Source of the DNA: Amycolatopsis umgeniensis
Lineage (GTDB): Bacteria > Actinomycetota > Actinomycetes > Mycobacteriales > Pseudonocardiaceae
Direction: 5' to 3'
DNA: 64,000 nt
Assembly: GCF_014205155.1 (NCBI RefSeq)
Contig: NZ_JACHMX010000001.1
Span: forward strand, 5,332,001 to 5,396,000
Below, in pieces: positions 1-64,000 of this stretch. The notes below the pieces were generated by a model. That model was not told the origin of the DNA, searched no databases, and saw only the letters and a program-made list of their open reading frames with translations. Each line of letters starts with the position of its first letter. Position 1 is the stretch's first letter. A program made the position numbers and the translations under genes.

Positions 1-843
1 GAACTGCTGGTACTTGCTCACGCGGCTCTGGACCTGACCGGGGTTGCCGCCGTTGCACTCGAGGCTCCCGTTGATGCTGCGGATGGTCTCGCCGAAGCCT
101 CGGCTGTTGACCATCGCGTTGTGCGGGGTCATCGTGCCGGGGCCGTTCTGCGTCATCCAGTACCAGATGCCGGTCTTCCAGGCGACCGCCGCGTCGTTCT
201 GCACCAGCCACGGATTGGTCAACAGGGGCAGGCCCAGCGCGTCGCCGGCGGCCTTGTAGTTGAAGTTCCAGCTCAGCTGGATCGGGCCGCGGCCGTAGTA
301 CGCGGCGTTGCCCGCCGGGCAGCCGTAGGACTGGCTCGTGTCGCAGTAGTGCGGGTAGTTGGCCTGGTTCTGCTCGACGACGTGCACCAGGCCGCCGGTC
401 TCGTGGCTCACGTTCGCCAGGAAGGCGGCCGCTTCCTGCTTCTTGATGGTGTCGCTGCCGGTGCCCGCGAAGGCCGGGTACGCGCTGAGGGCGGTGACGA
501 GGCCGTTGTAGGTGTAGAAGGCGTTCCGGCTCGGGAACATCTGGTTGAACTGGGCTTCGCTGACCACGAAGCCGGACGGGTTCGGCGGGTTGGTCGTGCC
601 GCCGCCGCAAGCGCCCTGATCAGCCCAGACCTGTGCCGAGCCGGGGGTTTCGTTCTGCGTCCACCACTTCGCGGACCAGTTGTGCCCGTTGTGCGAGGCG
701 GTGTTGCCGCCCCAGTAGACCGAGCTCGCGTTCCACGGCGCCACGCAGTCCGCGGCGGAGGCGGATTGGGCCGGGACGACCACGGCGACCGTGGTGGCGG
801 CGAAGGTGGCGGCGACCGCCGCGAGAATACGTCGAAGAGACAT
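1..843 (-). CDS. Secreted GH19 chitinase (partial, 3' end outside window)
   Basis: Secreted endochitinase that hydrolyses chitin with inversion. The start is ATG at 843; 281 codons are in the window and the C-terminus runs off the left edge. A Sec signal peptide covers residues 1-30 (charged RR, hydrophobic stretch, ASA cleavage region). Residues about 32-75 look like a small aromatic-rich chitin-binding module (WNASSVYWGG, WSAKWWTQNE). A short TNPPNPSG linker leads to the GH19 domain from about residue 92. The family motif SHETGG is at 147-152, with catalytic Glu148, and YYGRGPIQLSWN follows at about 182. The architecture matches Streptomyces ChiC-type chitinases. Two DasR-type boxes lie 40-80 bp upstream, so induction by chitin-derived amino sugars is inferred. 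Confidence 0.95.
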   Translation of the reverse strand, partial: MSLRRILAAVAATFAATTVAVVVPAQSASAADCVAPWNASSVYWGGNTASHNGHNWSAKWWTQNETPGSAQVWADQGACGGGTTNPPNPSGFVVSEAQFNQMFPSRNAFYTYNGLVTALSAYPAFAGTGSDTIKKQEAAAFLANVSHETGGLVHVVEQNQANYPHYCDTSQSYGCPAGNAAYYGRGPIQLSWNFNYKAAGDALGLPLLTNPWLVQNDAAVAWKTGIWYWMTQNGPGTMTPHNAMVNSRGFGETIRSINGSLECNGGNPGQVQSRVSKYQQF

Positions 844-1220
844 CGGTGGCTCCTTCGTACGAGGGGACCATGCAGGGAGATATTGGTCTATACCTTTTAA
901 GGGGTATGGCCAACAGGTATAGACCATTGCGGACAAGAAACCAACCGGGGAAAGTCGGATCGTGCCTGTTCGGCCCTGTGGCGACCTACGAATGGCCTAA
1001 CCCTGTCCGGTTTTGTCAGAAACCGTTTCCGCGCGTCGCAACTCTGAGAAGAGGGGCGCTCGAAAGATCCCCCCTGTGAGGGGCTAGTCTCGTGCCCCGA
1101 GTTGATCAGAACCCACAGGTCTTGACACGCTCGGTAGTTTTTTGACCAGCAGCCTGGAAATACTCACTCTTTCGGGTTAGCGTTCCGATTCGGCAAAGTC
1201 ACGTCACGGGAGGCACTCCG
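844..1220. other. Intergenic region between divergent chitinase and small membrane protein genes
   Basis: This 377 bp spacer has no gene. It carries the chitinase promoter with two inverted dre-like boxes (884-926). Its right half is AT-rich and contains TTGACA (1122-1127) and TTGACC (1142-1147), possible -35 elements for the gene at 1221, but I could not pair either with a well-spaced -10. A good ribosome binding site (GGGAGG, 1208-1213) precedes the GTG at 1221. Confidence 0.5.
884..926 (-). promoter_or_regulatory. Paired DasR (dre)-like operators upstream of chitinase
   Basis: TGGTCTATACCT at 884-895 and its exact reverse complement AGGTATAGACCA at 915-926 form a perfect 12-bp inverted repeat with a 19-bp spacer. 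Each arm is close to the Streptomyces dre core TGGTCTAGACCA, bound by the GntR-family regulator DasR, and to the 12-bp repeats in Streptomyces chitinase promoters. Known sites there are usually direct repeats, so the inverted arrangement is a variant. The position, 41-83 bp upstream of the ATG, suits repression of the chitinase. DasR control is inferred; no dasR gene is in the window. Confidence 0.75.
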
Positions 1221-1562
1221 GTGCGGAACCCAGTTCATCTCCTGATGCGGTCGACCCTGGCCTCGGCCAGGGTGGCGACGGTCATCGCGGTCCCGGCCGC
1301 GCTGCTCGTCGCGGGCGCCGTCCCGGCGTCGGCCGCGGAGTCGACGTCGCGCTCGGAGATGGCGTTCGGTCTTCTGGGCCCGGTCGGCCTGATCGCCGTC
1401 GCGCTCGGCATCGTCGGCATGGCCTTCGGGGTGTTCCGTCAGCGCCGCAAGGCCCGCGCCGCCGCCCCCGCCCCCATCCGGCCCGCCACCCCGGACGTCG
1501 CCGCGATGGCCGAGGCCGTACTCGTCGAAGACGACGCCCTCACGCGCCCGCAGCGCCCCTGA
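1221..1562 (+). CDS. Small secreted/membrane protein of unknown function
   Basis: 113 aa starting at GTG with a strong ribosome binding site GGGAGG 7 bp upstream. The N-terminus has basic residues and a hydrophobic run ending VPASAAES, which looks like a signal peptide (cut near residue 39). A second hydrophobic helix (about residues 47-69, FGLLGPVGLIAVALGIVGMAFGV) is followed by a basic RQRRKARAAA stop-transfer and an Ala/Pro-rich cytoplasmic tail. The predicted form is therefore a single-pass membrane protein with a very short external segment. No catalytic motif or family was recognised. The reverse strand is also open here, but the signal peptide and ribosome binding site support this strand. 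Confidence 0.65.
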   Translation: MRNPVHLLMRSTLASARVATVIAVPAALLVAGAVPASAAESTSRSEMAFGLLGPVGLIAVALGIVGMAFGVFRQRRKARAAAPAPIRPATPDVAAMAEAVLVEDDALTRPQRP

Positions 1563-1580
1563 CCTGCACCTTCCCGGCAC

Positions 1581-1647
1581 GGATCGCGTTTAGCCCGCTA
1601 AAGTCGCCGCGCCCCCGGATCGCGATTAGCCCGCTAAAGTCGCCGCG
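1581..1647. repeat. Tandem pair of TTTAGC-CC-GCTAAA dispersed repeats
   Basis: Two 31-nt copies (1581-1611 and 1617-1647), differing by one base (GCGTTTAGC versus GCGATTAGC), sit in direct repeat just after the gene ending at 1562. The core TTTAGCCCGCTAAA is a 6-bp inverted repeat around CC, flanked by GGATCGCG and GTCGCCGCG. Other copies are at 21378, 21511, 21650, 38069, 46481, 46527 and 58877. Confidence 0.85.
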
Positions 1648-1721
1648 CTGGATTACTTGGGTAGGTACACCTAGTCCCGCCCGGATTGTTTAGGCGCTCG
1701 CTGATCGCCACGCTCGGGTGC

Positions 1722-2012
1722 ATGACGGTGACGCGGCGTCGCAGCCGGCCCGGTGACCCCTTCCCCCGCGCCTTGGACAAGGCGATCACGGACAGCGGTC
1801 TCGGACTCGACCGGATCCGGCACCGGCTCGCCCAGCAGGGCGTCCGGGTCAGTGTCGCGACCTTGAGCTACTGGCGGACAGGAAGAAGCCGCCCCGAGCG
1901 GTGCGACTCCCTGAAGGCGGTCGCGCTGCTGGAGCGGCTCTTCGAACTTCCACACGGTTCCTTGCTGAATCGGCTGGGACCGCGTCGCCCCAGGGGACGG
2001 TGGGGCGACGCG
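1722..2012 (+). pseudogene. Truncated XRE-type helix-turn-helix regulator
   Basis: From ATG 1722 the frame encodes a typical actinobacterial helix-turn-helix N-terminus: SRPGDPFPRALDKAI, then LDRIRHRLAQQGVRVSVATL, SYWRTGRSRPER and a GPRRPRGRW motif that in relatives leads into a roughly 200-residue effector part. Here the frame instead runs into the 3' end of the opposite-strand protease. It stays open to 2576 only as an antisense shadow with no recognisable domain. I read this as a gene fragment whose 3' two-thirds has been lost. The last codons coincide with a perfect hairpin (1981-2012). Alternatively a shortened DNA-binding protein is still made. No clear ribosome binding site was seen; an upstream TTG at 1686 is possible. 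Confidence 0.5.
1981..2012 (-). terminator. Perfect hairpin at the end of the protease gene
   Basis: CGCGTCGCCCCA (1981-1992) and TGGGGCGACGCG (2001-2012) are exact reverse complements around an 8-nt loop. It lies 10 bp beyond the protease stop at 2022 and has no T-run, like many actinobacterial terminators. The same bases encode the conserved end of the truncated XRE regulator. Confidence 0.6.
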
Positions 2013-2021
2013 GGAGCCGGG

Positions 2022-2768
2022 TCAGACTCCGGAGTTGGTGCGGATCCAGCTGCGGAAGTAGGGGACGTCCACGTAGATCGACGGCCCGGTCGCACAGGTG
2101 CTGCTGTTGTTCCCCGCGCGGCTGGTGGCGCCGACCAGCTGCCAGACACCGTTGACCTGCTTCACCTGCGGGCCGCCCGAGTCGCCGTAGCAGGCGCCCT
2201 TGTTCCCGCCGGGGTTGTTGGTGCAGATCTCGCTCGCGCCGCTGATGCCGAGGCAACGGTTGTCGGCGACGATCGAGGTGTCCAGCTGCTGCAGGGTGAT
2301 CGGGGCACCGCAGCCGCCCTGCGGGGCGCAGGTCTGGCCCCAGCCGATGATCCGCGTCGCGGTGCCGACGGCCCCGGACGCGCTGGCGATCGTGACCGGC
2401 GCCTGCGAAACCGCCGTCGAGAGACGCAGCAGCGCCAGGTCGGCGCTCGGGTGGGCGATCCGCTGGGCCACGCGGGCCACGGTGCCGCCGCTGGTGCGGT
2501 TCGTGGTTCCGACCCGCACCTGGTACGGCGTGCCGCAGTGCTTCGCGGTGACCACCCAGGTCGAGCTGATCAATGACCCACCACACTGGTGTCCGCCGCC
2601 GCTCGACTGCTGGGACACCATGAACGAATAGACCTGCGTCGCGTTGCCGCCGCCGACGATGTTCGGCTGGACGCCGCCGGTGGGCTCGGCCGCCGTCGCG
2701 GCGCCGGGGAGGGTGAACACGGCCGCAGCCGCGATGGCCAAGCCCATCAGCAGGGATCGTGCCTTCAT
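2022..2768 (-). CDS. Secreted chymotrypsin-fold serine protease (S1 family)
   Basis: 248 aa, ATG at 2768. The signal peptide (MKARSLLMGLAIAAAAVF...ATAAEP) is followed by a short propeptide and the mature N-terminus IVGGGNATQ (about residue 37), typical of zymogen activation. The catalytic triad is visible: His77 in TAKHC, Asp110 in ADLALL and Ser197 in GDSGGP. Several Cys pairs suggest disulphides. At the S1 pocket, the residue six before the catalytic Ser (trypsin Asp189) is Gly191, so Arg/Lys specificity is unlikely and a chymotrypsin- or elastase-like preference is inferred. The gene is monocistronic and ends against the truncated XRE gene. Confidence 0.93.
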   Translation of the reverse strand: MKARSLLMGLAIAAAAVFTLPGAATAAEPTGGVQPNIVGGGNATQVYSFMVSQQSSGGGHQCGGSLISSTWVVTAKHCGTPYQVRVGTTNRTSGGTVARVAQRIAHPSADLALLRLSTAVSQAPVTIASASGAVGTATRIIGWGQTCAPQGGCGAPITLQQLDTSIVADNRCLGISGASEICTNNPGGNKGACYGDSGGPQVKQVNGVWQLVGATSRAGNNSSTCATGPSIYVDVPYFRSWIRTNSGV

Positions 2769-2919
2769 CTGGGTTCTCCTTCGGTGTGGCCGGAAGATCC
2801 GGTGCCATGAACGCTAGGAATCGGACACCGCGCCCAGAACCGTCGGAAGTATGTGGCGTTTAACCGTTTAGACCGTTCGGCCGGACCGACCTCGGATGAC
2901 CCGCCGCGGCGTGGCCTGA

Positions 2920-3951
<1,032 letters not shown>

Positions 3952-3992
3952 TTCGCGCTGCGGGCGGCGTTGGGCGTGGTTAGCGTCAACAG

Positions 3993-5015
3993 GTGGCGAA
4001 AGATGACGGCGCGAAGCCGGACGAGGACAAGCTGCTACCGCGCTTGAGGCGGAAGTACAGCTGGCTCGATCACCTCATCCGGGCGAACGACGCCTTCACC
4101 GAGCGTTACGGCAACCACTACGCCGCGGCCATCACCTACTTCAGCGTGCTTTCGGTGATCCCGATCCTGATGGTCGCCTTCGCGGTCATCGGGATGGTGG
4201 TCGCCGGCGATCAGACGGTGCTCAACCAGATCACCGACGGCATCAACAAATCGGTGCCCGACGGTCTGCGCGACCTGGTCGGCGGCATCGTCGGCGCGGC
4301 GCTGAAGTCCGGCGGCGGCATCGGGATCTTCGGCCTGGTGCTCGCGCTGTACTCCGGCGTCGGCTGGATGACGAACCTGCGTGACGCGCTGACGGCCCAA
4401 TGGGGCCAGGAAAAGCAGCAGCTGCCGCTGGTTTCGACGACGATCAAGGACCTGCTGTCGCTGGTCGGGCTCGGCGTCGCGCTGGCGGTCTCGTTCGGCC
4501 TCACCGCCGCGGGCAGCGGGATCGGGCGATTCCTGCTCGAGCTGGTCGGCCTGGAAAACCAGGGCTGGGCCGTGTTCCTGCTGAAGGTCGCGACGATCCT
4601 GCTCGGCCTGCTCGCGAACACGCTGGTGTTCCTGTGGGTCATCGCTAGGCTTCCGCGCGAGCACGTCGCGCTGCGCAGTGCGGTCAAGGGCGCGATCTTC
4701 GCCGCCGTCGGGTTCATCGTGCTCCAGCAGGGTGCGACCCTCTACCTCGGCAGCGTCACGAAATCGCCGGCGTTCACCTTGTTCGGACCGGTGATCGGCC
4801 TGCTCGTGTTCGCGAACCTGGTTTCGCGGTTCCTGCTGTTCGTCACCGCGTGGACGGCGACGGCGAAGGAGAACATGTCGACCGTCGTCGAGCCGCCCGC
4901 CCCCGTGTTGATCCACCCGAGGGTGACCGTTCAGCAGGGGCCGGGGCTCGGTGCCGTCGGCGGGGCTTTCGCGACCGGAGCGCTTTTGGGCTGGCTCGGC
5001 CGCCGGAAGTCCTGA
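3993..5015 (+). CDS. YihY/BrkB family inner-membrane protein
   Basis: 340 aa from GTG. The N-terminal cytoplasmic region contains FTERYGNHYAAAITYFSVLSVIPILM, characteristic of the YihY/BrkB (formerly wrongly 'RNase BN') family. At least six hydrophobic helices follow (about 45-67, 100-120, 150-172, 190-215, 225-245, 255-280), then a cytoplasmic tail with a Gly-rich segment ending LLGWLGRRKS. The function of the family is unproven, with transport or flippase roles suggested. It probably shares a transcript with trpS and converges on the carboxypeptidase gene 10 bp downstream. Confidence 0.9.
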   Translation: MAKDDGAKPDEDKLLPRLRRKYSWLDHLIRANDAFTERYGNHYAAAITYFSVLSVIPILMVAFAVIGMVVAGDQTVLNQITDGINKSVPDGLRDLVGGIVGAALKSGGGIGIFGLVLALYSGVGWMTNLRDALTAQWGQEKQQLPLVSTTIKDLLSLVGLGVALAVSFGLTAAGSGIGRFLLELVGLENQGWAVFLLKVATILLGLLANTLVFLWVIARLPREHVALRSAVKGAIFAAVGFIVLQQGATLYLGSVTKSPAFTLFGPVIGLLVFANLVSRFLLFVTAWTATAKENMSTVVEPPAPVLIHPRVTVQQGPGLGAVGGAFATGALLGWLGRRKS

Positions 5016-5024
5016 TCGTCCGGG

Positions 5025-6263
5025 CTATCCGCGCTCCAGGGCCTTCTTGCGCTGGTGGCCGACGACGAACGACGCGACGATGATCAGGAAGACGGCCAGC
5101 GTGATGATCCAGCCCGTCGTCCCGAACGGGTCCTCGGCGGTGGCGGCGGCGCCGCTGTTCGACGAGCCGTCGGCGTTCTGAGCGGGCTTGGCCACCTCCG
5201 CGTTCACGGATTCCGCCGGCTTGTAGTCGATCCGCCCGACCGATTCGGCCTTGGCCTCGCGCAAGGCGATGCCGTAGTCGAGAAGCTTCGCGGCCTGCTC
5301 GGTGACCCGCGTCGGGCGCTGTTCGGCGCGAAGCATCACGACCGCGACCCGGTGACCGTTCTGCAGCGCTCCGCCGACGTAGGTGTGGCGCGCGTCGTCG
5401 GTGAAGCCGGTCTTCCCGCCGATGAATCCGGGGTACGTCCCGAGGAGCTTGTTGTCGTTGTAGACCGTGATGACCGGCTTTCCCGCGGTGGGCGGGATCT
5501 CGAAGCTCTTGGTCTTGACCACCTGCGCGAATTCCGGCTGCCTCATCGCGTGGTGGAAGATCAGGCTCATGTCGTAGGCCGAGGTCGACATACCGGGGCC
5601 GTCGAGCCCGGACGGTGTCGCGGCCCTCGTGTCCGTGGCACCGATCTTGGTGGCCAACGAGTTCATCTTCGCGACGGTGGCGTCGACGCCGCCGAGCACG
5701 GTGGAAAGCGCGTGCGCCGCGTCGTTGCCCGAGTGCATCAGCAGCCCGTGCAGCAGTTGGTCCACTGTGTACTGACCACCGGCGGCGATGCCGACGCAGG
5801 TGCACTCCTGCTCGGCGTCCTCCTTGGTCGGGGTGATGACCTTGCCCGGCGGGAGTTCGGTGACCACCACCAGTCCGAGCAGCACCTTGATCAGCGACGC
5901 CGGCCGCTGACGCGCGTGCGGATCCTTGGCCGCGATGATGTCGCCGGTCTCCAGGTCCTGCAGCACCCAGGCCGCGGCGGTGCTCCCGTCGGGCGGGTTC
6001 AGCGCGCGCTTCGGGAGCACCAGCCCGCATTCGGCCATCCGGTCGCCGCCCACCGGGACCGGCGGGACCGGCAACGGCTCCGGTACGGCCTCGCCGGGGC
6101 GCGGCTTCTCGGAGGTGTCGATGGGCGCGGGAGGTGTCGTCTTGTTCGCGCACGGCTGCGCCTGGGCTGGTGGCTTCGGCGCGGCTGTGGCCACCGGCGT
6201 CACCGCGAGGGCGAGCACACCGGAAACGAGGACCATGAGCGACCGGGAGATAGCGCTGTGCAC
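5025..6263 (-). CDS. D-alanyl-D-alanine carboxypeptidase (PBP5-like, S11)
   Basis: Trims the terminal D-Ala of peptidoglycan stem peptides outside the membrane. From GTG 6263 the protein is 412 aa: signal peptide (VHSAISRSLMVLVSGVLALAV...ATAA), Pro-rich linker, then the penicillin-binding domain with SLIK (Ser123-Lys126), SGN (Ser178) and KTG (Lys284-Gly286). A C-terminal hydrophobic helix (WIITLAVFLIIVASFVV) followed by HQRKKALERG anchors it. The frame is open to 6434, but upstream starts would overlap the divergent gene at 6307; ATG 6296 is an alternative. The pairing with an SCO4848-type gene matches Streptomyces SCO4847/SCO4848. Confidence 0.93.
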   Translation of the reverse strand: MHSAISRSLMVLVSGVLALAVTPVATAAPKPPAQAQPCANKTTPPAPIDTSEKPRPGEAVPEPLPVPPVPVGGDRMAECGLVLPKRALNPPDGSTAAAWVLQDLETGDIIAAKDPHARQRPASLIKVLLGLVVVTELPPGKVITPTKEDAEQECTCVGIAAGGQYTVDQLLHGLLMHSGNDAAHALSTVLGGVDATVAKMNSLATKIGATDTRAATPSGLDGPGMSTSAYDMSLIFHHAMRQPEFAQVVKTKSFEIPPTAGKPVITVYNDNKLLGTYPGFIGGKTGFTDDARHTYVGGALQNGHRVAVVMLRAEQRPTRVTEQAAKLLDYGIALREAKAESVGRIDYKPAESVNAEVAKPAQNADGSSNSGAAATAEDPFGTTGWIITLAVFLIIVASFVVGHQRKKALERG

Positions 6264-6306
6264 CCGAGCAATGTAGCGTCGCCGGGCTCGCTGCATACTC
6301 AGGGGC

Positions 6307-6561
6307 ATGCGCATTTCGCGAGGTACTTCGATGTTCCTGCTGGGTTTCGGCGTGTGGTCGTGGATCATCTGGATCACGTTCGCCAAGAACCTCTGGGACA
6401 GCGACCGCGCCTGGGCCGCCGACGGCTCGCCCACCGCTTACTTCATCGTGCACGCGGTGCTGACGGTCGTCTCGTTCGTGCTCGGCACGGTCATCGGCGT
6501 CATCGGTCTGCGCACGCTTCGTGGCGCCAAGTCACGGGATGCGGAAAAGGCTGACGCCTGA
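6307..6561 (+). CDS. SCO4848-family small membrane protein
   Basis: 84 aa with two hydrophobic helices (FLLGFGVWSWIIWITF and FIVHAVLTVVSFVLGTVIGVIGL) joined by a loop with KNLWDSDRAWAADGSPTAYF, and a charged tail. It matches the actinobacterial SCO4848 family, always found divergent from a D-Ala-D-Ala carboxypeptidase as here. The function is unknown; the linkage suggests an envelope role. ATG 6307 has a very close AGGGG, so initiation may be unusual. Confidence 0.85.
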   Translation: MRISRGTSMFLLGFGVWSWIIWITFAKNLWDSDRAWAADGSPTAYFIVHAVLTVVSFVLGTVIGVIGLRTLRGAKSRDAEKADA

Positions 6562-6641
6562 TCGGGTTTTGTCGTCCTTTTGACGGTGGTGGGCCCGCCT
6601 TCGGCTCCCTAACGTTCACCTCACCGAATCATGGAGGTGGA

Positions 6642-8054
6642 ATGTCCCGGATCAGACGCCTGCTCGTCCCCGCGCTCGTCGCGGCGGCGGCGGGAAGTGT
6701 GTTCGCGGCCCCGTCGGCGAGTGCCGCGCCGGCACCGGAGTGCGACACCGCGAGCGCGCCGTTCAACTACGTGGTGCTCTACAACCCGCGTACCCCGGAG
6801 CGCAAGGTCGACACCGAGCTGCGTGCCAAGTGCGGCGAGAAGGTGGCGTACTACCCGGAGATCGGGGTCGCGGTGGCGACCTCGCGCAATGCCGACTTCC
6901 AGGCGAAGATCGGCGTCTTCCGCGCCTACTCGGGCGGCCGTGACGTGGCGTTCCCGCCCGCGGCCTCGGCCCGGTCGACCCGCTCCGCCGTGGTCGACAC
7001 CAAGGAAAGCGAAGAGACCACCAGCGTCGCCGTCGAAGACGATCTGTCGGCCCAGCAGTGGGACATGCGGGCGATCCAGGCTCCCGAGGCCAACAAGGTC
7101 TCCGGTGGCAGCCGCTCGGTGACCGTCGGCGTGCTGGACTCGGGCATCGAGCCCACCCACCCTGCGCTGAAGGGGGCACTGGACCCGAAGACGTCCGCGG
7201 GCTGCAACTCGGGCGCGCCCGACACCACGCCCGCCGCCTGGGCGCCCACGAACTCCGACCACGGCACGCACGTCGCGGGCACCATCGCGGGCAAGGACAC
7301 CGCGCGCGGCTTCACGGGCATCGCGCCCGGCGTCAAGCTGGCCTCGGTGAAGGTCGTGAACGACGACGGCCTGATCCTCCCCGAAGCCGCCGTGTGCGGG
7401 TTCATGTGGGCCGCGAAGCACCGCTTCCCGGTCACGAACAACAGCTACTACATCGACCCGGGCATGTTCTACTGCGCGAAGGAGCCGGGCGACGCGGCCG
7501 CGTTCGAGGCCGTCCGCCGCGCGGTGACCTACTCGACCGGCCGGGGCGTGCTGAACGTCGCCGCCGCCGGTAACAGCGGCTTCGACCCGGACAAGCAGAC
7601 CGTCGACCCGAACCGGCCGCACCCGGTCGACAAGAGCTGCGGCATCCTGCCCAAGGCCATCGACGGCGTCGTCAACGTCTCGTCCATCGGCTACGCGGGC
7701 ACGAAGTCGTCGTTCAGCAACTACGGCAACGACGTTTCGGTCACCGCCCCCGGTGGCGACCGCGCCCAGCTGCCGCCCGCCGGCCAGGGTGCCGGTTGCC
7801 CGCTGTCGACGATCTTCAACGGCGCCTACGGCACCAAGTGCGGCACTTCGATGGCGTCCCCGCACGCCGCCGGTGTCGCCGCGCTGCTCGCGTCCCGCTA
7901 CCGTCACGCGCCGCCCGTGGCGCTGAGGTGGCTGCTCGAGCACCAGGCGGACACGGTCGCTTGCGGCACCGCCGCGCCGGTCTGTGAAGGCCCGGCGAAG
8001 GACAACTCGTATTACGGGCACGGCCGCGTCAACGCTTTGGACGCGGTGAAGTAA
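6642..8054 (+). CDS. Secreted subtilisin-like serine protease (S8)
   Basis: 470 aa extracellular protease. AUG 6642 follows GGAGGTGGA. The signal peptide ends near SASAAPAP (residues 28-32), and a prodomain runs to about residue 135 (inhibitor I9-like by position). The catalytic domain has Asp166 (VGVLDSGIEP), His207 (DHGTHVAGT), oxyanion Asn311 (AAAGNSG) and Ser403 (GTSMASPHAAG). Cys residues at 188, 252, 278, 333, 386 and 400 suggest disulphides in the mature enzyme. There is no C-terminal extension or anchor, so it is released. The M14 carboxypeptidase downstream suggests a shared role in extracellular protein breakdown, although a hairpin separates the two. Confidence 0.95.
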   Translation: MSRIRRLLVPALVAAAAGSVFAAPSASAAPAPECDTASAPFNYVVLYNPRTPERKVDTELRAKCGEKVAYYPEIGVAVATSRNADFQAKIGVFRAYSGGRDVAFPPAASARSTRSAVVDTKESEETTSVAVEDDLSAQQWDMRAIQAPEANKVSGGSRSVTVGVLDSGIEPTHPALKGALDPKTSAGCNSGAPDTTPAAWAPTNSDHGTHVAGTIAGKDTARGFTGIAPGVKLASVKVVNDDGLILPEAAVCGFMWAAKHRFPVTNNSYYIDPGMFYCAKEPGDAAAFEAVRRAVTYSTGRGVLNVAAAGNSGFDPDKQTVDPNRPHPVDKSCGILPKAIDGVVNVSSIGYAGTKSSFSNYGNDVSVTAPGGDRAQLPPAGQGAGCPLSTIFNGAYGTKCGTSMASPHAAGVAALLASRYRHAPPVALRWLLEHQADTVACGTAAPVCEGPAKDNSYYGHGRVNALDAVK

Positions 8055-8066
8055 GCCTTTTCGACC

Positions 8067-8102
8067 ACCGGGGCCGGTCCATTTCCATGGGCCGGCCCCG
8101 GT
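8067..8102 (+). terminator. Hairpin after the S8 protease gene
   Basis: ACCGGGGCCGGTCC (8067-8080) pairs with GGGCCGGCCCCGGT (8089-8102), with one G-U pair and an 8-nt loop. The T-rich tail TTTCGTTTTC follows. It begins 13 bp after the stop codon and is a good intrinsic terminator. Confidence 0.75.
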
Positions 8103-8187
8103 TTCGTTTTCGGGGTACTTTCGCCGGATTCGCGAGCGGTGCCGGACTCGCTACGTTGTGAACACCTTCGACAGTGGGGAGTTCACG

Positions 8188-9405
8188 ATGTCGGTGTTCG
8201 GTCGGTTGGTTCCCGTGATGGTGGGGTTGGCGGTGCTCCCGCTCGTCAGCGCGCCCGCCGCGGTGGCGGCGCCCGTCCAGGCATGCAGTGAGGAACCGCG
8301 GGAGCTGCCCATCAACGAGTTCACCGACTATCGCGAGATGGTGCGGGAACTCGGCAGGCTCGAGCGCGTGAGCAAGGGGCGGGTGGCGGTCAAGGAGGTC
8401 GGGCGGTCCACGCGCGGCCGGGTGATCCATCAGGCGAGCGTCGGGACGGGGCCGAAGGTCTTCGTGGTCTCCAGCGAGATCCACGGGAACGAGAAAACCG
8501 GCACCGACGCGCTTCTGCGCATCCTCGACTATCTCGGCACGTCGGAGTCGCGGGACGCCGAGCGGCTGCGGAAGACCATCACGTTCGTCGCCGTGCCGAA
8601 ACTGAACCCGGACGGCGCCGAACTCGACCGGCGCGGCAATGACCTGTCGTGGGCCGAGGTCCAGCAGAGGTTCCCGCAACTCAAGGACCGCCCGCCCGCC
8701 TGGAACTACCTCAGTGACGTCATCCAGGGTGACGACTACCGGAAGCGTCCCGGCTTCGACGTCAACCGAGACTTCAATCCGGAGCTGAACTACGTCCCGC
8801 GCGCGGAGGACTTCCCCGGCGCGCCGGACCAGCCGGGCTGGTTCATCACGCCCGAGGCGCGGGCGCTGCGCTCGGTGTACGTCTCGCTGGCCGAACAGCG
8901 CGGGAAGGTGCCCGACGTGTACGTCGATCTGCACCATCAAGGCGCGTGCGTCCGGCAGGAAGGCAGCGACCGGCTCCTCGACGTCGGCATCGACTATCCG
9001 CCGCTGCCCGACAAGTTCTTCGAGCCCGGCCAGAAATACGCGAAGTACCGCGACGTGTACACAAAGGACGAATCGCGGCAGCTGGCGATCAGCGGGTTCA
9101 ACGGGATGACGTCGCGCGGGTTCGTCGGGGCGCGCTACCCGCATGCCGCGGATCGCGATCTGCCGGGGCAGGCGCGGTGCTCGTTCGCCTTGAACGGGAC
9201 GGGGACGGTGCTGTTCGAGGTGCGCGGGCAGACGCAGACGCTCGGGCAGCAGCACCGGGAGCGTTTCACGCGCGCGGTGATGGCGGGGCTGTACAACATG
9301 CTGCGGGACGTGAGCACGGGCGCCGTCGAGTACATCGACCCGGAGGCTTTCGACCGGCTGCCCGGTACCGCCGATTCGGCCGCTTTGGCGCGGGTGCTGG
9401 AGTAG
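8188..9405 (+). CDS. Secreted zinc carboxypeptidase (M14 family)
   Basis: 405 aa from ATG 8188, chosen over GTG 8158 because GTGGGGAG lies 8-15 bp upstream and a signal peptide starts directly (MSVFGRLVPVMVGLAVLPLV...AVAAP). Zinc ligands are visible in SSEIHGNEKTG (His99, Glu102) and in the later DLHHQG. LNPDGAELDRRG, DVNRDFNP and the late VLFEVRG (catalytic Glu) fit M14 carboxypeptidases. It removes C-terminal residues from peptides outside the cell and likely acts with the preceding S8 protease. Confidence 0.92.
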   Translation: MSVFGRLVPVMVGLAVLPLVSAPAAVAAPVQACSEEPRELPINEFTDYREMVRELGRLERVSKGRVAVKEVGRSTRGRVIHQASVGTGPKVFVVSSEIHGNEKTGTDALLRILDYLGTSESRDAERLRKTITFVAVPKLNPDGAELDRRGNDLSWAEVQQRFPQLKDRPPAWNYLSDVIQGDDYRKRPGFDVNRDFNPELNYVPRAEDFPGAPDQPGWFITPEARALRSVYVSLAEQRGKVPDVYVDLHHQGACVRQEGSDRLLDVGIDYPPLPDKFFEPGQKYAKYRDVYTKDESRQLAISGFNGMTSRGFVGARYPHAADRDLPGQARCSFALNGTGTVLFEVRGQTQTLGQQHRERFTRAVMAGLYNMLRDVSTGAVEYIDPEAFDRLPGTADSAALARVLE

Positions 9406-9412
9406 CCGTTGG

Positions 9413-9463
9413 CCGTGAAGGCCTCCTTCCCTACCCTCAGAGTAGGGAAGGAGGCCTTCACGG
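9413..9463. repeat. GTGAAGGCC long hairpin (copy 1)
   Basis: Perfect 22-bp arms (9413-9434 and 9442-9463) with loop CCTCAGA. The outer stem reads CCGTGAAGGCCTCCTT and the inner stem CCCTAC. It lies between the convergent M14 and AbiEi-like genes and may terminate both. Nearly identical to copy 2 at 10525. Confidence 0.9.
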
Positions 9464-9467
9464 ACCA

Positions 9468-10433
9468 TCAGGCTGCGGTGGCGAGACGAACCTGCGGGCG
9501 CGGGCGAGAAGCCGCGATCTGCCAGGCGGTTGCCAGGTCTGTGACCACGGCAGCCGGATCGTCCAAGAGTTGCGAGGGCAGCGTCTGTACGACGACGATT
9601 CCTGATGTCGCGTACCGGGTGTTCCTGTCCAGGGTCCGCCGGTATCCGGCTCGGCGGAAATGGAAGTCGAACGAATCGATTTCCCATACGAGGCCGACGT
9701 CGTCCCACCACGCGTCCGGCCGTCCCAGATATCTACCGGAAGCGTCGAAGAGTTCGGTATTCCAATGGCTGGGCGGCGTCTTCAGCCGATGGCTGAGCAC
9801 CTTTGCCCGAGACTCGGCCATCGAGCGGATGTCCACCCAGCCGGTCAAGAGACGTCTCGGCACCGCGGTTCCTCGCTGAGTGCCGTGATCGAGTTCCCAC
9901 AGCAGAGCTTTGGGGTGGCATCTGCCTTGTTGGACTGCTTCGATAAGCAGCTCTTCCGACGCCAGCGGATCGGTGAGCCGCCGAACAGCGTCGGTAGTCG
10001 CGCGGATCAGCGGAGCGAGAGGGACACCGTTCCGGTTCGTCGGCGACGGTAGCCGTACGGTCCTTTCCGTGGTGACGAAGCCGATGCTTCGTACCTTGCG
10101 ACCGTGCGGTATCAGCAAATGCAGTCCCGAGTCGTCCGGTAGCGAGGACGGTCGGAGTCCGTGTGGTCGACAGGCTTCGATGCCGCTGAGCATTGCCTCG
10201 GGGCCTGTGTACAGGAGCGCTGCTGTCACCAATTCCGTCGAGGTCGGCTTTTGATCGTGCAGCAGGACGATCCCGGGTAGAAGTCGCTGCCATGGACCAC
10301 CTGGCAAGCATCGGCTGTAGATCGTCTTGCTTGGCATCTCCAATGATTCCAAGTCGGCGACCCGGACAACGCCATTACGGCTTCGCGCTAGCAGCAGTTC
10401 GGGATGCTGTGCCCATCTTCCCCTCTTGACCAC
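9468..10433 (-). CDS. AbiEi/DUF559-like protein with a nuclease-type C-terminus
   Basis: 321 aa from GTG 10433. The N-terminal part (about 1-75) resembles the winged-helix of AbiEi-like antitoxins: VVRVADLESLEMPSKTIYSRC and a GPWQRLLPGIVLL strand. The C-terminal part has the DUF559/Vsr-like layout: SMAESRAKVLSHRL at about 204, then LGRPDAWWDDVGLVWEIDSFDFH, where Asp and E-x-D match a PD-(D/E)xK-type active site. Such proteins are numerous orphans in actinobacteria with no proven function; no partner toxin is adjacent. Its base composition is less GC-biased than its neighbours, and flanking GTGAAGGCC hairpins on both sides hint at an inserted block. Confidence 0.7.
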   Translation of the reverse strand: MVKRGRWAQHPELLLARSRNGVVRVADLESLEMPSKTIYSRCLPGGPWQRLLPGIVLLHDQKPTSTELVTAALLYTGPEAMLSGIEACRPHGLRPSSLPDDSGLHLLIPHGRKVRSIGFVTTERTVRLPSPTNRNGVPLAPLIRATTDAVRRLTDPLASEELLIEAVQQGRCHPKALLWELDHGTQRGTAVPRRLLTGWVDIRSMAESRAKVLSHRLKTPPSHWNTELFDASGRYLGRPDAWWDDVGLVWEIDSFDFHFRRAGYRRTLDRNTRYATSGIVVVQTLPSQLLDDPAAVVTDLATAWQIAASRPRPQVRLATAA

Positions 10434-10524
10434 GAGGTCCAGCCTGTCCGCATGAAACCCGTCCGCGGCAGCCCCACTTTCCGAACCTGTGGATAACTGG
10501 GGTGTTGTGGATAACTCCCGAATG

Positions 10525-10575
10525 CCGTGAAGGCCTCCTTCCCTACCTTGAGAGTAGGGAAGGAGGCCTTCACGG
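10525..10575. repeat. GTGAAGGCC long hairpin (copy 2)
   Basis: Perfect 22-bp arms (10525-10546 and 10554-10575), loop CTTGAGA; the arms are identical to copy 1 at 9413. It sits just beyond the 3' end of sdhB and upstream of the AbiEi-like gene, so it could end the sdh transcript. Confidence 0.9.
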
Positions 10576-10598
10576 ACTTGCGGAGACTGCAGGGAGCG

Positions 10599-11369
10599 TT
10601 AGACGCGCTTGAAGAGCAGGGCGCGCTTGACTTCCTGGATCGCCTTCGTGACCTGGATGCCGCGCGGGCAGGCGTCGGTGCAGTTGAACGTCGTCCGGCA
10701 GCGCCAGACACCCTCGGAGTCGTTCAGGATGTCGAGACGCTCTTCGGCGCCCTCGTCACGCGAGTCGAAGATGAACCGGTGCGCGTTGACGATCGCGGCC
10801 GGGCCGAAGTACGAGCCGTCGTTCCAGTACACCGGGCACGAGGACGTGCAGCAGGCGCACAGGATGCACTTGGTCGTGTCGTCGAACCGGTCGCGATCGG
10901 CCTGCGACTGGATCCGCTCGCGTGTGGGCTCGTTCCCGTAGGCGATCAGGTACGGCTTCACCGCACGGTACGCCTCGAAGAACGGGTCCATGTCGACGTA
11001 AAGGTCCTTGAGCGTCGTCAGGCCCTTGATCGGCGCGATCGTGATGGTCGTCTTCTTGCCGTCCTGCGACAGCAGGTCCTTCATCAGGACCTTGCACGCC
11101 AGCCGGTTGATGCCGTTGATCTGCATCGCGTCGGAACCGCAGACGCCGTGGGCGCACGAGCGGCGGAACGAGAACGTCCCGTCGATGTAGTCCTTCACGT
11201 AGAACAGCAGGTTCAGCAGGCGGTCGGTGCGCTGCGCCGGGACGTCGTAGGACTCCCAGTGCGGCTCGTTGTCGACCTCGGGGTTGAACCGCAGGATCTT
11301 CAGCGTGACGGTGATCGGCGTGTGGTCGGAGGACACGGCCTCCGACTTCTCGGGGGTGGCCGTGGTCAT
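10599..11369 (-). CDS. sdhB: Succinate dehydrogenase iron-sulfur subunit
   Basis: 256 aa. Carries electrons from the SdhA flavin to menaquinone. The three cluster motifs are present: RSCAHGVCGSDAM (with an upstream Cys region, [2Fe-2S]), CILCACCTSSCPVYW and FNCTDACPRGIQ ([4Fe-4S]/[3Fe-4S]). Last gene of a leftward sdhCDAB operon; its ATG overlaps the sdhA stop by one base (TGATG). A long hairpin follows the stop and is the likely transcript end. Confidence 0.97.
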   Translation of the reverse strand: MTTATPEKSEAVSSDHTPITVTLKILRFNPEVDNEPHWESYDVPAQRTDRLLNLLFYVKDYIDGTFSFRRSCAHGVCGSDAMQINGINRLACKVLMKDLLSQDGKKTTITIAPIKGLTTLKDLYVDMDPFFEAYRAVKPYLIAYGNEPTRERIQSQADRDRFDDTTKCILCACCTSSCPVYWNDGSYFGPAAIVNAHRFIFDSRDEGAEERLDILNDSEGVWRCRTTFNCTDACPRGIQVTKAIQEVKRALLFKRV

Positions 11370-13123
11370 CAGTACTTCCGCTCCATCGGTTCGTAGCGGG
11401 TGAAGGTCACCGGCTTGTAGTCCAGTCGGATGTCGGCGGACAGCTCGGCACCCTCCTTGTAGGCCATGGTGTGCCGCATGAAGTTCGTGTCGTCGCGGTT
11501 CGGGTAGTCCTCGCGCGCGTGCCCGCCGCGGGATTCCTTGCGCGCCAGGGCGCCGACGACGAGAACCTCGGCGAGTTCGAGCAGGAAGCCCAGCTCGATG
11601 GCCTCGAGGACGTCGGTGTTGTACCGCTTCCCCTTGTCCGACACGGTGATCCGACCGTAGCGGTCCTTCAGCGACTGCACGTCGGTCAGCGCCTGCTTCA
11701 GCGTGTCCTCGGTGCGGTACACGGAAGCGTGCGAGTCCATCGTCTTCTGCAGTTCGGTGCGGATGTCGGCGACACGCTCGTCACCGTGCTCCGAAAGCAG
11801 GCCCGAAAGCTGCTCTTCGACGATGGTGGTCGGGTTCTCCGGCAGCTCGACGAAGTCGTGCGCCAGCGCGTACTCGGCGGCGGCGATGCCCGCACGACGC
11901 CCGAAGACGTTGATGTCGAGCAGCGAGTTGGTGCCGAGGCGGTTCGAGCCGTGCACGGAAACGCACGCCACCTCACCCGCGGCGTACAGGCCGGGGATGA
12001 CGTTCTCGTTGTCCCGCAACGCTTCGCCGTGGATGTTCGTCGGGATTCCGCCCATCACGTAGTGACAGGTCGGGAACACCGGCACCGGCTCGGTGACCGG
12101 GTCGACACCCAGGTACGTCCGGGAGAACTCCATGATGTCCGGGAGTTTCGCGTTCAGCGTCTCTTCCGGGATGTGCGTGACGTCGAGGACGACGTAGTCC
12201 TTGTTCGGGCCGCAACCGCGGCCCTGCAGCACTTCCTGCACCATCGAGCGGGCGACGATGTCACGCGGCGCGAGGTCCTTGATGGTGGGGGCGTAGCGCT
12301 CCATGAACCGCTCGCCGTCGGCGTTGCGGAGGATGCCGCCTTCACCGCGCACGGCCTCGGAGATGAGGATGCCGAGCCCGGCCAGACCTGTCGGGTGGAA
12401 CTGGAAGAACTCCATGTCCTCCAGCGGCAGGCCCTTGCGGAAGATGATGCCGAGGCCGTCACCGGTGAGGGTGTGCGCGTTCGACGTCGTCTTGAAGATC
12501 TTGCCCGCGCCGCCGGTGGCGAACACGATCGACTTCGCCTGGAAGACGTGCAGCTCGCCGGTGGCCAACTCGTAGGCGACGACGCCGGAGGCGACCGGGT
12601 TGCCGTTCTCGTCCGGGGTGAGCACCAGATCGAGCACGTAGAACTCGTTGTAGAACTCGGTGCCGTGCTTGACGCAGTTCTGGTACAGCGTCTGGAGGAT
12701 CATGTGGCCGGTGCGGTCCGCGGCGTAGCAGGCGCGGCGCACCGCGGCCTTGCCGTGGTCACGGGTGTGCCCGCCGAAGCGGCGCTGGTCGATCTTGCCC
12801 TCGGGCGTCCGGTTGAACGGCAGGCCCATCTTTTCGAGGTCGAGGACGGCGTCGATGGCTTCCTTCGCCATGATCTCGGCGGCGTCCTGGTCGACCAGGT
12901 AGTCGCCGCCCTTGATCGTGTCGAAGGTGTGCCACTCCCAGTTGTCCTCTTCGACGTTCGCCAGCGCGGCGCACATGCCGCCCTGCGCGGCGCCGGTGTG
13001 CGAACGCGTCGGGTAGAGCTTGGTGAGGACCGCGGTGCGCGTGCGCTGGCCGGACTCGATGGCCGCGCGCATGCCGGCGCCACCGGCGCCGACGATCACC
13101 ACGTCGTACTTGTGGAACTGCAT
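11369..13123 (-). CDS. sdhA: Succinate dehydrogenase flavoprotein subunit
   Basis: 584 aa catalytic subunit that oxidises succinate to fumarate with covalent FAD. The FAD-binding GAGGAGMRAA is at the N-terminus, RSHTGAAQGG marks the flavinylation region (His in SHTGAAQGG), and HPTGL, GEGGILRN and GSNRLGTNSL are family motifs. Length is normal. Translation is coupled to sdhB. With SdhC and SdhD it forms complex II at the membrane. Confidence 0.98.
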   Translation of the reverse strand: MQFHKYDVVIVGAGGAGMRAAIESGQRTRTAVLTKLYPTRSHTGAAQGGMCAALANVEEDNWEWHTFDTIKGGDYLVDQDAAEIMAKEAIDAVLDLEKMGLPFNRTPEGKIDQRRFGGHTRDHGKAAVRRACYAADRTGHMILQTLYQNCVKHGTEFYNEFYVLDLVLTPDENGNPVASGVVAYELATGELHVFQAKSIVFATGGAGKIFKTTSNAHTLTGDGLGIIFRKGLPLEDMEFFQFHPTGLAGLGILISEAVRGEGGILRNADGERFMERYAPTIKDLAPRDIVARSMVQEVLQGRGCGPNKDYVVLDVTHIPEETLNAKLPDIMEFSRTYLGVDPVTEPVPVFPTCHYVMGGIPTNIHGEALRDNENVIPGLYAAGEVACVSVHGSNRLGTNSLLDINVFGRRAGIAAAEYALAHDFVELPENPTTIVEEQLSGLLSEHGDERVADIRTELQKTMDSHASVYRTEDTLKQALTDVQSLKDRYGRITVSDKGKRYNTDVLEAIELGFLLELAEVLVVGALARKESRGGHAREDYPNRDDTNFMRHTMAYKEGAELSADIRLDYKPVTFTRYEPMERKY

Positions 13124-13151
13124 GAGGACTCCGCTTAACGTGTGGTGGGCG

Positions 13152-13565
13152 TCAGTTGGCCGAGATACCTGGGTCGAAGGTGAAGATCACCATCGTGCCG
13201 ACGGCGAGGATGAGCACCATCGAGACGTAGAGCACGATCTTCAGCCAGAACCGGGTGCTGTCCTTGCGGGCGTAGTCGTCGATGATCGTCCGCAGCCCGT
13301 TGCCGCCGTGGATTTCGGCGAGCCACAGCATCGACAGGTCCCAGAACTGCCAGAACGGCGAGGCCCAGCGGCCGGCGACGAAGCCCCAGTTGATGCGGTG
13401 CACGCCGCCGTCGAGGATGTTCATGATGAACAGGTGGCCGAGCACCAGCACGATCAGGGCGAGGCCCGAGATGCGCATGAACAGCCAGCTGTAGAGCTCG
13501 AAATTGCTGCGGCGGGCGGCGGCGCGCTTCGGCGCGCGCGGGCGCTCGAGTGCGAGTTCAGACAT
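13152..13565 (-). CDS. sdhD: Succinate dehydrogenase membrane anchor subunit
   Basis: 137 aa from ATG 13565 (MSELALERPRAPKR); an upstream open stretch belongs to a shadow frame. Three hydrophobic helices (SWLFMRISGLALIVLVLGHLF, WASPFWQFWDLSMLWLAEIHGGNGL, WLKIVLYVSMVLILAVGTMVIF) fit the anchor. The start overlaps the sdhC stop, so the two are coupled. It helps bind quinone and heme. Confidence 0.93.
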   Translation of the reverse strand: MSELALERPRAPKRAAARRSNFELYSWLFMRISGLALIVLVLGHLFIMNILDGGVHRINWGFVAGRWASPFWQFWDLSMLWLAEIHGGNGLRTIIDDYARKDSTRFWLKIVLYVSMVLILAVGTMVIFTFDPGISAN

Positions 13566-14008
13566 CAGTGCCCCCCGAACATAACCTCGACGGTGCGCTT
13601 CATCATGAAGAAGGCACCGGGAATCATCACCACGACCCAGATGGCCAGGATGGTCCAGAGCATCGGCTTCTGGAACTTCGGTCCCTTCTCCCAGAAGTCG
13701 ACCAGCATGACCCGGATGCCGTTGAGCGCGTGGAACAGCACCGCGCCGACGAGGCCGACCTCGAGGAGGTTGACTATCGGGGTCTTGTAGGTCTCGATGA
13801 CCTCGTTGTACGTGTCGGGCGACACGCGCACGAGCGCGGTGTCGAGCACGTGCACGAAGAGGAAGAAGAATGTCAGCACGCCGGTGATGCGGTGCAGCAC
13901 CCAGGACCACATACCGGGGTCGCCCCGGTAGAAGGTCCCCTGCCGGCGTGAGGCACCCGCCCGATCGCTCGCTGCCGCCTCAGTGGCGGCGCTAGCCGTG
14001 GTGGACAT
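13565..14008 (-). CDS. sdhC: Succinate dehydrogenase cytochrome b556 subunit
   Basis: 147 aa, ATG 14008, first gene of sdhCDAB. After a roughly 25-residue polar extension, FYRGDPGMWSWVLHRITGVLTFFFLFVHVLDTAL contains the family heme/quinone signature (HRITG) and helix 1; helices 2 and 3 follow (VGLVGAVLFHALNGIRVMLVD and WTILAIWVVVMIPGAFFM), with the likely heme-ligand His in FHALNG. A start nearer residue 25 would still keep all helices. Confidence 0.93.
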   Translation of the reverse strand: MSTTASAATEAAASDRAGASRRQGTFYRGDPGMWSWVLHRITGVLTFFFLFVHVLDTALVRVSPDTYNEVIETYKTPIVNLLEVGLVGAVLFHALNGIRVMLVDFWEKGPKFQKPMLWTILAIWVVVMIPGAFFMMKRTVEVMFGGH

Positions 14009-14250
14009 CGGTGAACGGCCTCCAACGTCATGGCTTGGGCCCGCTGACCGCTGGTTTCCGCGCCTGCGCCGGGTCGCCCACCTGGGGACGGCTCCGGCGA
14101 CGGTGCCGAGATCATGGTCATCGAGCGTGGATAAAAGGGATGCTAGACCCGCACCTCACGGTGGGCTCACCTCCGGGTTCCTCTGTGTGATGGACCAGAC
14201 ATCGAGGCCTCGCACGATCGAGTGACGGGACCCGCGTAACTCACCGGTTC

Positions 14251-14263
14251 GTCCACTGTGGAC
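14251..14263. repeat. TCCACWGTGGA palindrome (non-coding copy)
   Basis: GTCCAC-T-GTGGAC is a perfect palindrome, extended one pair by C/G on each side. Further exact cores occur inside genes at 28472-28482, 28484-28494 and 56502-56512. Confidence 0.7.
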
Positions 14264-14476
14264 GCGACGGTCGCCACAGGTCGTGCCCCGGAGGGCCCTG
14301 AAACGGTGCGTGACGATCTTCGGTCCTTCACGCGGCCAGGGGGCCGTTTATTGCCAGCGATGATCACCGTAAGTACTCCCTCCGTCGCGCTCGCGATTCA
14401 TGAGTAAACGTTTGTGTTACGTAGCGTGCCTTTCCTATGGCAGCAAAGCGGCCGTTAGGTACCGTCTCTCGGTCGA

Positions 14477-14500
14477 ACCCGGCAGCGTTGCCGGGTCGTT
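14477..14500 (+). promoter_or_regulatory. Possible leader hairpin upstream of the BMP lipoprotein gene
   Basis: ACCCGGCA (14477-14484) and TGCCGGGT (14489-14496) form a hairpin with loop GCGT followed by CGTTTCTT, 43 bp before the TTG start. It resembles a weak terminator or attenuator in the leader. I do not recognise a purine riboswitch or other known class. Confidence 0.35.
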
Positions 14501-14542
14501 TCTTCGGACCATCCGCTGGATCAGCGGGGAGGGAGACACACG

Positions 14543-15694
14543 TTGCGTCGCATGCGTGGAACCGCGCTGGCCGCCGCCGCCATGGCCGGTGCTCTGGTAC
14601 TGGCCGGATGCGCGAAGGATTCAGGTGCGGGGAACAACAACAACAACGCGAGCAGTGGGGACCAGTCCGCCAGCTGCGTGACGGCGCCGAAGCCGCCCGC
14701 CGCGGCGGCCGCCTCGACCAGCAGCAGCCAGGCCGGTGAGAAGGTCGACGGCAGCAAGCTCAAGGTCGCGCTGGCCTTCGACGTCGGCGGCCGTGGCGAC
14801 GCGTCGTTCAACGACTCCGCCGCCGCCGGTACCGACAAGGCCAAGAGCGAACTCGGTATCACTTCGGTCACCGAAAGCACCGCCGCCGCGACCGAGGACG
14901 AGGCCGCGAAGTCGCAGCGTCTCGACCAGCTCGCTTCGCAGGGCTTCAGCCCGGTCATCGCGGTCGGCTTCGCCTACGCCAAGGCCGTCGGCGCCATCGC
15001 GCCGAAGTACCCGAACACCCAGTTCGCGATCGTCGACGACGACTCCGTCAAGGCGCCGAACGTCACCCCGCTGGTCTTCGCCGAGGAGCAGGGCTCGTTC
15101 CTGGCCGGTGTCGCCGCCGCGTACAAGTCGAAGAAGTGCCACGTCGGCTTCGTCGGTGGCGTGAACACGCCGCTGATCCAGAAGTTCGAGGCGGGCTTCC
15201 TGCAGGGTGTGAAGGCGGCTTCGACCAAGGCCGTCATCGAGGACGAGTACCTCACCCCGGCCGGTGACTTCTCCGGGTTCCAGGACCCGGCGAAGGGCAA
15301 CGTGAAGGCCGCCGCGCAGATCGCCAAGGGCGCGGACGTCGTCTACCACGCCGCCGGTGCCTCCGGTAAGGGCGTTTTCGAGGCCGCGAAGTCGAACAAC
15401 GCGCTGGCCATCGGCGTCGACTCCGACCAGTACAACCAGAAGACGGTCGAGGCGTCGAAGGACGTCATCATCACCTCGATGCTCAAGCGCGTCGACGTGG
15501 CGGTGTTCGACTACCTGCGCGCACTGGCCAAGGGTGACCTGACGTCGCTGCCGAAGCGCTTCGACCTCAAGGTCGACGGCGTCGGCTACGCCACCTCCGG
15601 TGGCAAGATCGACGACATCAAGGACGTCCTCGACGGCTACAAGGCGCAGATCGTCTCCGGGGCGATCACCGTCTCGGACAAGCCGCAGAAGTAA
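14543..15694 (+). CDS. BMP-family nucleoside-binding lipoprotein of ABC transporter
   Basis: 383 aa. TTG 14543 is preferred because GGGAGGGAG lies about 8 bp upstream; ATG 14552 would be too far. The signal ends in lipobox LAGC with acylated Cys23. An Ala/Ser/Asn-rich linker leads to a Bmp/PnrA fold: LKVALAFDVGGRGDASFNDSA (the family's DxGxxxDxSFN signature), ASQGFSPVIAVGFAYAKAV, NTQFAIVDD and FAEEQGSFLAGVAAA. By family it binds purine or other nucleosides outside the membrane. It heads the run of ATPase, two permeases, cdd and deoA; a hairpin after its stop may raise its level above the rest. Confidence 0.93.
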   Translation: MRRMRGTALAAAAMAGALVLAGCAKDSGAGNNNNNASSGDQSASCVTAPKPPAAAAASTSSSQAGEKVDGSKLKVALAFDVGGRGDASFNDSAAAGTDKAKSELGITSVTESTAAATEDEAAKSQRLDQLASQGFSPVIAVGFAYAKAVGAIAPKYPNTQFAIVDDDSVKAPNVTPLVFAEEQGSFLAGVAAAYKSKKCHVGFVGGVNTPLIQKFEAGFLQGVKAASTKAVIEDEYLTPAGDFSGFQDPAKGNVKAAAQIAKGADVVYHAAGASGKGVFEAAKSNNALAIGVDSDQYNQKTVEASKDVIITSMLKRVDVAVFDYLRALAKGDLTSLPKRFDLKVDGVGYATSGGKIDDIKDVLDGYKAQIVSGAITVSDKPQK

Positions 15695-15701
15695 GCTCCA
15701 C

Positions 15702-15746
15702 CAGGTAGCAGGGCTCGGAAGGACGACCCTTCCGAGCCCTCACCTG
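15702..15746 (+). terminator. Intercistronic hairpin after the BMP gene
   Basis: AGGGCTCGGAAGG (15710-15722) pairs perfectly with CCTTCCGAGCCCT (15728-15740) around ACGAC, and outer CAGGT/ACCTG (15702-15706 / 15742-15746) extends it. The tail GTTTA is only weakly T-rich. It likely acts as a partial terminator or 3' stabiliser. Confidence 0.7.
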
Positions 15747-15772
15747 TTTACCCAGAACTGGATGGCTTTTTG

Positions 15773-17353
15773 ATGAGCGCTCCCCAGGCCGAGGTCACCG
15801 ACGCCCCCGACCGGGGTGAACCGGCCGTGCAGCTGACCGGGATCACGAAGCGATTCCCCGGTGTCGTGGCCAACTCCGATGTCAACCTCACCGTCACCAA
15901 AGGCGAGGTGCACGCCGTCTGCGGCGAGAACGGCGCGGGCAAATCGACCCTGATGAAGATCCTCTACGGCATGCAGCAGCCGGACGAGGGCGACATCGCG
16001 ATCAACGGCGAACCGGTGAAACTGCGCAATCCGCAGGACGCCATCAAGGCCGGGATCGGGATGGTCCACCAGCACTTCATGCTGGCCGACAACCTCACCG
16101 TCGGGGAGAACGTCTTCCTCGGCGCGGAGAACCTGCACGGCATCGGCCGCGCGGCGAGGGCGAAGCTGGCGAAGTTCGCCGAGCAGGTCGGCCTTAACGC
16201 CCGCCCCGACGTGCTGCTCGAAGAACTCGGCGTCGCCGACCGCCAGCGCGTGGAGATCGTCAAGGTGCTCTACCGCGGCGCGCGGATCATCATCCTCGAC
16301 GAGCCCACCGCGGTACTCGTGCCGCAAGAGGTCGACGCGCTGTTCGAGACCGTCCGCGCCATGCAGAAGGACGGCTTCACCTTCCTCTTCATCTCGCACA
16401 AGCTCGACGAGGTGCGCGCGATCGCCGACACGGTCACCGTGATCCGCCGCGGCACCACCGTCGGCACGGCCGATCCGAAGACGATCACCTCGCGCCAGCT
16501 GGCCGAGATGATGGTCGGCTCGGAGCTGCCCAGCCCGGAGACCCGCGAGTCCACCGTCACCGATCGGGATGTCCTGCGCCTGGACGACGTGTGCCTGAGC
16601 GTCGAGGGTTCCGAGCGGAACGTGCTCGACCACATCTCCTTCACCGTGCACGCGGGTGAGGTGCTCGGGATCGCGGGCGTCGAGGGCAACGGCCAAACCG
16701 AACTCGTCGAGACGATCATGGGCATGCGCAAGGGCGGCGGCCGGATCGAGCTCACGGGTGTCGACGGCAAGACCGTCGAACTGCACAAACTGGGGACGCT
16801 CGCCCGCCGCGAGGCCGGGATCGGCTACATCGCCGAAGACCGCACGCGGCACAGCCTCTTGCTCACGCAGCCGTTGTGGGTCAACAGGATCCTCGGTTAC
16901 CAAACGCGCGAGCCGGTCGCGAAGGGCCAGCTGCTCGACATCGCGGGCGCGCGTGAGGACACCCGCCGCATCGTCGAGCAGTACGACGTCCGCACGCCGG
17001 GGATCGACGTCCCGGCCGCCGCGCTTTCCGGTGGCAACCAGCAGAAGCTGATCGTCGGGCGCGAGCTTTCCGGCAACCCGGTGCTGTTGATCGCTTCGCA
17101 TCCGACGCGCGGTGTCGACGTCGGCGCGCAGGCGCTGATCTGGGAACAGATCCGGCAGGCACGCGCGGCCGGGCTGGCCGTGCTGCTGGTTTCGGCCGAC
17201 CTCGACGAGCTGATCGGGCTGTCGGACACCATCCAGGTCATGCTCCGCGGGCGGCTGGTCGGCGAGGCCGACCCCGCGACCGTGACCCCGCAGCAACTGG
17301 GCTCCGCGATGACGGGTGCTTCCGAAGACTCCGAAGAAGAAGGTGCATCGTGA
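15773..17353 (+). CDS. Nucleoside ABC transporter ATP-binding protein (tandem domains)
   Basis: 526 aa with two fused ABC domains, as in the YufO/NupA type. Domain 1 (about 18-250) has Walker A GENGAGKST at 51-59, MVHQHFMLADNLTV (Q-loop), and ADRQRVEIVKVLYRGARIIILDEPTAVL (Walker B). Domain 2 has a degenerate P-loop (GVEGNGQTE) but a full LSGGNQQKLIVGRELS signature. This one-sided degeneration is normal for the family. The start is ATG 15773. The next gene's GTG overlaps its stop. Confidence 0.95.
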   Translation: MSAPQAEVTDAPDRGEPAVQLTGITKRFPGVVANSDVNLTVTKGEVHAVCGENGAGKSTLMKILYGMQQPDEGDIAINGEPVKLRNPQDAIKAGIGMVHQHFMLADNLTVGENVFLGAENLHGIGRAARAKLAKFAEQVGLNARPDVLLEELGVADRQRVEIVKVLYRGARIIILDEPTAVLVPQEVDALFETVRAMQKDGFTFLFISHKLDEVRAIADTVTVIRRGTTVGTADPKTITSRQLAEMMVGSELPSPETRESTVTDRDVLRLDDVCLSVEGSERNVLDHISFTVHAGEVLGIAGVEGNGQTELVETIMGMRKGGGRIELTGVDGKTVELHKLGTLARREAGIGYIAEDRTRHSLLLTQPLWVNRILGYQTREPVAKGQLLDIAGAREDTRRIVEQYDVRTPGIDVPAAALSGGNQQKLIVGRELSGNPVLLIASHPTRGVDVGAQALIWEQIRQARAAGLAVLLVSADLDELIGLSDTIQVMLRGRLVGEADPATVTPQQLGSAMTGASEDSEEEGAS

Positions 17354-18438
17354 GTTCCTGGCGTACGAGGCTGCTGCCGCCTCTGCTCGCGATCGTTTTC
17401 GCCGTCATCCTGACGGCCATCGCGCTGATCATCTCGGGCGCGGACCCGCTGCAGGCCTACGGCACGATGATCGGCCAGCTCTTCAAGGGCTCGACCGCCG
17501 TCGACACGGTGAACCTGGCGACGGTCTACTACCTGTCCGGGCTCGCGGTGGCCATCGGCTTCCAGATGAACCTCTTCAACATCGGTGTCGAGGGCCAGTA
17601 CCGGTTCGCGGCCATCGTCACCGCCATCATCGGCGGGGCGCTGCGGCTGCCGCCGGTGATCCACGTGATCGCGATCCTGCTCGTCGCGGTGGCCAGCGGC
17701 ATGCTCTACGCGGCCATCCCGGCGGTGCTGAAGGTGACCCGAGGGGTTTCCGAGGTCATCTCGACGATCATGCTGAACGCGATCGTCGGCGGCATCGTGG
17801 CGTTCCTGGTCAACGCGGACCAGTTCGGCGTGCAGACCGGCAACAACATCGCCACCCGTGAGATCGCCGAGACCGGCCGGATCCCCGGCATCCCGATCGG
17901 TTCGGGTGAACTGTTCGGCTTCGTGCTCATCGCGGCGCTGATCGGCGCGGCCTACTGGTTCATGCTCAACCGGACCCGGTTCGGCTTCGAGCTGAAGGCC
18001 TCCGGCGAATCGACGACGGCCGCCGCGGCCGGCGGGGTCAACGCCAAGAAGATGACGCTGATCGCGATGCTGCTCTCCGGTGGTGTCGCCGGTCTGGTCG
18101 CGATGCCGGAACTGCTCGGCCGCGACTTCACCTACGGCATCACGTCGACCCAGATGTACGGCTTCACCGGCATCGCGGTCGCGCTGCTCGGCCGTAACCA
18201 CCCGGCCGGGATCGCGCTGGGCGCCCTGCTGTGGGCGTTCCTCGACCGGTCCGCGGTGTCGCTCGAACAGATCAACGTGTCCAAAGAGATCGCAGTGATC
18301 ATGCAGGGCGTGATCGTGCTGTCGGTCGTCATCGCGTACGAGATCGTGCGCCGCGCGGATCTGGCCGCCGAACAGCGACGCGTCGGTCGCGCGCTGGCGG
18401 GCAAGGGTTCCAGCGTTTCCGAAGGGGGTGCGGTGTGA
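17350..18438 (+). CDS. Nucleoside ABC transporter permease 1
   Basis: 362 aa integral membrane permease of the BPD_transp_2 family (YufP/NupP type). Many hydrophobic helices; family landmarks are VYYLSGLAVAIGFQMNLFNIGVEGQYRFAAI and FGFELKASGESTTAAAAGGVNAKKMTLIAMLLSGGVAGL, with GRNHPAGIALGALLWAFLDR near the end. GTG 17350 overlaps the ATPase stop by 4 bp. The C-terminal tail is cytoplasmic and charged. Confidence 0.94.
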   Translation: MSSWRTRLLPPLLAIVFAVILTAIALIISGADPLQAYGTMIGQLFKGSTAVDTVNLATVYYLSGLAVAIGFQMNLFNIGVEGQYRFAAIVTAIIGGALRLPPVIHVIAILLVAVASGMLYAAIPAVLKVTRGVSEVISTIMLNAIVGGIVAFLVNADQFGVQTGNNIATREIAETGRIPGIPIGSGELFGFVLIAALIGAAYWFMLNRTRFGFELKASGESTTAAAAGGVNAKKMTLIAMLLSGGVAGLVAMPELLGRDFTYGITSTQMYGFTGIAVALLGRNHPAGIALGALLWAFLDRSAVSLEQINVSKEIAVIMQGVIVLSVVIAYEIVRRADLAAEQRRVGRALAGKGSSVSEGGAV

Positions 18439-19706
18439 GCACGGATGTTCTTTCGTCCAACGCGGGCGGGACGACCATGCCGGTGAAACGGCAGAAGCGC
18501 CGCATTCCCGGCTGGGCCAAGGGCGCGATCTGGGGGCTGCTGGCCGTCGGCGTCCTCGCGATCGCGTCGTACGCCACCGGCGTCAACACGCTGACCTCGA
18601 CCAACACCGCGCACACCGCGCTGCGGCTGGCGCTGCCGATCCTGCTGTGCGCGCTCGGCGGGCTCTGGGCCGAACGCGCGGGCGTGATCAACATCGGCCT
18701 CGAAGGCATGATGATCCTCGGCACCTGGGGTGCCGCGTGGGGCGCTTACCACGGCGGGGTCTGGGCCGGGCTGATCTCGGCGGTCGTGTTCGGCGCGCTC
18801 GGCGGGCTGCTGCACGCCGTCGCGACGGTGACCTTCAACGTCAACCACATCGTCTCCGGTGTGGCGATCAACCTGCTCGGTCTCGGGGTCGCGAAGTACC
18901 TCGCGAACCTGATCTTCACCCCGCTCTCGGGGAACCCGCGCCAGTCGCCGCCGGTGCCGAAGTTCGACACCTATTCGGCGACGTTCCTCTCGGACTGGCT
19001 GGCGGACCTGGAGAAGATGCAGCGTGTCTTCATCTCCGACCTCGCCGGAATCCTCAATGGACTGATCACCGAGGTCGCGCCGCTGACGATGATCGCGATC
19101 GCGCTGGTCCCGATCAGCTACTTCGTGTTGTGGCGCACGCGGTTCGGCCTGCGACTGCGGTCCTGCGGTGAGAACCCGGTCGCGGCCGAGTCCCTCGGCG
19201 TCAACGTGTACCTGCACAAGTACGTCGCCATGCTCATCTCCGGCGGGCTCGCCGGGATGGGTGGCGCGTCGCTCGTGCTGCTCGCCGGTGGCGCGGACTA
19301 CCTGGAGAACCAGACCAACAACCGCGGGTACATCGGCCTCGCGGCGATGATCTTCGGCAACTGGCGGCCGGGCGGCCTGCTCGGCGGCGCGGCGCTGTTC
19401 GGGTACGCCGACGGTCTCCAGCTCGCCGGTGGCGGCACCGCGGTGCTCGCGCTGCTGTACGGCGCGGTGATCCTGCTGGCCGTGATCGTGGCGGTGCAAC
19501 TGTTCCGCCGTCAGTGGATCGCCGCCGCGCTCGGTGTCTTCGGCGCGGCTCTGCTGTACGCGATCTACTGGACCAACGACGATCTGCCCAGCGACCTCAT
19601 CCCGTACACGGCGCACTTCGTGACGCTGATCGTGCTGGCGGTGGCTTCGCAGCGGCTGCGGCCGCCCAAGGCGGACGGCGCGCTGTACCGGCGAGGTGAG
19701 GACTGA
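18435..19706 (+). CDS. Nucleoside ABC transporter permease 2
   Basis: 423 aa from GTG 18435, which overlaps the stop of permease 1 (GTGA); ATG 18477 is an alternative. Family motifs include GLWAERAGVINIGLEGMMILGTWGAA and FGLRLRSCGENPVAAESLGVNV, with about ten hydrophobic helices. It forms a heterodimer with permease 1. An unusual C-terminal extension with three extra hydrophobic stretches (about residues 345-405) follows the conserved core. Confidence 0.94.
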   Translation: MSTDVLSSNAGGTTMPVKRQKRRIPGWAKGAIWGLLAVGVLAIASYATGVNTLTSTNTAHTALRLALPILLCALGGLWAERAGVINIGLEGMMILGTWGAAWGAYHGGVWAGLISAVVFGALGGLLHAVATVTFNVNHIVSGVAINLLGLGVAKYLANLIFTPLSGNPRQSPPVPKFDTYSATFLSDWLADLEKMQRVFISDLAGILNGLITEVAPLTMIAIALVPISYFVLWRTRFGLRLRSCGENPVAAESLGVNVYLHKYVAMLISGGLAGMGGASLVLLAGGADYLENQTNNRGYIGLAAMIFGNWRPGGLLGGAALFGYADGLQLAGGGTAVLALLYGAVILLAVIVAVQLFRRQWIAAALGVFGAALLYAIYWTNDDLPSDLIPYTAHFVTLIVLAVASQRLRPPKADGALYRRGED

Positions 19707-19707
19707 C

Positions 19708-20097
19708 ATGGCGGAGTACGACTGGGAAGCCCTGCGGGCTCAAGCCGTCGAGGCGGCGAAGTCGGCGTACGCGCCGTACTCGGGTCTGCACGTCGGTGTC
19801 GCGGGTGTGGTGGATGACGGCCGGATCGTCATCGGTTGCAACGTCGAAAACGCTTCGTACGGCTTGGGAATGTGCGCGGAATGCACGATGGCGGGGCAGT
19901 TGCGGCTGACCGGCGGCGGCAAGCTCGTCGCCGTCGCGTGCCGCAGTGGTGAAGGCGCTCTGCTGATGCCGTGCGGGCGTTGCCGTCAGATCCTGTTCGA
20001 GCACGGCGGCGCGGACTGCCTGGTGGACACGCCGAGCGGCATCCTGCCGATGTCGGCGGTGCTGCCGGACGCCTTCGGGCCGGACGATCTGCCGTGA
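19708..20097 (+). CDS. cdd: Cytidine deaminase
   Basis: Deaminates cytidine and deoxycytidine to uridine forms. 129 aa from ATG 19708 with GAGGTGAGG upstream, one base after the permease stop. Zinc-site residues are clear: Cys56 and Glu58 in GLGMCAEC (Cys-Ala-Glu form of tetrameric CDAs), Cys89 and Cys92 in MPCGRCRQ. Translation is coupled to deoA through GTGA. The location right after the nucleoside transporter supports catabolism of imported nucleosides. Confidence 0.96.
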   Translation: MAEYDWEALRAQAVEAAKSAYAPYSGLHVGVAGVVDDGRIVIGCNVENASYGLGMCAECTMAGQLRLTGGGKLVAVACRSGEGALLMPCGRCRQILFEHGGADCLVDTPSGILPMSAVLPDAFGPDDLP

Positions 20098-21374
20098 GCG
20101 CTTTCGCCGCCGTCGACGTCATCCGCGCCAAACGGGACGGCGGACGGCTCTCCGACGAGCAGATCGACTGGACCATCGGCGCGTACACGCGCGGCGACAT
20201 CGCCGAGGAACAGATGGCCGCGCTCGCGATGGCCATCTTCCTGCGGGGGATGGATTCCGGCGAGACCGCGCGGTGGACCGGCGCGATGATCGAGTCGGGG
20301 GAGCGGCTGGACCTGAAGGTCAGCCGTCCGACGATCGACAAGCATTCGACGGGCGGTGTCGGCGACAAGATCACGCTTCCGCTGGCGCCGCTCGTCGCGG
20401 CTTGTGGCGCGGCCGTGCCGCAGCTGTCCGGGCGCGGGCTCGGGCACACCGGCGGGACGCTGGACAAACTCGAGTCGATCCCGGGCTGGCGTGCCGCTTT
20501 GTCGACATCCGAGATCATCCGGCAGCTCGACGAGGTCGGCGCGGTGGTCTGCGCGGCGACGTCCGGGCTGGCTCCGGCCGACAAGAAGCTGTACGCGCTG
20601 CGCGATGTGACGTCGACGGTGGAGTCGATCCCGCTGATCGCCAGCTCGATCATGAGCAAGAAGATCGCCGAGGGCTCGGCCGGGCTCGTTCTCGACGTGA
20701 AGACCGGTTCGGGCGCGTTCATGAAGACGCTTCCGCAGGCCCGTGAACTCGCGCGGACCCTGGTGGAGATCGGGACCGCGCACGGCGTCGCGACGACGGC
20801 GCTGATCACGGACATGAACGTGCCTTTGGGACATGCCGTCGGGAACGCGATCGAGGTCGCGGAGTCGGTCGAGGTGCTGCGCGGCGGCGGCCCGGCCGAC
20901 GTCGTCGAGCTGACCGTGGCTTTGGCGCGGGAGATGCTGGAGTTGGCGGGGCTGTCCGATGTGGACCCGGCCGCGGTGCTGGCTTCTGGTCGGGCTTACG
21001 AGACCTGGTGCCGGATGATCGCCGCTCAGGGCGGGGATCCTGAGGCCGCCCTGCCGCGGCCTCGACATGTGCACGTCGTTTCGGCGCCTTCGGATGGTGT
21101 GTTGACGTCTTTGAACGCGTACTCGGTCGGGGTCGCCGCATGGCGGCTCGGGGCCGGGCGGGCGCGCAAGGAGGATCCGGTGCAGGCCGCGGCGGGCGTG
21201 CTGTGCCTGGCGAAGCCGGGCGACGAGGTGGCGGCCGGGCAGCCGCTGCTGGAGCTGCACACCGATACGCCTGATGCGGTTGCTTCGGCTCTCGCTGCGC
21301 TCGAAGACGCCTACGCGGTCAGCTCCGAGGGCCCGGTCTCCGCTCCGCTCGTCCTGGAGACCGTGCGCCCCTGA
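20094..21374 (+). CDS. deoA: Thymidine (pyrimidine-nucleoside) phosphorylase
   Basis: 426 aa from GTG 20094, overlapping the cdd stop. Phosphorolyses thymidine/deoxyuridine to the base and deoxyribose-1-phosphate. Motifs: DKHSTGGVGDK (phosphate site, about 82-92), SGRGLGHTGGTLDKLESIPG (family signature) and ALRDVTSTVESIPLI (substrate region). It feeds the phosphopentomutase-like mutase and deoC found later in the window. The stop is followed by repeat-rich DNA. Confidence 0.96.
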   Translation: MSAFAAVDVIRAKRDGGRLSDEQIDWTIGAYTRGDIAEEQMAALAMAIFLRGMDSGETARWTGAMIESGERLDLKVSRPTIDKHSTGGVGDKITLPLAPLVAACGAAVPQLSGRGLGHTGGTLDKLESIPGWRAALSTSEIIRQLDEVGAVVCAATSGLAPADKKLYALRDVTSTVESIPLIASSIMSKKIAEGSAGLVLDVKTGSGAFMKTLPQARELARTLVEIGTAHGVATTALITDMNVPLGHAVGNAIEVAESVEVLRGGGPADVVELTVALAREMLELAGLSDVDPAAVLASGRAYETWCRMIAAQGGDPEAALPRPRHVHVVSAPSDGVLTSLNAYSVGVAAWRLGAGRARKEDPVQAAAGVLCLAKPGDEVAAGQPLLELHTDTPDAVASALAALEDAYAVSSEGPVSAPLVLETVRP

Positions 21375-21377
21375 CCT

Positions 21378-21397
21378 GCGTTTAGCGGGCTAAACGC
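21378..21397. repeat. TTTAGC palindrome copy (deoA 3' side)
   Basis: GCGTTTAGC-GG-GCTAAACGC: perfect 9-bp arms, 4 bp after the deoA stop codon, in reverse orientation to the copies at 21511 and 21650. Confidence 0.85.
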
Positions 21398-21435
21398 GAT
21401 CTGTGGCGGCGCCGGGTGCCAGGTTGCGGCCTCGT

Positions 21436-21488
21436 GTCTTGAAGGCCCCCTTTGAGACGTTCAACGTCTCAAAGGGGGCCTTCAAGAC
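21436..21488. repeat. GAAGGCC long hairpin (copy with ACGTT centre)
   Basis: Perfect 26-bp arms (21436-21461 and 21463-21488) around a single C. The outer part is GTCTTGAAGGCCCCCTTT and the inner part GAGACGTT. It differs from the GTGAAGG members by TTGAAGG, with matched change in both arms, and shares its ACGTT-N-AACGT centre with the hairpin at 35715. Confidence 0.9.
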
Positions 21489-21510
21489 GTCCGGGGCCCG
21501 GCTTGGCGCC

Positions 21511-21537
21511 GGATCGCGTTTAGCCCGCTAAACGCGA
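21511..21537. repeat. TTTAGC palindrome copy
   Basis: GGATCGCG followed by the TTTAGCCCGCTAAA core and CGCGA; the palindrome extends to GCGTTTAGC/GCTAAACGC. Confidence 0.85.
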
Positions 21538-21607
21538 CGCGTTCCCGCACCGACGCCGGCGACCACACCGGGCACCTGCGGCGCGCGCCCTTGTCGCGGT
21601 GAGCCCT

Positions 21608-21631
21608 CCGCATTCAGAGGACTAAATGCGG
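21608..21631. repeat. CGCATTCAG-AGGA hairpin (copy 1)
   Basis: CCGCATTCAG (21608-21617), loop AGGA, CTAAATGCGG (21622-21631), with one mismatch. The second, perfect copy is at 38243. Confidence 0.75.
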
Positions 21632-21649
21632 GGCGTGCCAGCCGACGCC

Positions 21650-21674
21650 GGATCGCGTTTAGCCCGCTAAACGC
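21650..21674. repeat. TTTAGC palindrome copy
   Basis: GGATCGCG followed by TTTAGCCCGCTAAACGC; nearly identical to the copy at 21511. Confidence 0.85.
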
Positions 21675-21711
21675 ACCTCCGAGGGCGGGGGAGCGAAGCG
21701 GGGCGGAGAAG

Positions 21712-21759
21712 CGTGAAGGCCCCCTTCCCGAGGCGGAGCCGGGGAAGGGGGCCTTCACG
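21712..21759. repeat. GTGAAGGCC long hairpin (copy beside the coiled-coil gene)
   Basis: 18-bp perfect outer arms, CGTGAAGGCCCCCTTCCC at 21712-21729 and its complement at 21742-21759, around a 12-nt GC-rich centre. It lies 10 bp beyond the stop of the coiled-coil gene and is a likely terminator for it. Confidence 0.9.
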
Positions 21760-21769
21760 TGTGAAGAGG

Positions 21770-22858
21770 TCAGTCGGTGGTCTCGTCGGTGCCGTCGGCC
21801 TTCGCCTTGGCGTCGGCAGCCTTGGGCGCCCGGCCGTTGCGCGAGCTGCGGCGCGGCTGACGCGGGGCGGGCGGCGGCGGGGAGATCTGCTGCACGGCCG
21901 GGCCGCCGCCGAGCATGAGCTCCGCGAAGGTCGCCATGGCCTCGTCCAGCTGGCCGCCGATGCGGCGCACGGACTCGTCGTTGCTCTTGCGCACCAGCGT
22001 GTCGACCGAGTCGGTGTCCGGCTGCTTCTGGAGCGTGCTCTCGACCTTCGACAGGCCGCTGCGGATCGAGCCGTCGAGGTCGCCGAGGCGCCCGGTGAAG
22101 CCGTCTTCGACCTTGTCGAGCCGCTCGGCCAGGTCGTCGAGCCGCGAGGTGACCTTCTCGAGGCGGTCGCCGAGCCCGTCGAGGCGCTCCGAGGCGTCGA
22201 TCATCTCGCCGGTCTCGGTCAGCGCGGTCTTCAGCGCCTCGGTGTTCGCGGTGAGGCTTTCCTTGGTGGCCTTGTCGAGGTTCTCGACGCGGGTACGCAG
22301 CTCGCGGTCGACGGTGTCGACGCGGTCGCGCAGCACCGACTCGGCCTGCTCGACGCGCTCGCGCACCGGGCCGATCACCGACTGGGGCAGCGAGTCGGTC
22401 TTGACGTCCTGCTTGTCGAGGTGCGAGCCGAGTTCGTCGAGACGACGGTGGATGTTCTGGAGCTTGTCCTCAAGCCCGTCCATCCGGCCAGCGACGCCCT
22501 CGAACTTCGCGGCCATGCCGTCGAGGCGGCCGTCGAGCTGGGCGAAGGGCTTGGCGAGCTTGTCGACGATGCTTTCGACGGCGCGGGTCAGCGCGGCGAT
22601 CGCGGTGTCCTGCGCTTCGAGCCGCGACATGGTCTCGTCGAGGCGCTCGGCGAGCACGCTGGTCTCGGTGCGGTCGGGCATCTCCGAGAGGCGCTTGCGG
22701 ACCGCGCCGAGCGAGTCGACCGGCGCCAGACGTGCGTAGATGTCGTCGAGCGCGTCGAAGATCTGCTGCTGTTCGCTCTCACGCACTTCGGCCGCGCGCA
22801 CCAGCATGTTGCGCATCCGGTCGAAGGACGGGGCTGCAATGTGGTTGTCAGTGGTCAC
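21770..22858 (-). CDS. Long coiled-coil protein of unknown function
   Basis: 362 aa, ATG 22858. Almost the whole protein from about residue 10 to 300 shows heptad-like Leu/Val/Ile spacing with repeats such as LDGRLDGMAAKFEGVAGRMDG, LDDLAERLDKVEDG and LGDRLEKVTSRLD, resembling apolipoprotein/tropomyosin-like helices. There is no membrane segment, signal peptide or enzyme motif. The tail is Pro-rich then basic (PPPPAPRQPRRSSRNGRAPKAA), possibly binding nucleic acid or membrane. A cytoskeletal or scaffold role is possible; I do not recognise a named family. Confidence 0.8.
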   Translation of the reverse strand: MTTDNHIAAPSFDRMRNMLVRAAEVRESEQQQIFDALDDIYARLAPVDSLGAVRKRLSEMPDRTETSVLAERLDETMSRLEAQDTAIAALTRAVESIVDKLAKPFAQLDGRLDGMAAKFEGVAGRMDGLEDKLQNIHRRLDELGSHLDKQDVKTDSLPQSVIGPVRERVEQAESVLRDRVDTVDRELRTRVENLDKATKESLTANTEALKTALTETGEMIDASERLDGLGDRLEKVTSRLDDLAERLDKVEDGFTGRLGDLDGSIRSGLSKVESTLQKQPDTDSVDTLVRKSNDESVRRIGGQLDEAMATFAELMLGGGPAVQQISPPPPAPRQPRRSSRNGRAPKAADAKAKADGTDETTD

Positions 22859-23067
22859 TGCGGTGTCCTTCGTGGGCGGGGAAATGGGAGGGACGTGACG
22901 TGAAGCTTATCCATTGCGAAATTGCTGTGCGTATGGCCCCCGGGTATCGGACAATGCCGAGCTCTGCCCTGATGGCCGATTCAGCCCGTGATCCACAAAG
23001 CTGAGGGTTAACCGCAGCTGGAGAGTTACCTCCATGTAGGGGAATGACAGCCTGGTTACCGTTACGT

Positions 23068-24168
23068 ATGTCCTCTGAAAGCACCAGTTCCCGCATCCCG
23101 GAGGCGGTACTGACCCGCGCTCCCAAGGTCCTCCTGCACGACCACCTGGACGGCGGCTTGCGTCCCGCCACGGTCGCCGAACTCGCCGAACAGACCGGTT
23201 ACCAGGCCCTGCCCACCGCCGATCCCGTCGCACTCGGCCGATGGTTCCGCGACGCCGCCGATTCGGGCTCCCTTGTCTCGTACCTTGAGACGTTCGCGCA
23301 TACCTGCGGCGTGATGCAGACCGAGGAAGCGCTGGTCAGAGTGGCCGCCGAAGCGGTGGAAGACCTTGCCGCCGACGGGGTCGTCTACGCCGAGGTGCGT
23401 TACGCCCCCGAACTCTTCGTCGAACGCGGGCTGTCACTCGATGCGGTGGTCGAGGCCATTCAGGCCGGGTTCGCGGAAGGTGAACGGAGAGTGGCGGCCG
23501 GAGGCGGCCGGATCCGCGTCGGGACGTTGCTCTGCGCGATGCGCCAGCACGCCCGCGCGCTCGAGATCGCCGGTCTCGCCGTCCGGTACCGCGACGCCGG
23601 CGTCGTCGGGTTCGACATCGCCGGACCGGAAGACGGATTTCCGCCTACCAGAAATCTCGACGCATTCGAGTTTCTGCGCACGAATAATGCGCATTTCACC
23701 ATTCATGCCGGGGAAGCGTTCGGGCTCGCGTCCATTTGGGAGGCGATTCAGCATTGCGGCGCGGAGCGGCTCGGCCACGGTGTGCGCATCGTCGACGACA
23801 TCAAGACCGACAGTGACGGCACGGTCCATTTGGGACGGTTGGCCGCCTACGTCCGCGACCGCCGGATCCCGCTGGAGATCTGCCCCACGTCCAATGTCCA
23901 GACGGGAGCGGCGCGCTCGATCGGCGAACATCCCATCGGCCTGCTCGCCCGGCTGCGCTTCCGGGTCACCGTCAACACCGACAACCGGCTGATGAGCGGC
24001 TGCTCGATGACCAGCGAATTCGCCGCCCTGGCCGAGGCCTTCGGCTTCGGGCTGGCCGATCTCGAGTGGTTCACCATCAATGCGATGAAATCCGCGTTCC
24101 TCGATTTCGACCAGCGGCTCGACATCATCACCACGGTCATCAAGCCCGGGTACGCGGCCTTGCGGTAG
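23068..24168 (+). CDS. add: Adenosine deaminase
   Basis: Converts adenosine and deoxyadenosine to inosine forms. 366 aa from ATG 23068; the frame is open to 23044, where an AGGGG sits too close to a second ATG. Metal-site and catalytic motifs: HDHLDG (His24, His26), HAGE (catalytic Glu), [15 protein letters not shown] and NTDN. Typical length. Works with the PNP at 57.6 kb in purine nucleoside salvage. No clear leader ribosome binding site, so a leaderless mRNA is possible. Confidence 0.95.
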
Positions 24169-24187
24169 TTAGCAGCGACAACTATCG

Positions 24188-24221
24188 TTCACTATGTAGG
24201 AGAACTTTCCCAAATAGTGAA
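24188..24221 (+). promoter_or_regulatory. Inverted repeat upstream of MFS transporter
   Basis: TTCACTAT (24188-24195) and ATAGTGAA (24214-24221) are exact complements separated by 18 bp, ending 4 bp before GTG 24225. It could be an operator or a hairpin over the initiation region; no regulator gene is adjacent. Confidence 0.5.
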
Positions 24222-24230
24222 ACGGTGGCG

Positions 24231-25442
24231 ATGATGGCGCAGGTCGCGGACGTGGAGATCGGCGGAAAACGACGCTGGCTCATCCTCGCGCTCGGCCTCG
24301 CCGCGCAGACGGCGAGCTGTTCGTTCCTCTACGGGATCCCGTTCCTGGTGCCGTCCATGCAGCGTGCGGAGGGTCTGACACTCGCCGAAGCGGGAACGGT
24401 CGTCGCGGCGCCGAGTCTTGGCCTGCTGTTCACCTTGATCCTGTGGGGCGCGGCCGCGGACCGTTACGGAGAGCGTTTGGTAATGGCCCTCGGACTGGGC
24501 GTCTCGGGGTTACTCCTCGTGTACGCGGCAGCCGGGGACCACTCGCTCGGGATCCTCTTTGGAGTGTTCCTGCTCGCCGGTGCGAGCACCGCGTCAGTGA
24601 ACGCCGCGAGCGGCCGGGCCGTCCTCGGCTGGTTCGGCCCGGCCGAGCGGGGCTTCGCGATGGGCATCCGCCAGATGGCCCAGCCGCTCGGGGTGGGCGT
24701 CGCCGCGTTCGGCCTCCCGCCGCTCGCGGATCGCTGGGGCTTCCAGGTCTCGCTCATGCTGCCCGCGCTGGCCTCGATCGTCGTCGCGCTGCTCGTCGCC
24801 TGGCTGCTGGTCGACCCGCCGCGTCCGGAGTCCGGGACGAGTGCGGGGGAGAAGCCGCCTTCGCCGTACCGGAAGCCGGCGCTGTGGCGAGTCCACGGCG
24901 CGAGCGCGCTGCTCGTCGTCCCGCAGTTCACGGTTTCGGCATTCACTCCGGTGTACCTGGTGACCATGCATCACTGGACGGCCGCGTCGGCGGGCTGGTT
25001 CGTCGGCGGCGTCCAGATCCTCGGCGCGCTGGGCAGGCTCGTGTCGGGCTACTGGTCCGACCGCGTCGGCAGCAGGCTGCGGCCGATGCGGCAGCTGGCG
25101 ATTTCGAGCGCCGCGGTGATGCTGCTGGTCGCGCTCGGGGACGCGACGGGGCCGTGGCTGGTGCTGCTCGCGCTCGTCCTGGCCGCGGTGATCACCGTGT
25201 CCGACAACGGGCTCGGGTTCACCGCGTCGGCGGAGATGGCAGGGCTCGCGTGGGCGGGGCGGGCGATGGGCACGCAGAACACCGGCCAGAACATCGCCGC
25301 CGCCCTGACCCCGCCGATGCTGGGTCTGGTCATCGGCGATTCGCGCTACGCGCTGGCCTTCTGTGTCGCCGCGGTCTTCCCGGTGCTGGCCGTGGCCCTG
25401 GTGCCCGTCAAAGACGAAAAGAGCCCCTCAGGACGAACCTGA
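24231..25442 (+). CDS. Major facilitator superfamily transporter
   Basis: 403 aa from ATG 24231 (24234 or GTG 24225 also possible). About twelve hydrophobic helices with cytoplasmic loop motif GAAADRYGERLVM after helix 2 (motif A, DRYGER) and a central loop at about 195-220. The second half repeats the pattern with SGYWSDRVGSRLRPMRQ. No drug-specific motif was recognised, and the substrate is unknown. The stop codon lies inside a strong bidirectional terminator. Confidence 0.88.
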   Translation: MMAQVADVEIGGKRRWLILALGLAAQTASCSFLYGIPFLVPSMQRAEGLTLAEAGTVVAAPSLGLLFTLILWGAAADRYGERLVMALGLGVSGLLLVYAAAGDHSLGILFGVFLLAGASTASVNAASGRAVLGWFGPAERGFAMGIRQMAQPLGVGVAAFGLPPLADRWGFQVSLMLPALASIVVALLVAWLLVDPPRPESGTSAGEKPPSPYRKPALWRVHGASALLVVPQFTVSAFTPVYLVTMHHWTAASAGWFVGGVQILGALGRLVSGYWSDRVGSRLRPMRQLAISSAAVMLLVALGDATGPWLVLLALVLAAVITVSDNGLGFTASAEMAGLAWAGRAMGTQNTGQNIAAALTPPMLGLVIGDSRYALAFCVAAVFPVLAVALVPVKDEKSPSGRT

Positions 25443-25452
25443 GGGGCTCTTT
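25418..25452. terminator. Bidirectional intrinsic terminator
   Basis: AAAGAGCCCCTCAGG and CCTGAGGGGCTCTTT form a perfect 15-bp stem with loop ACGAA, with A-tract/T-tract on both strands. It sits between the convergent MFS and acidic protein genes and contains the MFS stop codon. Confidence 0.93.
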
Positions 25453-25462
25453 CGCGGGTGGA

Positions 25463-26707
25463 TCAGACGACCGTGAGGCGGTTCTCGAAGGTCTCGACGA
25501 GCTTGCGCCACTCGGACTGCTCGGCGTCGAACGGAGCACTCGGCTCGAGGCGCGTGGGGTCCGGCCGCAGCACGAACGACACGAGCCAGCCGAGGCTTTC
25601 GTTGGCGGCGAGCGCGGTGTCGACGCTGTCGTCCTCGGCCCACTCGGCGGCGTCGGTGATCAGTTCGACGGCCAGCTCCAGCTGGGTCGGGTCGATCGAC
25701 TCGGGGCCCTCGGCGATGTCGTCGGCGATGCCGTTGAGCACGTAGGTGTTCTCGGCGTCGACGTCGATCTCGAGCTCGCCCGCGGTGGCCTTCGTGGTCA
25801 CCTCGTCCCAAGTGGACACTTGGGCGAGATCGTTGTCCGCCAGCTCCTTGCCGTCCGCGATCGCGCGGATGAGCGCCTTCTCCGAGGAGAAGACGTCGAT
25901 CTCGCCCTCGCTGCCGAGGAAGATCGGCTTGTCGTCGAGGTAGCAGCGCAGCGTGTAGTACTCGGCGCCGGAGGTGATGATCTTGATCGGATCGATGCCG
26001 ACCTCGCCCCAGAAACCGACGGGCTCGTCGTCTTCGTCCTCGTCTTCGTCATCATCGACGTCTTCGAGGCCCTCGGCGGCCGCGGCCTCGGCTTCGGCGG
26101 ACTCCGCGAGGAAGGTCGCGAGCTCCTCCGCCGTCTGCTCCAGCACCTTCTCGTCGACGTCGGGAGCGGTCACCAGACCGTCGATCGCGTCGAGCACGAT
26201 GTCCCACTTCTCGGACACGGCCTGCGAGAGGTCCGCCCAGAGGCGCTCGCCGTCGCGGCCGGAGAAGGGCAGCGTGCCCTGATCCAGCAGCGAGAAGCTC
26301 TCGTGCGCGTCGAGGACCTCGTGGACGTCGTCGAGTTCGCACACGTCCGCGAGCGAACGCACGATGCCGATGATCTCGGCCAGCTCGCCCAGCGTCCACT
26401 GGTCCGGCTTCTCGGCGACGAGCTCGGGGACGCCCACCAGGTCGTAGGTGTGGTCGTCGTCCGGGATCAGCTCGGGGACGTTCAGCGCCGGTACGACCTC
26501 CCACGCGGGGTGGTCGAGCAGGTCGTGCTGCTCTGAAGTCCGCACGAACGCGGCTAGATGCGCGGCGTCCGGGAAGGCGTACAGGTCTTCCTCGTCGCCG
26601 AGGAAGGCTTCCCACTCCTCGCCGTCTTCCCGCCAGCGCGGCGCCCAGAGAGTGACGACGTCACCCTGTGGCAGGCCGAGTTCGATCGGGATGATGTCCT
26701 GTGCCAT
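25463..26707 (-). CDS. Acidic actinobacterial protein of unknown function
   Basis: 414 aa, ATG 26707 with AAGGA close upstream. Very acidic overall, with a run of Asp/Glu at about residues 215-228 (DVDDDEDEDEDDE). No signal peptide or membrane helix, so cytosolic. Segments such as LWAPRWREDGEEWEAFLGDEEDLYAFPDAAHLAAFVR and FWGEVGIDPIKIITSGAEYYTLRCYLDDKPIFLGS look conserved and may be two repeats of a small fold. Relatives are sometimes labelled 'primosomal protein' in databases, which I would not trust. The neighbouring helicase gene is divergent. Confidence 0.8.
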   Translation of the reverse strand: MAQDIIPIELGLPQGDVVTLWAPRWREDGEEWEAFLGDEEDLYAFPDAAHLAAFVRTSEQHDLLDHPAWEVVPALNVPELIPDDDHTYDLVGVPELVAEKPDQWTLGELAEIIGIVRSLADVCELDDVHEVLDAHESFSLLDQGTLPFSGRDGERLWADLSQAVSEKWDIVLDAIDGLVTAPDVDEKVLEQTAEELATFLAESAEAEAAAAEGLEDVDDDEDEDEDDEPVGFWGEVGIDPIKIITSGAEYYTLRCYLDDKPIFLGSEGEIDVFSSEKALIRAIADGKELADNDLAQVSTWDEVTTKATAGELEIDVDAENTYVLNGIADDIAEGPESIDPTQLELAVELITDAAEWAEDDSVDTALAANESLGWLVSFVLRPDPTRLEPSAPFDAEQSEWRKLVETFENRLTVV

Positions 26708-26860
26708 TCCTTAGCCCTCTCGGATTACCGCCTGTGTGCGCGCGGCCGGATGATGCATGCCCGGTGGGTGCGCGGTACCGCGAAGCCTACGGGTTTCCGC
26801 CGATGGGCGCGATCACCCCTGGGCAAGAAGCGACCAACGGATGGCACGATAGGTCCTCTG

Positions 26861-29371
26861 ATGACTCTTACAGACCTCCTGCCTGCGGATCCCGACCCCG
26901 ACTCGCTGTTCGAAGCCTTCTCCACCTGGACGGCCGAGCGCGGGTTAGAGCTGTACCCCGCGCAGGAGGAGGCCATCATCGAAGTGGTCTCCGGCGCGAA
27001 CCTGATCCTTTCGACGCCGACGGGGTCCGGGAAGAGCCTGGTCGCCGTCGGGGCTCACTTCACCGCGCTCGCGTACGGCCGCCGCAGCTACTACACGGCA
27101 CCGATCAAGGCGCTCGTCTCGGAGAAGTTCTTCCAGCTCATCGAGATCTTCGGCGCGGAGAACGTCGGCATGATGACCGGCGACTCGGCGGTGAACGCCG
27201 ACGCGCCGATCATCTGCTGTACGGCGGAAATCCTGGCGAACATGGCGTTGCGGTTCGGTGCCGACGCGCCGGTCGGCCAGGTCATCGCGGACGAGTTCCA
27301 CTTCTACTCCGAGCCCGATCGCGGCTGGGCGTGGCAGGTGCCGCTGCTGGAACTGCCGAAGGCGCAGTTCGTGCTGATGTCGGCGACGCTGGGCGACGTG
27401 TCGTTCTTCGAGAAGGACCTCACCCGCCGGACCGGGCGGCCGACCGCGGTGGTCACCTCGGCCGAACGGCCGGTGCCGCTCACCTTCCGTTACGCGCTGA
27501 CGCCGTTGCACGAGACGATGTCCGAGCTGCTCAACGGTGGTCAGTCGCCGGTCTACGTCGTGCACTTCTCGCAGGCGGCGGCGATCGAGCGCGCGCAGAC
27601 GCTGATGAGCATCAACGTCACCACCAAGGCGGAGAAGGAGGCCATCGCCGAGCTGCTCGGTGACTTCCGCTTCGCCGCCGGGTTCGGGAAGACGCTCTCG
27701 CGGCTGGTGCGGCACGGCATCGGCGTGCACCACGCCGGAATGCTGCCGAAGTACCGGCGCCTGGTCGAGCAGCTCGCGCAAGCCGGGCTGCTGAAGGTGA
27801 TCTGCGGGACCGACACGCTCGGCGTCGGCATCAACGTACCTATTCGCACAGTGGTCTTTTCAGCGCTGACGAAGTACGACGGCGTGCGGCAGCGGCATCT
27901 CAAGGCGCGCGAGTTCCACCAGATCGCCGGGCGCGCGGGCCGGGCGGGTTACGACACCGACGGTTACGTCGTCGTGCAGGCACCGGACCACGTCGTCGAA
28001 AACGCCAAGGCGCTGGAGAAGGCGGGCGACGATCCCAAGAAGAAAAAGAAGATCGTCCGCAAGAAGGCGCCCGAAGGGTTCGTCAACTGGACGGAGAGCA
28101 CCTTCGACCGGCTGATCGCGGCCGAGCCGGAGCCGCTCACGTCGAGCTTCCACGTCAGCCACTCGATGCTGCTGAACGTCGTTTCCCGGCCGGGCAACGC
28201 GTTCGACTCGATGCGGCATCTGCTGGAGGACAACCACTCCGACCGCCCCACCCAGCGGAAACTGATCCTGCGTGCGATCGCGATCTACCGCGCGCTGCTC
28301 GCCGCCGGTGTGGTGGAACGGCTCGACGAACCCGACGAGCAGGGCCGGATCGTCCGGCTCACCGTGGACCTGCAGTTCGATTTCGCGCTGAACCAGCCGC
28401 TTTCGCCGTTCGCGCTGGCCGCGATCGAACTGCTCGACCTCGAATCGCCGTCGTATCCGCTCGACGTCGTGTCCACTGTGGAATCCACAGTGGACAATCC
28501 GAGGCCGGTCCTTTCGCAGCAGCAGTTCAAGGCGCGCGGCGAGGCCGTGCAGGCGATGAAGGCCGAAGGCATCGAGTACGACGAGCGGATGGAGCTGCTC
28601 GAGAACGTCACGTACCCGAAGCCGCTGGAGGAACTGCTGGAAGCGGCGTATTCCCGCTACCGGCAAGGACATCCGTGGGTCGACGACTACGAGCTCAAGC
28701 CGAAGTCCGTCGTGCGCGACATGTACGAGCGGGCGATGAACTTCGTCGAGTACATCGGTTTCTACCAGCTCGCGCGGTCGGAAGGGCTGGTGCTGCGGTA
28801 CCTCACCGACACCTACGACTCGCTCCGGCACACGGTGCCCGACGAGGCCAAGACGGAACCGTTGCAGGACCTCATCGAGTGGCTGGGTGAACTGGTGCGC
28901 CAGGTCGACTCGAGTCTCCTGGACGAATGGGAAGCGTTGCGGCATCCCGAAGAGGAGGGCCCGGTTTCGGCTCGTCCGCCGTCCGAGCCGCCCGCGGTCA
29001 CGCGGAACGAGCGCGCCTTCCGGGTGCTCGTGCGGAACGAACTGTTCCGGCGCGTGGAGCTGGCGTCGCGGCGTGCCTATTGGGCGCTCGGCGAGCTGGA
29101 CTCCGCGTCGGGCTGGGACGCGGACGCGTGGGAAGACGCCATCGAGGACTACTTCGACGAGCACGAAACGCTCGGCATCGGGCCGGACGCGCGCGGGCCG
29201 CAGTTGCTGATCATCGAGAAGGAGCCGGAGATCTGGCGGGTGCGGCAGATCTTCGACGATCCGGCGGGCGACCACGACTGGGGTATCGGCGCGGAGGTCG
29301 ACTTGGCCGCTTCGGACGAGGCGGGCTCGGCGGTCATCCGGATCACGGCGGTGGACCGGCTCGGGGGCTGA
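26861..29371 (+). CDS. Ski2-like DExH-box RNA helicase
   Basis: 836 aa from ATG 26861; the frame is open upstream but overlaps the divergent gene. Motif I is STPTGSGKS (51-59), motif II DEFH (144-147, the DExH form), motif III SAT, and motif VI HQIAGRAGRAGYD. A C-terminal half of about 400 residues lacks a recognised catalytic motif and may match the DUF3516 type of actinobacterial helicases. ATP-dependent RNA unwinding and turnover is inferred. Oddities: a short lower-GC codon patch at 27838-27870, and a 27-nt palindrome at 28470-28496 within the gene. Confidence 0.88.
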   Translation: MTLTDLLPADPDPDSLFEAFSTWTAERGLELYPAQEEAIIEVVSGANLILSTPTGSGKSLVAVGAHFTALAYGRRSYYTAPIKALVSEKFFQLIEIFGAENVGMMTGDSAVNADAPIICCTAEILANMALRFGADAPVGQVIADEFHFYSEPDRGWAWQVPLLELPKAQFVLMSATLGDVSFFEKDLTRRTGRPTAVVTSAERPVPLTFRYALTPLHETMSELLNGGQSPVYVVHFSQAAAIERAQTLMSINVTTKAEKEAIAELLGDFRFAAGFGKTLSRLVRHGIGVHHAGMLPKYRRLVEQLAQAGLLKVICGTDTLGVGINVPIRTVVFSALTKYDGVRQRHLKAREFHQIAGRAGRAGYDTDGYVVVQAPDHVVENAKALEKAGDDPKKKKKIVRKKAPEGFVNWTESTFDRLIAAEPEPLTSSFHVSHSMLLNVVSRPGNAFDSMRHLLEDNHSDRPTQRKLILRAIAIYRALLAAGVVERLDEPDEQGRIVRLTVDLQFDFALNQPLSPFALAAIELLDLESPSYPLDVVSTVESTVDNPRPVLSQQQFKARGEAVQAMKAEGIEYDERMELLENVTYPKPLEELLEAAYSRYRQGHPWVDDYELKPKSVVRDMYERAMNFVEYIGFYQLARSEGLVLRYLTDTYDSLRHTVPDEAKTEPLQDLIEWLGELVRQVDSSLLDEWEALRHPEEEGPVSARPPSEPPAVTRNERAFRVLVRNELFRRVELASRRAYWALGELDSASGWDADAWEDAIEDYFDEHETLGIGPDARGPQLLIIEKEPEIWRVRQIFDDPAGDHDWGIGAEVDLAASDEAGSAVIRITAVDRLGG
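28470..28496. repeat. 27-nt perfect palindrome made of two TCCACWGTGGA units, inside the helicase gene
   Basis: TGTCCACTGTGGA (28470-28482) and TCCACAGTGGACA (28484-28496) are exact complements around a single A. The codons are gtg tcc act gtg gaa tcc aca gtg gac, using rare act and aca threonine codons, which suggests constraint on the DNA rather than the protein. Confidence 0.75.
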
Positions 29372-29413
29372 AGGGGACTTTCCCCGCATGTCATGCGGGG
29401 AAAGCGCCCTTCA
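29369..29413 (+). terminator. GAAGGG long hairpin after the helicase gene
   Basis: 22-bp arms with two mismatches and a single-nt centre: TGAAGGGGACTTTCCCC outer and GCATG inner. It starts at the helicase stop codon (TGA is its first triplet) and is a degenerate member of the GTGAAGG hairpin family. Confidence 0.75.
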
Positions 29414-29469
29414 CCGCGTGAGATGAGGTGAAGGTTTCCTTCAGTTCACGGGGGAGCGGCGCGGTGAGA

Positions 29470-30063
29470 TCAGGCCGCAAGGGGCGGGAAACAGGCCTGG
29501 GCGTCGTGGCCGTCGAACCACAGCCCGACGGTGAACGCCATGGTCGCCTCCATGAGCCGCGCCCGGTCGAGCCCGCCCGCGTTCAGCGGTGTGCACCCGA
29601 TGTCGCGCACGAGACCGCTCACCACCTCGACGGCCTCCGGTGAACCGCAGAGCGGCACCGCGAGCGGGCGGCCGCCGAACACCGGGGGAGTCATCCGCCA
29701 GACGTCGACGTGACACAGGTTGAACGCCTTGACCACGTGCGCGTCCGGAGCGGCGGCGGCGATCCGCTCCGCCTGGCCGGGGACCGTCAGCACGGCGCCG
29801 GGGCCGACCGCGTTGGTGCAGTCGATCAGCACCTTGCCCGCGAGGGATTCACCCGCACTGGCAAGGACTTCCGTCACCGCCCCGGCGGGAACGGCGAGCA
29901 GGATCACCTCGCTCGCGCGAGCGGTCTCCTCCCAGGTCCCCACGCGAGCGGAGATCCTTTCGGCCTTGGCCCGGTCGCGCGCGGCGACCATCACCTCGTG
30001 CCCGGACCACTGGCCGCCGAGCGCTTCCGCCATCCCGCCCGCGCCGAAGATTCCGATACGCAT
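29470..30063 (-). CDS. NADP/F420 oxidoreductase-like dinucleotide-binding protein
   Basis: 197 aa, ATG 30063. N-terminal Rossmann fold GIFGAGGMAEAL (residues 4-15), followed by VMVAARDRAKAE, ILLAVPAGAV and IDCTNAVGPG, as in F420H2:NADP oxidoreductase (Fno) and related NADP_F420 domain proteins. HVVKAFN and VPLCGSPEAVE fit too. Exact substrate unknown; many homologues are annotated only as NAD(P)-binding. It is divergent from an HxlR regulator that likely controls it. Confidence 0.85.
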   Translation of the reverse strand: MRIGIFGAGGMAEALGGQWSGHEVMVAARDRAKAERISARVGTWEETARASEVILLAVPAGAVTEVLASAGESLAGKVLIDCTNAVGPGAVLTVPGQAERIAAAAPDAHVVKAFNLCHVDVWRMTPPVFGGRPLAVPLCGSPEAVEVVSGLVRDIGCTPLNAGGLDRARLMEATMAFTVGLWFDGHDAQACFPPLAA

Positions 30064-30112
30064 GTGCCACTCCCTAAGATCGAGTTACGACACGACCGTA
30101 GAAAGCGGCGCG

Positions 30113-30129
30113 GGTACCAAGTGGTTACC
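30113..30129. promoter_or_regulatory. Candidate HxlR operator
   Basis: GGTACCA-AG-TGGTTACC is a near-perfect dyad (one extra base in the right arm) 10 bp before the hxlR-type ATG and 50 bp from the divergent reductase start. The placement fits autoregulation plus control of the reductase; binding is inferred. Confidence 0.5.
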
Positions 30130-30138
30130 GGAGGTCCC

Positions 30139-30507
30139 ATGGACGACGTCTTCCTCGCCGACTGCCGTGCGCGGCTGGCCTTCGATCTGATGGCGAACAC
30201 GTGGAACCCCGTCGTCCTCTGGGCCCTGCGGGACGGCGCGCTCCGCCCCGCCGAGCTGCGGCGACGGCTGGGCGGGATCAGCACGAAGGTGCTCACGGAG
30301 ACTGTCCGGCGGCTCGAGTTCAACGGTCTGGTCAGCAGGCGCGACTGCGGCCGGACGGCGAAGGTCGAGTACGCGCTGACGGACCTCGGGGTCACCTTGC
30401 TGGCGCCCATCGAGGCGTTCGGGGAGTGGGCCTTCCGGCACGGTGACGACGTGATGGCGGCCCAGGACGAGGCGGTCAAGCGGGCGGGCGAGCCTCGGCC
30501 AGCTTGA
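30139..30507 (+). CDS. HxlR-family transcriptional regulator
   Basis: 122 aa from ATG 30139 with GGAGG 5 bp upstream. Winged helix of the HxlR type: LMANTWNPVVLWALRDGALRPAELRRRLGGISTKVLTETVRRLEFNGLVSRR, then VEYALTDLGVTLLAPI. No cysteine lies near the N-terminus at the usual redox position except Cys9, so quinone/aldehyde sensing via that Cys is possible. Its 3' end overlaps the convergent SorC-type gene by 32 bp. Confidence 0.92.
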   Translation: MDDVFLADCRARLAFDLMANTWNPVVLWALRDGALRPAELRRRLGGISTKVLTETVRRLEFNGLVSRRDCGRTAKVEYALTDLGVTLLAPIEAFGEWAFRHGDDVMAAQDEAVKRAGEPRPA

Positions 30508-31456
30508 GGAGCGGGGCGGCCGCCGCGGCGTCGGTGATCAGCGTCGAAACCATGCCGGAGCGCAGGACGGCGTCTATCGCTTCGGCCTTCGGCTCCGTGT
30601 AGCCCAGCGCGATCACCTCGGGGACCGCCAGCAGTTCCTCGGCGCTTATGGCCAGCACGTGGTGGGCCAGCCCCGTCGACATCGGTGTGCCGTCGGCGTC
30701 GAACAGGCGCGCGGAAACCTCGGCTTTGGCACCTCGTTTCGCTATGGCGCTCCGCTCCGTTTCGTCGAGCGCGTCGTAGACCGTCGACTCCTCGGGCTTC
30801 CACGCGCCGATGCTGACGACGGCCTTGGTCAGGTTCTTGAACTGCCCGAAGGTTTCCGCGATCCCGGGCTGCCTGCGCAGTGTCTCGGTGGTGCGGCGGT
30901 CGGGGAGGACGAGCGGGCCGAAGATCGGGTACGCCTGCCCGCCGGAGACCGAGGCGACCCGGCTGACCGTCTCCACCGAGCGGTCCCGCATGTCCATCCC
31001 CGCCTGGACACCGCACAGCTGGACGACCGGGCATTTCGGCAGCGACTGGATCGCGTCGGTCATCGCGTTCACGGACCGTGCCCAAGACAGGCCGAGAACG
31101 TCGCCGGGAGTGAGGATTTCGGTCAGGAGCCGGGCCGCGAGCGTGCCGATCTTCCGCCGGGCGACTTGGCGGGATTCCGGTTCGGGCGCTCGTTCGAGCA
31201 CGAGGACCCTGTCCAGCCGGTACGCGGCGCGGATTTCCTCGGACAGCACGAGATCGACCGGCGCCGGCAGCTGGAACTCGACCTTGACGATGCCGCTTTC
31301 CCTGGCGGTGTCGAGCATCCGGGCGACCTTGAACCGGCTGATGCCGAACTCCTCGGCGATCTCCAGTTTCGAGGCGCCCTGTTCGTAGAACCGCCGGGCC
31401 ACCGCGGCCAGGCGTAGCGACTCCACCAGGCCGGGACCCTGTTTCTTCCCGCTCAT
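30476..31456 (-). CDS. SorC/DeoR-type sugar-binding transcriptional regulator
   Basis: 326 aa from ATG 31456 (MSGKKQGPGLVESLRL). N-terminal helix-turn-helix: VARRFYEQGASKLEIAEEFGISRFKVARMLDTARESGIV. The remaining roughly 260 residues match the sugar-phosphate-binding domain (GDVLGLSWARSVNAMTDAI, VVQLCGV, GLAHHVLAISAEEL, ALGYTEPKAEAIDAVLRSG). It presumably senses a phosphorylated polyol/sugar and controls the divergent dehydrogenase-transporter operon. Palindromes in the 129-bp spacer, one over its own start codon, support autoregulation. Confidence 0.93.
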   Translation of the reverse strand: MSGKKQGPGLVESLRLAAVARRFYEQGASKLEIAEEFGISRFKVARMLDTARESGIVKVEFQLPAPVDLVLSEEIRAAYRLDRVLVLERAPEPESRQVARRKIGTLAARLLTEILTPGDVLGLSWARSVNAMTDAIQSLPKCPVVQLCGVQAGMDMRDRSVETVSRVASVSGGQAYPIFGPLVLPDRRTTETLRRQPGIAETFGQFKNLTKAVVSIGAWKPEESTVYDALDETERSAIAKRGAKAEVSARLFDADGTPMSTGLAHHVLAISAEELLAVPEVIALGYTEPKAEAIDAVLRSGMVSTLITDAAAAAPLLKLAEARPPA

Positions 31457-31462
31457 TTGAGC
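31451..31462. promoter_or_regulatory. SorC-type operator box 1 (over the regulator start codon)
   Basis: GCTCA-TT-TGAGC, a perfect dyad covering the ATG of the regulator. An identical 12-mer occurs at 31555. Confidence 0.6.
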
Positions 31463-31510
31463 ACTATACCGCGAAATCAACCCGAAAGGTTGACGTAACA
31501 CTTGGAAAAA

Positions 31511-31527
31511 GTTCACCATGCCTGAAC
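31511..31527. promoter_or_regulatory. Dyad GTTCA-N7-TGAAC between the two boxes
   Basis: Half-sites TGAAC resemble TGAGC of the flanking boxes. Located midway in the divergent promoter region; possibly a third regulator site. Confidence 0.4.
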
Positions 31528-31554
31528 ATGCAGTCCGAAGCATAGGCCCACCCC

Positions 31555-31566
31555 GCTCATTTGAGC
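31555..31566. promoter_or_regulatory. SorC-type operator box 2 (before the dehydrogenase gene)
   Basis: Identical GCTCATTTGAGC, 20 bp before the dehydrogenase ATG and just upstream of its ribosome binding site, 104 bp from box 1. Suited to repression by roadblock or looping. Confidence 0.6.
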
Positions 31567-31585
31567 GGAGAGAAGAGGAGCTGGC

Positions 31586-32590
31586 ATGCGTGCCGCGATC
31601 GTGGACAAGCCCGGGGAGATCAGGGTCGGCGAGGTGCCCGATCCCAAACCGGGGGATCGCCAGGTCGTCGTCAAGGTGGGTGCCTGCGGGATCTGCGGGA
31701 CCGACCTCCACATCGCCGACGGGCACTTCCCGCCGACGCCCTATCCGATCGTCCCCGGCCACGAGTTCGCCGGCGAGATCGTCGAACTCGGCGCCGACGT
31801 GCCGGGCGGCTGGAAGGTCGGCGACCGGGTGGCCGTCGACCCGTCGCTGTTCTGCGGCTACTGCAAGCCTTGCCGGTCCGGCCGCGGCAACCTCTGCGAG
31901 AACTGGAACGCGACCGGCGACACCGTGAACGGCGCTTTCGCCGAGTACGTCGCCGTTCCGTCGGCGAACTGCTATCGCATGCCGGACACGATGACCTGGG
32001 AACAGGGCGCGCTCGTCGAGCCGGTTTCGTGCGCCGTCCACGGCGTGCGGCGGATCGGCGTCGAGGCGGGCGAGCGGTTCCTCGTCGTCGGCGCGGGCAC
32101 GATGGGCCTGATCATGCAGCAGTTGTTGCAGCGTGCGGGCGCCCACGTGACGGTGGTCGACCGCAACACCTCCCGCCTCGGCCGCGCCAAGGATCTCGGC
32201 GCCGTCGCGGTCGCGGGTGACGTGAAGGACTTGGACGACGAGAAGTTCGACGCCGCCGCGGACTGCACCGGCGCCGCGCCCGCCATCGAAGCGGCCTTCG
32301 ACTCGCTCCAGCGCGGAGGCCGCTTGCTGGTCTTCGGGGTCGCGCCCGCCGAAGCGCGTGTCGCGCTTTCGCCGTTCCGGATCTACAACGACGAAATCAC
32401 CGTCGTCGGCTCGATGGCCGTCATGAACAGCTTCGGCGCCGCGCTCGACCTGGTCGCCGACGGCGCCGTCGACACCGCCGCGCTGCTCACCGACACGCTG
32501 CCGCTGGAGCAGTACCCCGACGCGCTCGCCCTCATGCGCAGTGGCGCCGGCTTGAAGGTGCAGGTCTTACCGGGAGGCGAAAGTGCGTAA
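31586..32590 (+). CDS. Zinc-dependent alcohol/polyol dehydrogenase
   Basis: 334 aa, ATG 31586 with AGAGGAG upstream. Medium-chain dehydrogenase: catalytic zinc ligands Cys37 (GICGTD), His59-Glu60 (GHEFAGE); structural zinc cluster CGYCKPCRSGRGNLCEN; NAD-binding VVGAGTMGLI. The relation to sorbitol/xylitol-type dehydrogenases and the attached sugar ABC transporter suggest oxidation of an imported polyol. The stop overlaps the next gene by 8 bp. Confidence 0.93.
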   Translation: MRAAIVDKPGEIRVGEVPDPKPGDRQVVVKVGACGICGTDLHIADGHFPPTPYPIVPGHEFAGEIVELGADVPGGWKVGDRVAVDPSLFCGYCKPCRSGRGNLCENWNATGDTVNGAFAEYVAVPSANCYRMPDTMTWEQGALVEPVSCAVHGVRRIGVEAGERFLVVGAGTMGLIMQQLLQRAGAHVTVVDRNTSRLGRAKDLGAVAVAGDVKDLDDEKFDAAADCTGAAPAIEAAFDSLQRGGRLLVFGVAPAEARVALSPFRIYNDEITVVGSMAVMNSFGAALDLVADGAVDTAALLTDTLPLEQYPDALALMRSGAGLKVQVLPGGESA

Positions 32591-33923
32591 AGCAGTCGCT
32601 CTGCTCGCGGTTCTCCTGCTGACCCTCACCGGCTGCGCCGGCGCGGGCGCGCTCGGGACCGGCGACCGGACGCTCGTCGTCGCGATCGTCGCGAACCCGC
32701 AGATGAAGGACGCCATCGAGCTTTCCGGCGAGTTCGAGAAGGCGAATCCCGGCGTCACCCTCAAATTCGTGTCGCTGCCCGAAAACCAGGCACGCGCGAA
32801 GATCACCGCGTCGACGGCCACCGAAGGCGGCGAGTTCGACGTCGTCATGATCAGCAACTACGAAGCCCCGCAGTGGGCGGCGAACGGCTGGCTCGAAAAC
32901 CTCGAGCCGCATATCGCGGCGAACCCTTCGTACGACTCGGCCGACTTCATCCCGAGTATCAAGGAATCGTTGTCGCACAACGGATCGCTCTACGCGCTGC
33001 CGTTCTACGGCGAGTCTTCGTTCCTGGCCTACCGCAAGGATCTGTTCGAGCAGGCCGGGATCACCATGCCCGCCAAGCCGACTTGGTCGCAGATCGCCGA
33101 GTACGCCGCGAAACTCGACGACAAGTCGAAGGGCCTGGCCGGGATCTGCCTGCGCGGGAAGCCGGGCTGGGGCGAGAGCCTCGCGCCGTTCACCACGGTC
33201 GCCAACACCTTCGGCGCGCAGTGGTTCGACAAGGACTGGAACGCGAAGCTGACCAGCCCCGAGTTCAAGGCGGCCGCCGAGTTCTACGTGAACCTCGTGC
33301 GGAACCACGGCGAGGTCGGCGCGTCGAGCGCGGGCTTCTCCGAATGCGGCACGCGGTACACCCAAGGCCAGGCCGCGATGTGGTACGACGCCACGGTCAT
33401 GGCGGGGACGAACGAGGATCCGGCGGCCAGCAAGATCGTCGGGAAGTCCGGTTACGCCCCGGCTCCGGTGGAGAAGACGCAGGCGAGCGGCTGGCTCTAC
33501 ACCTGGGCGCTGGCGATCCCGAAGGTCGCCAAGGACAAGGACGCCGCCTTCAAGTTCATGTCCTGGATGACCGACAAGGCCTACGTGCAGCGGGTCGCCA
33601 AGGAGTACGGCGACTGGAACCGCGTCCCGCCGGGTGTGCGGAAGTCGACCTACGACATCCCGCAGTACCGCGAGGCCGCCAAGGCCTACGCGCAGCCGAC
33701 GCTGGACGGGATCGCGGACGCCAACCAGCGGAAGGCGATGGCGAATCCGGTGCCCTACCCCGGGATCCAGTTCGTCGGCATCCCCGAGTTCCAGGATCTC
33801 GGCACGCGGGTGAGCCAGCAGCTTTCGGCGGCGATCGCGGGCCAGATCACCGTGGACGAGGCGCTGAAGCAGTCACAGGAGTACGCGCAGACCGTCGGCA
33901 AGTCGTATCAGGAGGCGCAGTGA
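32583..33923 (+). CDS. Sugar ABC transporter substrate-binding lipoprotein
   Basis: 446 aa from GTG. Signal MRKAVALLAVLLLTLTGC with lipobox Cys18. Family 1 extracellular solute-binding fold: VAIVANPQMKDAIELSGEFEKANPGVTLKFV, DVVMISNYEAPQWAANGWLE, YALPFYGESSFLAYRKDLFEQAGI, TQGQAAMWYDATVMAG. Close in type to polyol (mannitol/sorbitol) binding proteins. Overlaps the dehydrogenase gene and the next permease, so the operon is tightly coupled. Confidence 0.94.
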   Translation: MRKAVALLAVLLLTLTGCAGAGALGTGDRTLVVAIVANPQMKDAIELSGEFEKANPGVTLKFVSLPENQARAKITASTATEGGEFDVVMISNYEAPQWAANGWLENLEPHIAANPSYDSADFIPSIKESLSHNGSLYALPFYGESSFLAYRKDLFEQAGITMPAKPTWSQIAEYAAKLDDKSKGLAGICLRGKPGWGESLAPFTTVANTFGAQWFDKDWNAKLTSPEFKAAAEFYVNLVRNHGEVGASSAGFSECGTRYTQGQAAMWYDATVMAGTNEDPAASKIVGKSGYAPAPVEKTQASGWLYTWALAIPKVAKDKDAAFKFMSWMTDKAYVQRVAKEYGDWNRVPPGVRKSTYDIPQYREAAKAYAQPTLDGIADANQRKAMANPVPYPGIQFVGIPEFQDLGTRVSQQLSAAIAGQITVDEALKQSQEYAQTVGKSYQEAQ

Positions 33924-34858
33924 TGTCCACGATCTCCGCTCCTGCCCGTACAGAACCCGCCCACGCCAAGAAGGCGCCGCCGAAACGCGGCACCGACACG
34001 CCGTTCAAACGACGATTGCCGCTGCTGCCCGCGCTGCTGTTCGTCGTCGCCGTGACCCAGTTGCCGTTCGTGCTGACGGTGTTCTACTCGTTCCAGTCGT
34101 GGAACCTGGTGCGGCCGGGCTCGCGGCATTTCGTCGGGCTGCAGAACTACATCGACGTCTTCGCCGACTCGACGTTCCTCGGCGCGTTGCTGAACACCGT
34201 CGTGCTGACGGTCGTCTGCGTGTTCTTCTCCCTGCTGCTCGGACTGGGACTCGCGATCCTGCTCGACCGGAAGTTCCTCGGCCGCGGCGTGGTCCGAACC
34301 CTGCTGATCACGCCGTTCCTGATCCTGCCCGCGGCGGGCGCGCTGCTGTGGAAGACGACGATGTTCGATCCGACCTACGGGTTGCTGCACTTCGTGTTCG
34401 GCACGGACGTCGACTGGCTTTCGGAGTTCCCGCTCGCGGCGGTGATCGCCCAGGTCGTCTGGCAGTGGACGCCGTTCATGATGCTGCTGATCCTGGCCGG
34501 GCTGCAGAGCCAGCCGAAGGACGTCCTGGAGGCCGCGTCGGTCGACGGCGCCGGCCGCTGGCGGACGTTCACCGCGATCACATTGCCGCATCTGAGCCGG
34601 TTCCTGCAGCTGGCGACGCTGCTGGGCGCGATCTACATCGTGAACAGCTTCGACGCGATCTTCCTGATGACACAGGGAGGTCCGGGGACGGCCAGCACGA
34701 ACCTGCCCTTCTACATCTACCAGCGGGCGTTCCAAGGTTTCGACATCGGGCAGTCGTCCGCGATGGGGGTGATCGTCGTGATCCTGACGATGATCGTCGC
34801 GACCTTCGCGCTGCGGCTGATGTTCCGCACGTTCTCGGTCCAGGGAGGCGCGAAATGA
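33923..34858 (+). CDS. Sugar ABC transporter permease (MalF type)
   Basis: 311 aa from ATG 33923, overlapping the previous stop by one base. Six hydrophobic helices after a roughly 35-residue polar N-terminus; EAASVDGAGRWRTFTAITLPHL is the ABC-binding EAA loop. Pairs with the next permease. Confidence 0.95.
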   Translation: MSTISAPARTEPAHAKKAPPKRGTDTPFKRRLPLLPALLFVVAVTQLPFVLTVFYSFQSWNLVRPGSRHFVGLQNYIDVFADSTFLGALLNTVVLTVVCVFFSLLLGLGLAILLDRKFLGRGVVRTLLITPFLILPAAGALLWKTTMFDPTYGLLHFVFGTDVDWLSEFPLAAVIAQVVWQWTPFMMLLILAGLQSQPKDVLEAASVDGAGRWRTFTAITLPHLSRFLQLATLLGAIYIVNSFDAIFLMTQGGPGTASTNLPFYIYQRAFQGFDIGQSSAMGVIVVILTMIVATFALRLMFRTFSVQGGAK

Positions 34859-35670
34859 AAGGCCGGTTCGGCGCGGGCGCGTTGACGGTCGCGACCTGGG
34901 TGATCGCGATCCTGTTCGTTTTCCCGCTGTTGTGGATGATCCTCACGGCCTTCAAACAGGAGGCCGACGCCTACACCGATCCGCCGCGGCTGTTCTTCAC
35001 GCCGACGCTCGACCAGTTCGCCGGGGTGCTCGAACGCGGGTTCCTGCCGTATCTGTCGAACTCGGCTTTCGTCACCGTCGTTTCGACGATTTTCGTACTG
35101 CTGCTGGGAATCCCGGCGGCGTACGCGCTGTCGCTGGCGCCGGTGAAGGGGACGAGCAACGCGCTCGGCTTCTTCCTGTCGACGAAGATGCTGCCGATCG
35201 TGGCCGCGATCATCCCGCTGTACGTGATCTCGCAGAACACCCAGTTGCTGGACAACGTGTGGGCGCTGATCATCCTGTACACATCGATGAACCTGCCGCT
35301 GGCCATCTGGATGATGCGGTCGTTCTTCCTCGAAGTGCCGCACGAGATGATCGAAGCGGGCCGGATCGACGGCGCGACTTTGCCGGTGCTGCTGCGGAAG
35401 ATCATCATGCCGGTCGTCGCGCCCGGGGTGGCCGCGACCGCGCTGATCTGCGTGATCTTCTCGTGGACCGAGTTCTTCTACTCGGTCAACCTCACCGCCG
35501 CGCGCGCCGGGACGGTGCCGGTGTTCCTGGTCGGCTTCATCACCAGCGAGGGCCTGTACTGGGCGCAGCTGTCCGCGGCGGCCCTGCTCGCGTCACTGCC
35601 GGTGATGATCGTCGGCTGGATCGCGCAGAACCACCTGGTGCGAGGGCTTTCGATGGGCGCTGTCAAGTAA
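34855..35670 (+). CDS. Sugar ABC transporter permease (MalG type)
   Basis: 271 aa from ATG 34855, overlapping the previous stop (ATGA). Six helices; EAGRIDGATLPVLLRKIIMPVVAPG is the EAA loop. No ATPase gene follows, so the importer must use an ATPase encoded elsewhere, probably a shared MsiK-type protein as in Streptomyces. Confidence 0.95.
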   Translation: MKGRFGAGALTVATWVIAILFVFPLLWMILTAFKQEADAYTDPPRLFFTPTLDQFAGVLERGFLPYLSNSAFVTVVSTIFVLLLGIPAAYALSLAPVKGTSNALGFFLSTKMLPIVAAIIPLYVISQNTQLLDNVWALIILYTSMNLPLAIWMMRSFFLEVPHEMIEAGRIDGATLPVLLRKIIMPVVAPGVAATALICVIFSWTEFFYSVNLTAARAGTVPVFLVGFITSEGLYWAQLSAAALLASLPVMIVGWIAQNHLVRGLSMGAVK

Positions 35671-35714
35671 CGCCTCGTGGCTGTTGGCCGCATGCGGTGC
35701 GAGCCAGGGTGAGG

Positions 35715-35757
35715 CTGTGTGGAAATAGGGACGTTGAACGTCCCTATTTCCACACAG
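35715..35757. terminator. Perfect 21-bp hairpin after the sugar transporter operon
   Basis: CTGTGTGGAAATAGGGACGTT (35715-35735 as left arm) pairs perfectly with 35737-35757 around a single G. No T-run. The centre ACGTT-G-AACGT matches the hairpin at 21436, while the outer part is unrelated. It lies between convergent operons and may terminate both. Confidence 0.8.
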
Positions 35758-35795
35758 TCGGTGTCTGGTTCTGGGCCCACTCACGAGCCCTGCGG

Positions 35796-35990
35796 CTAGG
35801 CGAGCGAGAGTGCCTGACCAGGGCAGATGTGCACGGCGGTGCGCGCGTTCTCCTCCGCCTCGTCACCTTCGGGCTCGGCGTTCAGCAGGATGACCGTGCC
35901 GTCGTCCTCGCTCTGGTCGAACAGGTCGGGGTCGGTGAGCACGCACTGGCCGGCGCCCACACATTTCCCGGTGTCCGCGGTGATTTTCAT
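35796..35990 (-). CDS. 3Fe-4S ferredoxin
   Basis: 64 aa, ATG 35990 with AGGAGGAGCC upstream. Cys pattern CVGAGQC with a final CPG at about residue 56 is that of single-cluster actinobacterial ferredoxins that feed P450s. Eight bp after the P450 stop, so co-transcribed and likely its redox partner. Confidence 0.95.
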   Translation of the reverse strand: MKITADTGKCVGAGQCVLTDPDLFDQSEDDGTVILLNAEPEGDEAEENARTAVHICPGQALSLA

Positions 35991-35998
35991 GGCTCCTC

Positions 35999-37213
35999 CT
36001 ACCAGGTGACCGGAAGGGCGTGGAGGCCGTAGATCGTCGAATCGTGCTTGAACTGCAGCTCGTCGACCGGAACGGCGACCCGGATGCCCGGAATACGCTT
36101 GAACAGCGTATCGAACACGATCTGGAGTTCCATCCGCGCCAGATTCTGGCCGAGGCACTGGTGCACGCCGAACCCGAACGCGACGTGGTGCCGCGCGCCG
36201 CGTTCGATGTCGAAGGCGTCGGGGTTCTCGAATCCGTCCGGATCGTGGTTGCCCGCGTTGCTCAGGCCGACGACGCCTTCACCAGCGCGGATGAGCGTGC
36301 CGCCGATCTCGATGTCCGCCGTGGCGAAGCGTGAGGTCGCCGTCTCGGCGATGGTGAAGACCCGCAGGAGTTCCTCGATCGCGGGGAGGGTCTTGTCCGG
36401 GTCCGCCTTGATCTTCGCCAGCTGTTCGGGGTTCTCCAGCAGGGTCACCGTGCCGAGCGAAATCATGTTCGCCGTGGTCTCGTGTCCGGCGATGAGCAGC
36501 AGGAACGCCAAGCTGACGAGTTCGTCGTGGTTGGTTTCGCCCGCTTCCCGCTGTTTCAGGATCTGACGGCCGAGGAGGTCGTCCTCGGTGACGTCCGCTT
36601 CTTTCCTGGTGACGAGTTCGTCGAGATAGTTCTCGAGCTGCTCGAACGCCGCCTGCCGGTCTTCCGGGCTGACTTCCCGGCTGAGCATCTTGGAACTGCG
36701 GGCCTGGAAGAACTCGTGGTCCGAATAGGGGACGCCGAGCAGTTCGCAGATCACCAGCGACGGGACGGGCAGCGAAAGCGCCTGGACCAGATCGGCGGGT
36801 TTGGGGCCCGCGAGCAGGGCGTCGATGTGTTCGTCGACGATCTGCTGGATGCGCGGTTGCAGCGCCTTCATGCGTTTGACCGTGAATTCCCCGACGACGT
36901 CACGCCGGGCCCGGCTGTGCTCCGGCGGGTCCATCGAAATGAGGGACGGGCGGAAAGGCTTGTCCTCGCGCCGGATCTGCCGCGCGACCATCAGCGGGAA
37001 CGCCGGATCCAGCCGGTCGGAGCTGAAATGCGGACTGCTCAGCATTTCGCGGATGTCTTCGAGCCGGGTGAGTGCCCACGCCGTTTGACCGGACGGCAGC
37101 CCGACGCGGGAAACCGGATTTTCCGTACGAAGTCTGTCGTATTCCGGCGGCGGCGAAAACGGGCATTTGCGTACCAGCGGCAAGGTGGCGGTGGTTTCCT
37201 CGACGTCAGTCAT
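35999..37213 (-). CDS. Cytochrome P450
   Basis: 404 aa bacterial class I P450 (CYP105/CYP107-like by layout). Heme-ligand loop FGFGVHQCLGQNLAR with Cys353; I-helix AGHETT (242-247) with the acid-Thr pair (here HETT); K-helix EELLR (Glu281, Arg284). Substrate unknown; no biosynthetic cluster surrounds it. Forms an operon with the ferredoxin and is divergent from a TetR gene. Confidence 0.95.
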   Translation of the reverse strand: MTDVEETTATLPLVRKCPFSPPPEYDRLRTENPVSRVGLPSGQTAWALTRLEDIREMLSSPHFSSDRLDPAFPLMVARQIRREDKPFRPSLISMDPPEHSRARRDVVGEFTVKRMKALQPRIQQIVDEHIDALLAGPKPADLVQALSLPVPSLVICELLGVPYSDHEFFQARSSKMLSREVSPEDRQAAFEQLENYLDELVTRKEADVTEDDLLGRQILKQREAGETNHDELVSLAFLLLIAGHETTANMISLGTVTLLENPEQLAKIKADPDKTLPAIEELLRVFTIAETATSRFATADIEIGGTLIRAGEGVVGLSNAGNHDPDGFENPDAFDIERGARHHVAFGFGVHQCLGQNLARMELQIVFDTLFKRIPGIRVAVPVDELQFKHDSTIYGLHALPVTW

Positions 37214-37320
37214 CGGGTTGTCCTTTCCCCAGGGTGTCGGGTGGGTTCGGGCGATATCGGACAGGAGGCCCCAAAAAGTATGCGGATGGTTTCATTCCGC
37301 TTATGTCACCAAGGTACTCA

Positions 37321-37341
37321 AGTGGAGACAGGTCGTCCACT
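37321..37341. promoter_or_regulatory. Candidate TetR operator between P450 and tetR
   Basis: AGTGGA-N9-TCCACT is a perfect 6-bp dyad 21 bp long, lying 108 bp before the P450 start and 90 bp before the tetR start. The size fits TetR sites; binding is inferred. Confidence 0.45.
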
Positions 37342-37430
37342 CGCGAAGGGGTGGTTTCCCGGGAAGCGTGAAGGGCACGCCCTTACGTGCGAGAATCACG
37401 GCCCTGAAGGACCTTCGAGAGGCGAGGATC

Positions 37431-38069
37431 ATGACAGCCGACCCCGAGACCCGCTTGCGCGCCGACGCGCGCCGGAACCGGGATCAGATCCTGGCCGCCG
37501 CGAGAGTGATCTTCGCAGCTCAGGGCGCCGAGGTCCCGATGGAGGAGATCGCGCGCTCGGCGGGCGTGGGTGTCGGCACCCTCTACCGGCGTTTCCCGGA
37601 TCGGGACGCGTTGATCCGCGCGGTCGCCGTCGACAACTTCGATCGGGTCCTGAGGGACGCGAAGGCCGCGAAGGATCAGGAGTCCTCGGACTGGGACGCC
37701 CTGATCCGGCTCCTGCACCAGTCGATGGAACTGCAGTTGAGCATCCAGCTCGCGATGGTGTCGCCTCGCGCGCTGGCGATCCTCACGAGCGATCCCGCGA
37801 TCAAGGCCCTGCGGGACGAGTTGCTCCTGGTGATGGAGGCCTTCGTCCGGGGAGCGCAGGAGGAGGGGCGGCTCCGGCCGGACGTCGCGACCGGTGACGT
37901 GGCGATCCTGTTCGCGACCGTGCTGCGGCAGATGCCGGGCAAGGGCGAGGAGATCGCGCGGATGGCGACCAGGCGCTGCATCGGGATCATGATCGACGGG
38001 TTGCGGGCCGACGGCTCGAACGAGCCGCTTCCGGGCCGGGTGCTGACCGGCGCCGACCTGGACCCCTAG
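37431..38069 (+). CDS. TetR-family regulator
   Basis: 212 aa from ATG 37431 with GAGAGGCGAGG upstream. N-terminal helix-turn-helix ILAAARVIFAAQGAEVPMEEIARSAGVGVGTLYRRFPDRDALI; C-terminal ligand domain of the SCO1712/TetR_C type (PRALAILTSDPAIKALRDELLLVMEAFVRGAQEEGRL). Likely controls itself and the divergent P450-ferredoxin operon. A TTTAGC palindrome begins at its stop codon. Confidence 0.93.
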   Translation: MTADPETRLRADARRNRDQILAAARVIFAAQGAEVPMEEIARSAGVGVGTLYRRFPDRDALIRAVAVDNFDRVLRDAKAAKDQESSDWDALIRLLHQSMELQLSIQLAMVSPRALAILTSDPAIKALRDELLLVMEAFVRGAQEEGRLRPDVATGDVAILFATVLRQMPGKGEEIARMATRRCIGIMIDGLRADGSNEPLPGRVLTGADLDP

Positions 38070-38093
38070 ATCGCGTTTAGCCCGCTAAACGCG
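38069..38093. repeat. TTTAGC palindrome copy (tetR 3' end)
   Basis: GATCGCGTTTAGC-CC-GCTAAACGCGC; GCGTTTAGC/GCTAAACGC arms, extending one pair further with CGCG. Begins with the last base of the tetR stop. Confidence 0.85.
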
Positions 38094-38148
38094 CTCCGCC
38101 GGAGGACGCGACGCGCGTGTCCGGGGACCGAACTCGCGTGATTGAAGG

Positions 38149-38228
38149 CGGATCTCGCGTGATTGGACTCCGCACTGTGTCTTCCGGCTGGAGACACGCG
38201 TGTTCCGGCTCCAATCACGCGAGATCCG
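38149..38228. repeat. Large nested inverted repeat
   Basis: CGGATCTCGCGTGATTGGA (38149-38167) is perfectly complementary to 38210-38228 (19 bp). The 42-nt interior holds a second stem, GTGTCT/AGACAC around 38177-38196. A related CTCGCGTGATTG word also occurs at 38132-38144, so the arm sequence is tandemly repeated. It is non-coding, between convergent tetR and aldehyde dehydrogenase genes. Confidence 0.8.
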
Positions 38229-38242
38229 GCGGCCGCGCGTGA

Positions 38243-38274
38243 CCCACCGCATTCAGAGGACTGAATGCGGTGGG
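38243..38274 (-). terminator. CGCATTCAG-AGGA hairpin (copy 2)
   Basis: CCCACCGCATTCAG (38243-38256) and CTGAATGCGGTGGG (38261-38274) form a perfect 14-bp stem with loop AGGA, 10 bp beyond the stop of the leftward aldehyde dehydrogenase gene. Likely the terminator of the deoC operon; a related copy is at 21608. Confidence 0.75.
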
Positions 38275-38283
38275 TGTGGGGCG

Positions 38284-39142
38284 TCAGACGCCGAGGGGGT
38301 GCCAGACGGTCTTCGCCTCCAGGTACCGCCGCAGCCGCGCGATGTCCGCGTCGGCCGTCCAGTCGGGTTCGGCGTCTGGCACGGTCAGGACGCGCTTCAC
38401 GGTGCCCGCCGCGTCGCGCGCCAGGTCCGCCCGCGCGGACGGCTCCGCGCCCGTCGGGTCCAGCGCGTTGACGTCACCGTGCGAGGCCAGCCACGAACCC
38501 AGCTCCGCCGCCCGGCCGGTCAGGATGTTCGCGACCCCGCCCGGCAGGTCGGACGTCGCCAGGACCTCCGAGAGCGTGATCGCGGGCAGCGGCCGGTCCG
38601 CGCTGGAGACGACCACCGCTGTCGAGCCCGTCGCCAGCACCGGGGCCAGCACGCTCACCAGACCCAGCAGCGACGACTGCTGCGGCGCCAGCACGCCCAC
38701 GACACCGGTCGGTTCCGGGACGGTGAAAGAGAAGTACGGACCCGCGACGGGGTTGGCCGCGCCGAGCACGGTCGCGATCTTGTCCGTCCAGCCCGCGTAC
38801 CAGACCCAGCGGTCGATCGCCGCGTCCACAAGGGACTGAGCCTTCTTCGCCGCGACGCCTTCGGACGCGGACACCTCCGCGACGAACTGCTCGCGGCGGC
38901 CTTCCAGCACCTCCGCCACCCGGTACAACACCTGTCCGCGGTTGTACGCCGTCGCCGCCGACCAGCCGCCGAAAGCCTTGCGGGCGGCGGAAACCGCGTC
39001 ACGGACGTCCTTGCGTGACGCGTGCGAGGCGTTCGCCAGGAACTTGCCCTTGGCGTCGGTGACCGGGTACACCCGGCCCGACTCCGACCGCGGGAACTTG
39101 CCGCCGATGTAGAGCTTGTAGGTCTTGGCTACCGAAATACGG

Positions 39143-39150
<8 letters not shown>
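38284..39150 (-). CDS. Truncated aldehyde dehydrogenase-family protein (probable pseudoenzyme)
   Basis: 288 aa, only the N-terminal part of an ALDH fold (full enzymes are about 480 aa). The Rossmann region aligns (VVGVLAPQQSSLLGLVSVLAPVLATGSTAVVV), but the PWN motif is APQ, the KPAE lysine region is SSADRP, the TGSTEVG segment is degraded to PTGAEPS, and the catalytic Glu and Cys domain are absent. Catalysis is not expected; a partner or regulatory role with the adjacent full-length enzyme is inferred. It overlaps that gene by 8 bp. The short C-terminus (TADADIARLRRYLEAKTVWHPLGV) looks like a native end, not a frameshift, and similar deoC-ALDH-ALDH triads are known in actinobacteria. Confidence 0.85.
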
Positions 39151-40576
<1,426 letters not shown>

Positions 40577-40579
40577 GGA

Positions 40580-41554
40580 TCAGTCCACCGTCACGTAGTC
40601 GGGGCCGCTGTAGTGGCCGTCGGCCTGGGTGCGGCGCTGCAGCAGGAGGTCGTTGAGCAGGCTGGACGCCCCGAAACGGAACAGGTCCGGGGTCAGCCAC
40701 TGCTCGCCGGCGACCTCGTGCACCGCGACCAGGTACTTGATCGCGTCCTTGGTCGTCCGGATGCCACCGGCGGGTTTGACGCCGCGCAGTTCACCGGTCT
40801 GGACGAACCAGTCGCGGACGGCCTGCAGCATGACGTGGGTGACCGGCAGCGTCGCCGCGGGCGACACCTTGCCGGTGGAGGTCTTGATGAAGTCGCCGCC
40901 CGCCAGCAGCGCGAGCCAGGACGCGCGGCGGACGTTGTCGTAGGTGGCCAGCTCACCGGTCTCGAGGATGACCTTGAGGTGAGCGCTGCCACAGGCGGCC
41001 TTGATGGCCTGGATCTCCTCGAAGACCGCCAGGTAGCGGCCCTCCAGGAAAGCGCCCCTGTCGATCACCATGTCGATCTCGGCGGCGCCGGCGTCGACGG
41101 CGATCTTGGTGTCGGCCAGCTTGATCTCGCGGCTCGTGCGCCCGGCGGGGAAGCCGGTGGCCACACTCGCGACGTGGATGCCGGTGCCCTGAAGCGCCTC
41201 GACAGCCGTCTCGACCATGTCCGGGTACACGCAGACGGCCGCGACCCGCGGGGTGTCCGGCCGTTCCGGGTCCGGCCGCTTGGCCTTCGCGGCGAGCGCG
41301 CGGACCTTTCCCTGCGTGTCGGCGCCTTCGAGGGTCGTCAGGTCGACCATCGAGATGGCGGTGTCGATCGCCCAGAGCTTGGCGGCCTTCTTGATGCTGC
41401 GCGTGCCGAGGCCCGCCGCCCGCTGCTCGACGCCGACCTGGTCGACACCAGGCAGCCCGTGCAGGAACCGGCGCAGGCTCGCCTCGTCGCGAGTCGCGTC
41501 CGTCAGCGGCGACGGGGTTGCCGTCGCCGCTGACGAGCTGGTCGTAGCTGTCAT
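40580..41554 (-). CDS. deoC: Deoxyribose-phosphate aldolase
   Basis: Cleaves 2-deoxyribose-5-phosphate to glyceraldehyde-3-phosphate and acetaldehyde. 324 aa, the long form. Schiff-base Lys224 in DFIKTSTGK, and Lys194 in HLKVILETG; PAGGIRT near the phosphate site. First gene of a three-gene operon with two ALDHs. No ribosome binding site before ATG 41554; a TACACT box ends 7 bp upstream, so the mRNA may be leaderless. An operator-like palindrome covers that box. Confidence 0.95.
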   Translation of the reverse strand: MTATTSSSAATATPSPLTDATRDEASLRRFLHGLPGVDQVGVEQRAAGLGTRSIKKAAKLWAIDTAISMVDLTTLEGADTQGKVRALAAKAKRPDPERPDTPRVAAVCVYPDMVETAVEALQGTGIHVASVATGFPAGRTSREIKLADTKIAVDAGAAEIDMVIDRGAFLEGRYLAVFEEIQAIKAACGSAHLKVILETGELATYDNVRRASWLALLAGGDFIKTSTGKVSPAATLPVTHVMLQAVRDWFVQTGELRGVKPAGGIRTTKDAIKYLVAVHEVAGEQWLTPDLFRFGASSLLNDLLLQRRTQADGHYSGPDYVTVD

Positions 41555-41563
41555 ACGGGTGAG

Positions 41564-41578
41564 TGTAGGCGGCCTACA
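41564..41578 (-). promoter_or_regulatory. Palindromic operator at the deoC promoter
   Basis: TGTAGGC-G-GCCTACA is a perfect 15-bp palindrome 10 bp upstream of the deoC start, overlapping the putative -10 TACACT (41567-41562 on the minus strand) and the stop of the upstream gene. Likely binding site for a deo-type repressor not encoded nearby. Confidence 0.55.
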
Positions 41579-42731
41579 AGCTGGGCACCGGGCCCTGGGC
41601 GGCGGCCTTGGCCGGGATCACCGGCGAGCAGAACTCGTTGACCATCGGCAGCTGACGCTTGAGCGCGGCGTCCGGCGACGCGGTGAGGTCCACGGTGGCC
41701 AGCGTGGAGATGTTCTTGCCGGATTCGTCGTGGAAGCTGAGCGTGTTGTAGCCCGGCAGGTCGCCGCCGTGGCCCCAGATGACGATGTTCTCCGCGCACG
41801 CGCCGAGTTCCTTGAGGTTCAGCTTCATCAGGCCGAGGCCGTACTCCATGCCGTCCGCCGGGACCGTCTTCTTCATCTGCGCGAGCAGGTCCGCGGGCAG
41901 CAGGCGGCCGCCGAGCAGGGCCTCGAAGAAGCGGTTGAGGTCGGCGCCCGAGGACACCATGCCGCCCGCGCCGTAGTAGCGCGAGTAGTTGTAGGTGGTG
42001 ACGTCGGTGAGGCCGCGCGGCGCGTCGTACAGCTGCTCGTAGCCGCGGGCGGCCGCGCCGATCAGGAACGGGAAGTCGCGGGGGAGCGAGGTGTCGCGCA
42101 GGTGCAGCGGCCCGGTGATGCGCTCGGCCAGCACCCGTTCGAGGGGCTTCCGGGTGGTCTTCTCGACCAGCAGGGCGAGGACGTTGTAGCCGGTGTTGGA
42201 GTACGCCCAGCTCGTTCCGGGCTTGAACTGCAGCGGCTGCTTCGACGTGCTCAGGCGGATCTCGTCGTCGCTGTCGAAATGCTCGAAGCGCTCGGTGTCG
42301 ATCTCCGGCCCGGTCGCCCAGGAGTCCTCGGGGAGCAGGTCACGCGGGAGGCCGCTGGTGTGCTGGAGCACCTGGCGGACGGTGATCGGTTCCGGATACG
42401 GCAGCAGCCCCGGCAGGTAGCGTTGCACGGGCTCATCGAGCCCGACGCGCTTTTCGGCCACGAGCTGCAGGACGAGCGTGGCGACGAACACCTTGGAAAC
42501 GCTGGCGATCCGCCAGCGTCCCGACACGGTGGGCTTACCGGGCCGGGTGATGTTCGCGACGCCGCTGACGCCGCGGAAATCGTCGGCAACGGCGACCATG
42601 CCCGGGATGCCCGCGGCGACGGCCGCGTCCATCGCGGCCTGGCGCGGATCGGTCTTCCCGGCGGCCGCCGCGGGCGAGGCGGTGACGGAAAGCAGTGCGG
42701 CACAAGCGATGGCGACGAAACTTCGGCGCAT
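41574..42731 (-). CDS. Secreted serine beta-lactamase-fold hydrolase
   Basis: 385 aa from ATG 42731 with a G-run 8 bp upstream. Signal peptide MRRSFVAIACAALLSVTASPAAAA. Class C-type motifs: Ser77-Val-Ser-Lys80 in ASVSK, Tyr177-Ser-Asn in YSNTGYN, and HGG in WGHGGDLPGY. Members of this family are mostly esterases or D-aminopeptidase/carboxypeptidase-like; true beta-lactamase activity is uncertain. Exported and soluble. Confidence 0.92.
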   Translation of the reverse strand: MRRSFVAIACAALLSVTASPAAAAGKTDPRQAAMDAAVAAGIPGMVAVADDFRGVSGVANITRPGKPTVSGRWRIASVSKVFVATLVLQLVAEKRVGLDEPVQRYLPGLLPYPEPITVRQVLQHTSGLPRDLLPEDSWATGPEIDTERFEHFDSDDEIRLSTSKQPLQFKPGTSWAYSNTGYNVLALLVEKTTRKPLERVLAERITGPLHLRDTSLPRDFPFLIGAAARGYEQLYDAPRGLTDVTTYNYSRYYGAGGMVSSGADLNRFFEALLGGRLLPADLLAQMKKTVPADGMEYGLGLMKLNLKELGACAENIVIWGHGGDLPGYNTLSFHDESGKNISTLATVDLTASPDAALKRQLPMVNEFCSPVIPAKAAAQGPVPSL

Positions 42732-42754
42732 GGTGTGAACCCCCCAGTTCAAAG

Positions 42755-43402
42755 TCAGGCTTCCAATTCGGGTGTGTCCTTCTTACGTGACTTTCGTACC
42801 ACGGTGACGGCACCCCAGAACGCCAAGCCGGTGATCTTCACCGTCGGCGCGGTCGGCGGCGCCGCGGGTGTCCCGGCGCGATCCTCCAGCTCGAAGGCGC
42901 CCATGAAGCCGATTCCGGTGACGTCGACGTTGATGTCGTCGGGCACGATGATGTCGATCCCGCCCATGATCGCGACGGCGGTGATCGTCGTGTGCTTCTC
43001 GGCGAAGCGCGCGTGCCGCAGGTCGATGTCGGTGCCGCCCCAGAACGCGAAACTGTTGTGCTGCGGCGGGACGACCCAGCTGCCCTTGCGTGAGGCGCCG
43101 GACATGACGGCGATCGACGCGCCGGAGCCCGGATGCCCGCCGATACGGTCGTCGGGCAGGCCGAGCGCGCGCGAGGTCGCGGGTTCGATCGCCGACCGCG
43201 CCTGCTGGGGCAGATCCGCGGTGACCGGTTTGAGGTCGCCGACGGTCTTGGCCGCGTAAACGGTGGTCAGCCGTTCTTCCAGCTCGTTGATGGTGATGCG
43301 CCCCTCGGACATCGCCGCGTGCAGCACCTGCGCGACCTGCTCGCGGTCGGCGTCGGAGATGCGCATCTGTTCGGGTCCTGGCAGGGCTGGCTCTTCGCTC
43401 AC
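42755..43402 (-). CDS. DUF1707/LiaF-like cell envelope response protein
   Basis: 215 aa from GTG 43402 (ATG 43369 also possible). Residues about 12-62 are the DUF1707 domain (MRISDADREQVAQVLHAAMSEGRITINELEERLTTVYAAKTVGDL), a short helical module common in actinobacteria. The C-terminal half has repeated beta-type segments (VPPQHNSFAFWGGTDIDLRHARF, AVAIMGGIDIIVPDDINVDVTGIGFMGAF) as in LiaF/DUF2154 proteins. No membrane helix is apparent. An envelope-stress link is inferred from the family. Confidence 0.88.
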   Translation of the reverse strand: MSEEPALPGPEQMRISDADREQVAQVLHAAMSEGRITINELEERLTTVYAAKTVGDLKPVTADLPQQARSAIEPATSRALGLPDDRIGGHPGSGASIAVMSGASRKGSWVVPPQHNSFAFWGGTDIDLRHARFAEKHTTITAVAIMGGIDIIVPDDINVDVTGIGFMGAFELEDRAGTPAAPPTAPTVKITGLAFWGAVTVVRKSRKKDTPELEA

Positions 43403-43471
43403 GCGCAGGAGCCTAGCGCCGGTGGGAGGGCCGGGCGTCCATCTTATGGCCGACAGTGGGATTCTGCGGTG

Positions 43472-43915
43472 ATGGGGAACTCGTTACCCGGCGCTTTGAA
43501 GCTGCCGGACGGTGTCATGGTGCGAGGACGGGGCCTGGGTCGCCCCTGGCCGGAAGGGCCCTCGCCGGATTTCGGGCTGTATCTGGGCGGCGCGAAGCTG
43601 CGCCGCAAGCACGACCACAAAATGGACTGGGAGCGGGAGTGGATCCGCTGGCCCGACTTCCTGCTGCCGACGGACTGGGCGGACGCGCGGCGGCGGATCG
43701 TGACGCTGCACGAGCGGGCCGCGGCCGGGGAAGGTGTCGAGGTCGCCTGCTACGGCGGGGTCGGCCGGACCGGCACGGTGGTGTCCTGTCTGGCCACGCT
43801 TTCGGGGCTCGGCGCGGACGAGGCCGTGGCGTGGGCGCGGGCGAACCACAACCCGCGTTCGGTGGAGACACCGTGGCAGCGCCGCTGGGTCGGCTGGTTC
43901 GCGCGGCAGGCGTGA
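43472..43915 (+). CDS. Dual-specificity/tyrosine phosphatase-like protein
   Basis: 147 aa from ATG 43472. The active-site loop VACYGGVGRTGT (Cys93, Arg99) fits Cx5R with a following Thr, and PTDWADARRRI lies in the region where these enzymes carry the WPD-type acid. The usual HC is replaced by AC (Ala92). Small, cytosolic, without regulatory domains. Substrate unknown. It precedes upp by 18 bp, probably as one transcript. Confidence 0.85.
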   Translation: MGNSLPGALKLPDGVMVRGRGLGRPWPEGPSPDFGLYLGGAKLRRKHDHKMDWEREWIRWPDFLLPTDWADARRRIVTLHERAAAGEGVEVACYGGVGRTGTVVSCLATLSGLGADEAVAWARANHNPRSVETPWQRRWVGWFARQA

Positions 43916-43933
43916 CGAGCTAAATTGACCGGC

Positions 43934-44557
43934 ATGGATGTGCACGTCGTTGATCACCCGCTGGCCAAGGCCAGGCTTTCCACCATGCGCGACGCGCGCA
44001 CCGACAGCGCCGCCTTCCGCGCGGCGCTGCACGAGCTGACCGTCATGCTGGTCTACGAAGCCACGCGGGACATGCCCGTGCGCATCGAGCGGATCCACAC
44101 GCCGGTGGCGCGCACCGACGGCTACGCGCTGGCGAGCCCGCCGCTGCTGGTGCCGGTGCTGCGGGCCGGGCTGGGGATGGCGGATCAGGCGCACAAGCTG
44201 ATCCCCGACGCCCAGATGGGCTTCGTCGGGCTCGCCCGCGACGAGGAGACGCTCAAGCCGACGCCGTACCTGGAGTCGCTGCCCGAATCGCTCGCCGACC
44301 GGCCGGTGCTGGTGCTCGACCCGATGCTGGCGACCGGCGGGTCGATGGAGTACACGATCCGGCTGCTCACCGACCGGGGCGCCACCGACGTCACCGCGAT
44401 CTGCGCGCTGGCGGCGCCCGAGGGGATCGCGCATCTGGAGAAGACCGGTCTGCCGCTGCGGGTGGTGACCGCGAGCATCGACGAGCGGCTGAACGACTCC
44501 GGCTTCATCGTGCCGGGTCTCGGGGACGCGGGGGACCGGCAGTACGGGGCCGTCTGA
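43934..44557 (+). CDS. upp: Uracil phosphoribosyltransferase
   Basis: Makes UMP from uracil and PRPP. 207 aa from ATG 43934. [14 protein letters not shown] and the PRPP loop [14 protein letters not shown] are diagnostic; the C-terminal uracil-binding segment [17 protein letters not shown] is intact. It completes pyrimidine salvage with cdd and deoA. Confidence 0.97.
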
Positions 44558-44599
44558 CCCGTTTCGCAACATCGCCGCCGATGCCGGTCACTGACGGAT

Positions 44600-45205
44600 G
44601 TGACCAGAACAGTGACCGGATCGGCGGGGGTGCCGGTGGACTCGAACGGATCTCCTCCCGACCGGAGTGACACGGAGCTTTGGCTGGCGGCCGCGGGCGG
44701 TGATCACGGGGCTTTCACCGAGCTTTTCGAACGGCACGCCCAGTCGGTGTGGAACCACGCCTACCGGCTGACGGGGTCTTGGGCGTCGGCCGAAGACCTG
44801 ACGTCGACGACCTTTCTCACCGCTTGGCGGCGGAGGGCCGACATCACGCTCATCCGCGACAGCGCGCTGCCCTGGCTGTACACCGTCGCGGGGAACCTCG
44901 CGCGTACCGAACACCGCAGCTCGGGGCGGCGACTGCGGCTCGTCCGGCGGCTGCCGGAGCCCCGGTCGGTGTCCGACCACGCCGAAACCGTCGTCGATCA
45001 GCTCGACGGCGAAGACCGTCTCCGGCAGGTGCTCGCCTTGGTCGCGAAGCTGCCGAAGTCGCAGCGTCAGGCCGTCGAACTCTGCCTCCTCGGCGATCTT
45101 TCCCTTCAGGACGCCGCCGAACTGCTCGGTGTCGCCGAGGTGACCGTTCGCGCCCACATCTCGCGGGCCCGCGCGCAGCTGCGGGCCGCCCTGGAGGAGA
45201 AATGA
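44600..45205 (+). CDS. ECF-family RNA polymerase sigma factor
   Basis: 201 aa from GTG 44600 (GTG 44630, with GGCGGGG upstream, is an alternative). Region 2: FTELFERHAQSVWNHAYRLTGSWASAEDLTSTTFLTAWRR; region 4: LVAKLPKSQRQAVELCLLGDLSLQDAAELLGVAEVTVRAHISRARAQL. No C-terminal extension. Its stop overlaps the ATG of a membrane protein gene, the usual arrangement of ECF factor and membrane-bound partner. Confidence 0.93.
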   Translation: MTRTVTGSAGVPVDSNGSPPDRSDTELWLAAAGGDHGAFTELFERHAQSVWNHAYRLTGSWASAEDLTSTTFLTAWRRRADITLIRDSALPWLYTVAGNLARTEHRSSGRRLRLVRRLPEPRSVSDHAETVVDQLDGEDRLRQVLALVAKLPKSQRQAVELCLLGDLSLQDAAELLGVAEVTVRAHISRARAQLRAALEEK

Positions 45206-46482
45206 CCGACGACCTCGGCCTGCCCGGCAGGCGTGAACTCCCCCCGGAAGTGCTCGACAACCTGCGGATGTCCCTGCGAGAGGGGATGGGAAAACCCGCG
45301 CGGCGGCGATGGCCGATCGTCGCCGCCGCGGCCGCCGTCGTCCTGGTTCTCGCGGGGGCCCTGGTCGCGACCGCGATCATCCGGGACCCGGACGCCCCGG
45401 GACCCGTCGTCGCGAACCCTGACTTCTCCCTCGACTGGCCGAAGGCTGTCGAGGCCATGAACCGGTGCTGGGCCGTTCTCCAGACGCAGGGCAAGGCGGC
45501 GAACTTCCCGGACCGGGACGAATGGGTACCGCGGTTCACCGTCAGCTCCTGGGAAATCACCGTCGTGGCGGTGACGGTGGACGACAAACCCTTCTTCTGC
45601 GAGACCACGCTGATGACGGCGACCGTGTCCGATCCGAACGCCGCCCCGATGTACACGCAGGGCACGCGGACCGCGGCCCTGCTGATGACCCCGGCCGGGA
45701 CGTTCGCGGGCGTCGCCGATCCCGAATGGCCGAAACTGGAAGTGACGGGACAGAACGAGCAGTCGGCTTCTCTGCGGGAGATCTCGATCTTCCGGCCGGG
45801 GAACCTGTTCGTGCACATCGCGCCGATGAAGCCGTCGCGGACCACCTACGCGGTCGGGCCGACACCCGGGGAGCAATCCCGCCCGATCCACTACCAGGCG
45901 CCGTACCTCCTGCGACCCGCGCCGGAGCCGGCCGCGTCGGAACTCGACAAGCCGGTGTTCCCGGTTCCCGACCGGGCCACGCCGGCGGGTGAGTTCTTCA
46001 ACACCTGCACGAGGGGAGCGTCCGAAGCGCTGTCGGACGAGGACGCCTACCGGGCCGGCGCGTTGCTCGAACGCGAAGACGTCGAAGTCGTCGTCGCTCG
46101 CCTCGGTGGCAGGGCCATCGTGTGCCAGGGCGGGCTCGGGTACCTGGACGGGAAGACCGAGTACTACCGGGTCATGTACGACCAGTCGAAGTCCGCGGAG
46201 CCCGTGCACACGTTGCGAACCGAGTCGGTCGGCAACGTGGATCGGAACGGGGCCACCGTCCCGCCGCGGAACCCGTACCTGGGGGTCGTCCCCGAGGCCG
46301 CCGTCGGTGTGAAGCTCGACTTCGGGACCGGCGGGGAGATCGACGCGACGGTCGCTGACGGGACCTTCGCGGCGTGGATGCCGGACAACGTCAGCCGGGA
46401 CTACGAGAACGCGAAGGTCGGGATCACCGTCGTGGACGCGGCGGGAAAGACCCTGCACCAGGGCACGCTCCCGATGTACTGA
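45202..46482 (+). CDS. Single-pass membrane protein coupled to ECF sigma factor (putative anti-sigma or sensor)
   Basis: 426 aa from ATG 45202, overlapping the sigma stop (ATGA). A cytoplasmic N-terminus of about 35 residues, one helix (WPIVAAAAAVVLVLAGALVATAII, about 37-60) and a roughly 365-residue external domain with four or more cysteines (CWAVLQ, FFCETTL, FNTCTRG, IVCQGG). No zinc-binding HxxxCxxC anti-sigma motif is visible, so this is not a classic ZAS protein. The short N-terminus could still hold the sigma factor. The external domain contains two similar blocks ((N)xCWAVL... / NTCTRGAS...), perhaps an internal duplication. Function inferred from coupling only. Confidence 0.75.
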   Translation: MTDDLGLPGRRELPPEVLDNLRMSLREGMGKPARRRWPIVAAAAAVVLVLAGALVATAIIRDPDAPGPVVANPDFSLDWPKAVEAMNRCWAVLQTQGKAANFPDRDEWVPRFTVSSWEITVVAVTVDDKPFFCETTLMTATVSDPNAAPMYTQGTRTAALLMTPAGTFAGVADPEWPKLEVTGQNEQSASLREISIFRPGNLFVHIAPMKPSRTTYAVGPTPGEQSRPIHYQAPYLLRPAPEPAASELDKPVFPVPDRATPAGEFFNTCTRGASEALSDEDAYRAGALLEREDVEVVVARLGGRAIVCQGGLGYLDGKTEYYRVMYDQSKSAEPVHTLRTESVGNVDRNGATVPPRNPYLGVVPEAAVGVKLDFGTGGEIDATVADGTFAAWMPDNVSRDYENAKVGITVVDAAGKTLHQGTLPMY

Positions 46483-46555
46483 TCGCGTTTAGCCCGCTAA
46501 AGGCGAGGTGTTCCCGCCCGCCCGGCGGATCGCGTTCAGCCCGCTAAAGGCGAGG
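46481..46555. repeat. Tandem pair of TTTAGC palindromes
   Basis: Copies at 46481-46507 (overlapping the stop codon of the preceding gene) and 46527-46555 (TTCAGC variant), both followed by GGCGAGG. Lies between convergent genes; the same direct-pair layout is at 1581-1647. Confidence 0.85.
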
Positions 46556-46557
46556 CC

Positions 46558-47151
46558 TCAGTGGCGCAGCCAGCCGGAGGCGTTCGCCCGCAGCGCGATC
46601 TCGTAAGCCGCGCTCACGGTGAACTCCTCCGGCAGGTTCCCGTTCAGCTCCAGCGACACGAGCCCGTGCACGAATCCCCAGCACGCCACGGTGACGACCT
46701 CGGCGGGCACGTCGAGGAAGACGCCTTCGGCGACGGCCTTGCGGATCGTCTCCTCGAGCGGCGCCATCGTGGCGCGAGCCTGCTCGGACGTCTCCTCCGC
46801 CGGCTCGAAACCGGGCACCGACTTCGTGAACATGATCGCGTAGAGGTGCGGGTCGGCCAGCGCGCTTTCCCGGTACGCGACGCCGAGCCGCACCAGGTCC
46901 TCGACCGGGTCGCCGCTCAGCGAGACCCTGGACATCCGCAGGCCGAAGCGGCGGAATCCCTCGACGAAGAGGGCGCCGACCAGATCCGTCTTCCCGCCGA
47001 AGAGCGAATAGACCGCGGTGGTGGACGTGCCGACGTCGGCGGCCAGCTTCCTCAGGCTGAGGGCCTTCGGGCCGTCGGCCGAGATGAGCTCACCGGCGCG
47101 GTCCAGCAGTTTCAGCCGGAGGTTCTCGTCGTGCGTCCTGGGGCGGGGCAT
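46558..47151 (-). CDS. TetR-family regulator
   Basis: 197 aa from ATG 47151 (MPRPRTHDENLRLKLL). Helix-turn-helix LLDRAGELISADGPKALSLRKLAADVGTSTTAVYSLFGGKTDLVGALFVEGF; C-terminal WHG-type ligand domain (DPHLYAIMFTKSVPGFEP, VTVACWGFVHGLVSLELNG). Divergent from the MerR operon with 84 bp between start codons; its target is unclear. Confidence 0.92.
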   Translation of the reverse strand: MPRPRTHDENLRLKLLDRAGELISADGPKALSLRKLAADVGTSTTAVYSLFGGKTDLVGALFVEGFRRFGLRMSRVSLSGDPVEDLVRLGVAYRESALADPHLYAIMFTKSVPGFEPAEETSEQARATMAPLEETIRKAVAEGVFLDVPAEVVTVACWGFVHGLVSLELNGNLPEEFTVSAAYEIALRANASGWLRH

Positions 47152-47197
47152 GATCCGATCGTATCGCAACGCTGTTATCAATCGCTCGGATTCGGAG

Positions 47198-47228
47198 TTG
47201 ACCTGGAGCGCACTCCAGGTCGTACTGT
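47198..47228 (+). promoter_or_regulatory. MerR-type promoter with 19-bp spacer and central palindrome
   Basis: -35 TTGACC (47198-47203) and -10 TACTGT (47223-47228) are 19 bp apart, the overlong spacing that MerR proteins correct by twisting DNA. The spacer is filled by the near-perfect 20-bp dyad ACCTGGAGCGCACTCCAGGT (47201-47220; only the central GC/CA pairs break it). A start about 7 bp after the -10 would be at the ATG itself (47236), so the merR mRNA is probably leaderless; no ribosome binding site is present. Confidence 0.82.
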
Positions 47229-47235
47229 CGTCGAC

Positions 47236-47637
47236 ATGAGCTACTCGATAGCGGAAGCCGCGCGACGTAGCGGGTTGTCCATCGACACTCTCCGGTACTA
47301 CGAGCGCATCAAACTCGTCGAGCCCCCGGCGCGGGACACCGCGGGGCGCCGCGCCTACACCGACGACGACCTCGGCTGGCTGGGGTTCCTGACCAAGCTG
47401 CGCCTGACCGGCATGCCCATCAAGCGCATGCGGGAGTACGCCTCCCTGCGCCACCACGGATCGGCGAGCGCGGGACGGCGCAAGGCGATCCTCGTCGACC
47501 AGCGCAAATCGGTCGCCGACCGGATCGCCGAGCTGCAGGCCTGCCTCGACATCCTCGACTACAAGATCGACCACTACGACCAGGTGGAACGCGCGGTGCT
47601 CGGCACCGGAGCCACCGTGGAGGGAATTTCAGCGTGA
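47236..47637 (+). CDS. MerR-family regulator of aldo/keto reductase operon
   Basis: 133 aa. Helix-turn-helix [44 protein letters not shown], then a dimerisation helix [34 protein letters not shown]. Only one Cys (in LQACLDIL), so metal sensing is unlikely; an electrophile or small molecule is more plausible. Coupled by overlap (GTGA) to the first reductase. Autoregulated through the promoter at 47198. Confidence 0.93.
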
Positions 47638-48617
47638 TCAGCACCAGGAGGCTCGGCGGTCTGGAAGTCGGGGCGCAGGGGCTCGGCTGCATGGGGATGA
47701 GCCAGGCCTACGGTGTCCGCGACGACGACACGGAGTCGATCGCCACCGTCCACCGCGCCCTCGAACTGGGCGTGACCTTGCTCGACACCGCGAATGTCTA
47801 CGGCGCCGGCGCGAACGAAGAGCTGGTCGGCCGCGCGATCGCGGGCAAACGGGATCAGGTCGTGCTGGCGACCAAGTTCGGCATCGTCTGGGCGGAAGAC
47901 GGCGGGATGTCCGCTCGCGGCGACGCGGCGTACGTCAAGCAGAGCTGCGAAGAGTCGCTGCGCCGGCTGAACGTCGACCACATCGACCTCTACTACCAGC
48001 ACCGGGTCGACCCGAACACGCCGGTCGAGGAGACCTGGGGCGCGCTCGCGGAGCTGGTGGACGAGGGCAAGATCCGGTTCGCCGGGATCTCCGAGGCCAG
48101 TGCCGAGACGATCCGCCGCGCGCACGCCGTCCACCCCGTGACGGCCCTGCAGAGCGAATGGTCCCTGTGGACCCGCGGCATCGAAGGGGAGATCCGCTCG
48201 ACCACTCGCGAGCTGGGGATCGGTGTCGTGCCGTTCTCACCGCTCGGCCGCGGTTTCCTCACCGGCAGTGTGACGTCGGTGAAGGACCTCCCGGCGGACG
48301 ACATGCGCCGCGGCCTGCCCCGCTTCGCGGAGGGCAACTTCGAGCGCAACATGGCGATCGTCGAGGCGCTGCGCGAGCTGGCGGCGGACAAGGGCGTGAC
48401 AGCGGGTCAGCTGGCCCTGGCCTGGGTGCAGGCCCAGGGTGACGACGTCGTGCCGATCCCGGGCACCAAACGGCGCAAGTACCTCGAAGAGAACGCCGCG
48501 GCGGCGGAACTGGAACTGTCCGAAGTGGACATCGAAGCCATCGAAAAGGCCGCGCCCGTCGAGTCGATCGCCGGTGAGCGTTACCCGGAACGGCTCGCCC
48601 GCGCCGCCGGCAAGTAA
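47634..48617 (+). CDS. Aldo/keto reductase 1
   Basis: 327 aa from GTG 47634. AKR fold of the YajO/PhnB-type subfamily (AKR13-like): [32 protein letters not shown] (Asp, Tyr), ATKFGI (Lys), [15 protein letters not shown] (His). C-terminal NADPH site [18 protein letters not shown]. It reduces reactive aldehydes/ketones by family. Paralogue of the next gene, from tandem duplication. Confidence 0.94.
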
Positions 48618-48643
48618 GAACCGAAAGAAGTGCGAGAGAGTTC

Positions 48644-49645
<1,002 letters not shown>

Positions 49646-49648
49646 ACG

Positions 49649-49684
49649 CGAAAGCCGGCGCCCGCTCGCGGGCGCCGGCTTTCG
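49649..49684. terminator. Bidirectional intrinsic terminator
   Basis: CGAAAGCCGGCGCCCG and CGGGCGCCGGCTTTCG form a perfect 16-bp stem with loop CTCG, between the convergent AKR operon and hisS. Confidence 0.9.
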
Positions 49685-49687
49685 TCG

Positions 49688-50974
49688 TCAGAGCAAAGAC
49701 GTGACCGTCGGGACCACGGTGTCGAGGGCGACCGTCTGCTGCTCGCGGGTCTCGAGGCTGCGGACCGTCACGTTCCCGGCGTCCCAGTCCTCCTGACCGA
49801 CGATCACCACGGCCCGCGCCCCGGCCTTGTCGGCCCGGGTGAGCTCCTTGCCCAGCTTGCGGAGCTCGACGGGGGTGAGCGTGCGCAGACCGGCCTTCCG
49901 CAGCCGTCCCGCGACCTCGCGGGCGGCGTCGGTGAGCTCCTCGACCACCGGGATCACCACGACATCGGCCTCGCTGCGCGGCTTCGGCGTCAGTTCGTGG
50001 GTGTCGAGGAAGTCGATCAGCGTGACGTCGCCCATGCCGAAGCCGATCCCGGGGATCTGCTGCGACGTGAACAACGACGCCAGGTCGCTGTAGCGGCCGC
50101 CGCCGAAGAGGGCGCGGCGGTTCTCCGGAGAGGTGTCGAAGACCTCGAACACGGTCGACGTGTAGTACGCGAGCCCGCGCACGATCATCGGATCGAACGT
50201 GATCAGGTTCGCGGCGCCGCTGTTCAGCACCTTCACCAGGTTCGAGTTCTCCTTGACCTGCTCGGGCAGTTCGTCGAGCAGCGCGGTGCCGGACGAGAGG
50301 ATCTCGGCCAGCTTCTCGAACTGCTTTTCGGTCAGGCCGATCTCTGCCGCGGTGTCGCTCAGCTTCGTGCGGTCCGACTTCTCCCAGCGGTCCACCAGTG
50401 TGAACACCTGCGGCAGCTGCTCCGCTGTCACGCCGACGATGTCGGTGAGCGCCGAAGAAAGCAGGTTCCGGTCGTTGGCGCGCACCTGGAACATGTCCGG
50501 CGTCGCCCCGAGCGCGCTCATCATGTCGTGGACGAGCTCGAAGATCTCGATCTCGCAGTTCGCGCTGTCCGAACCGAAGATGTCCGCGTTGATCTGCCAG
50601 TGCTCGCGGACCCGGCCACGCTGCGGCCGCTCGTAGCGGTGGCAGTTCGGGTGGCTGTACCAGCGCACCGGGAACTGCAGCGACTTGGCGTTGCCCGCGA
50701 TCATCCTGGCGACCGACGGGGTCATCTCCGGTCGCAGCGCCAGCCGCTCGCCGCCCTTGGTGGTCAGCGTGTACAGCTGCTGGTCGGCGATCTCCTGTCC
50801 GGACTTCCGCTCGTAGATCTCGGCGGGTTCGAGGATCGGCCCGTCGTAGCGGAGGAAACCCCGCAGTTCGAGCACGTCGTAGAGATGGCCGAACACCTGC
50901 GTCCGGACGGACATCTCGGCGGGCAGGAAGTCGCGGGTCCCCTTCGCGGGGGCTGTCGGCAGGTATTCAGGCAC
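49688..50974 (-). CDS. hisS: Histidyl-tRNA synthetase
   Basis: 428 aa from GTG 50974. Class II motifs: motif 1 near TRDFLPAEMSVRTQVF, motif 2 RYERPQRGRVREHWQINADIFG, motif 3 GIGFGMGDVTLIDFL, and histidine-site GLAYYTSTVFEVF (HisA motif). Anticodon domain at the end. Normal size. Confidence 0.97.
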   Translation of the reverse strand: MPEYLPTAPAKGTRDFLPAEMSVRTQVFGHLYDVLELRGFLRYDGPILEPAEIYERKSGQEIADQQLYTLTTKGGERLALRPEMTPSVARMIAGNAKSLQFPVRWYSHPNCHRYERPQRGRVREHWQINADIFGSDSANCEIEIFELVHDMMSALGATPDMFQVRANDRNLLSSALTDIVGVTAEQLPQVFTLVDRWEKSDRTKLSDTAAEIGLTEKQFEKLAEILSSGTALLDELPEQVKENSNLVKVLNSGAANLITFDPMIVRGLAYYTSTVFEVFDTSPENRRALFGGGRYSDLASLFTSQQIPGIGFGMGDVTLIDFLDTHELTPKPRSEADVVVIPVVEELTDAAREVAGRLRKAGLRTLTPVELRKLGKELTRADKAGARAVVIVGQEDWDAGNVTVRSLETREQQTVALDTVVPTVTSLL

Positions 50975-50984
50975 GTCAGCAAGC

Positions 50985-51377
50985 TTAACCAGCGAAGGCG
51001 ACGCCGTACGCGGTGGTCAGCATCGCCGCTCCGAGCAGGACGGCCCCGGCGCTGGTGACCCGTCCGCCGAGCTTGCCCTTGCCCGGTGCCAGGTGCAGGA
51101 AGAAGCCGCCGGACTGGGCGAGCACGCCGAACAGCAGCAGGAAGCACGCGATCCACAAGGCGGCGTCGGAGAGCCCTGTCTGCCCGAGGATCTGCAGTGC
51201 GACCAGCGCCAGCACGAGCAGGACACCGGCGTGGGCGTGTCCCGCGCGGAACATGGTCCGCTGGTGTTCGGTCAGTTTCTTGTCGCGCAGGACGCCCATC
51301 AGCGCGTAACCGCCGTACATCACCGTCGGCAGCGAAACGAGCGCGATGACGGTGAACAGCCTGATCGGGCCTTCCAT
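50985..51377 (-). CDS. Four-helix membrane protein of unknown function
   Basis: 130 aa, ATG 51377. Four hydrophobic helices (LFTVIALVSLPTVMYGGYALM, AHAGVLLVLALVALQIL, ALWIACFLLLFGVLAQSGGFFLHL, AGAVLLGAAMLTTAYGVAF) and a conserved RAGHAHAGVLL with His residues in helix 2. No family recognised. A TetR-like palindrome 38 bp upstream suggests inducible expression. The stop is 10 bp from hisS. Confidence 0.8.
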   Translation of the reverse strand: MEGPIRLFTVIALVSLPTVMYGGYALMGVLRDKKLTEHQRTMFRAGHAHAGVLLVLALVALQILGQTGLSDAALWIACFLLLFGVLAQSGGFFLHLAPGKGKLGGRVTSAGAVLLGAAMLTTAYGVAFAG

Positions 51378-51414
51378 GGTCTTTCCCTTCGTGGTGGGGG
51401 TGAAGGCAACGATA

Positions 51415-51434
51415 ACACTGTTTTAAAACGGTGT
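51415..51434 (-). promoter_or_regulatory. 20-bp AT-rich operator palindrome
   Basis: ACACTGTTTTAAAACGGTGT is a near-perfect palindrome (nine of ten pairs), 38 bp upstream of ATG 51377. TTTTAAAA is striking in this GC-rich DNA. The shape fits TetR-family operators; no tetR gene is adjacent. Confidence 0.65.
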
Positions 51435-51561
51435 CACCAAAGTTGTCGTCCCACTTCCGGGAGTCCCTCGCCGCGAGCGGTGACCGCTACGGTTCGGTGC
51501 CTTGGTCGCTTGACCCGCACCACGAACGACCACAGCCACAACCCAGCAGGTACTCAGGACT

Positions 51562-51646
51562 TCGCGTGACTGAGTGGACGGCACGTGTGATCAGACGGAC
51601 GACTCACGTGACGGGACGGCTGACTCGCGGTGAGACCCGGGCCAAC
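51562..51646. repeat. Decayed tandem-like block with CGTGA/GACT words
   Basis: About four 20-23-nt units each start C(A/G)CG(T)G and most end GACT or ACT. They resemble the CGCGTGATTG units at 38130-38230, so this may be a degenerate copy of the same element. Confidence 0.4.
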
Positions 51647-51714
51647 TCGGTTCCGGGCCTTTGCGCGCGGCCGCTGTGACGGGCTGGTGCGTGTGGACGC
51701 TGGCTGATCCGCAA

Positions 51715-51769
51715 GTCCGTGAAGGCCTCCTTGAGGGACCCAGGGTCCCTCAAGGAGGCCTTCACGGAC
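51715..51769. repeat. GTGAAGGCC long hairpin (GAGGGACC inner stem)
   Basis: Perfect 26-bp arms (51715-51740, 51744-51769) with centre CAG. The outer part is GTCCGTGAAGGCCTCCTT and the inner part GAGGGACC. Lies 60 bp beyond the amidohydrolase stop and is its likely terminator. Confidence 0.9.
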
Positions 51770-51828
51770 CGAGGCCTGGGATGTGACCGTGCCCAGAATG
51801 CCAGTAGGTACTCAAGGCACTGTTGGTC

Positions 51829-53025
51829 CTAACCCGAATCGCCACTCACGACCCCGCGCGAGAGGACCAGGCGGAGGTTTCGGAGGGCGGACAGATCGGC
51901 GAGCGGGTCGCCGTCGACCACCAGGACGTCGGCGCTCAGACCGGGGGCGAGCCGTCCGGTGACGTCGCCGAGGCCGAGTCCTGCGGCGCTGTCCTCGGTG
52001 GCGATCTCGAGGATCCGGCGACGGCCGAAACCGAGCCATTCGTAGAGTTCGAGGGCGCCGACGGGATCGTCGAAAACCGAACCGGGCAGCCCGGCGTCCG
52101 TCCCCGACAAGAGTGGCACGCCCAGCTCTTCCAGCCAGGAAAGCCTGCCGTAGACGGTTTTCGCGAGTTCCTCGCCCATGCGCTCGGCCATCATCCGCCA
52201 GTTGCGGCTGCTCGTCGAACACGCCGCGATGCCCTCGGCGGCCATCCGTTCGGCGACGCCGTCGCGCCGGTCCTGTCGCTGCGGCCCGGTCATCCAGGTG
52301 CAGTGCTCGATCGTGCGGACACCGGCCTCGACCGACGCCTCGATCGCGTCGGCGCCGTGGGCGTGCGCCGCGACCGGGAGCCCGTGGCTCGCCGCGTGCT
52401 CGACGATCAGCCGGAGTTCCCGGACGTCGAACTGGGATTCCCACATGTCCGCGCCGCCCTCGGTGATCTGGCCGCCGCTGGCCATCACCTTGATCACGTC
52501 CGCCCCGGCGGCCGCGTCGGCGTCGATCAGGGCCCGGATCGCGTGGTCGTCGCCGACCTCGCCGCCGAAGAAATGACAGTGTCCATTGAGGACTGTCAGG
52601 GGTGTGCCCGCGGTCAGCAGCCGCGGAGCGGCGACACCTTCGGCGGCGAGCTCGGCCCGGACCCGCGCGCCGAGAGCGTCACGATCGCCGAGGTCCCGCA
52701 CCGTCGTGACGCCGCTGCGCAGCAGTTGCCCCAAACGGTTCTTGGCGCCCGCGCGCAGAGTGGTGTCTTCGCTCGACAGGAAGTTCGGCAGCATCTCGCG
52801 GGTGGCGTCGAAAGCCAGGTGCACGTGCGCGTTGAACAGGCCGGGCATCAGCGTCGCGCCGGGGAAGTCGAGCCTTTCGGCGTCCGGCGAAGCCTGCGCC
52901 GTGACCTCGGCGCGCGGGCCCGCCGCGAGGATCCTTTCGCCCTCGATGAGCACGGCGCCGTCCTCGACGGGCGTGCTCGGACGCGGCAGGATCCGTTCCG
53001 CCGTCAGGAGAAGCTGCAAGGTCAT
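51829..53025 (-). CDS. Metal-dependent amidohydrolase
   Basis: 398 aa from ATG 53025. TIM-barrel amidohydrolase: composite N-terminal beta part, HVH in NAHVHLAF (first metal site), Lys in VIKVMASGG (bridging region), HAHG and EHCTW (second metal), Asp in SGTDAG. Related to imidazolonepropionase/prolidase-type enzymes that open cyclic amides or act on peptides; substrate unknown. Its ATG overlaps the stop of the membrane protein gene, making it the last gene of a four-gene operon headed by an XRE regulator. Confidence 0.9.
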   Translation of the reverse strand: MTLQLLLTAERILPRPSTPVEDGAVLIEGERILAAGPRAEVTAQASPDAERLDFPGATLMPGLFNAHVHLAFDATREMLPNFLSSEDTTLRAGAKNRLGQLLRSGVTTVRDLGDRDALGARVRAELAAEGVAAPRLLTAGTPLTVLNGHCHFFGGEVGDDHAIRALIDADAAAGADVIKVMASGGQITEGGADMWESQFDVRELRLIVEHAASHGLPVAAHAHGADAIEASVEAGVRTIEHCTWMTGPQRQDRRDGVAERMAAEGIAACSTSSRNWRMMAERMGEELAKTVYGRLSWLEELGVPLLSGTDAGLPGSVFDDPVGALELYEWLGFGRRRILEIATEDSAAGLGLGDVTGRLAPGLSADVLVVDGDPLADLSALRNLRLVLSRGVVSGDSG

Positions 53026-54161
53026 GCTCCGTTCCCGGCCACGGCGGCCGACAGCGCGAGCAGCGGCCGCACGTCGGATTCGATGTCCGCGCCGCCGCCG
53101 GGGAGCACGAGTTTCGCCCGCCCGTCGTTCTCCTCGCCCGCGGTCTGCCGGGCGATCGCCGTCTTCAGCGCCTCCGCCGCCGCTCGCGGATCGTCGACGG
53201 CGAGTGCGGTCAGATCGGTTTCCAGGTACGGACTCAGTTGGACGAGCCCGTCCCGGATCTCGATCACCCGGCGGTAGTAGTGGCGGTGGACCGTACGCGG
53301 ACGCCAGCGCTCCCACGGCCCCTGTGGCGTGGTCCGGAGCACGATGTTCGGATAGACCTCGGCCAGCGCGGTCCACAGGGGCGTGAGCCGTTCGTGGTGC
53401 CGCCGGTGCTGGCGACGGCGTCGCAGCGCGGCGAACCGCGCGCGGACGCCGGGATAGGTGATCCCCGCGAGGAAGAGCACGATCCCGAGGAGCACCAACG
53501 GGACGGCGACGGTGAGCAGGAGCGGGATCGACGGCCCGAAAGCCCAGGCGATCACGATGTAGAGCGCGCGGAAGACGCTGCCCACCGAAAGGGCGATCAG
53601 CCCGGCCGCGCTGAGTTTCAGCCCGGTCCTCAGATGGCGGTCCGCGGTGCGGATGTAGCGGAAGATCCACCAGGCGCACGCGGACAGGCCGTAGATCAGG
53701 TACAGCCCGGCGCCCAGGTAGAACAGCGCCACCCCGGGCTCGTGCACGAGTTTCGGGCTCAGCGCGAGTCCGCGTGCCCGCGGCGGGGTGACGGCCATGG
53801 CGACCAGCATCAGCGCGATCGCGCCGGACAGCGGGATCAGCTCGAAGAGGACCCGTCGCGGTCTGCGCGGGCCCAGCGCGGAGCCGAGGAAGACGATCAG
53901 CAGTGCGCAGACGCCGATGGCGAGCAGGACGTTGTTGACGAGGCGGCCGGTGCCCTTGCCCGTCAGCCCGTCGAGCCAGCCGGAAATGACCTTCTGCTGG
54001 GCGAGGAAGGAACCGGCGACGCAGACGATCGTGATGGTGATCGCCCAGTTCGGCAGCACTCGCGGCGCCCGGTACGTCTGGTAGATCCGCCAGGCGAGCG
54101 CTGTCGCGAACAGCGCCATGGCCACGACGTTGAGAGGGGAGAACAGTGAGTTCACAGCCAC
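53022..54161 (-). CDS. MAB_1171c-like multispanning membrane protein
   Basis: 379 aa from GTG 54161 (GTG 54155 also possible). About seven hydrophobic helices (about 10-25, 39-52, 74-95, 105-125, 145-170, 185-205, 215-235) followed by a roughly 140-residue cytoplasmic C-terminal domain beginning LTPLWTALAEVYPNIVLR with WRPRTVHRHYYRRVIEIRDGLVQL, characteristic of MAB_1171c-type (DUF6545) proteins. These are usually next to XRE regulators and ImmA-like peptidases, as here. Transport or signalling is guessed; nothing is proven. Confidence 0.82.
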   Translation of the reverse strand: MAVNSLFSPLNVVAMALFATALAWRIYQTYRAPRVLPNWAITITIVCVAGSFLAQQKVISGWLDGLTGKGTGRLVNNVLLAIGVCALLIVFLGSALGPRRPRRVLFELIPLSGAIALMLVAMAVTPPRARGLALSPKLVHEPGVALFYLGAGLYLIYGLSACAWWIFRYIRTADRHLRTGLKLSAAGLIALSVGSVFRALYIVIAWAFGPSIPLLLTVAVPLVLLGIVLFLAGITYPGVRARFAALRRRRQHRRHHERLTPLWTALAEVYPNIVLRTTPQGPWERWRPRTVHRHYYRRVIEIRDGLVQLSPYLETDLTALAVDDPRAAAEALKTAIARQTAGEENDGRAKLVLPGGGADIESDVRPLLALSAAVAGNGA

Positions 54162-54673
54162 CCTTGATGGTCGCCCAGCGCGCCTTGGACACGGCGGACG
54201 TCATCGTCGTCGGCGCGACGGGGAATCGTGTAGTTCAAGACCGACGCCCATTCGAGGATGATGGTCGCCACGGTCTCGGCTTCCCATTCGTGCGCCTCAT
54301 CGTAGGAGGTGCGGCGTAAGGCGCGGTGTACGGCGTCGCCGTCGAGCCCGGGCGCGGGGCCGCGCAGGAAATCGGCGGGTTCGGCGTCCCCGCCGGGATG
54401 GTGATCGGCGAGCATATGCCCGAGTTCGTGCAGGATGATGTGATCCTGATGGGATTTCGTGGTCTCCTGCTGGAAGAAGATGTAATCGGCCGAACCGGTG
54501 GCGATCCAGCAGCCGAACGGGCCGGGGACCTCCAGCGGATACGGCATCAGCCGGATCGGCCTGCCGCGCTGCTCACCGAGCCGTTCGCAGAGCACACCGA
54601 CGTCGAGCGGTGGTTCGATGTCGAGCTTGTTCAGCATCTTCCGGCACCGTTTGCGGAGCTCGCGTTCCTTCAT
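54152..54673 (-). CDS. ImmA/IrrE-like zinc metallopeptidase
   Basis: 173 aa, ATG 54673. Zincin motif ILHELGHMLADH (HELGH at 82-86) with downstream HEWEAETVA (Glu131 or Glu133) as third ligand. No signal peptide, so cytosolic, like ImmA which cleaves the XRE repressor ImmR. It overlaps the XRE gene by 4 bp, and the membrane gene overlaps its 3' end by 10 bp. Cleavage of the adjacent XRE repressor is inferred. Confidence 0.85.
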   Translation of the reverse strand: MKERELRKRCRKMLNKLDIEPPLDVGVLCERLGEQRGRPIRLMPYPLEVPGPFGCWIATGSADYIFFQQETTKSHQDHIILHELGHMLADHHPGGDAEPADFLRGPAPGLDGDAVHRALRRTSYDEAHEWEAETVATIILEWASVLNYTIPRRADDDDVRRVQGALGDHQGWL

Positions 54674-55062
54674 CGGCTTTCGCCCGGCTGATCGCGCTCG
54701 GCCCGCTCATAGCGCTCGACGAGTTCCAGCAGGTCCATGACCTGCCGCCGGCCCTGCGGGGAAAGCTCCTGCGCGCGCATGGCCATGAGCTTCGCTTCCC
54801 CGACGGGCTGCGCTTCCTGCTCCTCGAAGAAGTAGGTGATCGGGACTCCGAAGAGTCGCGCCAGCGCCTCGACGTAGTGGATCTTCGGATTGATCCGTTT
54901 GCCCGTGGCGAGTTGCTGGAGGTACGCGGGCGACATGGCGGGCCCGCCGGCGCGATCGATCGCCGCCGACAGCTCGCGATAGCTGTGCGGGGCGCCTTCG
55001 TCCGCGCGTACCGAGTCGATCAGCGCGCTCAGTTTCTGGGCGAAGGTCTGGTGCGGCGACAT
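54670..55062 (-). CDS. XRE-family repressor-like regulator
   Basis: 130 aa, ATG 55062. Helix-turn-helix in KLSALIDSVRADEGAPHSYRELSAAIDRAGGPAMSPAYLQQLATGKRINP, followed by ALARLFGVPITYFFEEQEAQP and a C-terminal helix ending RAERDQPGESR. Similar proteins (SCO4441-like) precede HELGH peptidases. First gene of the operon; a 362-bp spacer with two predicted RNAs lies upstream on the opposite strand. Confidence 0.9.
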   Translation of the reverse strand: MSPHQTFAQKLSALIDSVRADEGAPHSYRELSAAIDRAGGPAMSPAYLQQLATGKRINPKIHYVEALARLFGVPITYFFEEQEAQPVGEAKLMAMRAQELSPQGRRQVMDLLELVERYERAERDQPGESR

Positions 55063-55131
55063 GGTCCCCCGTTCGTTCCATGATCCCGTTCTGTAGTGGG
55101 AGTGTAACGCGATTCAGCCTGTCCGCAGCTG

Positions 55132-55160
55132 TTGACAGCCTATGTATGCAGTGGTTTACA
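55132..55160 (+). promoter_or_regulatory. Promoter for candidate sRNA 1
   Basis: TTGACA (55132-55137), 17-bp spacer, TTTACA (55155-55160). The -35 is consensus; the -10 is moderate. Start would be near 55167. CTGTC-N10-GACAG overlaps the -35 region and could be an operator. Confidence 0.5.
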
Positions 55161-55166
55161 GTTGTG

Positions 55167-55249
55167 AGCGGTTTCGTGCCGTGTCCTGGCCTCTCGCTCC
55201 GAAATCCGTGCCCTGGGGGTGTACGGACAACGGAGTGAGAGGCGTTTTT
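55167..55249 (+). ncRNA. Candidate small RNA 1 with intrinsic terminator
   Basis: About 83 nt. A stem of GCCTCTCGCTCCG (55189-55201) with CGGAGTGAGAGGC (55231-55243), 13 bp with one G-U, closes over an inner TCCGT/ACGGA stem, and is followed by G then TTTTT (55245-55249), a proper intrinsic terminator. A TTGACA-N17-TTTACA promoter precedes. No open frame with a ribosome binding site lies inside. I do not recognise a known family. Confidence 0.55.
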
Positions 55250-55290
55250 CCAGGTGGGTGCACAAGATCGTGCTCGATGTAGTACGCTTG

Positions 55291-55388
55291 GGCAGCCAAG
55301 GTTGATCGCCATCAGGCGAACCCTTGGCCTAGGCCTGTTGCCGGAGGTCGACCCCCAGGGCTTCCGGTGACAGGCCCCTTTATTTTTC
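55291..55388 (+). ncRNA. Candidate small RNA 2 with two hairpins and terminator
   Basis: About 98 nt. Hairpin 1 (55295-55328): GCCAAGG/CCTTGGC enclosing TCGCC-ATCA-GGCGA. Hairpin 2 (55332-55376): GGCCTGTTGCCGGA pairs with TCCGGTGACAGGCC (two G-U) over a 17-nt loop, then CCTTTATTTTT (55377-55387). -10-like TAGTAC at 55280-55285, -35 weak. Nested perfect stems plus a U-tract are rare in this genome, so a stable RNA is likely. No known family recognised, including 6C or 4.5S RNA. Confidence 0.6.
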
Positions 55389-55424
55389 CGACGTGGGCTG
55401 AAAGCGTCCTTCGCGCTGGCCGAG

Positions 55425-55877
55425 TCAGGGCATGAGCGTGGCCGCGAGGGTGCCGCCCAAATCGAAACAGGCCGCCAGATCCTCTTTGTCCGGTTCGCCG
55501 GTGACGAGGACCGGGGAAGCCGCACGCTCCCAGCCGAGGCCGGTGGTGATGCCCTCGATCCCGCGCACGGTGCCCGCGGTGTCGTTGTTGCCGTGCACGA
55601 AGAACCCGAACGGACGTCCTCGCGTGGCGTCCAGGCACGGGTAGTAGACGGTGTCGAAGAAATGCTTCAGCGCGCCGGACATGTAGCCGAGATTCGCCGG
55701 GGTGCCCAGCAGGTAGCCGTCCGCGGCGAGGACGTCGGGCACGGTCGCGCCCAGCGCCGGACGGCGTACGACGTCGACGCCCTCGATGTCCGGATGGTTC
55801 GCGCCGGAGAGCACGGCTTCGAACATCGCCTGCGTCGAGGGCGACGGCGTGTGGTGGACGATCAGCAACTGGGCCAC
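55425..55877 (-). CDS. Flavodoxin-like FMN-dependent protein
   Basis: 150 aa from GTG 55877. FMN loop LLIVHHTPSPSTQAMFEAV at the N-terminus, then GYLLGTPANLGYMSGALKHFFDTVYY, the WrbA/flavodoxin flavin-side loop. Probable quinone reductase or flavodoxin. Starts 5 bp after the phosphohexomutase stop, so same transcript. Confidence 0.88.
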   Translation of the reverse strand: MAQLLIVHHTPSPSTQAMFEAVLSGANHPDIEGVDVVRRPALGATVPDVLAADGYLLGTPANLGYMSGALKHFFDTVYYPCLDATRGRPFGFFVHGNNDTAGTVRGIEGITTGLGWERAASPVLVTGEPDKEDLAACFDLGGTLAATLMP

Positions 55878-55882
55878 GGTCG

Positions 55883-57520
55883 TCAGGCCAAGCGGGACTC
55901 GATGTCGGCGCGGAGCGCGGCCAGTCGGGCGTCCGCGGCGGCGCGCGCCTCGGCGAGGTCGCCGGTCACCGCCTGCTTCACCTGCAGGTACGCCTTCAGC
56001 TTCGGCTCGGTTCCGGACGGCCTGATGACCACGCGCACGCCTTCACCGGTCAGGCGCAGGACGTCGGCGTCGGGCAGCAGATCCTCCATCGTGACGTCGG
56101 TTCCGCCCAACGCCGCGGGAGGAGCGGCGCGCAGGCCCGCCATCAGCTTCTCCCGTACCGACAGATCGGTGACCCGCAACGAAACCTGATCCGTCACGTG
56201 CACTCCGTGCCGCACGGCCAGTTCGTCGAGGACGTCCAGCGGGCCGCGGCCCGCCGCGCGCAGGGAAGCGGTCAGGCCCGCGGCGAGCACGGCGGCGGAG
56301 ATGCCGTCCTTGTCGCGCACGAAACCGGGGTTCACGCAGAGGCCGAGAGCCTCCTCGTAGGCGAACACGAGACCGTCGCCCGCGCGGACGAGCCATTTGA
56401 ACCCGGTCAACGTCTCCGCGTACCGCGCGCCGAACTCCTTCGCGACCTCGCCGAGCATCGACGACGACACGATCGTCGTGGCCACCAACGGATCCACGTC
56501 GTCCACAGTGGACAGGACATGCCAGCCGAGCAGGACGCCCGTTTCGTCGCCGCGCAGCATCCGCCACGAACCGTCCCGTTCGCGGACACCCAGCGCGCAC
56601 CGGTCGGCGTCGGGATCGAGCGCGATCGCCAGCTCGGCGTCCACTTCGGAGGCCAGTGCCAGCAAGAGATCCGTCGCTCCCGGCTCCTCCGGGTTCGGGA
56701 AGGCGACCGTCGGGAAGTCGGGATCCGGCGCGGCCTGCTCGGCCACCACGTGGAGATCGGCGAACCCGGCGCGGGCGAAAGCGGCGCGCAGGGTCTCCGC
56801 GCCGACGCCGTGCAACGCCGTCGCGGCGACCTTGACCTCGCGTTCCGGTCCACGCGGGAGGAGCGCGACCTTGACGAGGTACGCGTCAAGGAGTTCGTCG
56901 CCCAGTACTTCGGCGCCCGGCGCGCGCGGCACGCTGATCGCCGGAGGCGCGGCCTCGATGGCCTGCTCGATCTGGCCGTCCGACGGCGGGACGATCTGGC
57001 CGCCTGTCGCGTCGTAGAGCTTGTAGCCGTTGTCGGCGGGGGGATTGTGCGACGCGGTGATCTGGATACCCGCGACGGCACCGAGTTCCAGCACGGCGAA
57101 CGCGAGCACCGGAGTGGGCAACGGTCCGGGCAGCACCTTCACCGCGAAGCCGTCGGCCGTCAGCACCTCGGCGGCGGCCTTGGCGAAGGCTTCCGAACCG
57201 TGCCGCGCGTCGCGGCCGACCACGACGACCCCGCCCGCGTGTCCTCCGGCCCGCAGCCAGGCCGCGACCCCGGCCGTCGTGCGGGTCACGACCGCGACGT
57301 TCATCCCCTGCGGCCCCGCGCGCACCGGGCCGCGCAGCCCGGCGGTGCCGAACTCGAGCGGGCCGGACATCCGGTCCGCGAGTTCGTCCGCCGCACCGGT
57401 TTCGCCGCCCATCGCGCGGGCGAGGATGTTCTGCAGCTCGACACGGGAGTCGTCGTCCGGATCGTCGGCGATCCAGCGGAACGCCCGATCCCGGAGATCC
57501 GGGGTCAAGGAAGTCGTCAC
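55883..57520 (-). CDS. Phosphohexomutase (phosphomannomutase/phosphoglucomutase family)
   Basis: 545 aa from GTG 57520. Phosphoserine loop ITASHNPPADNGYKLY, metal loop DPDADRCAL (Asp-x-Asp-x-Asp), sugar loop EEALG and phosphate loop RPSGTEPKLKAY. Long form, as in PgcA/PGM2 that also act as phosphopentomutases. Given its location beside PNP, conversion of (deoxy)ribose-1-phosphate to the 5-phosphate is plausible, linking phosphorylases to deoC; the database label would be phosphomannomutase. Contains a GTCCACAGTGGAC palindrome at 56501. Confidence 0.93.
   Translation of the reverse strand: MTTSLTPDLRDRAFRWIADDPDDDSRVELQNILARAMGGETGAADELADRMSGPLEFGTAGLRGPVRAGPQGMNVAVVTRTTAGVAAWLRAGGHAGGVVVVGRDARHGSEAFAKAAAEVLTADGFAVKVLPGPLPTPVLAFAVLELGAVAGIQITASHNPPADNGYKLYDATGGQIVPPSDGQIEQAIEAAPPAISVPRAPGAEVLGDELLDAYLVKVALLPRGPEREVKVAATALHGVGAETLRAAFARAGFADLHVVAEQAAPDPDFPTVAFPNPEEPGATDLLLALASEVDAELAIALDPDADRCALGVRERDGSWRMLRGDETGVLLGWHVLSTVDDVDPLVATTIVSSSMLGEVAKEFGARYAETLTGFKWLVRAGDGLVFAYEEALGLCVNPGFVRDKDGISAAVLAAGLTASLRAAGRGPLDVLDELAVRHGVHVTDQVSLRVTDLSVREKLMAGLRAAPPAALGGTDVTMEDLLPDADVLRLTGEGVRVVIRPSGTEPKLKAYLQVKQAVTGDLAEARAAADARLAALRADIESRLA
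56501..56513. repeat. TCCACWGTGGA palindrome inside the phosphohexomutase gene
   Basis: GTCCAC-A-GTGGAC, perfect. In the gene it reads ctg tcc act gtg gac, with the rare codon act. Confidence 0.7.
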
Positions 57521-57566
57521 CGAGTCAGCCTACGGGTACGCAGGAAAGGGTGCGATCGATCATGGT

Positions 57567-57619
57567 CGCGTGAAGGCCCCCTTCCCTCTGCTCAGCCGAG
57601 GGAAGGGGGCCTTCACGCG
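57567..57619. repeat. GTGAAGGCC long hairpin (pnp/mutase spacer)
   Basis: Perfect 22-bp arms (57567-57588, 57598-57619), loop TGCTCAGCC; outer CGCGTGAAGGCCCCCTT, inner CCCTC. Placed 6 bp after the PNP stop and 46 bp before the mutase GTG; likely terminates or attenuates the PNP transcript. Confidence 0.9.
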
Positions 57620-57625
57620 CGTGCG

Positions 57626-58411
57626 TCAGGCGCGGGCGACGAGTTCCTTCAGCAGGGTGCCCATCCGCGTCGCGGACTGGCGGCCCGCTTCGAGGACCTC
57701 TTCGTGGTTCAGCGGTTCCCCGGTCATCCCGGCCGCCAGGTTGGTCACCAGCGAAAGCCCGAACACCTCGACCCCGGCGGCGCGGGCGGCGATGGCCTCC
57801 AGCACCGTCGACATGCCGACGAGGTCGGCGCCGAGCGTCCGCAGCATGTGGATCTCCGCCGGCGTCTCGAAATGCGGTCCGGTCAGTCCCGCGTAGACGC
57901 CCTCTTCCAGCGAAGGGTCGATGGTCCGCGCGATGTCGCGCAGCCGCTTCGAATAGAGGTCCGTCAGGTCGACGAAGTTCGCGCCGACGATCGGCGAACG
58001 CGCGGTCAGGTTCAAGTGGTCGGAGATCAGCACCGGCTGTCCGACACTGAAACCCTCGCGCAGTCCGCCGGCCGCGTTGGTCAGCAGCACCGTGCGCGCG
58101 CCCGCCGCGGCGGCGGTGCGCACGTTGTGGACGACCGGGTCGATGCCCTTGCCCTCGTAGAAATGCGTGCGGCCCAGCAGGATCAGCGCGCGCTTCTCGC
58201 CGACGCGGACCGACCGGACGGTTCCCCCGTGCCCGATCGCGCCCGGCGCGACGAATCCGGGCAGTTCGCCCAGCGGGATCTCCGCCTCGGGCTCCCCGAT
58301 GACGTCCGCCGCCGGGCGCCAGCCCGAACCGAGCACGACGGCGATGTCGTGCTTCTCGACGCCGGTGCGTTCGGCGATGGCGGCGGCCGCCGCGACCTCG
58401 TTCTCACTCAT
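57626..58411 (-). CDS. Purine-nucleoside phosphorylase (trimeric type)
   Basis: 261 aa from ATG 58411. Phosphorolyses inosine/guanosine forms. Trimeric PNP motifs: VVLGSGWR (phosphate loop), [47 protein letters not shown]. Overlaps the preceding ABA4-like gene by 8 bp. Works after adenosine deaminase in purine salvage. Confidence 0.95.
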
Positions 58412-58835
58412 GCGACGAGCGTATCCGGACACTTCGCACGAGCAGGAACGCCACCAGCCCGAACGGGGAAAGGAAGATCGTGAGCGCCAGGATCGGGCCC
58501 GTCACCAGCGGATGGATGCGGTGCTCGCGGGCTTCGAAGTACATCCAGCGCGCGATGAACAGGTCGAAGGCGATCAGATGCGCCCAGATCGTGGCCGCGC
58601 CGTACGGCGTGCCGGTGAAAGCGCTGAGCACGTCCAGATCCGGTCTGCTGACCGCCGTCCACAGCTCGCCGAGATGCGCGATGGCGAGCACGAAGTACGG
58701 GATCAGCGGCACCAGCGGCACCCACGGCGAGGACAGGATCCGGCGGGTCCACGACCAGCCCGGCAGGAAGATCATCAGCAGCCAGAACGGCGTCGCCAGC
58801 GGGAAGGTCCAGGTGAACAGTGTCTCGACGCTCAT
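58404..58835 (-). CDS. ABA4-like (DUF4281) membrane protein
   Basis: 143 aa from ATG 58835. Four hydrophobic helices with [26 protein letters not shown] and [31 protein letters not shown], typical of the DUF4281 family related to plant ABA4. The bacterial function is unknown. Overlaps genes on both sides, so it is translationally coupled to a 324-aa membrane protein and to PNP. Confidence 0.88.
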
Positions 58836-59806
58836 CGGACGGAGTCCTCCAGCTCCCGGTGCCTCGACGGCCGCCCGATCGCGATTAGCCCGCTAAAGGC
58901 GACGCCGGCGAGGAGCAGGGCGAAGGCGGTCAGGGTGGTGCTGTCGGGAGCGACGATCGACTGGCCGCGCAGCGCCTGCCAGGTGAGCAGCGCGAGAAGG
59001 CCCGCGTAACCGACGCCGGCGATCACGACGAGCCGCAGCCGGAGGACGTCGTCGCGAAGCCGCGGGTAGCGGGTGGCGAGGACGCCGAGGGCGAGCGCGA
59101 TCAGCGGAAGCGCCTGAAGGCCGTGCAGGCCGATGAAATGCGGGATCCGCAGGTCGCCGCCGACCGTGCTCCAGCCGAGGATCGGCAGGCCGGGGCCGCC
59201 GTCGGGGAGGCCGACGGTGTGCGCGCCGATCATCGCGGACTGGCCGGTCGCGCGGAGTGTGGCCAGCTGCTCCGGGGTCGGGCTGCTCATCAGCGTCGCC
59301 AGCGAGAGCCCGATCACGCCGAGGATCGCGCCGATCCTGGCCGCCCACGTCGTGGCGCGGTCGGGGAGCCGGGTGAACATGACGCCGACCGTCAGCACGA
59401 GGTTGATCACCCACAGCGTGGCGATCATCCCGCCCATGATCTGGAAGATCGTGTTGTCCAGCGGGGTCGCGTTGTTGAAGTGGCTCGCGCGGACACGGAC
59501 GGCCTGGAACACCACCAGCGCGTACTCGGCCGCGAAGATCACGACGAGCCCGTTCGTCAGCACGCTCGCCGTCCGCCGGAACTTCGGCAGCAGGGAGACG
59601 AGCCAGCTCCAGGTGAAGAAGTACAGCATGCCGGAGACGGCGAATTTGAACGGTTTCGCCCAGAGCGGCGCGCCGTTCAGTGTCCGCTGATCGATCAGCA
59701 TGGCCAGCACGCACAGCACGGTGACCACGGCGAGGATCTGAGCCAGCCGGTACGAACCTCGGTGCCAGGTGCGGGTTCTCTCGCGGAGATCGGTCAAGAT
59801 GGTCAT
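58832..59806 (-). CDS. Eight-helix membrane protein of unknown function
   Basis: 324 aa from ATG 59806 with GGGAGGGG upstream. About eight hydrophobic helices; motifs LWAKPFKFAVSGMLYFFTWSWL and DLRIPHFIGLHGLQALPLIALALG with conserved histidines in helices. Such proteins are found next to DUF4281 genes in actinobacteria. The last 30 residues include AFSGLIAIGRP, encoded by a TTTAGC-type repeat (58877-58904). Divergent from a MerR gene. Confidence 0.83.
   Translation of the reverse strand: MTILTDLRERTRTWHRGSYRLAQILAVVTVLCVLAMLIDQRTLNGAPLWAKPFKFAVSGMLYFFTWSWLVSLLPKFRRTASVLTNGLVVIFAAEYALVVFQAVRVRASHFNNATPLDNTIFQIMGGMIATLWVINLVLTVGVMFTRLPDRATTWAARIGAILGVIGLSLATLMSSPTPEQLATLRATGQSAMIGAHTVGLPDGGPGLPILGWSTVGGDLRIPHFIGLHGLQALPLIALALGVLATRYPRLRDDVLRLRLVVIAGVGYAGLLALLTWQALRGQSIVAPDSTTLTAFALLLAGVAFSGLIAIGRPSRHRELEDSVR
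58877..58904. repeat. TTTAGC repeat copy inside a coding region
   Basis: GATCGCGATTAGCCCGCTAAAGGCGACG matches the intergenic copy at 1617 (ATTAGC variant). Here it is read in the minus-strand membrane protein gene as part of its C-terminal helix and tail. Confidence 0.8.
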
Positions 59807-59819
59807 GGGCCCCTCCCGG

Positions 59820-59862
59820 AATGGATAGTCAAGCTCTCCGTTATGGGAAGGTAAGCTATCCA
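59820..59862. promoter_or_regulatory. Inverted repeat in divergent MerR/membrane gene promoter
   Basis: ATGGATAG (59820-59827) and CTATCCAT (59855-59862) are exact complements. Inside lies TTACCT-N19-ACTATC on the minus strand, a possible MerR-type promoter for the membrane operon with start about 20 bp before its ATG. Confidence 0.45.
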
Positions 59863-59920
59863 TCCTGAGAAATCTTCAGGGATGACCCTGGAACCGACCC
59901 CGAGATCGGAGTGACAACGC

Positions 59921-60568
59921 GTGCGGATGGCGGAGCTGAGCGAAAAAGCCGGGGTCCCGGTCGCCACGATCAAGTACTACCTGCGGGAAGGACTGGTCCC
60001 GCCGGGGGAGCGGACGAGCCCCAACCAGGCCAAGTACGACGACGCGCACGTCCAGCGGATCAAGCTGATCAGGGCGCTGATGGACGTCGGCGGCCTTTCG
60101 CTCGCGACGGTCGGCGAAGTGCTGGCCGCGGTCGACGAGGGGAAGGCCAGTCCTCATCGCATCCTCGGCCTCGCCCAGGAAGGCATCACGAGTTCCCGTC
60201 AGGTCGTCGACGACGAAAGCCGGGAATGGGCGCTCGCCACGGTCCAGGACCTCGCCGAGCGCCGGAACTGGCCGTGCAAGGACTACGACGACCTGATCAT
60301 CCAGGCCCTCGTCGGCGTCCTGTGCGCGATCCGGGACGTCGGGCACGGCTGGTACCTCGAGAAACTCGACGCCTACGCCGAGATCGCCGACCGGACCGCC
60401 GACCTGGACCTCGAAGGCATTGCCGGGGTCGACTCACTGGAGCGGATCATCGAGATCGCCGTCGTGGAAACCGTTCTCGGCGACAGGCTGCTTTCGGTGT
60501 TGAGGAGGCTGGCGCAGCAGCGTGCGTCGAAGGAGCACTTCGCGCGGCTAGCCGTCAATGACGAGTGA
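59921..60568 (+). CDS. MerR-family regulator
   Basis: 215 aa from GTG 59921 (ATG 59927 equally possible). Helix-turn-helix MAELSEKAGVPVATIKYYLREGLVPPGERTSPNQAKYDDAHVQRIKLIRALMDVGGLSLATVGEVLAAV; the remaining roughly 140 residues form a helical ligand domain. KYYLREG is the subgroup that regulates membrane or transport genes. Divergent from the membrane/PNP operon, its likely target. The 3' end overlaps the kinase gene by 21 bp. Confidence 0.9.
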   Translation: MRMAELSEKAGVPVATIKYYLREGLVPPGERTSPNQAKYDDAHVQRIKLIRALMDVGGLSLATVGEVLAAVDEGKASPHRILGLAQEGITSSRQVVDDESREWALATVQDLAERRNWPCKDYDDLIIQALVGVLCAIRDVGHGWYLEKLDAYAEIADRTADLDLEGIAGVDSLERIIEIAVVETVLGDRLLSVLRRLAQQRASKEHFARLAVNDE

Positions 60569-62320
60569 CCGCGCGATCGGCTCGAAGACCGCTGTCCGCG
60601 CGGACGTCTCCTGCTCGATCGGCGAGGTCACCGAGAGGATCCACAGGTCCGCGCCCCCGCTGAACAGGTCCATGAACGTCGTGCGCCTGGCGGTGTCGTT
60701 CGCGGTGTCCCTGGCCTCGGCGGATCGCTCTGTCGTCCGGTAGGTGTACCGCATGCTGTCGTCGCCCCGGCCGGGCACGGTGACGGGCTCGCCGATGAGG
60801 TCGATGTCCGGATGCTGGCTCTTCAGCCAGCTGAAATAGGCGGGCGGCGGGCTTTCGGACAGGAAGCCGCTCAGCCGCTCGACCCGGATGACCTGACGGC
60901 CGTCGGGCGAGACGTACTGGACCACGGTGCTCGGCACACCCTTGGTGACGTGCGGCGCGACGAACTTCTGCCAGCCTTCCGGGACACCGATGCTGAACCG
61001 GCCGCCCTTGATGCCGTTCACCGTGCTGGCGTCACCCTGCTGCGTGATCAGTTTGAGCGGCTGCTGGGTGACGATCGTGTCGCCCTGCGGTATCCCCTCC
61101 GGCGGCCGCAACTCCTGCCCACCGGCGGTCCTGGCCAGCACGAACCCACCTCCGGCGGCCACCAGGAAGAGGATGACCGACGCGAGCGCCAGCAGGACGT
61201 TGGCCACCGGGGACCGGCCCGGCACGCGAGGCGGCGTCGGGGTGACCGTCGGCATCGGCTCGAGTTCGGCCGGAGGTTGCGGGGCCGCGGCGGGCTGGTT
61301 CAGGAACGGCAGCGGGCCGGGGTCGGCGGCGAGTTCGGAGCTCGTGCCCTCACCGGGCTTCTCGGGGGCGACCGGCTTGATCACCTGGGTGTCGGTCGCG
61401 TCCAGATGCGCGGTGGTCTTCTTGCCGTCGGGCGTGTGGAACAGCTCGGCGGGGAAGAGGTCGATCAGCGTCTTGGCCTGCAGCGGGTACAGACGGCGCC
61501 GCACCTCGCGCAGGGTGATCCGCTTCGACGGCTCCTTCTTCATGAGCGCGCCGATGACGTCGGCCAGAGGACCGGGGCCGGGCTTCGGCACCTTCCCGTT
61601 GACGACCTTGCCGACCGTTTCGAGCGGGTCGCCGTCGGCGTCGTAGGGCGGCGAGCCCTCGATGGCGGCGAACAGCGTCGCGCCGAGACCCCACAGGTCG
61701 GCGGCGGGGACGACCGCGCCGCCCGAAGCGACTTCGGGCGCGATGTAGGCGGGGGAGCCCAGCATCATCCCGGTGCGGGTCATGGTGGCTTCGGAGACGT
61801 TGCGCGCGATGCCGAAGTCGGTGAGCTTGATGCGGCCGTCGCCCGCGACCAGGACGTTGCCCGGTTTCACGTCACGGTGGGTGATCCCGGCGGCATGCGC
61901 GGCTTCGAGCGCGGACGCCACCGCGATGCCGACCGCCGCGGCCTGCTCGACCGTCAGCGGCCCGTGGTCGCGCAGGATGTGCGCGAGGCTGCGCGACGGC
62001 AGCAGCTCCATGACCACGAAAGGCTCGTCGTTCTCGCGCGCGACGTCGTGCAGGATGATCACGTTCGGGTGACTCAGGACGGCGATCGCGCGGGCTTCGC
62101 GCAGGGTCCGTTCGCGCAGTTCGTCGGCCTGCGAGGCCGGGACGCCGGGCGGGAGGCGGACCTCTTTGACCGCGACCGGGCGGTGCAGGAACTCGTCGTA
62201 GGCCGACCAGACCGTGCCCATCGACCCCGATCCGATGACCGAGCGCAACCGATATCGCCCGGCGACGACACGCTTCTCGTCGCCGGGGCTCTCGCTGGAC
62301 TCGGTGGTGTCGGACGGCAC
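60548..62320 (-). CDS. Membrane Ser/Thr protein kinase (PknB-like)
   Basis: 590 aa from ATG 62320. Kinase domain about 23-290: glycine loop IGSGSMGTVWSA, Lys52 in VAVKEV, HRDVKPGN with Asp150, DFG at 168-170, APE in YIAPEV. Residues about 290-372 form a Pro-rich juxtamembrane linker; one helix at about 373-396; external domain of about 195 residues, not PASTA repeats. Its ligand is unknown. The external domain includes FSIGVPEGWQKFVAPHVTKGVPSTVVQYVSPDG and may be a lipoprotein-like fold. Confidence 0.93.
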   Translation of the reverse strand: MPSDTTESSESPGDEKRVVAGRYRLRSVIGSGSMGTVWSAYDEFLHRPVAVKEVRLPPGVPASQADELRERTLREARAIAVLSHPNVIILHDVARENDEPFVVMELLPSRSLAHILRDHGPLTVEQAAAVGIAVASALEAAHAAGITHRDVKPGNVLVAGDGRIKLTDFGIARNVSEATMTRTGMMLGSPAYIAPEVASGGAVVPAADLWGLGATLFAAIEGSPPYDADGDPLETVGKVVNGKVPKPGPGPLADVIGALMKKEPSKRITLREVRRRLYPLQAKTLIDLFPAELFHTPDGKKTTAHLDATDTQVIKPVAPEKPGEGTSSELAADPGPLPFLNQPAAAPQPPAELEPMPTVTPTPPRVPGRSPVANVLLALASVILFLVAAGGGFVLARTAGGQELRPPEGIPQGDTIVTQQPLKLITQQGDASTVNGIKGGRFSIGVPEGWQKFVAPHVTKGVPSTVVQYVSPDGRQVIRVERLSGFLSESPPPAYFSWLKSQHPDIDLIGEPVTVPGRGDDSMRYTYRTTERSAEARDTANDTARRTTFMDLFSGGADLWILSVTSPIEQETSARTAVFEPIARSLVIDG

Positions 62321-62498
62321 GGCCCCAATTGTGTCGTATGCCCCCGTGGCGGGCCTATGCGCCGTGCCCTGGCGGAGTGAACGGACCTCTCACGGCCACC
62401 TGTGCCTCGCGAGCCACCGCTCACCGGGCAGGCGCAACATCTTCGGCGCGACTAGCGTCACAGGTAGGTGTTGTTAAGGGCCGTTAGCATCGTTGGCT

Positions 62499-64000
62499 AT
62501 GACGGATGTGGCCGGAACGGAGTCAGTGCCGACACCCGACGAGCCCGACGCGCCGGACGAGTTGAGGCTGGCGGCCGAGTTCCCGGAAGTGGGCCGTGAG
62601 CAGTGGCGCGAGCTCGTCGCCGGCGTGTTGCGCAAGAGCGGCGCGATCGACGAAGGGTTCGAGGGCCTGCCCGAAAGCAAGCTCGTCACCCGGACGTACG
62701 ACGGCCTGGAGATCCAGCCGCTCTACACCGCCGATGACACGGTCGAGGGAACAGGCTTCCCGGGCCTTCCGCCGTTCGTGCGCAGTGCGCGGCCCGAGGG
62801 ATCGGTGACGACCGGTTGGGACATCCGCGCCCGGTACGCGCGCCGTGACGCCAAGGCCACGAACACCGCGATCCTCGCCGACCTCGAAGGCGGCGTCAGC
62901 TCGATCTGGCTGCGCGCGGGCGGCACCGGGGTCCCCGTCTCCGACCTGGGCGACGCGCTGAACGAGGTCTACGTCGACCTAGCGCCCGTCACCCTCGACG
63001 CGGGCGAAGAGTACGAAGCCGCCGCGAACGAGCTGTTCGCTCTCTTCGCCGAGCGCGAGATCCCGGCGAGCGCGGTGACCGCGACGCTCGGCGCCGACCC
63101 GATCGGCCTGACCGCGCGCACCGGCACGACGCATCCGCTCGCCCCCGCGGCGAAACTGGCGGCGCGCGTCGCCACCAGTCACCCGAAAGTGCGCACGATC
63201 GTCGCCGACGGCCTGCCGTTCCACGAGGCGGGCGGTTCGGACGCGCAGGAGCTCGGCGCGACCGTCGCGGCGGGCGTCGCCTATCTGCGGGCGCTGACCG
63301 AAGCGGGGCTGGACGTCGACACCGCCGCCGGGCAGCTCGAGTTCCGGCTCGCCGCCACGGCCGACCAGTTCCTCACGATCGCCAAGTTCCGCGCCGCGCG
63401 GCGCCTGTGGGCCCGCGTCACCGAGGTTTCGGGCGGCAAGGGGGCGGGGATGCGGCAGCACGCGGTCACCTCGCCCGCGATGCTGACCCAGCGCGACCCG
63501 TGGGTGAACATGCTGCGGACCACGCTCGCCTGTTTCGGCGCCGGGGTCGGCGGCGCCGACGCGATCACCGTGCTCCCGTTCGACGCCGCGATCGGCCAGC
63601 CGGACGCGTTCTCCGCGCGGATCGCGCGCAATACGCACGCCGTCCTGCTGGAGGAGTCCAAACTCGCCGGGGTCATCGATCCCGCGGGCGGTTCCTGGTA
63701 CGTCGAGAAGCTCACCGACGACCTCGCCAAGGCCGCGTGGCGCGAGTTCACCGCCATCGAGGCGGCGGGCGGGATCGAGGCCGAGCTGGCGTCCGGCGCG
63801 CTCGCCGGACGCCTCGCCGAAACCTGGCAGAAGCGGTCGAAGCGCATCGGGACCCGTCGCGATCCGATCACCGGCGTCAGCGAATTCCCCAATCTGACGG
63901 AGAAAGCGGTCGTCCGCGATCCCGTCGAGGAACTGCCGGACGGTGGTCTGCCGCGGTATCGGTACGCCGAAGCCTTCGAGGCCCTGCGGGACCGGGCGGA
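62499..64000 (+). CDS. mutA: Methylmalonyl-CoA mutase small subunit (partial)
   Basis: Starts at ATG 62499 and runs past the right edge; about 500 residues seen. Non-catalytic beta subunit of the heterodimeric B12-dependent mutase that interconverts succinyl-CoA and methylmalonyl-CoA, supplying propionate/polyketide metabolism. Typical stretches: LYTADDTVEGTGFPGLPPFVRS, GWDIRARYARRDAKATN, FRAARRLWARV, GAGMRQHAVTSPAMLTQRDPWVNMLRTTLACFGAGVGGADAITVLPFD. mutB should follow. Confidence 0.93.
   Translation, partial: MTDVAGTESVPTPDEPDAPDELRLAAEFPEVGREQWRELVAGVLRKSGAIDEGFEGLPESKLVTRTYDGLEIQPLYTADDTVEGTGFPGLPPFVRSARPEGSVTTGWDIRARYARRDAKATNTAILADLEGGVSSIWLRAGGTGVPVSDLGDALNEVYVDLAPVTLDAGEEYEAAANELFALFAEREIPASAVTATLGADPIGLTARTGTTHPLAPAAKLAARVATSHPKVRTIVADGLPFHEAGGSDAQELGATVAAGVAYLRALTEAGLDVDTAAGQLEFRLAATADQFLTIAKFRAARRLWARVTEVSGGKGAGMRQHAVTSPAMLTQRDPWVNMLRTTLACFGAGVGGADAITVLPFDAAIGQPDAFSARIARNTHAVLLEESKLAGVIDPAGGSWYVEKLTDDLAKAAWREFTAIEAAGGIEAELASGALAGRLAETWQKRSKRIGTRRDPITGVSEFPNLTEKAVVRDPVEELPDGGLPRYRYAEAFEALRDRA

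Follow-up and report, generated by a model that had tools for sequence, protein, structure and literature searches.

Hairpins of the window

Long hairpins with shared outer arms and differing inner stems recur along a 64-kb stretch of DNA from a soil-dwelling Amycolatopsis (the window, always meaning the whole stretch), raising the question of what these hairpins are and how they came to lie where they do. The six copies listed in the original prediction were all recovered, whilst its additional, degenerate copy at 29369 is assigned instead to a different, looser family (Table 1). Arm complementarity is 100% at 51715-51769 and 21436-21488 and 96% at 57567 and 9413; the hairpin at 21712 is 100% complementary over 18 bp with 12 nt between its arms, and that at 10525 is 88% complementary over 32 nt, a count that includes unpaired flank around a paired core. 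Folded as RNA, seven stretches (the six hairpins and 29360) reached -42.3 to -64 kcal/mol, with z from -7.4 to -11.0; in no case did any of the 200 shuffles per stretch match the stability of the real hairpin. Rfam gave no match at gathering score within the window, and plasmids and phages gave none to an 86-base stretch containing the type B hairpin.

Table 1. Hairpins of the window and the gene enclosed by two of them (the unit gene), with one paralog located elsewhere in the genome
Feature	Position	Strand	Remarks
Type A hairpin	9413..9463	.	3' end of unit gene; same type as 10525; 7 nt past stop of convergent gene 8158-9405
Unit gene	9468..10433	-	321-aa protein, between type A hairpins 9413 and 10525; AbiEi-like part at ~residues 4-200 and Vsr/EDxHD-type nuclease domain at ~202-310, as predicted by model and fold
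Type A hairpin	10525..10575	.	Upstream of unit gene; 23 nt past stop of gene 10599-11369 (sdhB by Pfam domains)
Type E dispersed hairpin	21436..21488	.	Inner TGAGACGTT
Type C-like dispersed hairpin	21712..21759	.	10 nt past stop of gene 21770-22858 (-)
Looser hairpin, separate family (CTGAAGGGGACTTTCCCCGCATG)	29360..29422	.	Overlaps end of gene 26558-29371
Hairpin of another family (GTGTGGAAATAGGGACGTT)	35715..35757	.	Resembles hairpin beside paralog L350
Type B dispersed hairpin	51715..51769	.	Inner GAGGGACCC
Type C dispersed hairpin	57567..57619	.	Inner CCCTCGG-like; 6 nt past stop of gene 57626-58432 (-)
Paralog L350	G000 C1:1012388-1013323

Dispersal in the genome and among relatives

A genome-wide search for inverted repeats with the shared 45-bp core, TGAAGGCC[CT]CCTT-N4..34-AAGG[AG]GGCCTTCA, returned 196 copies from the 9.23-Mb host genome (genus Amycolatopsis) and 0 for a reversed-pattern control, so the hairpins are not confined to the window and their prediction as dispersed, mobile-looking elements is supported. 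Within a 464-kb region, 50 palindromes scored at least 15 compared with 0 in one first-order Markov copy, and other palindrome families are also present in this genome. Across 60 genomes, 14 held 108-270 core copies, 7 held 1-18 and 39 held none, the core itself amounting to 26 positions common to the 108-270 copies per genome. A looser pattern, run on 150 genomes from the order, gave 125-297 copies in the six members sampled from the clade described below, 15 in G016 from the same genus and 0-6 in the rest. Close relatives of the host, judged by a neighbouring gene, include A. azurea, A. coloradensis, A. regifaucium, A. thailandensis and A. pittospori.

Position relative to genes

Seventy-three TGAAGG hairpins were placed relative to genes in six regions of 400-464 kb, with 36 in convergent gaps, 31 in tandem gaps, 2 in divergent gaps and 4 within called genes, the palindrome being otherwise extragenic and high in copy number. 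For 67 of them the nearest stop codon lies a median of 19 nt away, which bears out the predicted position beside gene stops. Against background gaps of at least 40 nt (269 convergent, 706 tandem, 297 divergent), convergent gaps are enriched (Fisher p 5e-8) and divergent gaps depleted (p 9e-6). The simple script used for gene calling passes over genes whose third-position GC is low, the unit gene included, so that some context calls will be in error. A comparison of orthologous sites, as proposed with the original prediction, revealed hairpin families and types that differ between species: of 166 orthologous intergenic slots in six species, 18 hold a named-family hairpin in at least two species, and in those 18 slots 46 of 67 species pairs have no family in common. 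The slot orthologous to 21436 holds type E in G030 and G076, type D in G021 and other hairpins in G018 and G019, and slot 191 holds a hairpin related to 29360..29422 in G076.

The unit gene and its protein

A single gene fills the roughly 1.1-kb unit bounded by the two type A hairpins, with no toxin gene inside it. The simple gene caller missed this gene owing to its low third-position GC (0.69, compared with a median of 0.89 for called genes). Its product has 588 homologs, named at source as hypothetical, AbiEi or DUF559, and DUF559 is related to Vsr. The tail has a Vsr-like fold, matching the Vsr/EDxHD nuclease of the homing endonuclease I-Bth0305I, and the N-terminal part appears to match the folds of AbiEi (6y8q) and Rv2827c (1zel). 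At the level of Pfam, AbiEi_4 scores 13.2 bits on the unit protein, below the cut-off of 25, and 12 of 57 homologs match AbiEi at E up to 1 (best 0.0078). E207, D240, E251, D253 and H258 are invariant in all 57 aligned homologs, an active-site-like set that may correspond to the EDxHD positions. The protein resembles, on these modelled folds, a two-domain protein with an AbiEi-like head and a Vsr/EDxHD nuclease-like tail. The RAYT transposase suggested by the original prediction was not detected, PF01797 being found in 0 of 40 genomes of the genus by a search that was positive in 5 of 14 control genomes, and another enzyme stands in its place.

Seven copies of the gene family occur in the host genome. 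A hairpin lies within 116 bp of six of them, each hairpin unlike the others, and L347 and L349 have one on both sides; the seventh, L353, has no hairpin nearby, and both L353 and L352 are without the usual active-site motif. Family matches extend to 51 of 60 genomes of the bacterial family. Of the 20 best new homologs by rank, 4 of them from Amycolatopsis, 18 lie within 400 bp of a hairpin scoring at least 12, with hairpins upstream in 15, downstream in 12 and on both sides in 9. The corresponding figures for 191 background genes of similar length are 10 upstream, 37 downstream and one on both sides, its two hairpins coming from different families. Wherever genes had both hairpins, the two matched (11 of 11 pairs), a result equalled in 0 of 20000 permutations. 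Outside the family the picture is mixed: among 6 homologs of the 20 chosen, three have a hairpin that attains a score of 12 within 300 bp, and a fourth has one scoring 11.

Probable exchange of units at the sdhB locus

The sdhB locus, named from the iron-sulphur Pfam domains of that gene, was compared in 25 genomes, G018 having been left out for an assembly gap. The unit gene is present in 18, and in all 18 both flanking hairpins are of the same type; 16 of these pairs were listed by script, and in G021 and G076 one imperfect hairpin was read by eye from the sequence. Type A flanks the gene in G000, G002, G007 and G030, type B in G017 and G069, type C in G006 and G013, type D in G014, G015, G019, G021, G031 and G076, and type F in G066, with three further types in G008, G029 and G060. 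In G003, G005, G022, G028, G063, G070 and G072 the gene is absent and there is no such hairpin pair. Thirteen of the 14 high-copy genomes were examined at the locus and all 13 carry a unit with TGAAGG-class hairpins (some TGATGG), compared with none of the five low-copy genomes G003, G005, G008, G022 and G028. Twelve of these 13 high-copy genomes form one clade, and G029 is an independent case.

Within the clade, unit proteins flanked by the same hairpin type are 80.4-91.0% identical (n = 23 pairs) and those flanked by different types 61.1-79.1% (n = 82), whereas PYNP, a pyrimidine phosphorylase by Pfam encoded ~9 kb away, shows no difference by type (medians 93.8 vs 93.6%). In the protein tree each of types A, B, C and D forms a clade, with F as the sister of D; on the PYNP tree, A (p 1e-100), D (4e-44) and C (6e-4) are rejected as clades and B is not (0.80). 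Since protein clades match hairpin type and PYNP does not, the gene and its flanking hairpins appear to have been inherited together and exchanged as a unit between genomic backgrounds. As a control for type the left flank of the unit gave no information, since its left neighbour varies between two different genes.

Hairpin types and pairing

Rather than variants of a single sequence that differ in the inner stem, the hairpins form several separate types (A-F); every type has its own inner stem, and several also carry an outer flank of their own. The perfect pairing originally predicted does not always hold genome-wide, where 234 of 2662 stem cells are unpaired among 121 copies of six types, compared with 39 paired double changes; as these copies were selected by their outer arms, outer mismatches are under-counted. 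Most unpaired cells adjoin the loop or, in type A, fall at two particular positions. For types B, C and F, though not for A, D and E, paired double changes exceed the maximum seen in shuffles. The GTAG tag of REP sequences is not a regular feature: 5 of 121 copies have GTAG close to an end and 9 of 121 have CGTC.

The TGAAGG arms were also considered as the ends of a larger transposon, a candidate set aside because the long inverted repeats in question have the look of an independent MITE that has gone into the apices of hairpins. One of these MITE-like insertions (L306) has an exact 11-bp duplication, and in five others 2-8 of the 11 positions agree.

Origin and spread of the hairpins

The ~45-60 bp palindromic hairpins are, we propose, of the same kind as the unit ends and probably mobile by means of the AbiEi-like/Vsr nuclease protein, having settled behind genes. 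The compact unit consists of hairpin, one gene and hairpin, and each protein version is flanked by its own type. The protein would bind the palindrome, probably as a dimer, and would nick or cut at or near it, and repair could then copy the hairpin into new sites. Insertions behind stop codons may be tolerated, or may be useful as 3'-end hairpins. Units of different type would replace each other at one locus whilst older dispersed copies remain, leaving the genome with a mixture of types.

A unit that spreads its own type should make that type common among dispersed copies, an expectation that held in part. With the unit's own hairpins excluded, its type was present among the dispersed copies in all five unit regions, commonest in two (4/9 in G030, 7/12 in G021), tied in one (4/17 in G000) and not commonest in G019 (1/12) and G076 (1/7). 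In G060 the unit's type accounts for 18 of the 50 places listed (two being the unit itself, hence 16 of 48 non-unit places), and another type for most of the rest. A degenerate pattern, which also takes in other types, occurred 41, 71 and 109 times in three genomes whose units belong to other types, against 0, 0, 2, 6, 6 and 17 times in six without, the places listed excluding G008 and G029. G005 has hairpin copies and no unit at the sdhB locus. A type mixture left by earlier units would explain such mismatches, and so would another mover. The looser link between the resident unit and the commonest dispersed type lowers the odds of spread by the unit protein and raises those of another mover. 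That rival, which we nonetheless regard as unlikely, takes the protein for a regulator akin to type IV antitoxins, or for a repair nuclease, with the hairpins as its operators or substrates and their spread due to another agent, for example a conventional transposase acting in trans or homologous recombination. Besides these mismatches, it draws on AbiEi, which is described as autoregulating through inverted repeats (PMC7319586), and on the upstream hairpin of most of the best family homologs; the search for a mover covered one transposase family, PF01797. Regulation, however, leaves unexplained the matching hairpin on both sides of the gene, the hundreds of copies behind unrelated genes and the invariant nuclease-like residues.

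Judged from position, a role as terminators, as originally predicted, or another role at 3' ends is plausible for the hairpins. It is very improbable, though, that they are merely transcription terminators whose likeness stems from selection and local duplication. Proximity to stop codons, the skew towards convergent and away from divergent gaps and the stable RNA folds would all fit this explanation, but it is opposed by the 26-position core common to so many copies per genome, by the link between flanking hairpin type and gene version, and by the absence of the U-tract that follows the GC-rich hairpin of intrinsic terminators (one of the 121 copies has a TTTT no more than 12 nt from an end). 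Mismatches of the G.U kind were about as frequent as A.C on the sense strand of 47 orientable hairpins (26 vs 22, p 0.67), giving no sign of selection on RNA pairing. Gene conversion between arms, which the original prediction had offered for the differing inner stems, is not supported as their main source, given that the types are separate and that A, B, C, D and F each flank their own gene version. We see hardly any likelihood that conversion from arm to arm in place, or template switching at the fork, generates them: some copies have one self-folding arm (three in L035), as template switching would give, and paired double changes do occur within types, but hairpin types are tied to protein clades and within types unpaired cells are six times as numerous as paired double changes.

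Relation to known systems and implications

To our knowledge, the literature associates REP palindromes with a single class of enzyme, the RAYTs. REP/REPIN and RAYT systems are described as short extragenic palindromes with a single flanked gene (PMC3116915, PMC2817692, PMC3733652; see also PMC12306157). The present system is like them in its short extragenic palindromes in hundreds of copies, its gene flanked by the same palindromes and its several gene-palindrome pairs per genome, each with its own type. It differs in its enzyme, which has a Vsr/EDxHD-type nuclease and an AbiEi-like head rather than a Y1/HUH tyrosine transposase, and in its long, near-perfect hairpins without a regular GTAG tag. 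EDxHD homing endonucleases cleave a long target and drive homing. In contrast to I-Bth0305I (for homing endonucleases, see PMC10448857), the gene here is free-standing between two hairpins, encodes an AbiEi-like head and is accompanied by dispersed palindromes that its protein may cleave. AbiEi, described as binding inverted repeats (PMC7319586), and Rv2827c have folds that the N-terminal part here appears to resemble; unlike the AbiEi type IV toxin-antitoxin system, the protein here has a fused nuclease-like domain and its unit contains no toxin gene. MITEs and the IS elements described in REPs (PMC1525189) are likewise dispersed, extragenic and short, but here the hairpins themselves appear to serve as the insertion place for a separate MITE. 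Among the titles and abstracts listed from open-licence PubMed Central, none connects dispersed palindromes with a gene of the AbiEi, DUF559 or Vsr-like kind. The hairpins are probably mobile DNA of a previously undescribed kind.

On balance, we lean towards a second, independently evolved class of REP type, in which a homing-endonuclease-like protein in the place of RAYT would recognise its own 45-60 bp palindrome and spread it by cutting and repair, with a separate hairpin family for every paralog, and rival units would swap at the same site, rewriting the 3'-end hairpins of many genes from species to species. If this is true, bacteria evolved dispersed extragenic palindromes more than once, and the means by which such repeats spread could be put to a direct test. 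A family of actinobacterial proteins that currently go by the names hypothetical, AbiEi or DUF559 would gain a likely function, and mobile DNA would be seen to supply and replace the hairpins behind many genes.

Unit gene, its neighbours and its paralogs

At the sdhB locus, the place to the left of the unit (the nuclease-domain gene with its two flanking hairpins) is occupied by one of two alternative genes, and which of these is present is shuffled relative to the hairpin type, as told apart by the inner stem. Third-position GC was low in the unit gene and its paralogs L348-L353 (0.69-0.81), compared with a median of 0.89 for called genes. Foreign or mobile genes often have third-position GC that is atypical, being low, for the host genome. 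Two of the paralogs within the window's own genome (G000) lack the usual nuclease active-site motif, and no hairpin was found near one of these two. A separate palindrome family, centred on CGTTTAGCCCGCTAAACG, was observed in the G000 region, likewise located mostly 3' of genes.

Features of the unit gene family, hairpins and MITE-like element
Feature	Location	Remark
Unit gene	window 9468-10433	beside sdhB
Perfect hairpin, another family	window 35715-35757	resembles hairpin adjoining paralog in L350
Paralogs L352 and L353	G000 C1:5732025 and 5738409	usual nuclease active-site motif missing from both
MITE-like element	G018 (compared genome) region 217464-217854	further loci L302, L306, L311, L313
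Hairpins with one self-folded arm	L035 positions 107, 421, 563	

Probable insertions and altered arms in hairpins

A MITE-like element with the terminal repeat CAGGGTC[ACGT]CGGC[AG]AAGTCG was present in 15 of the 64 Amycolatopsis genomes searched, G000 being among those without it, and measured 258-666 bp in copies with both ends located. Half-arms of hairpins from various families border the element at many of the 30 loci inspected, with an exact 11-bp loop duplication at one copy. Within L035, hairpins were also detected in which one arm has itself turned into a short hairpin; such self-folded arms are what template switching would be expected to give.
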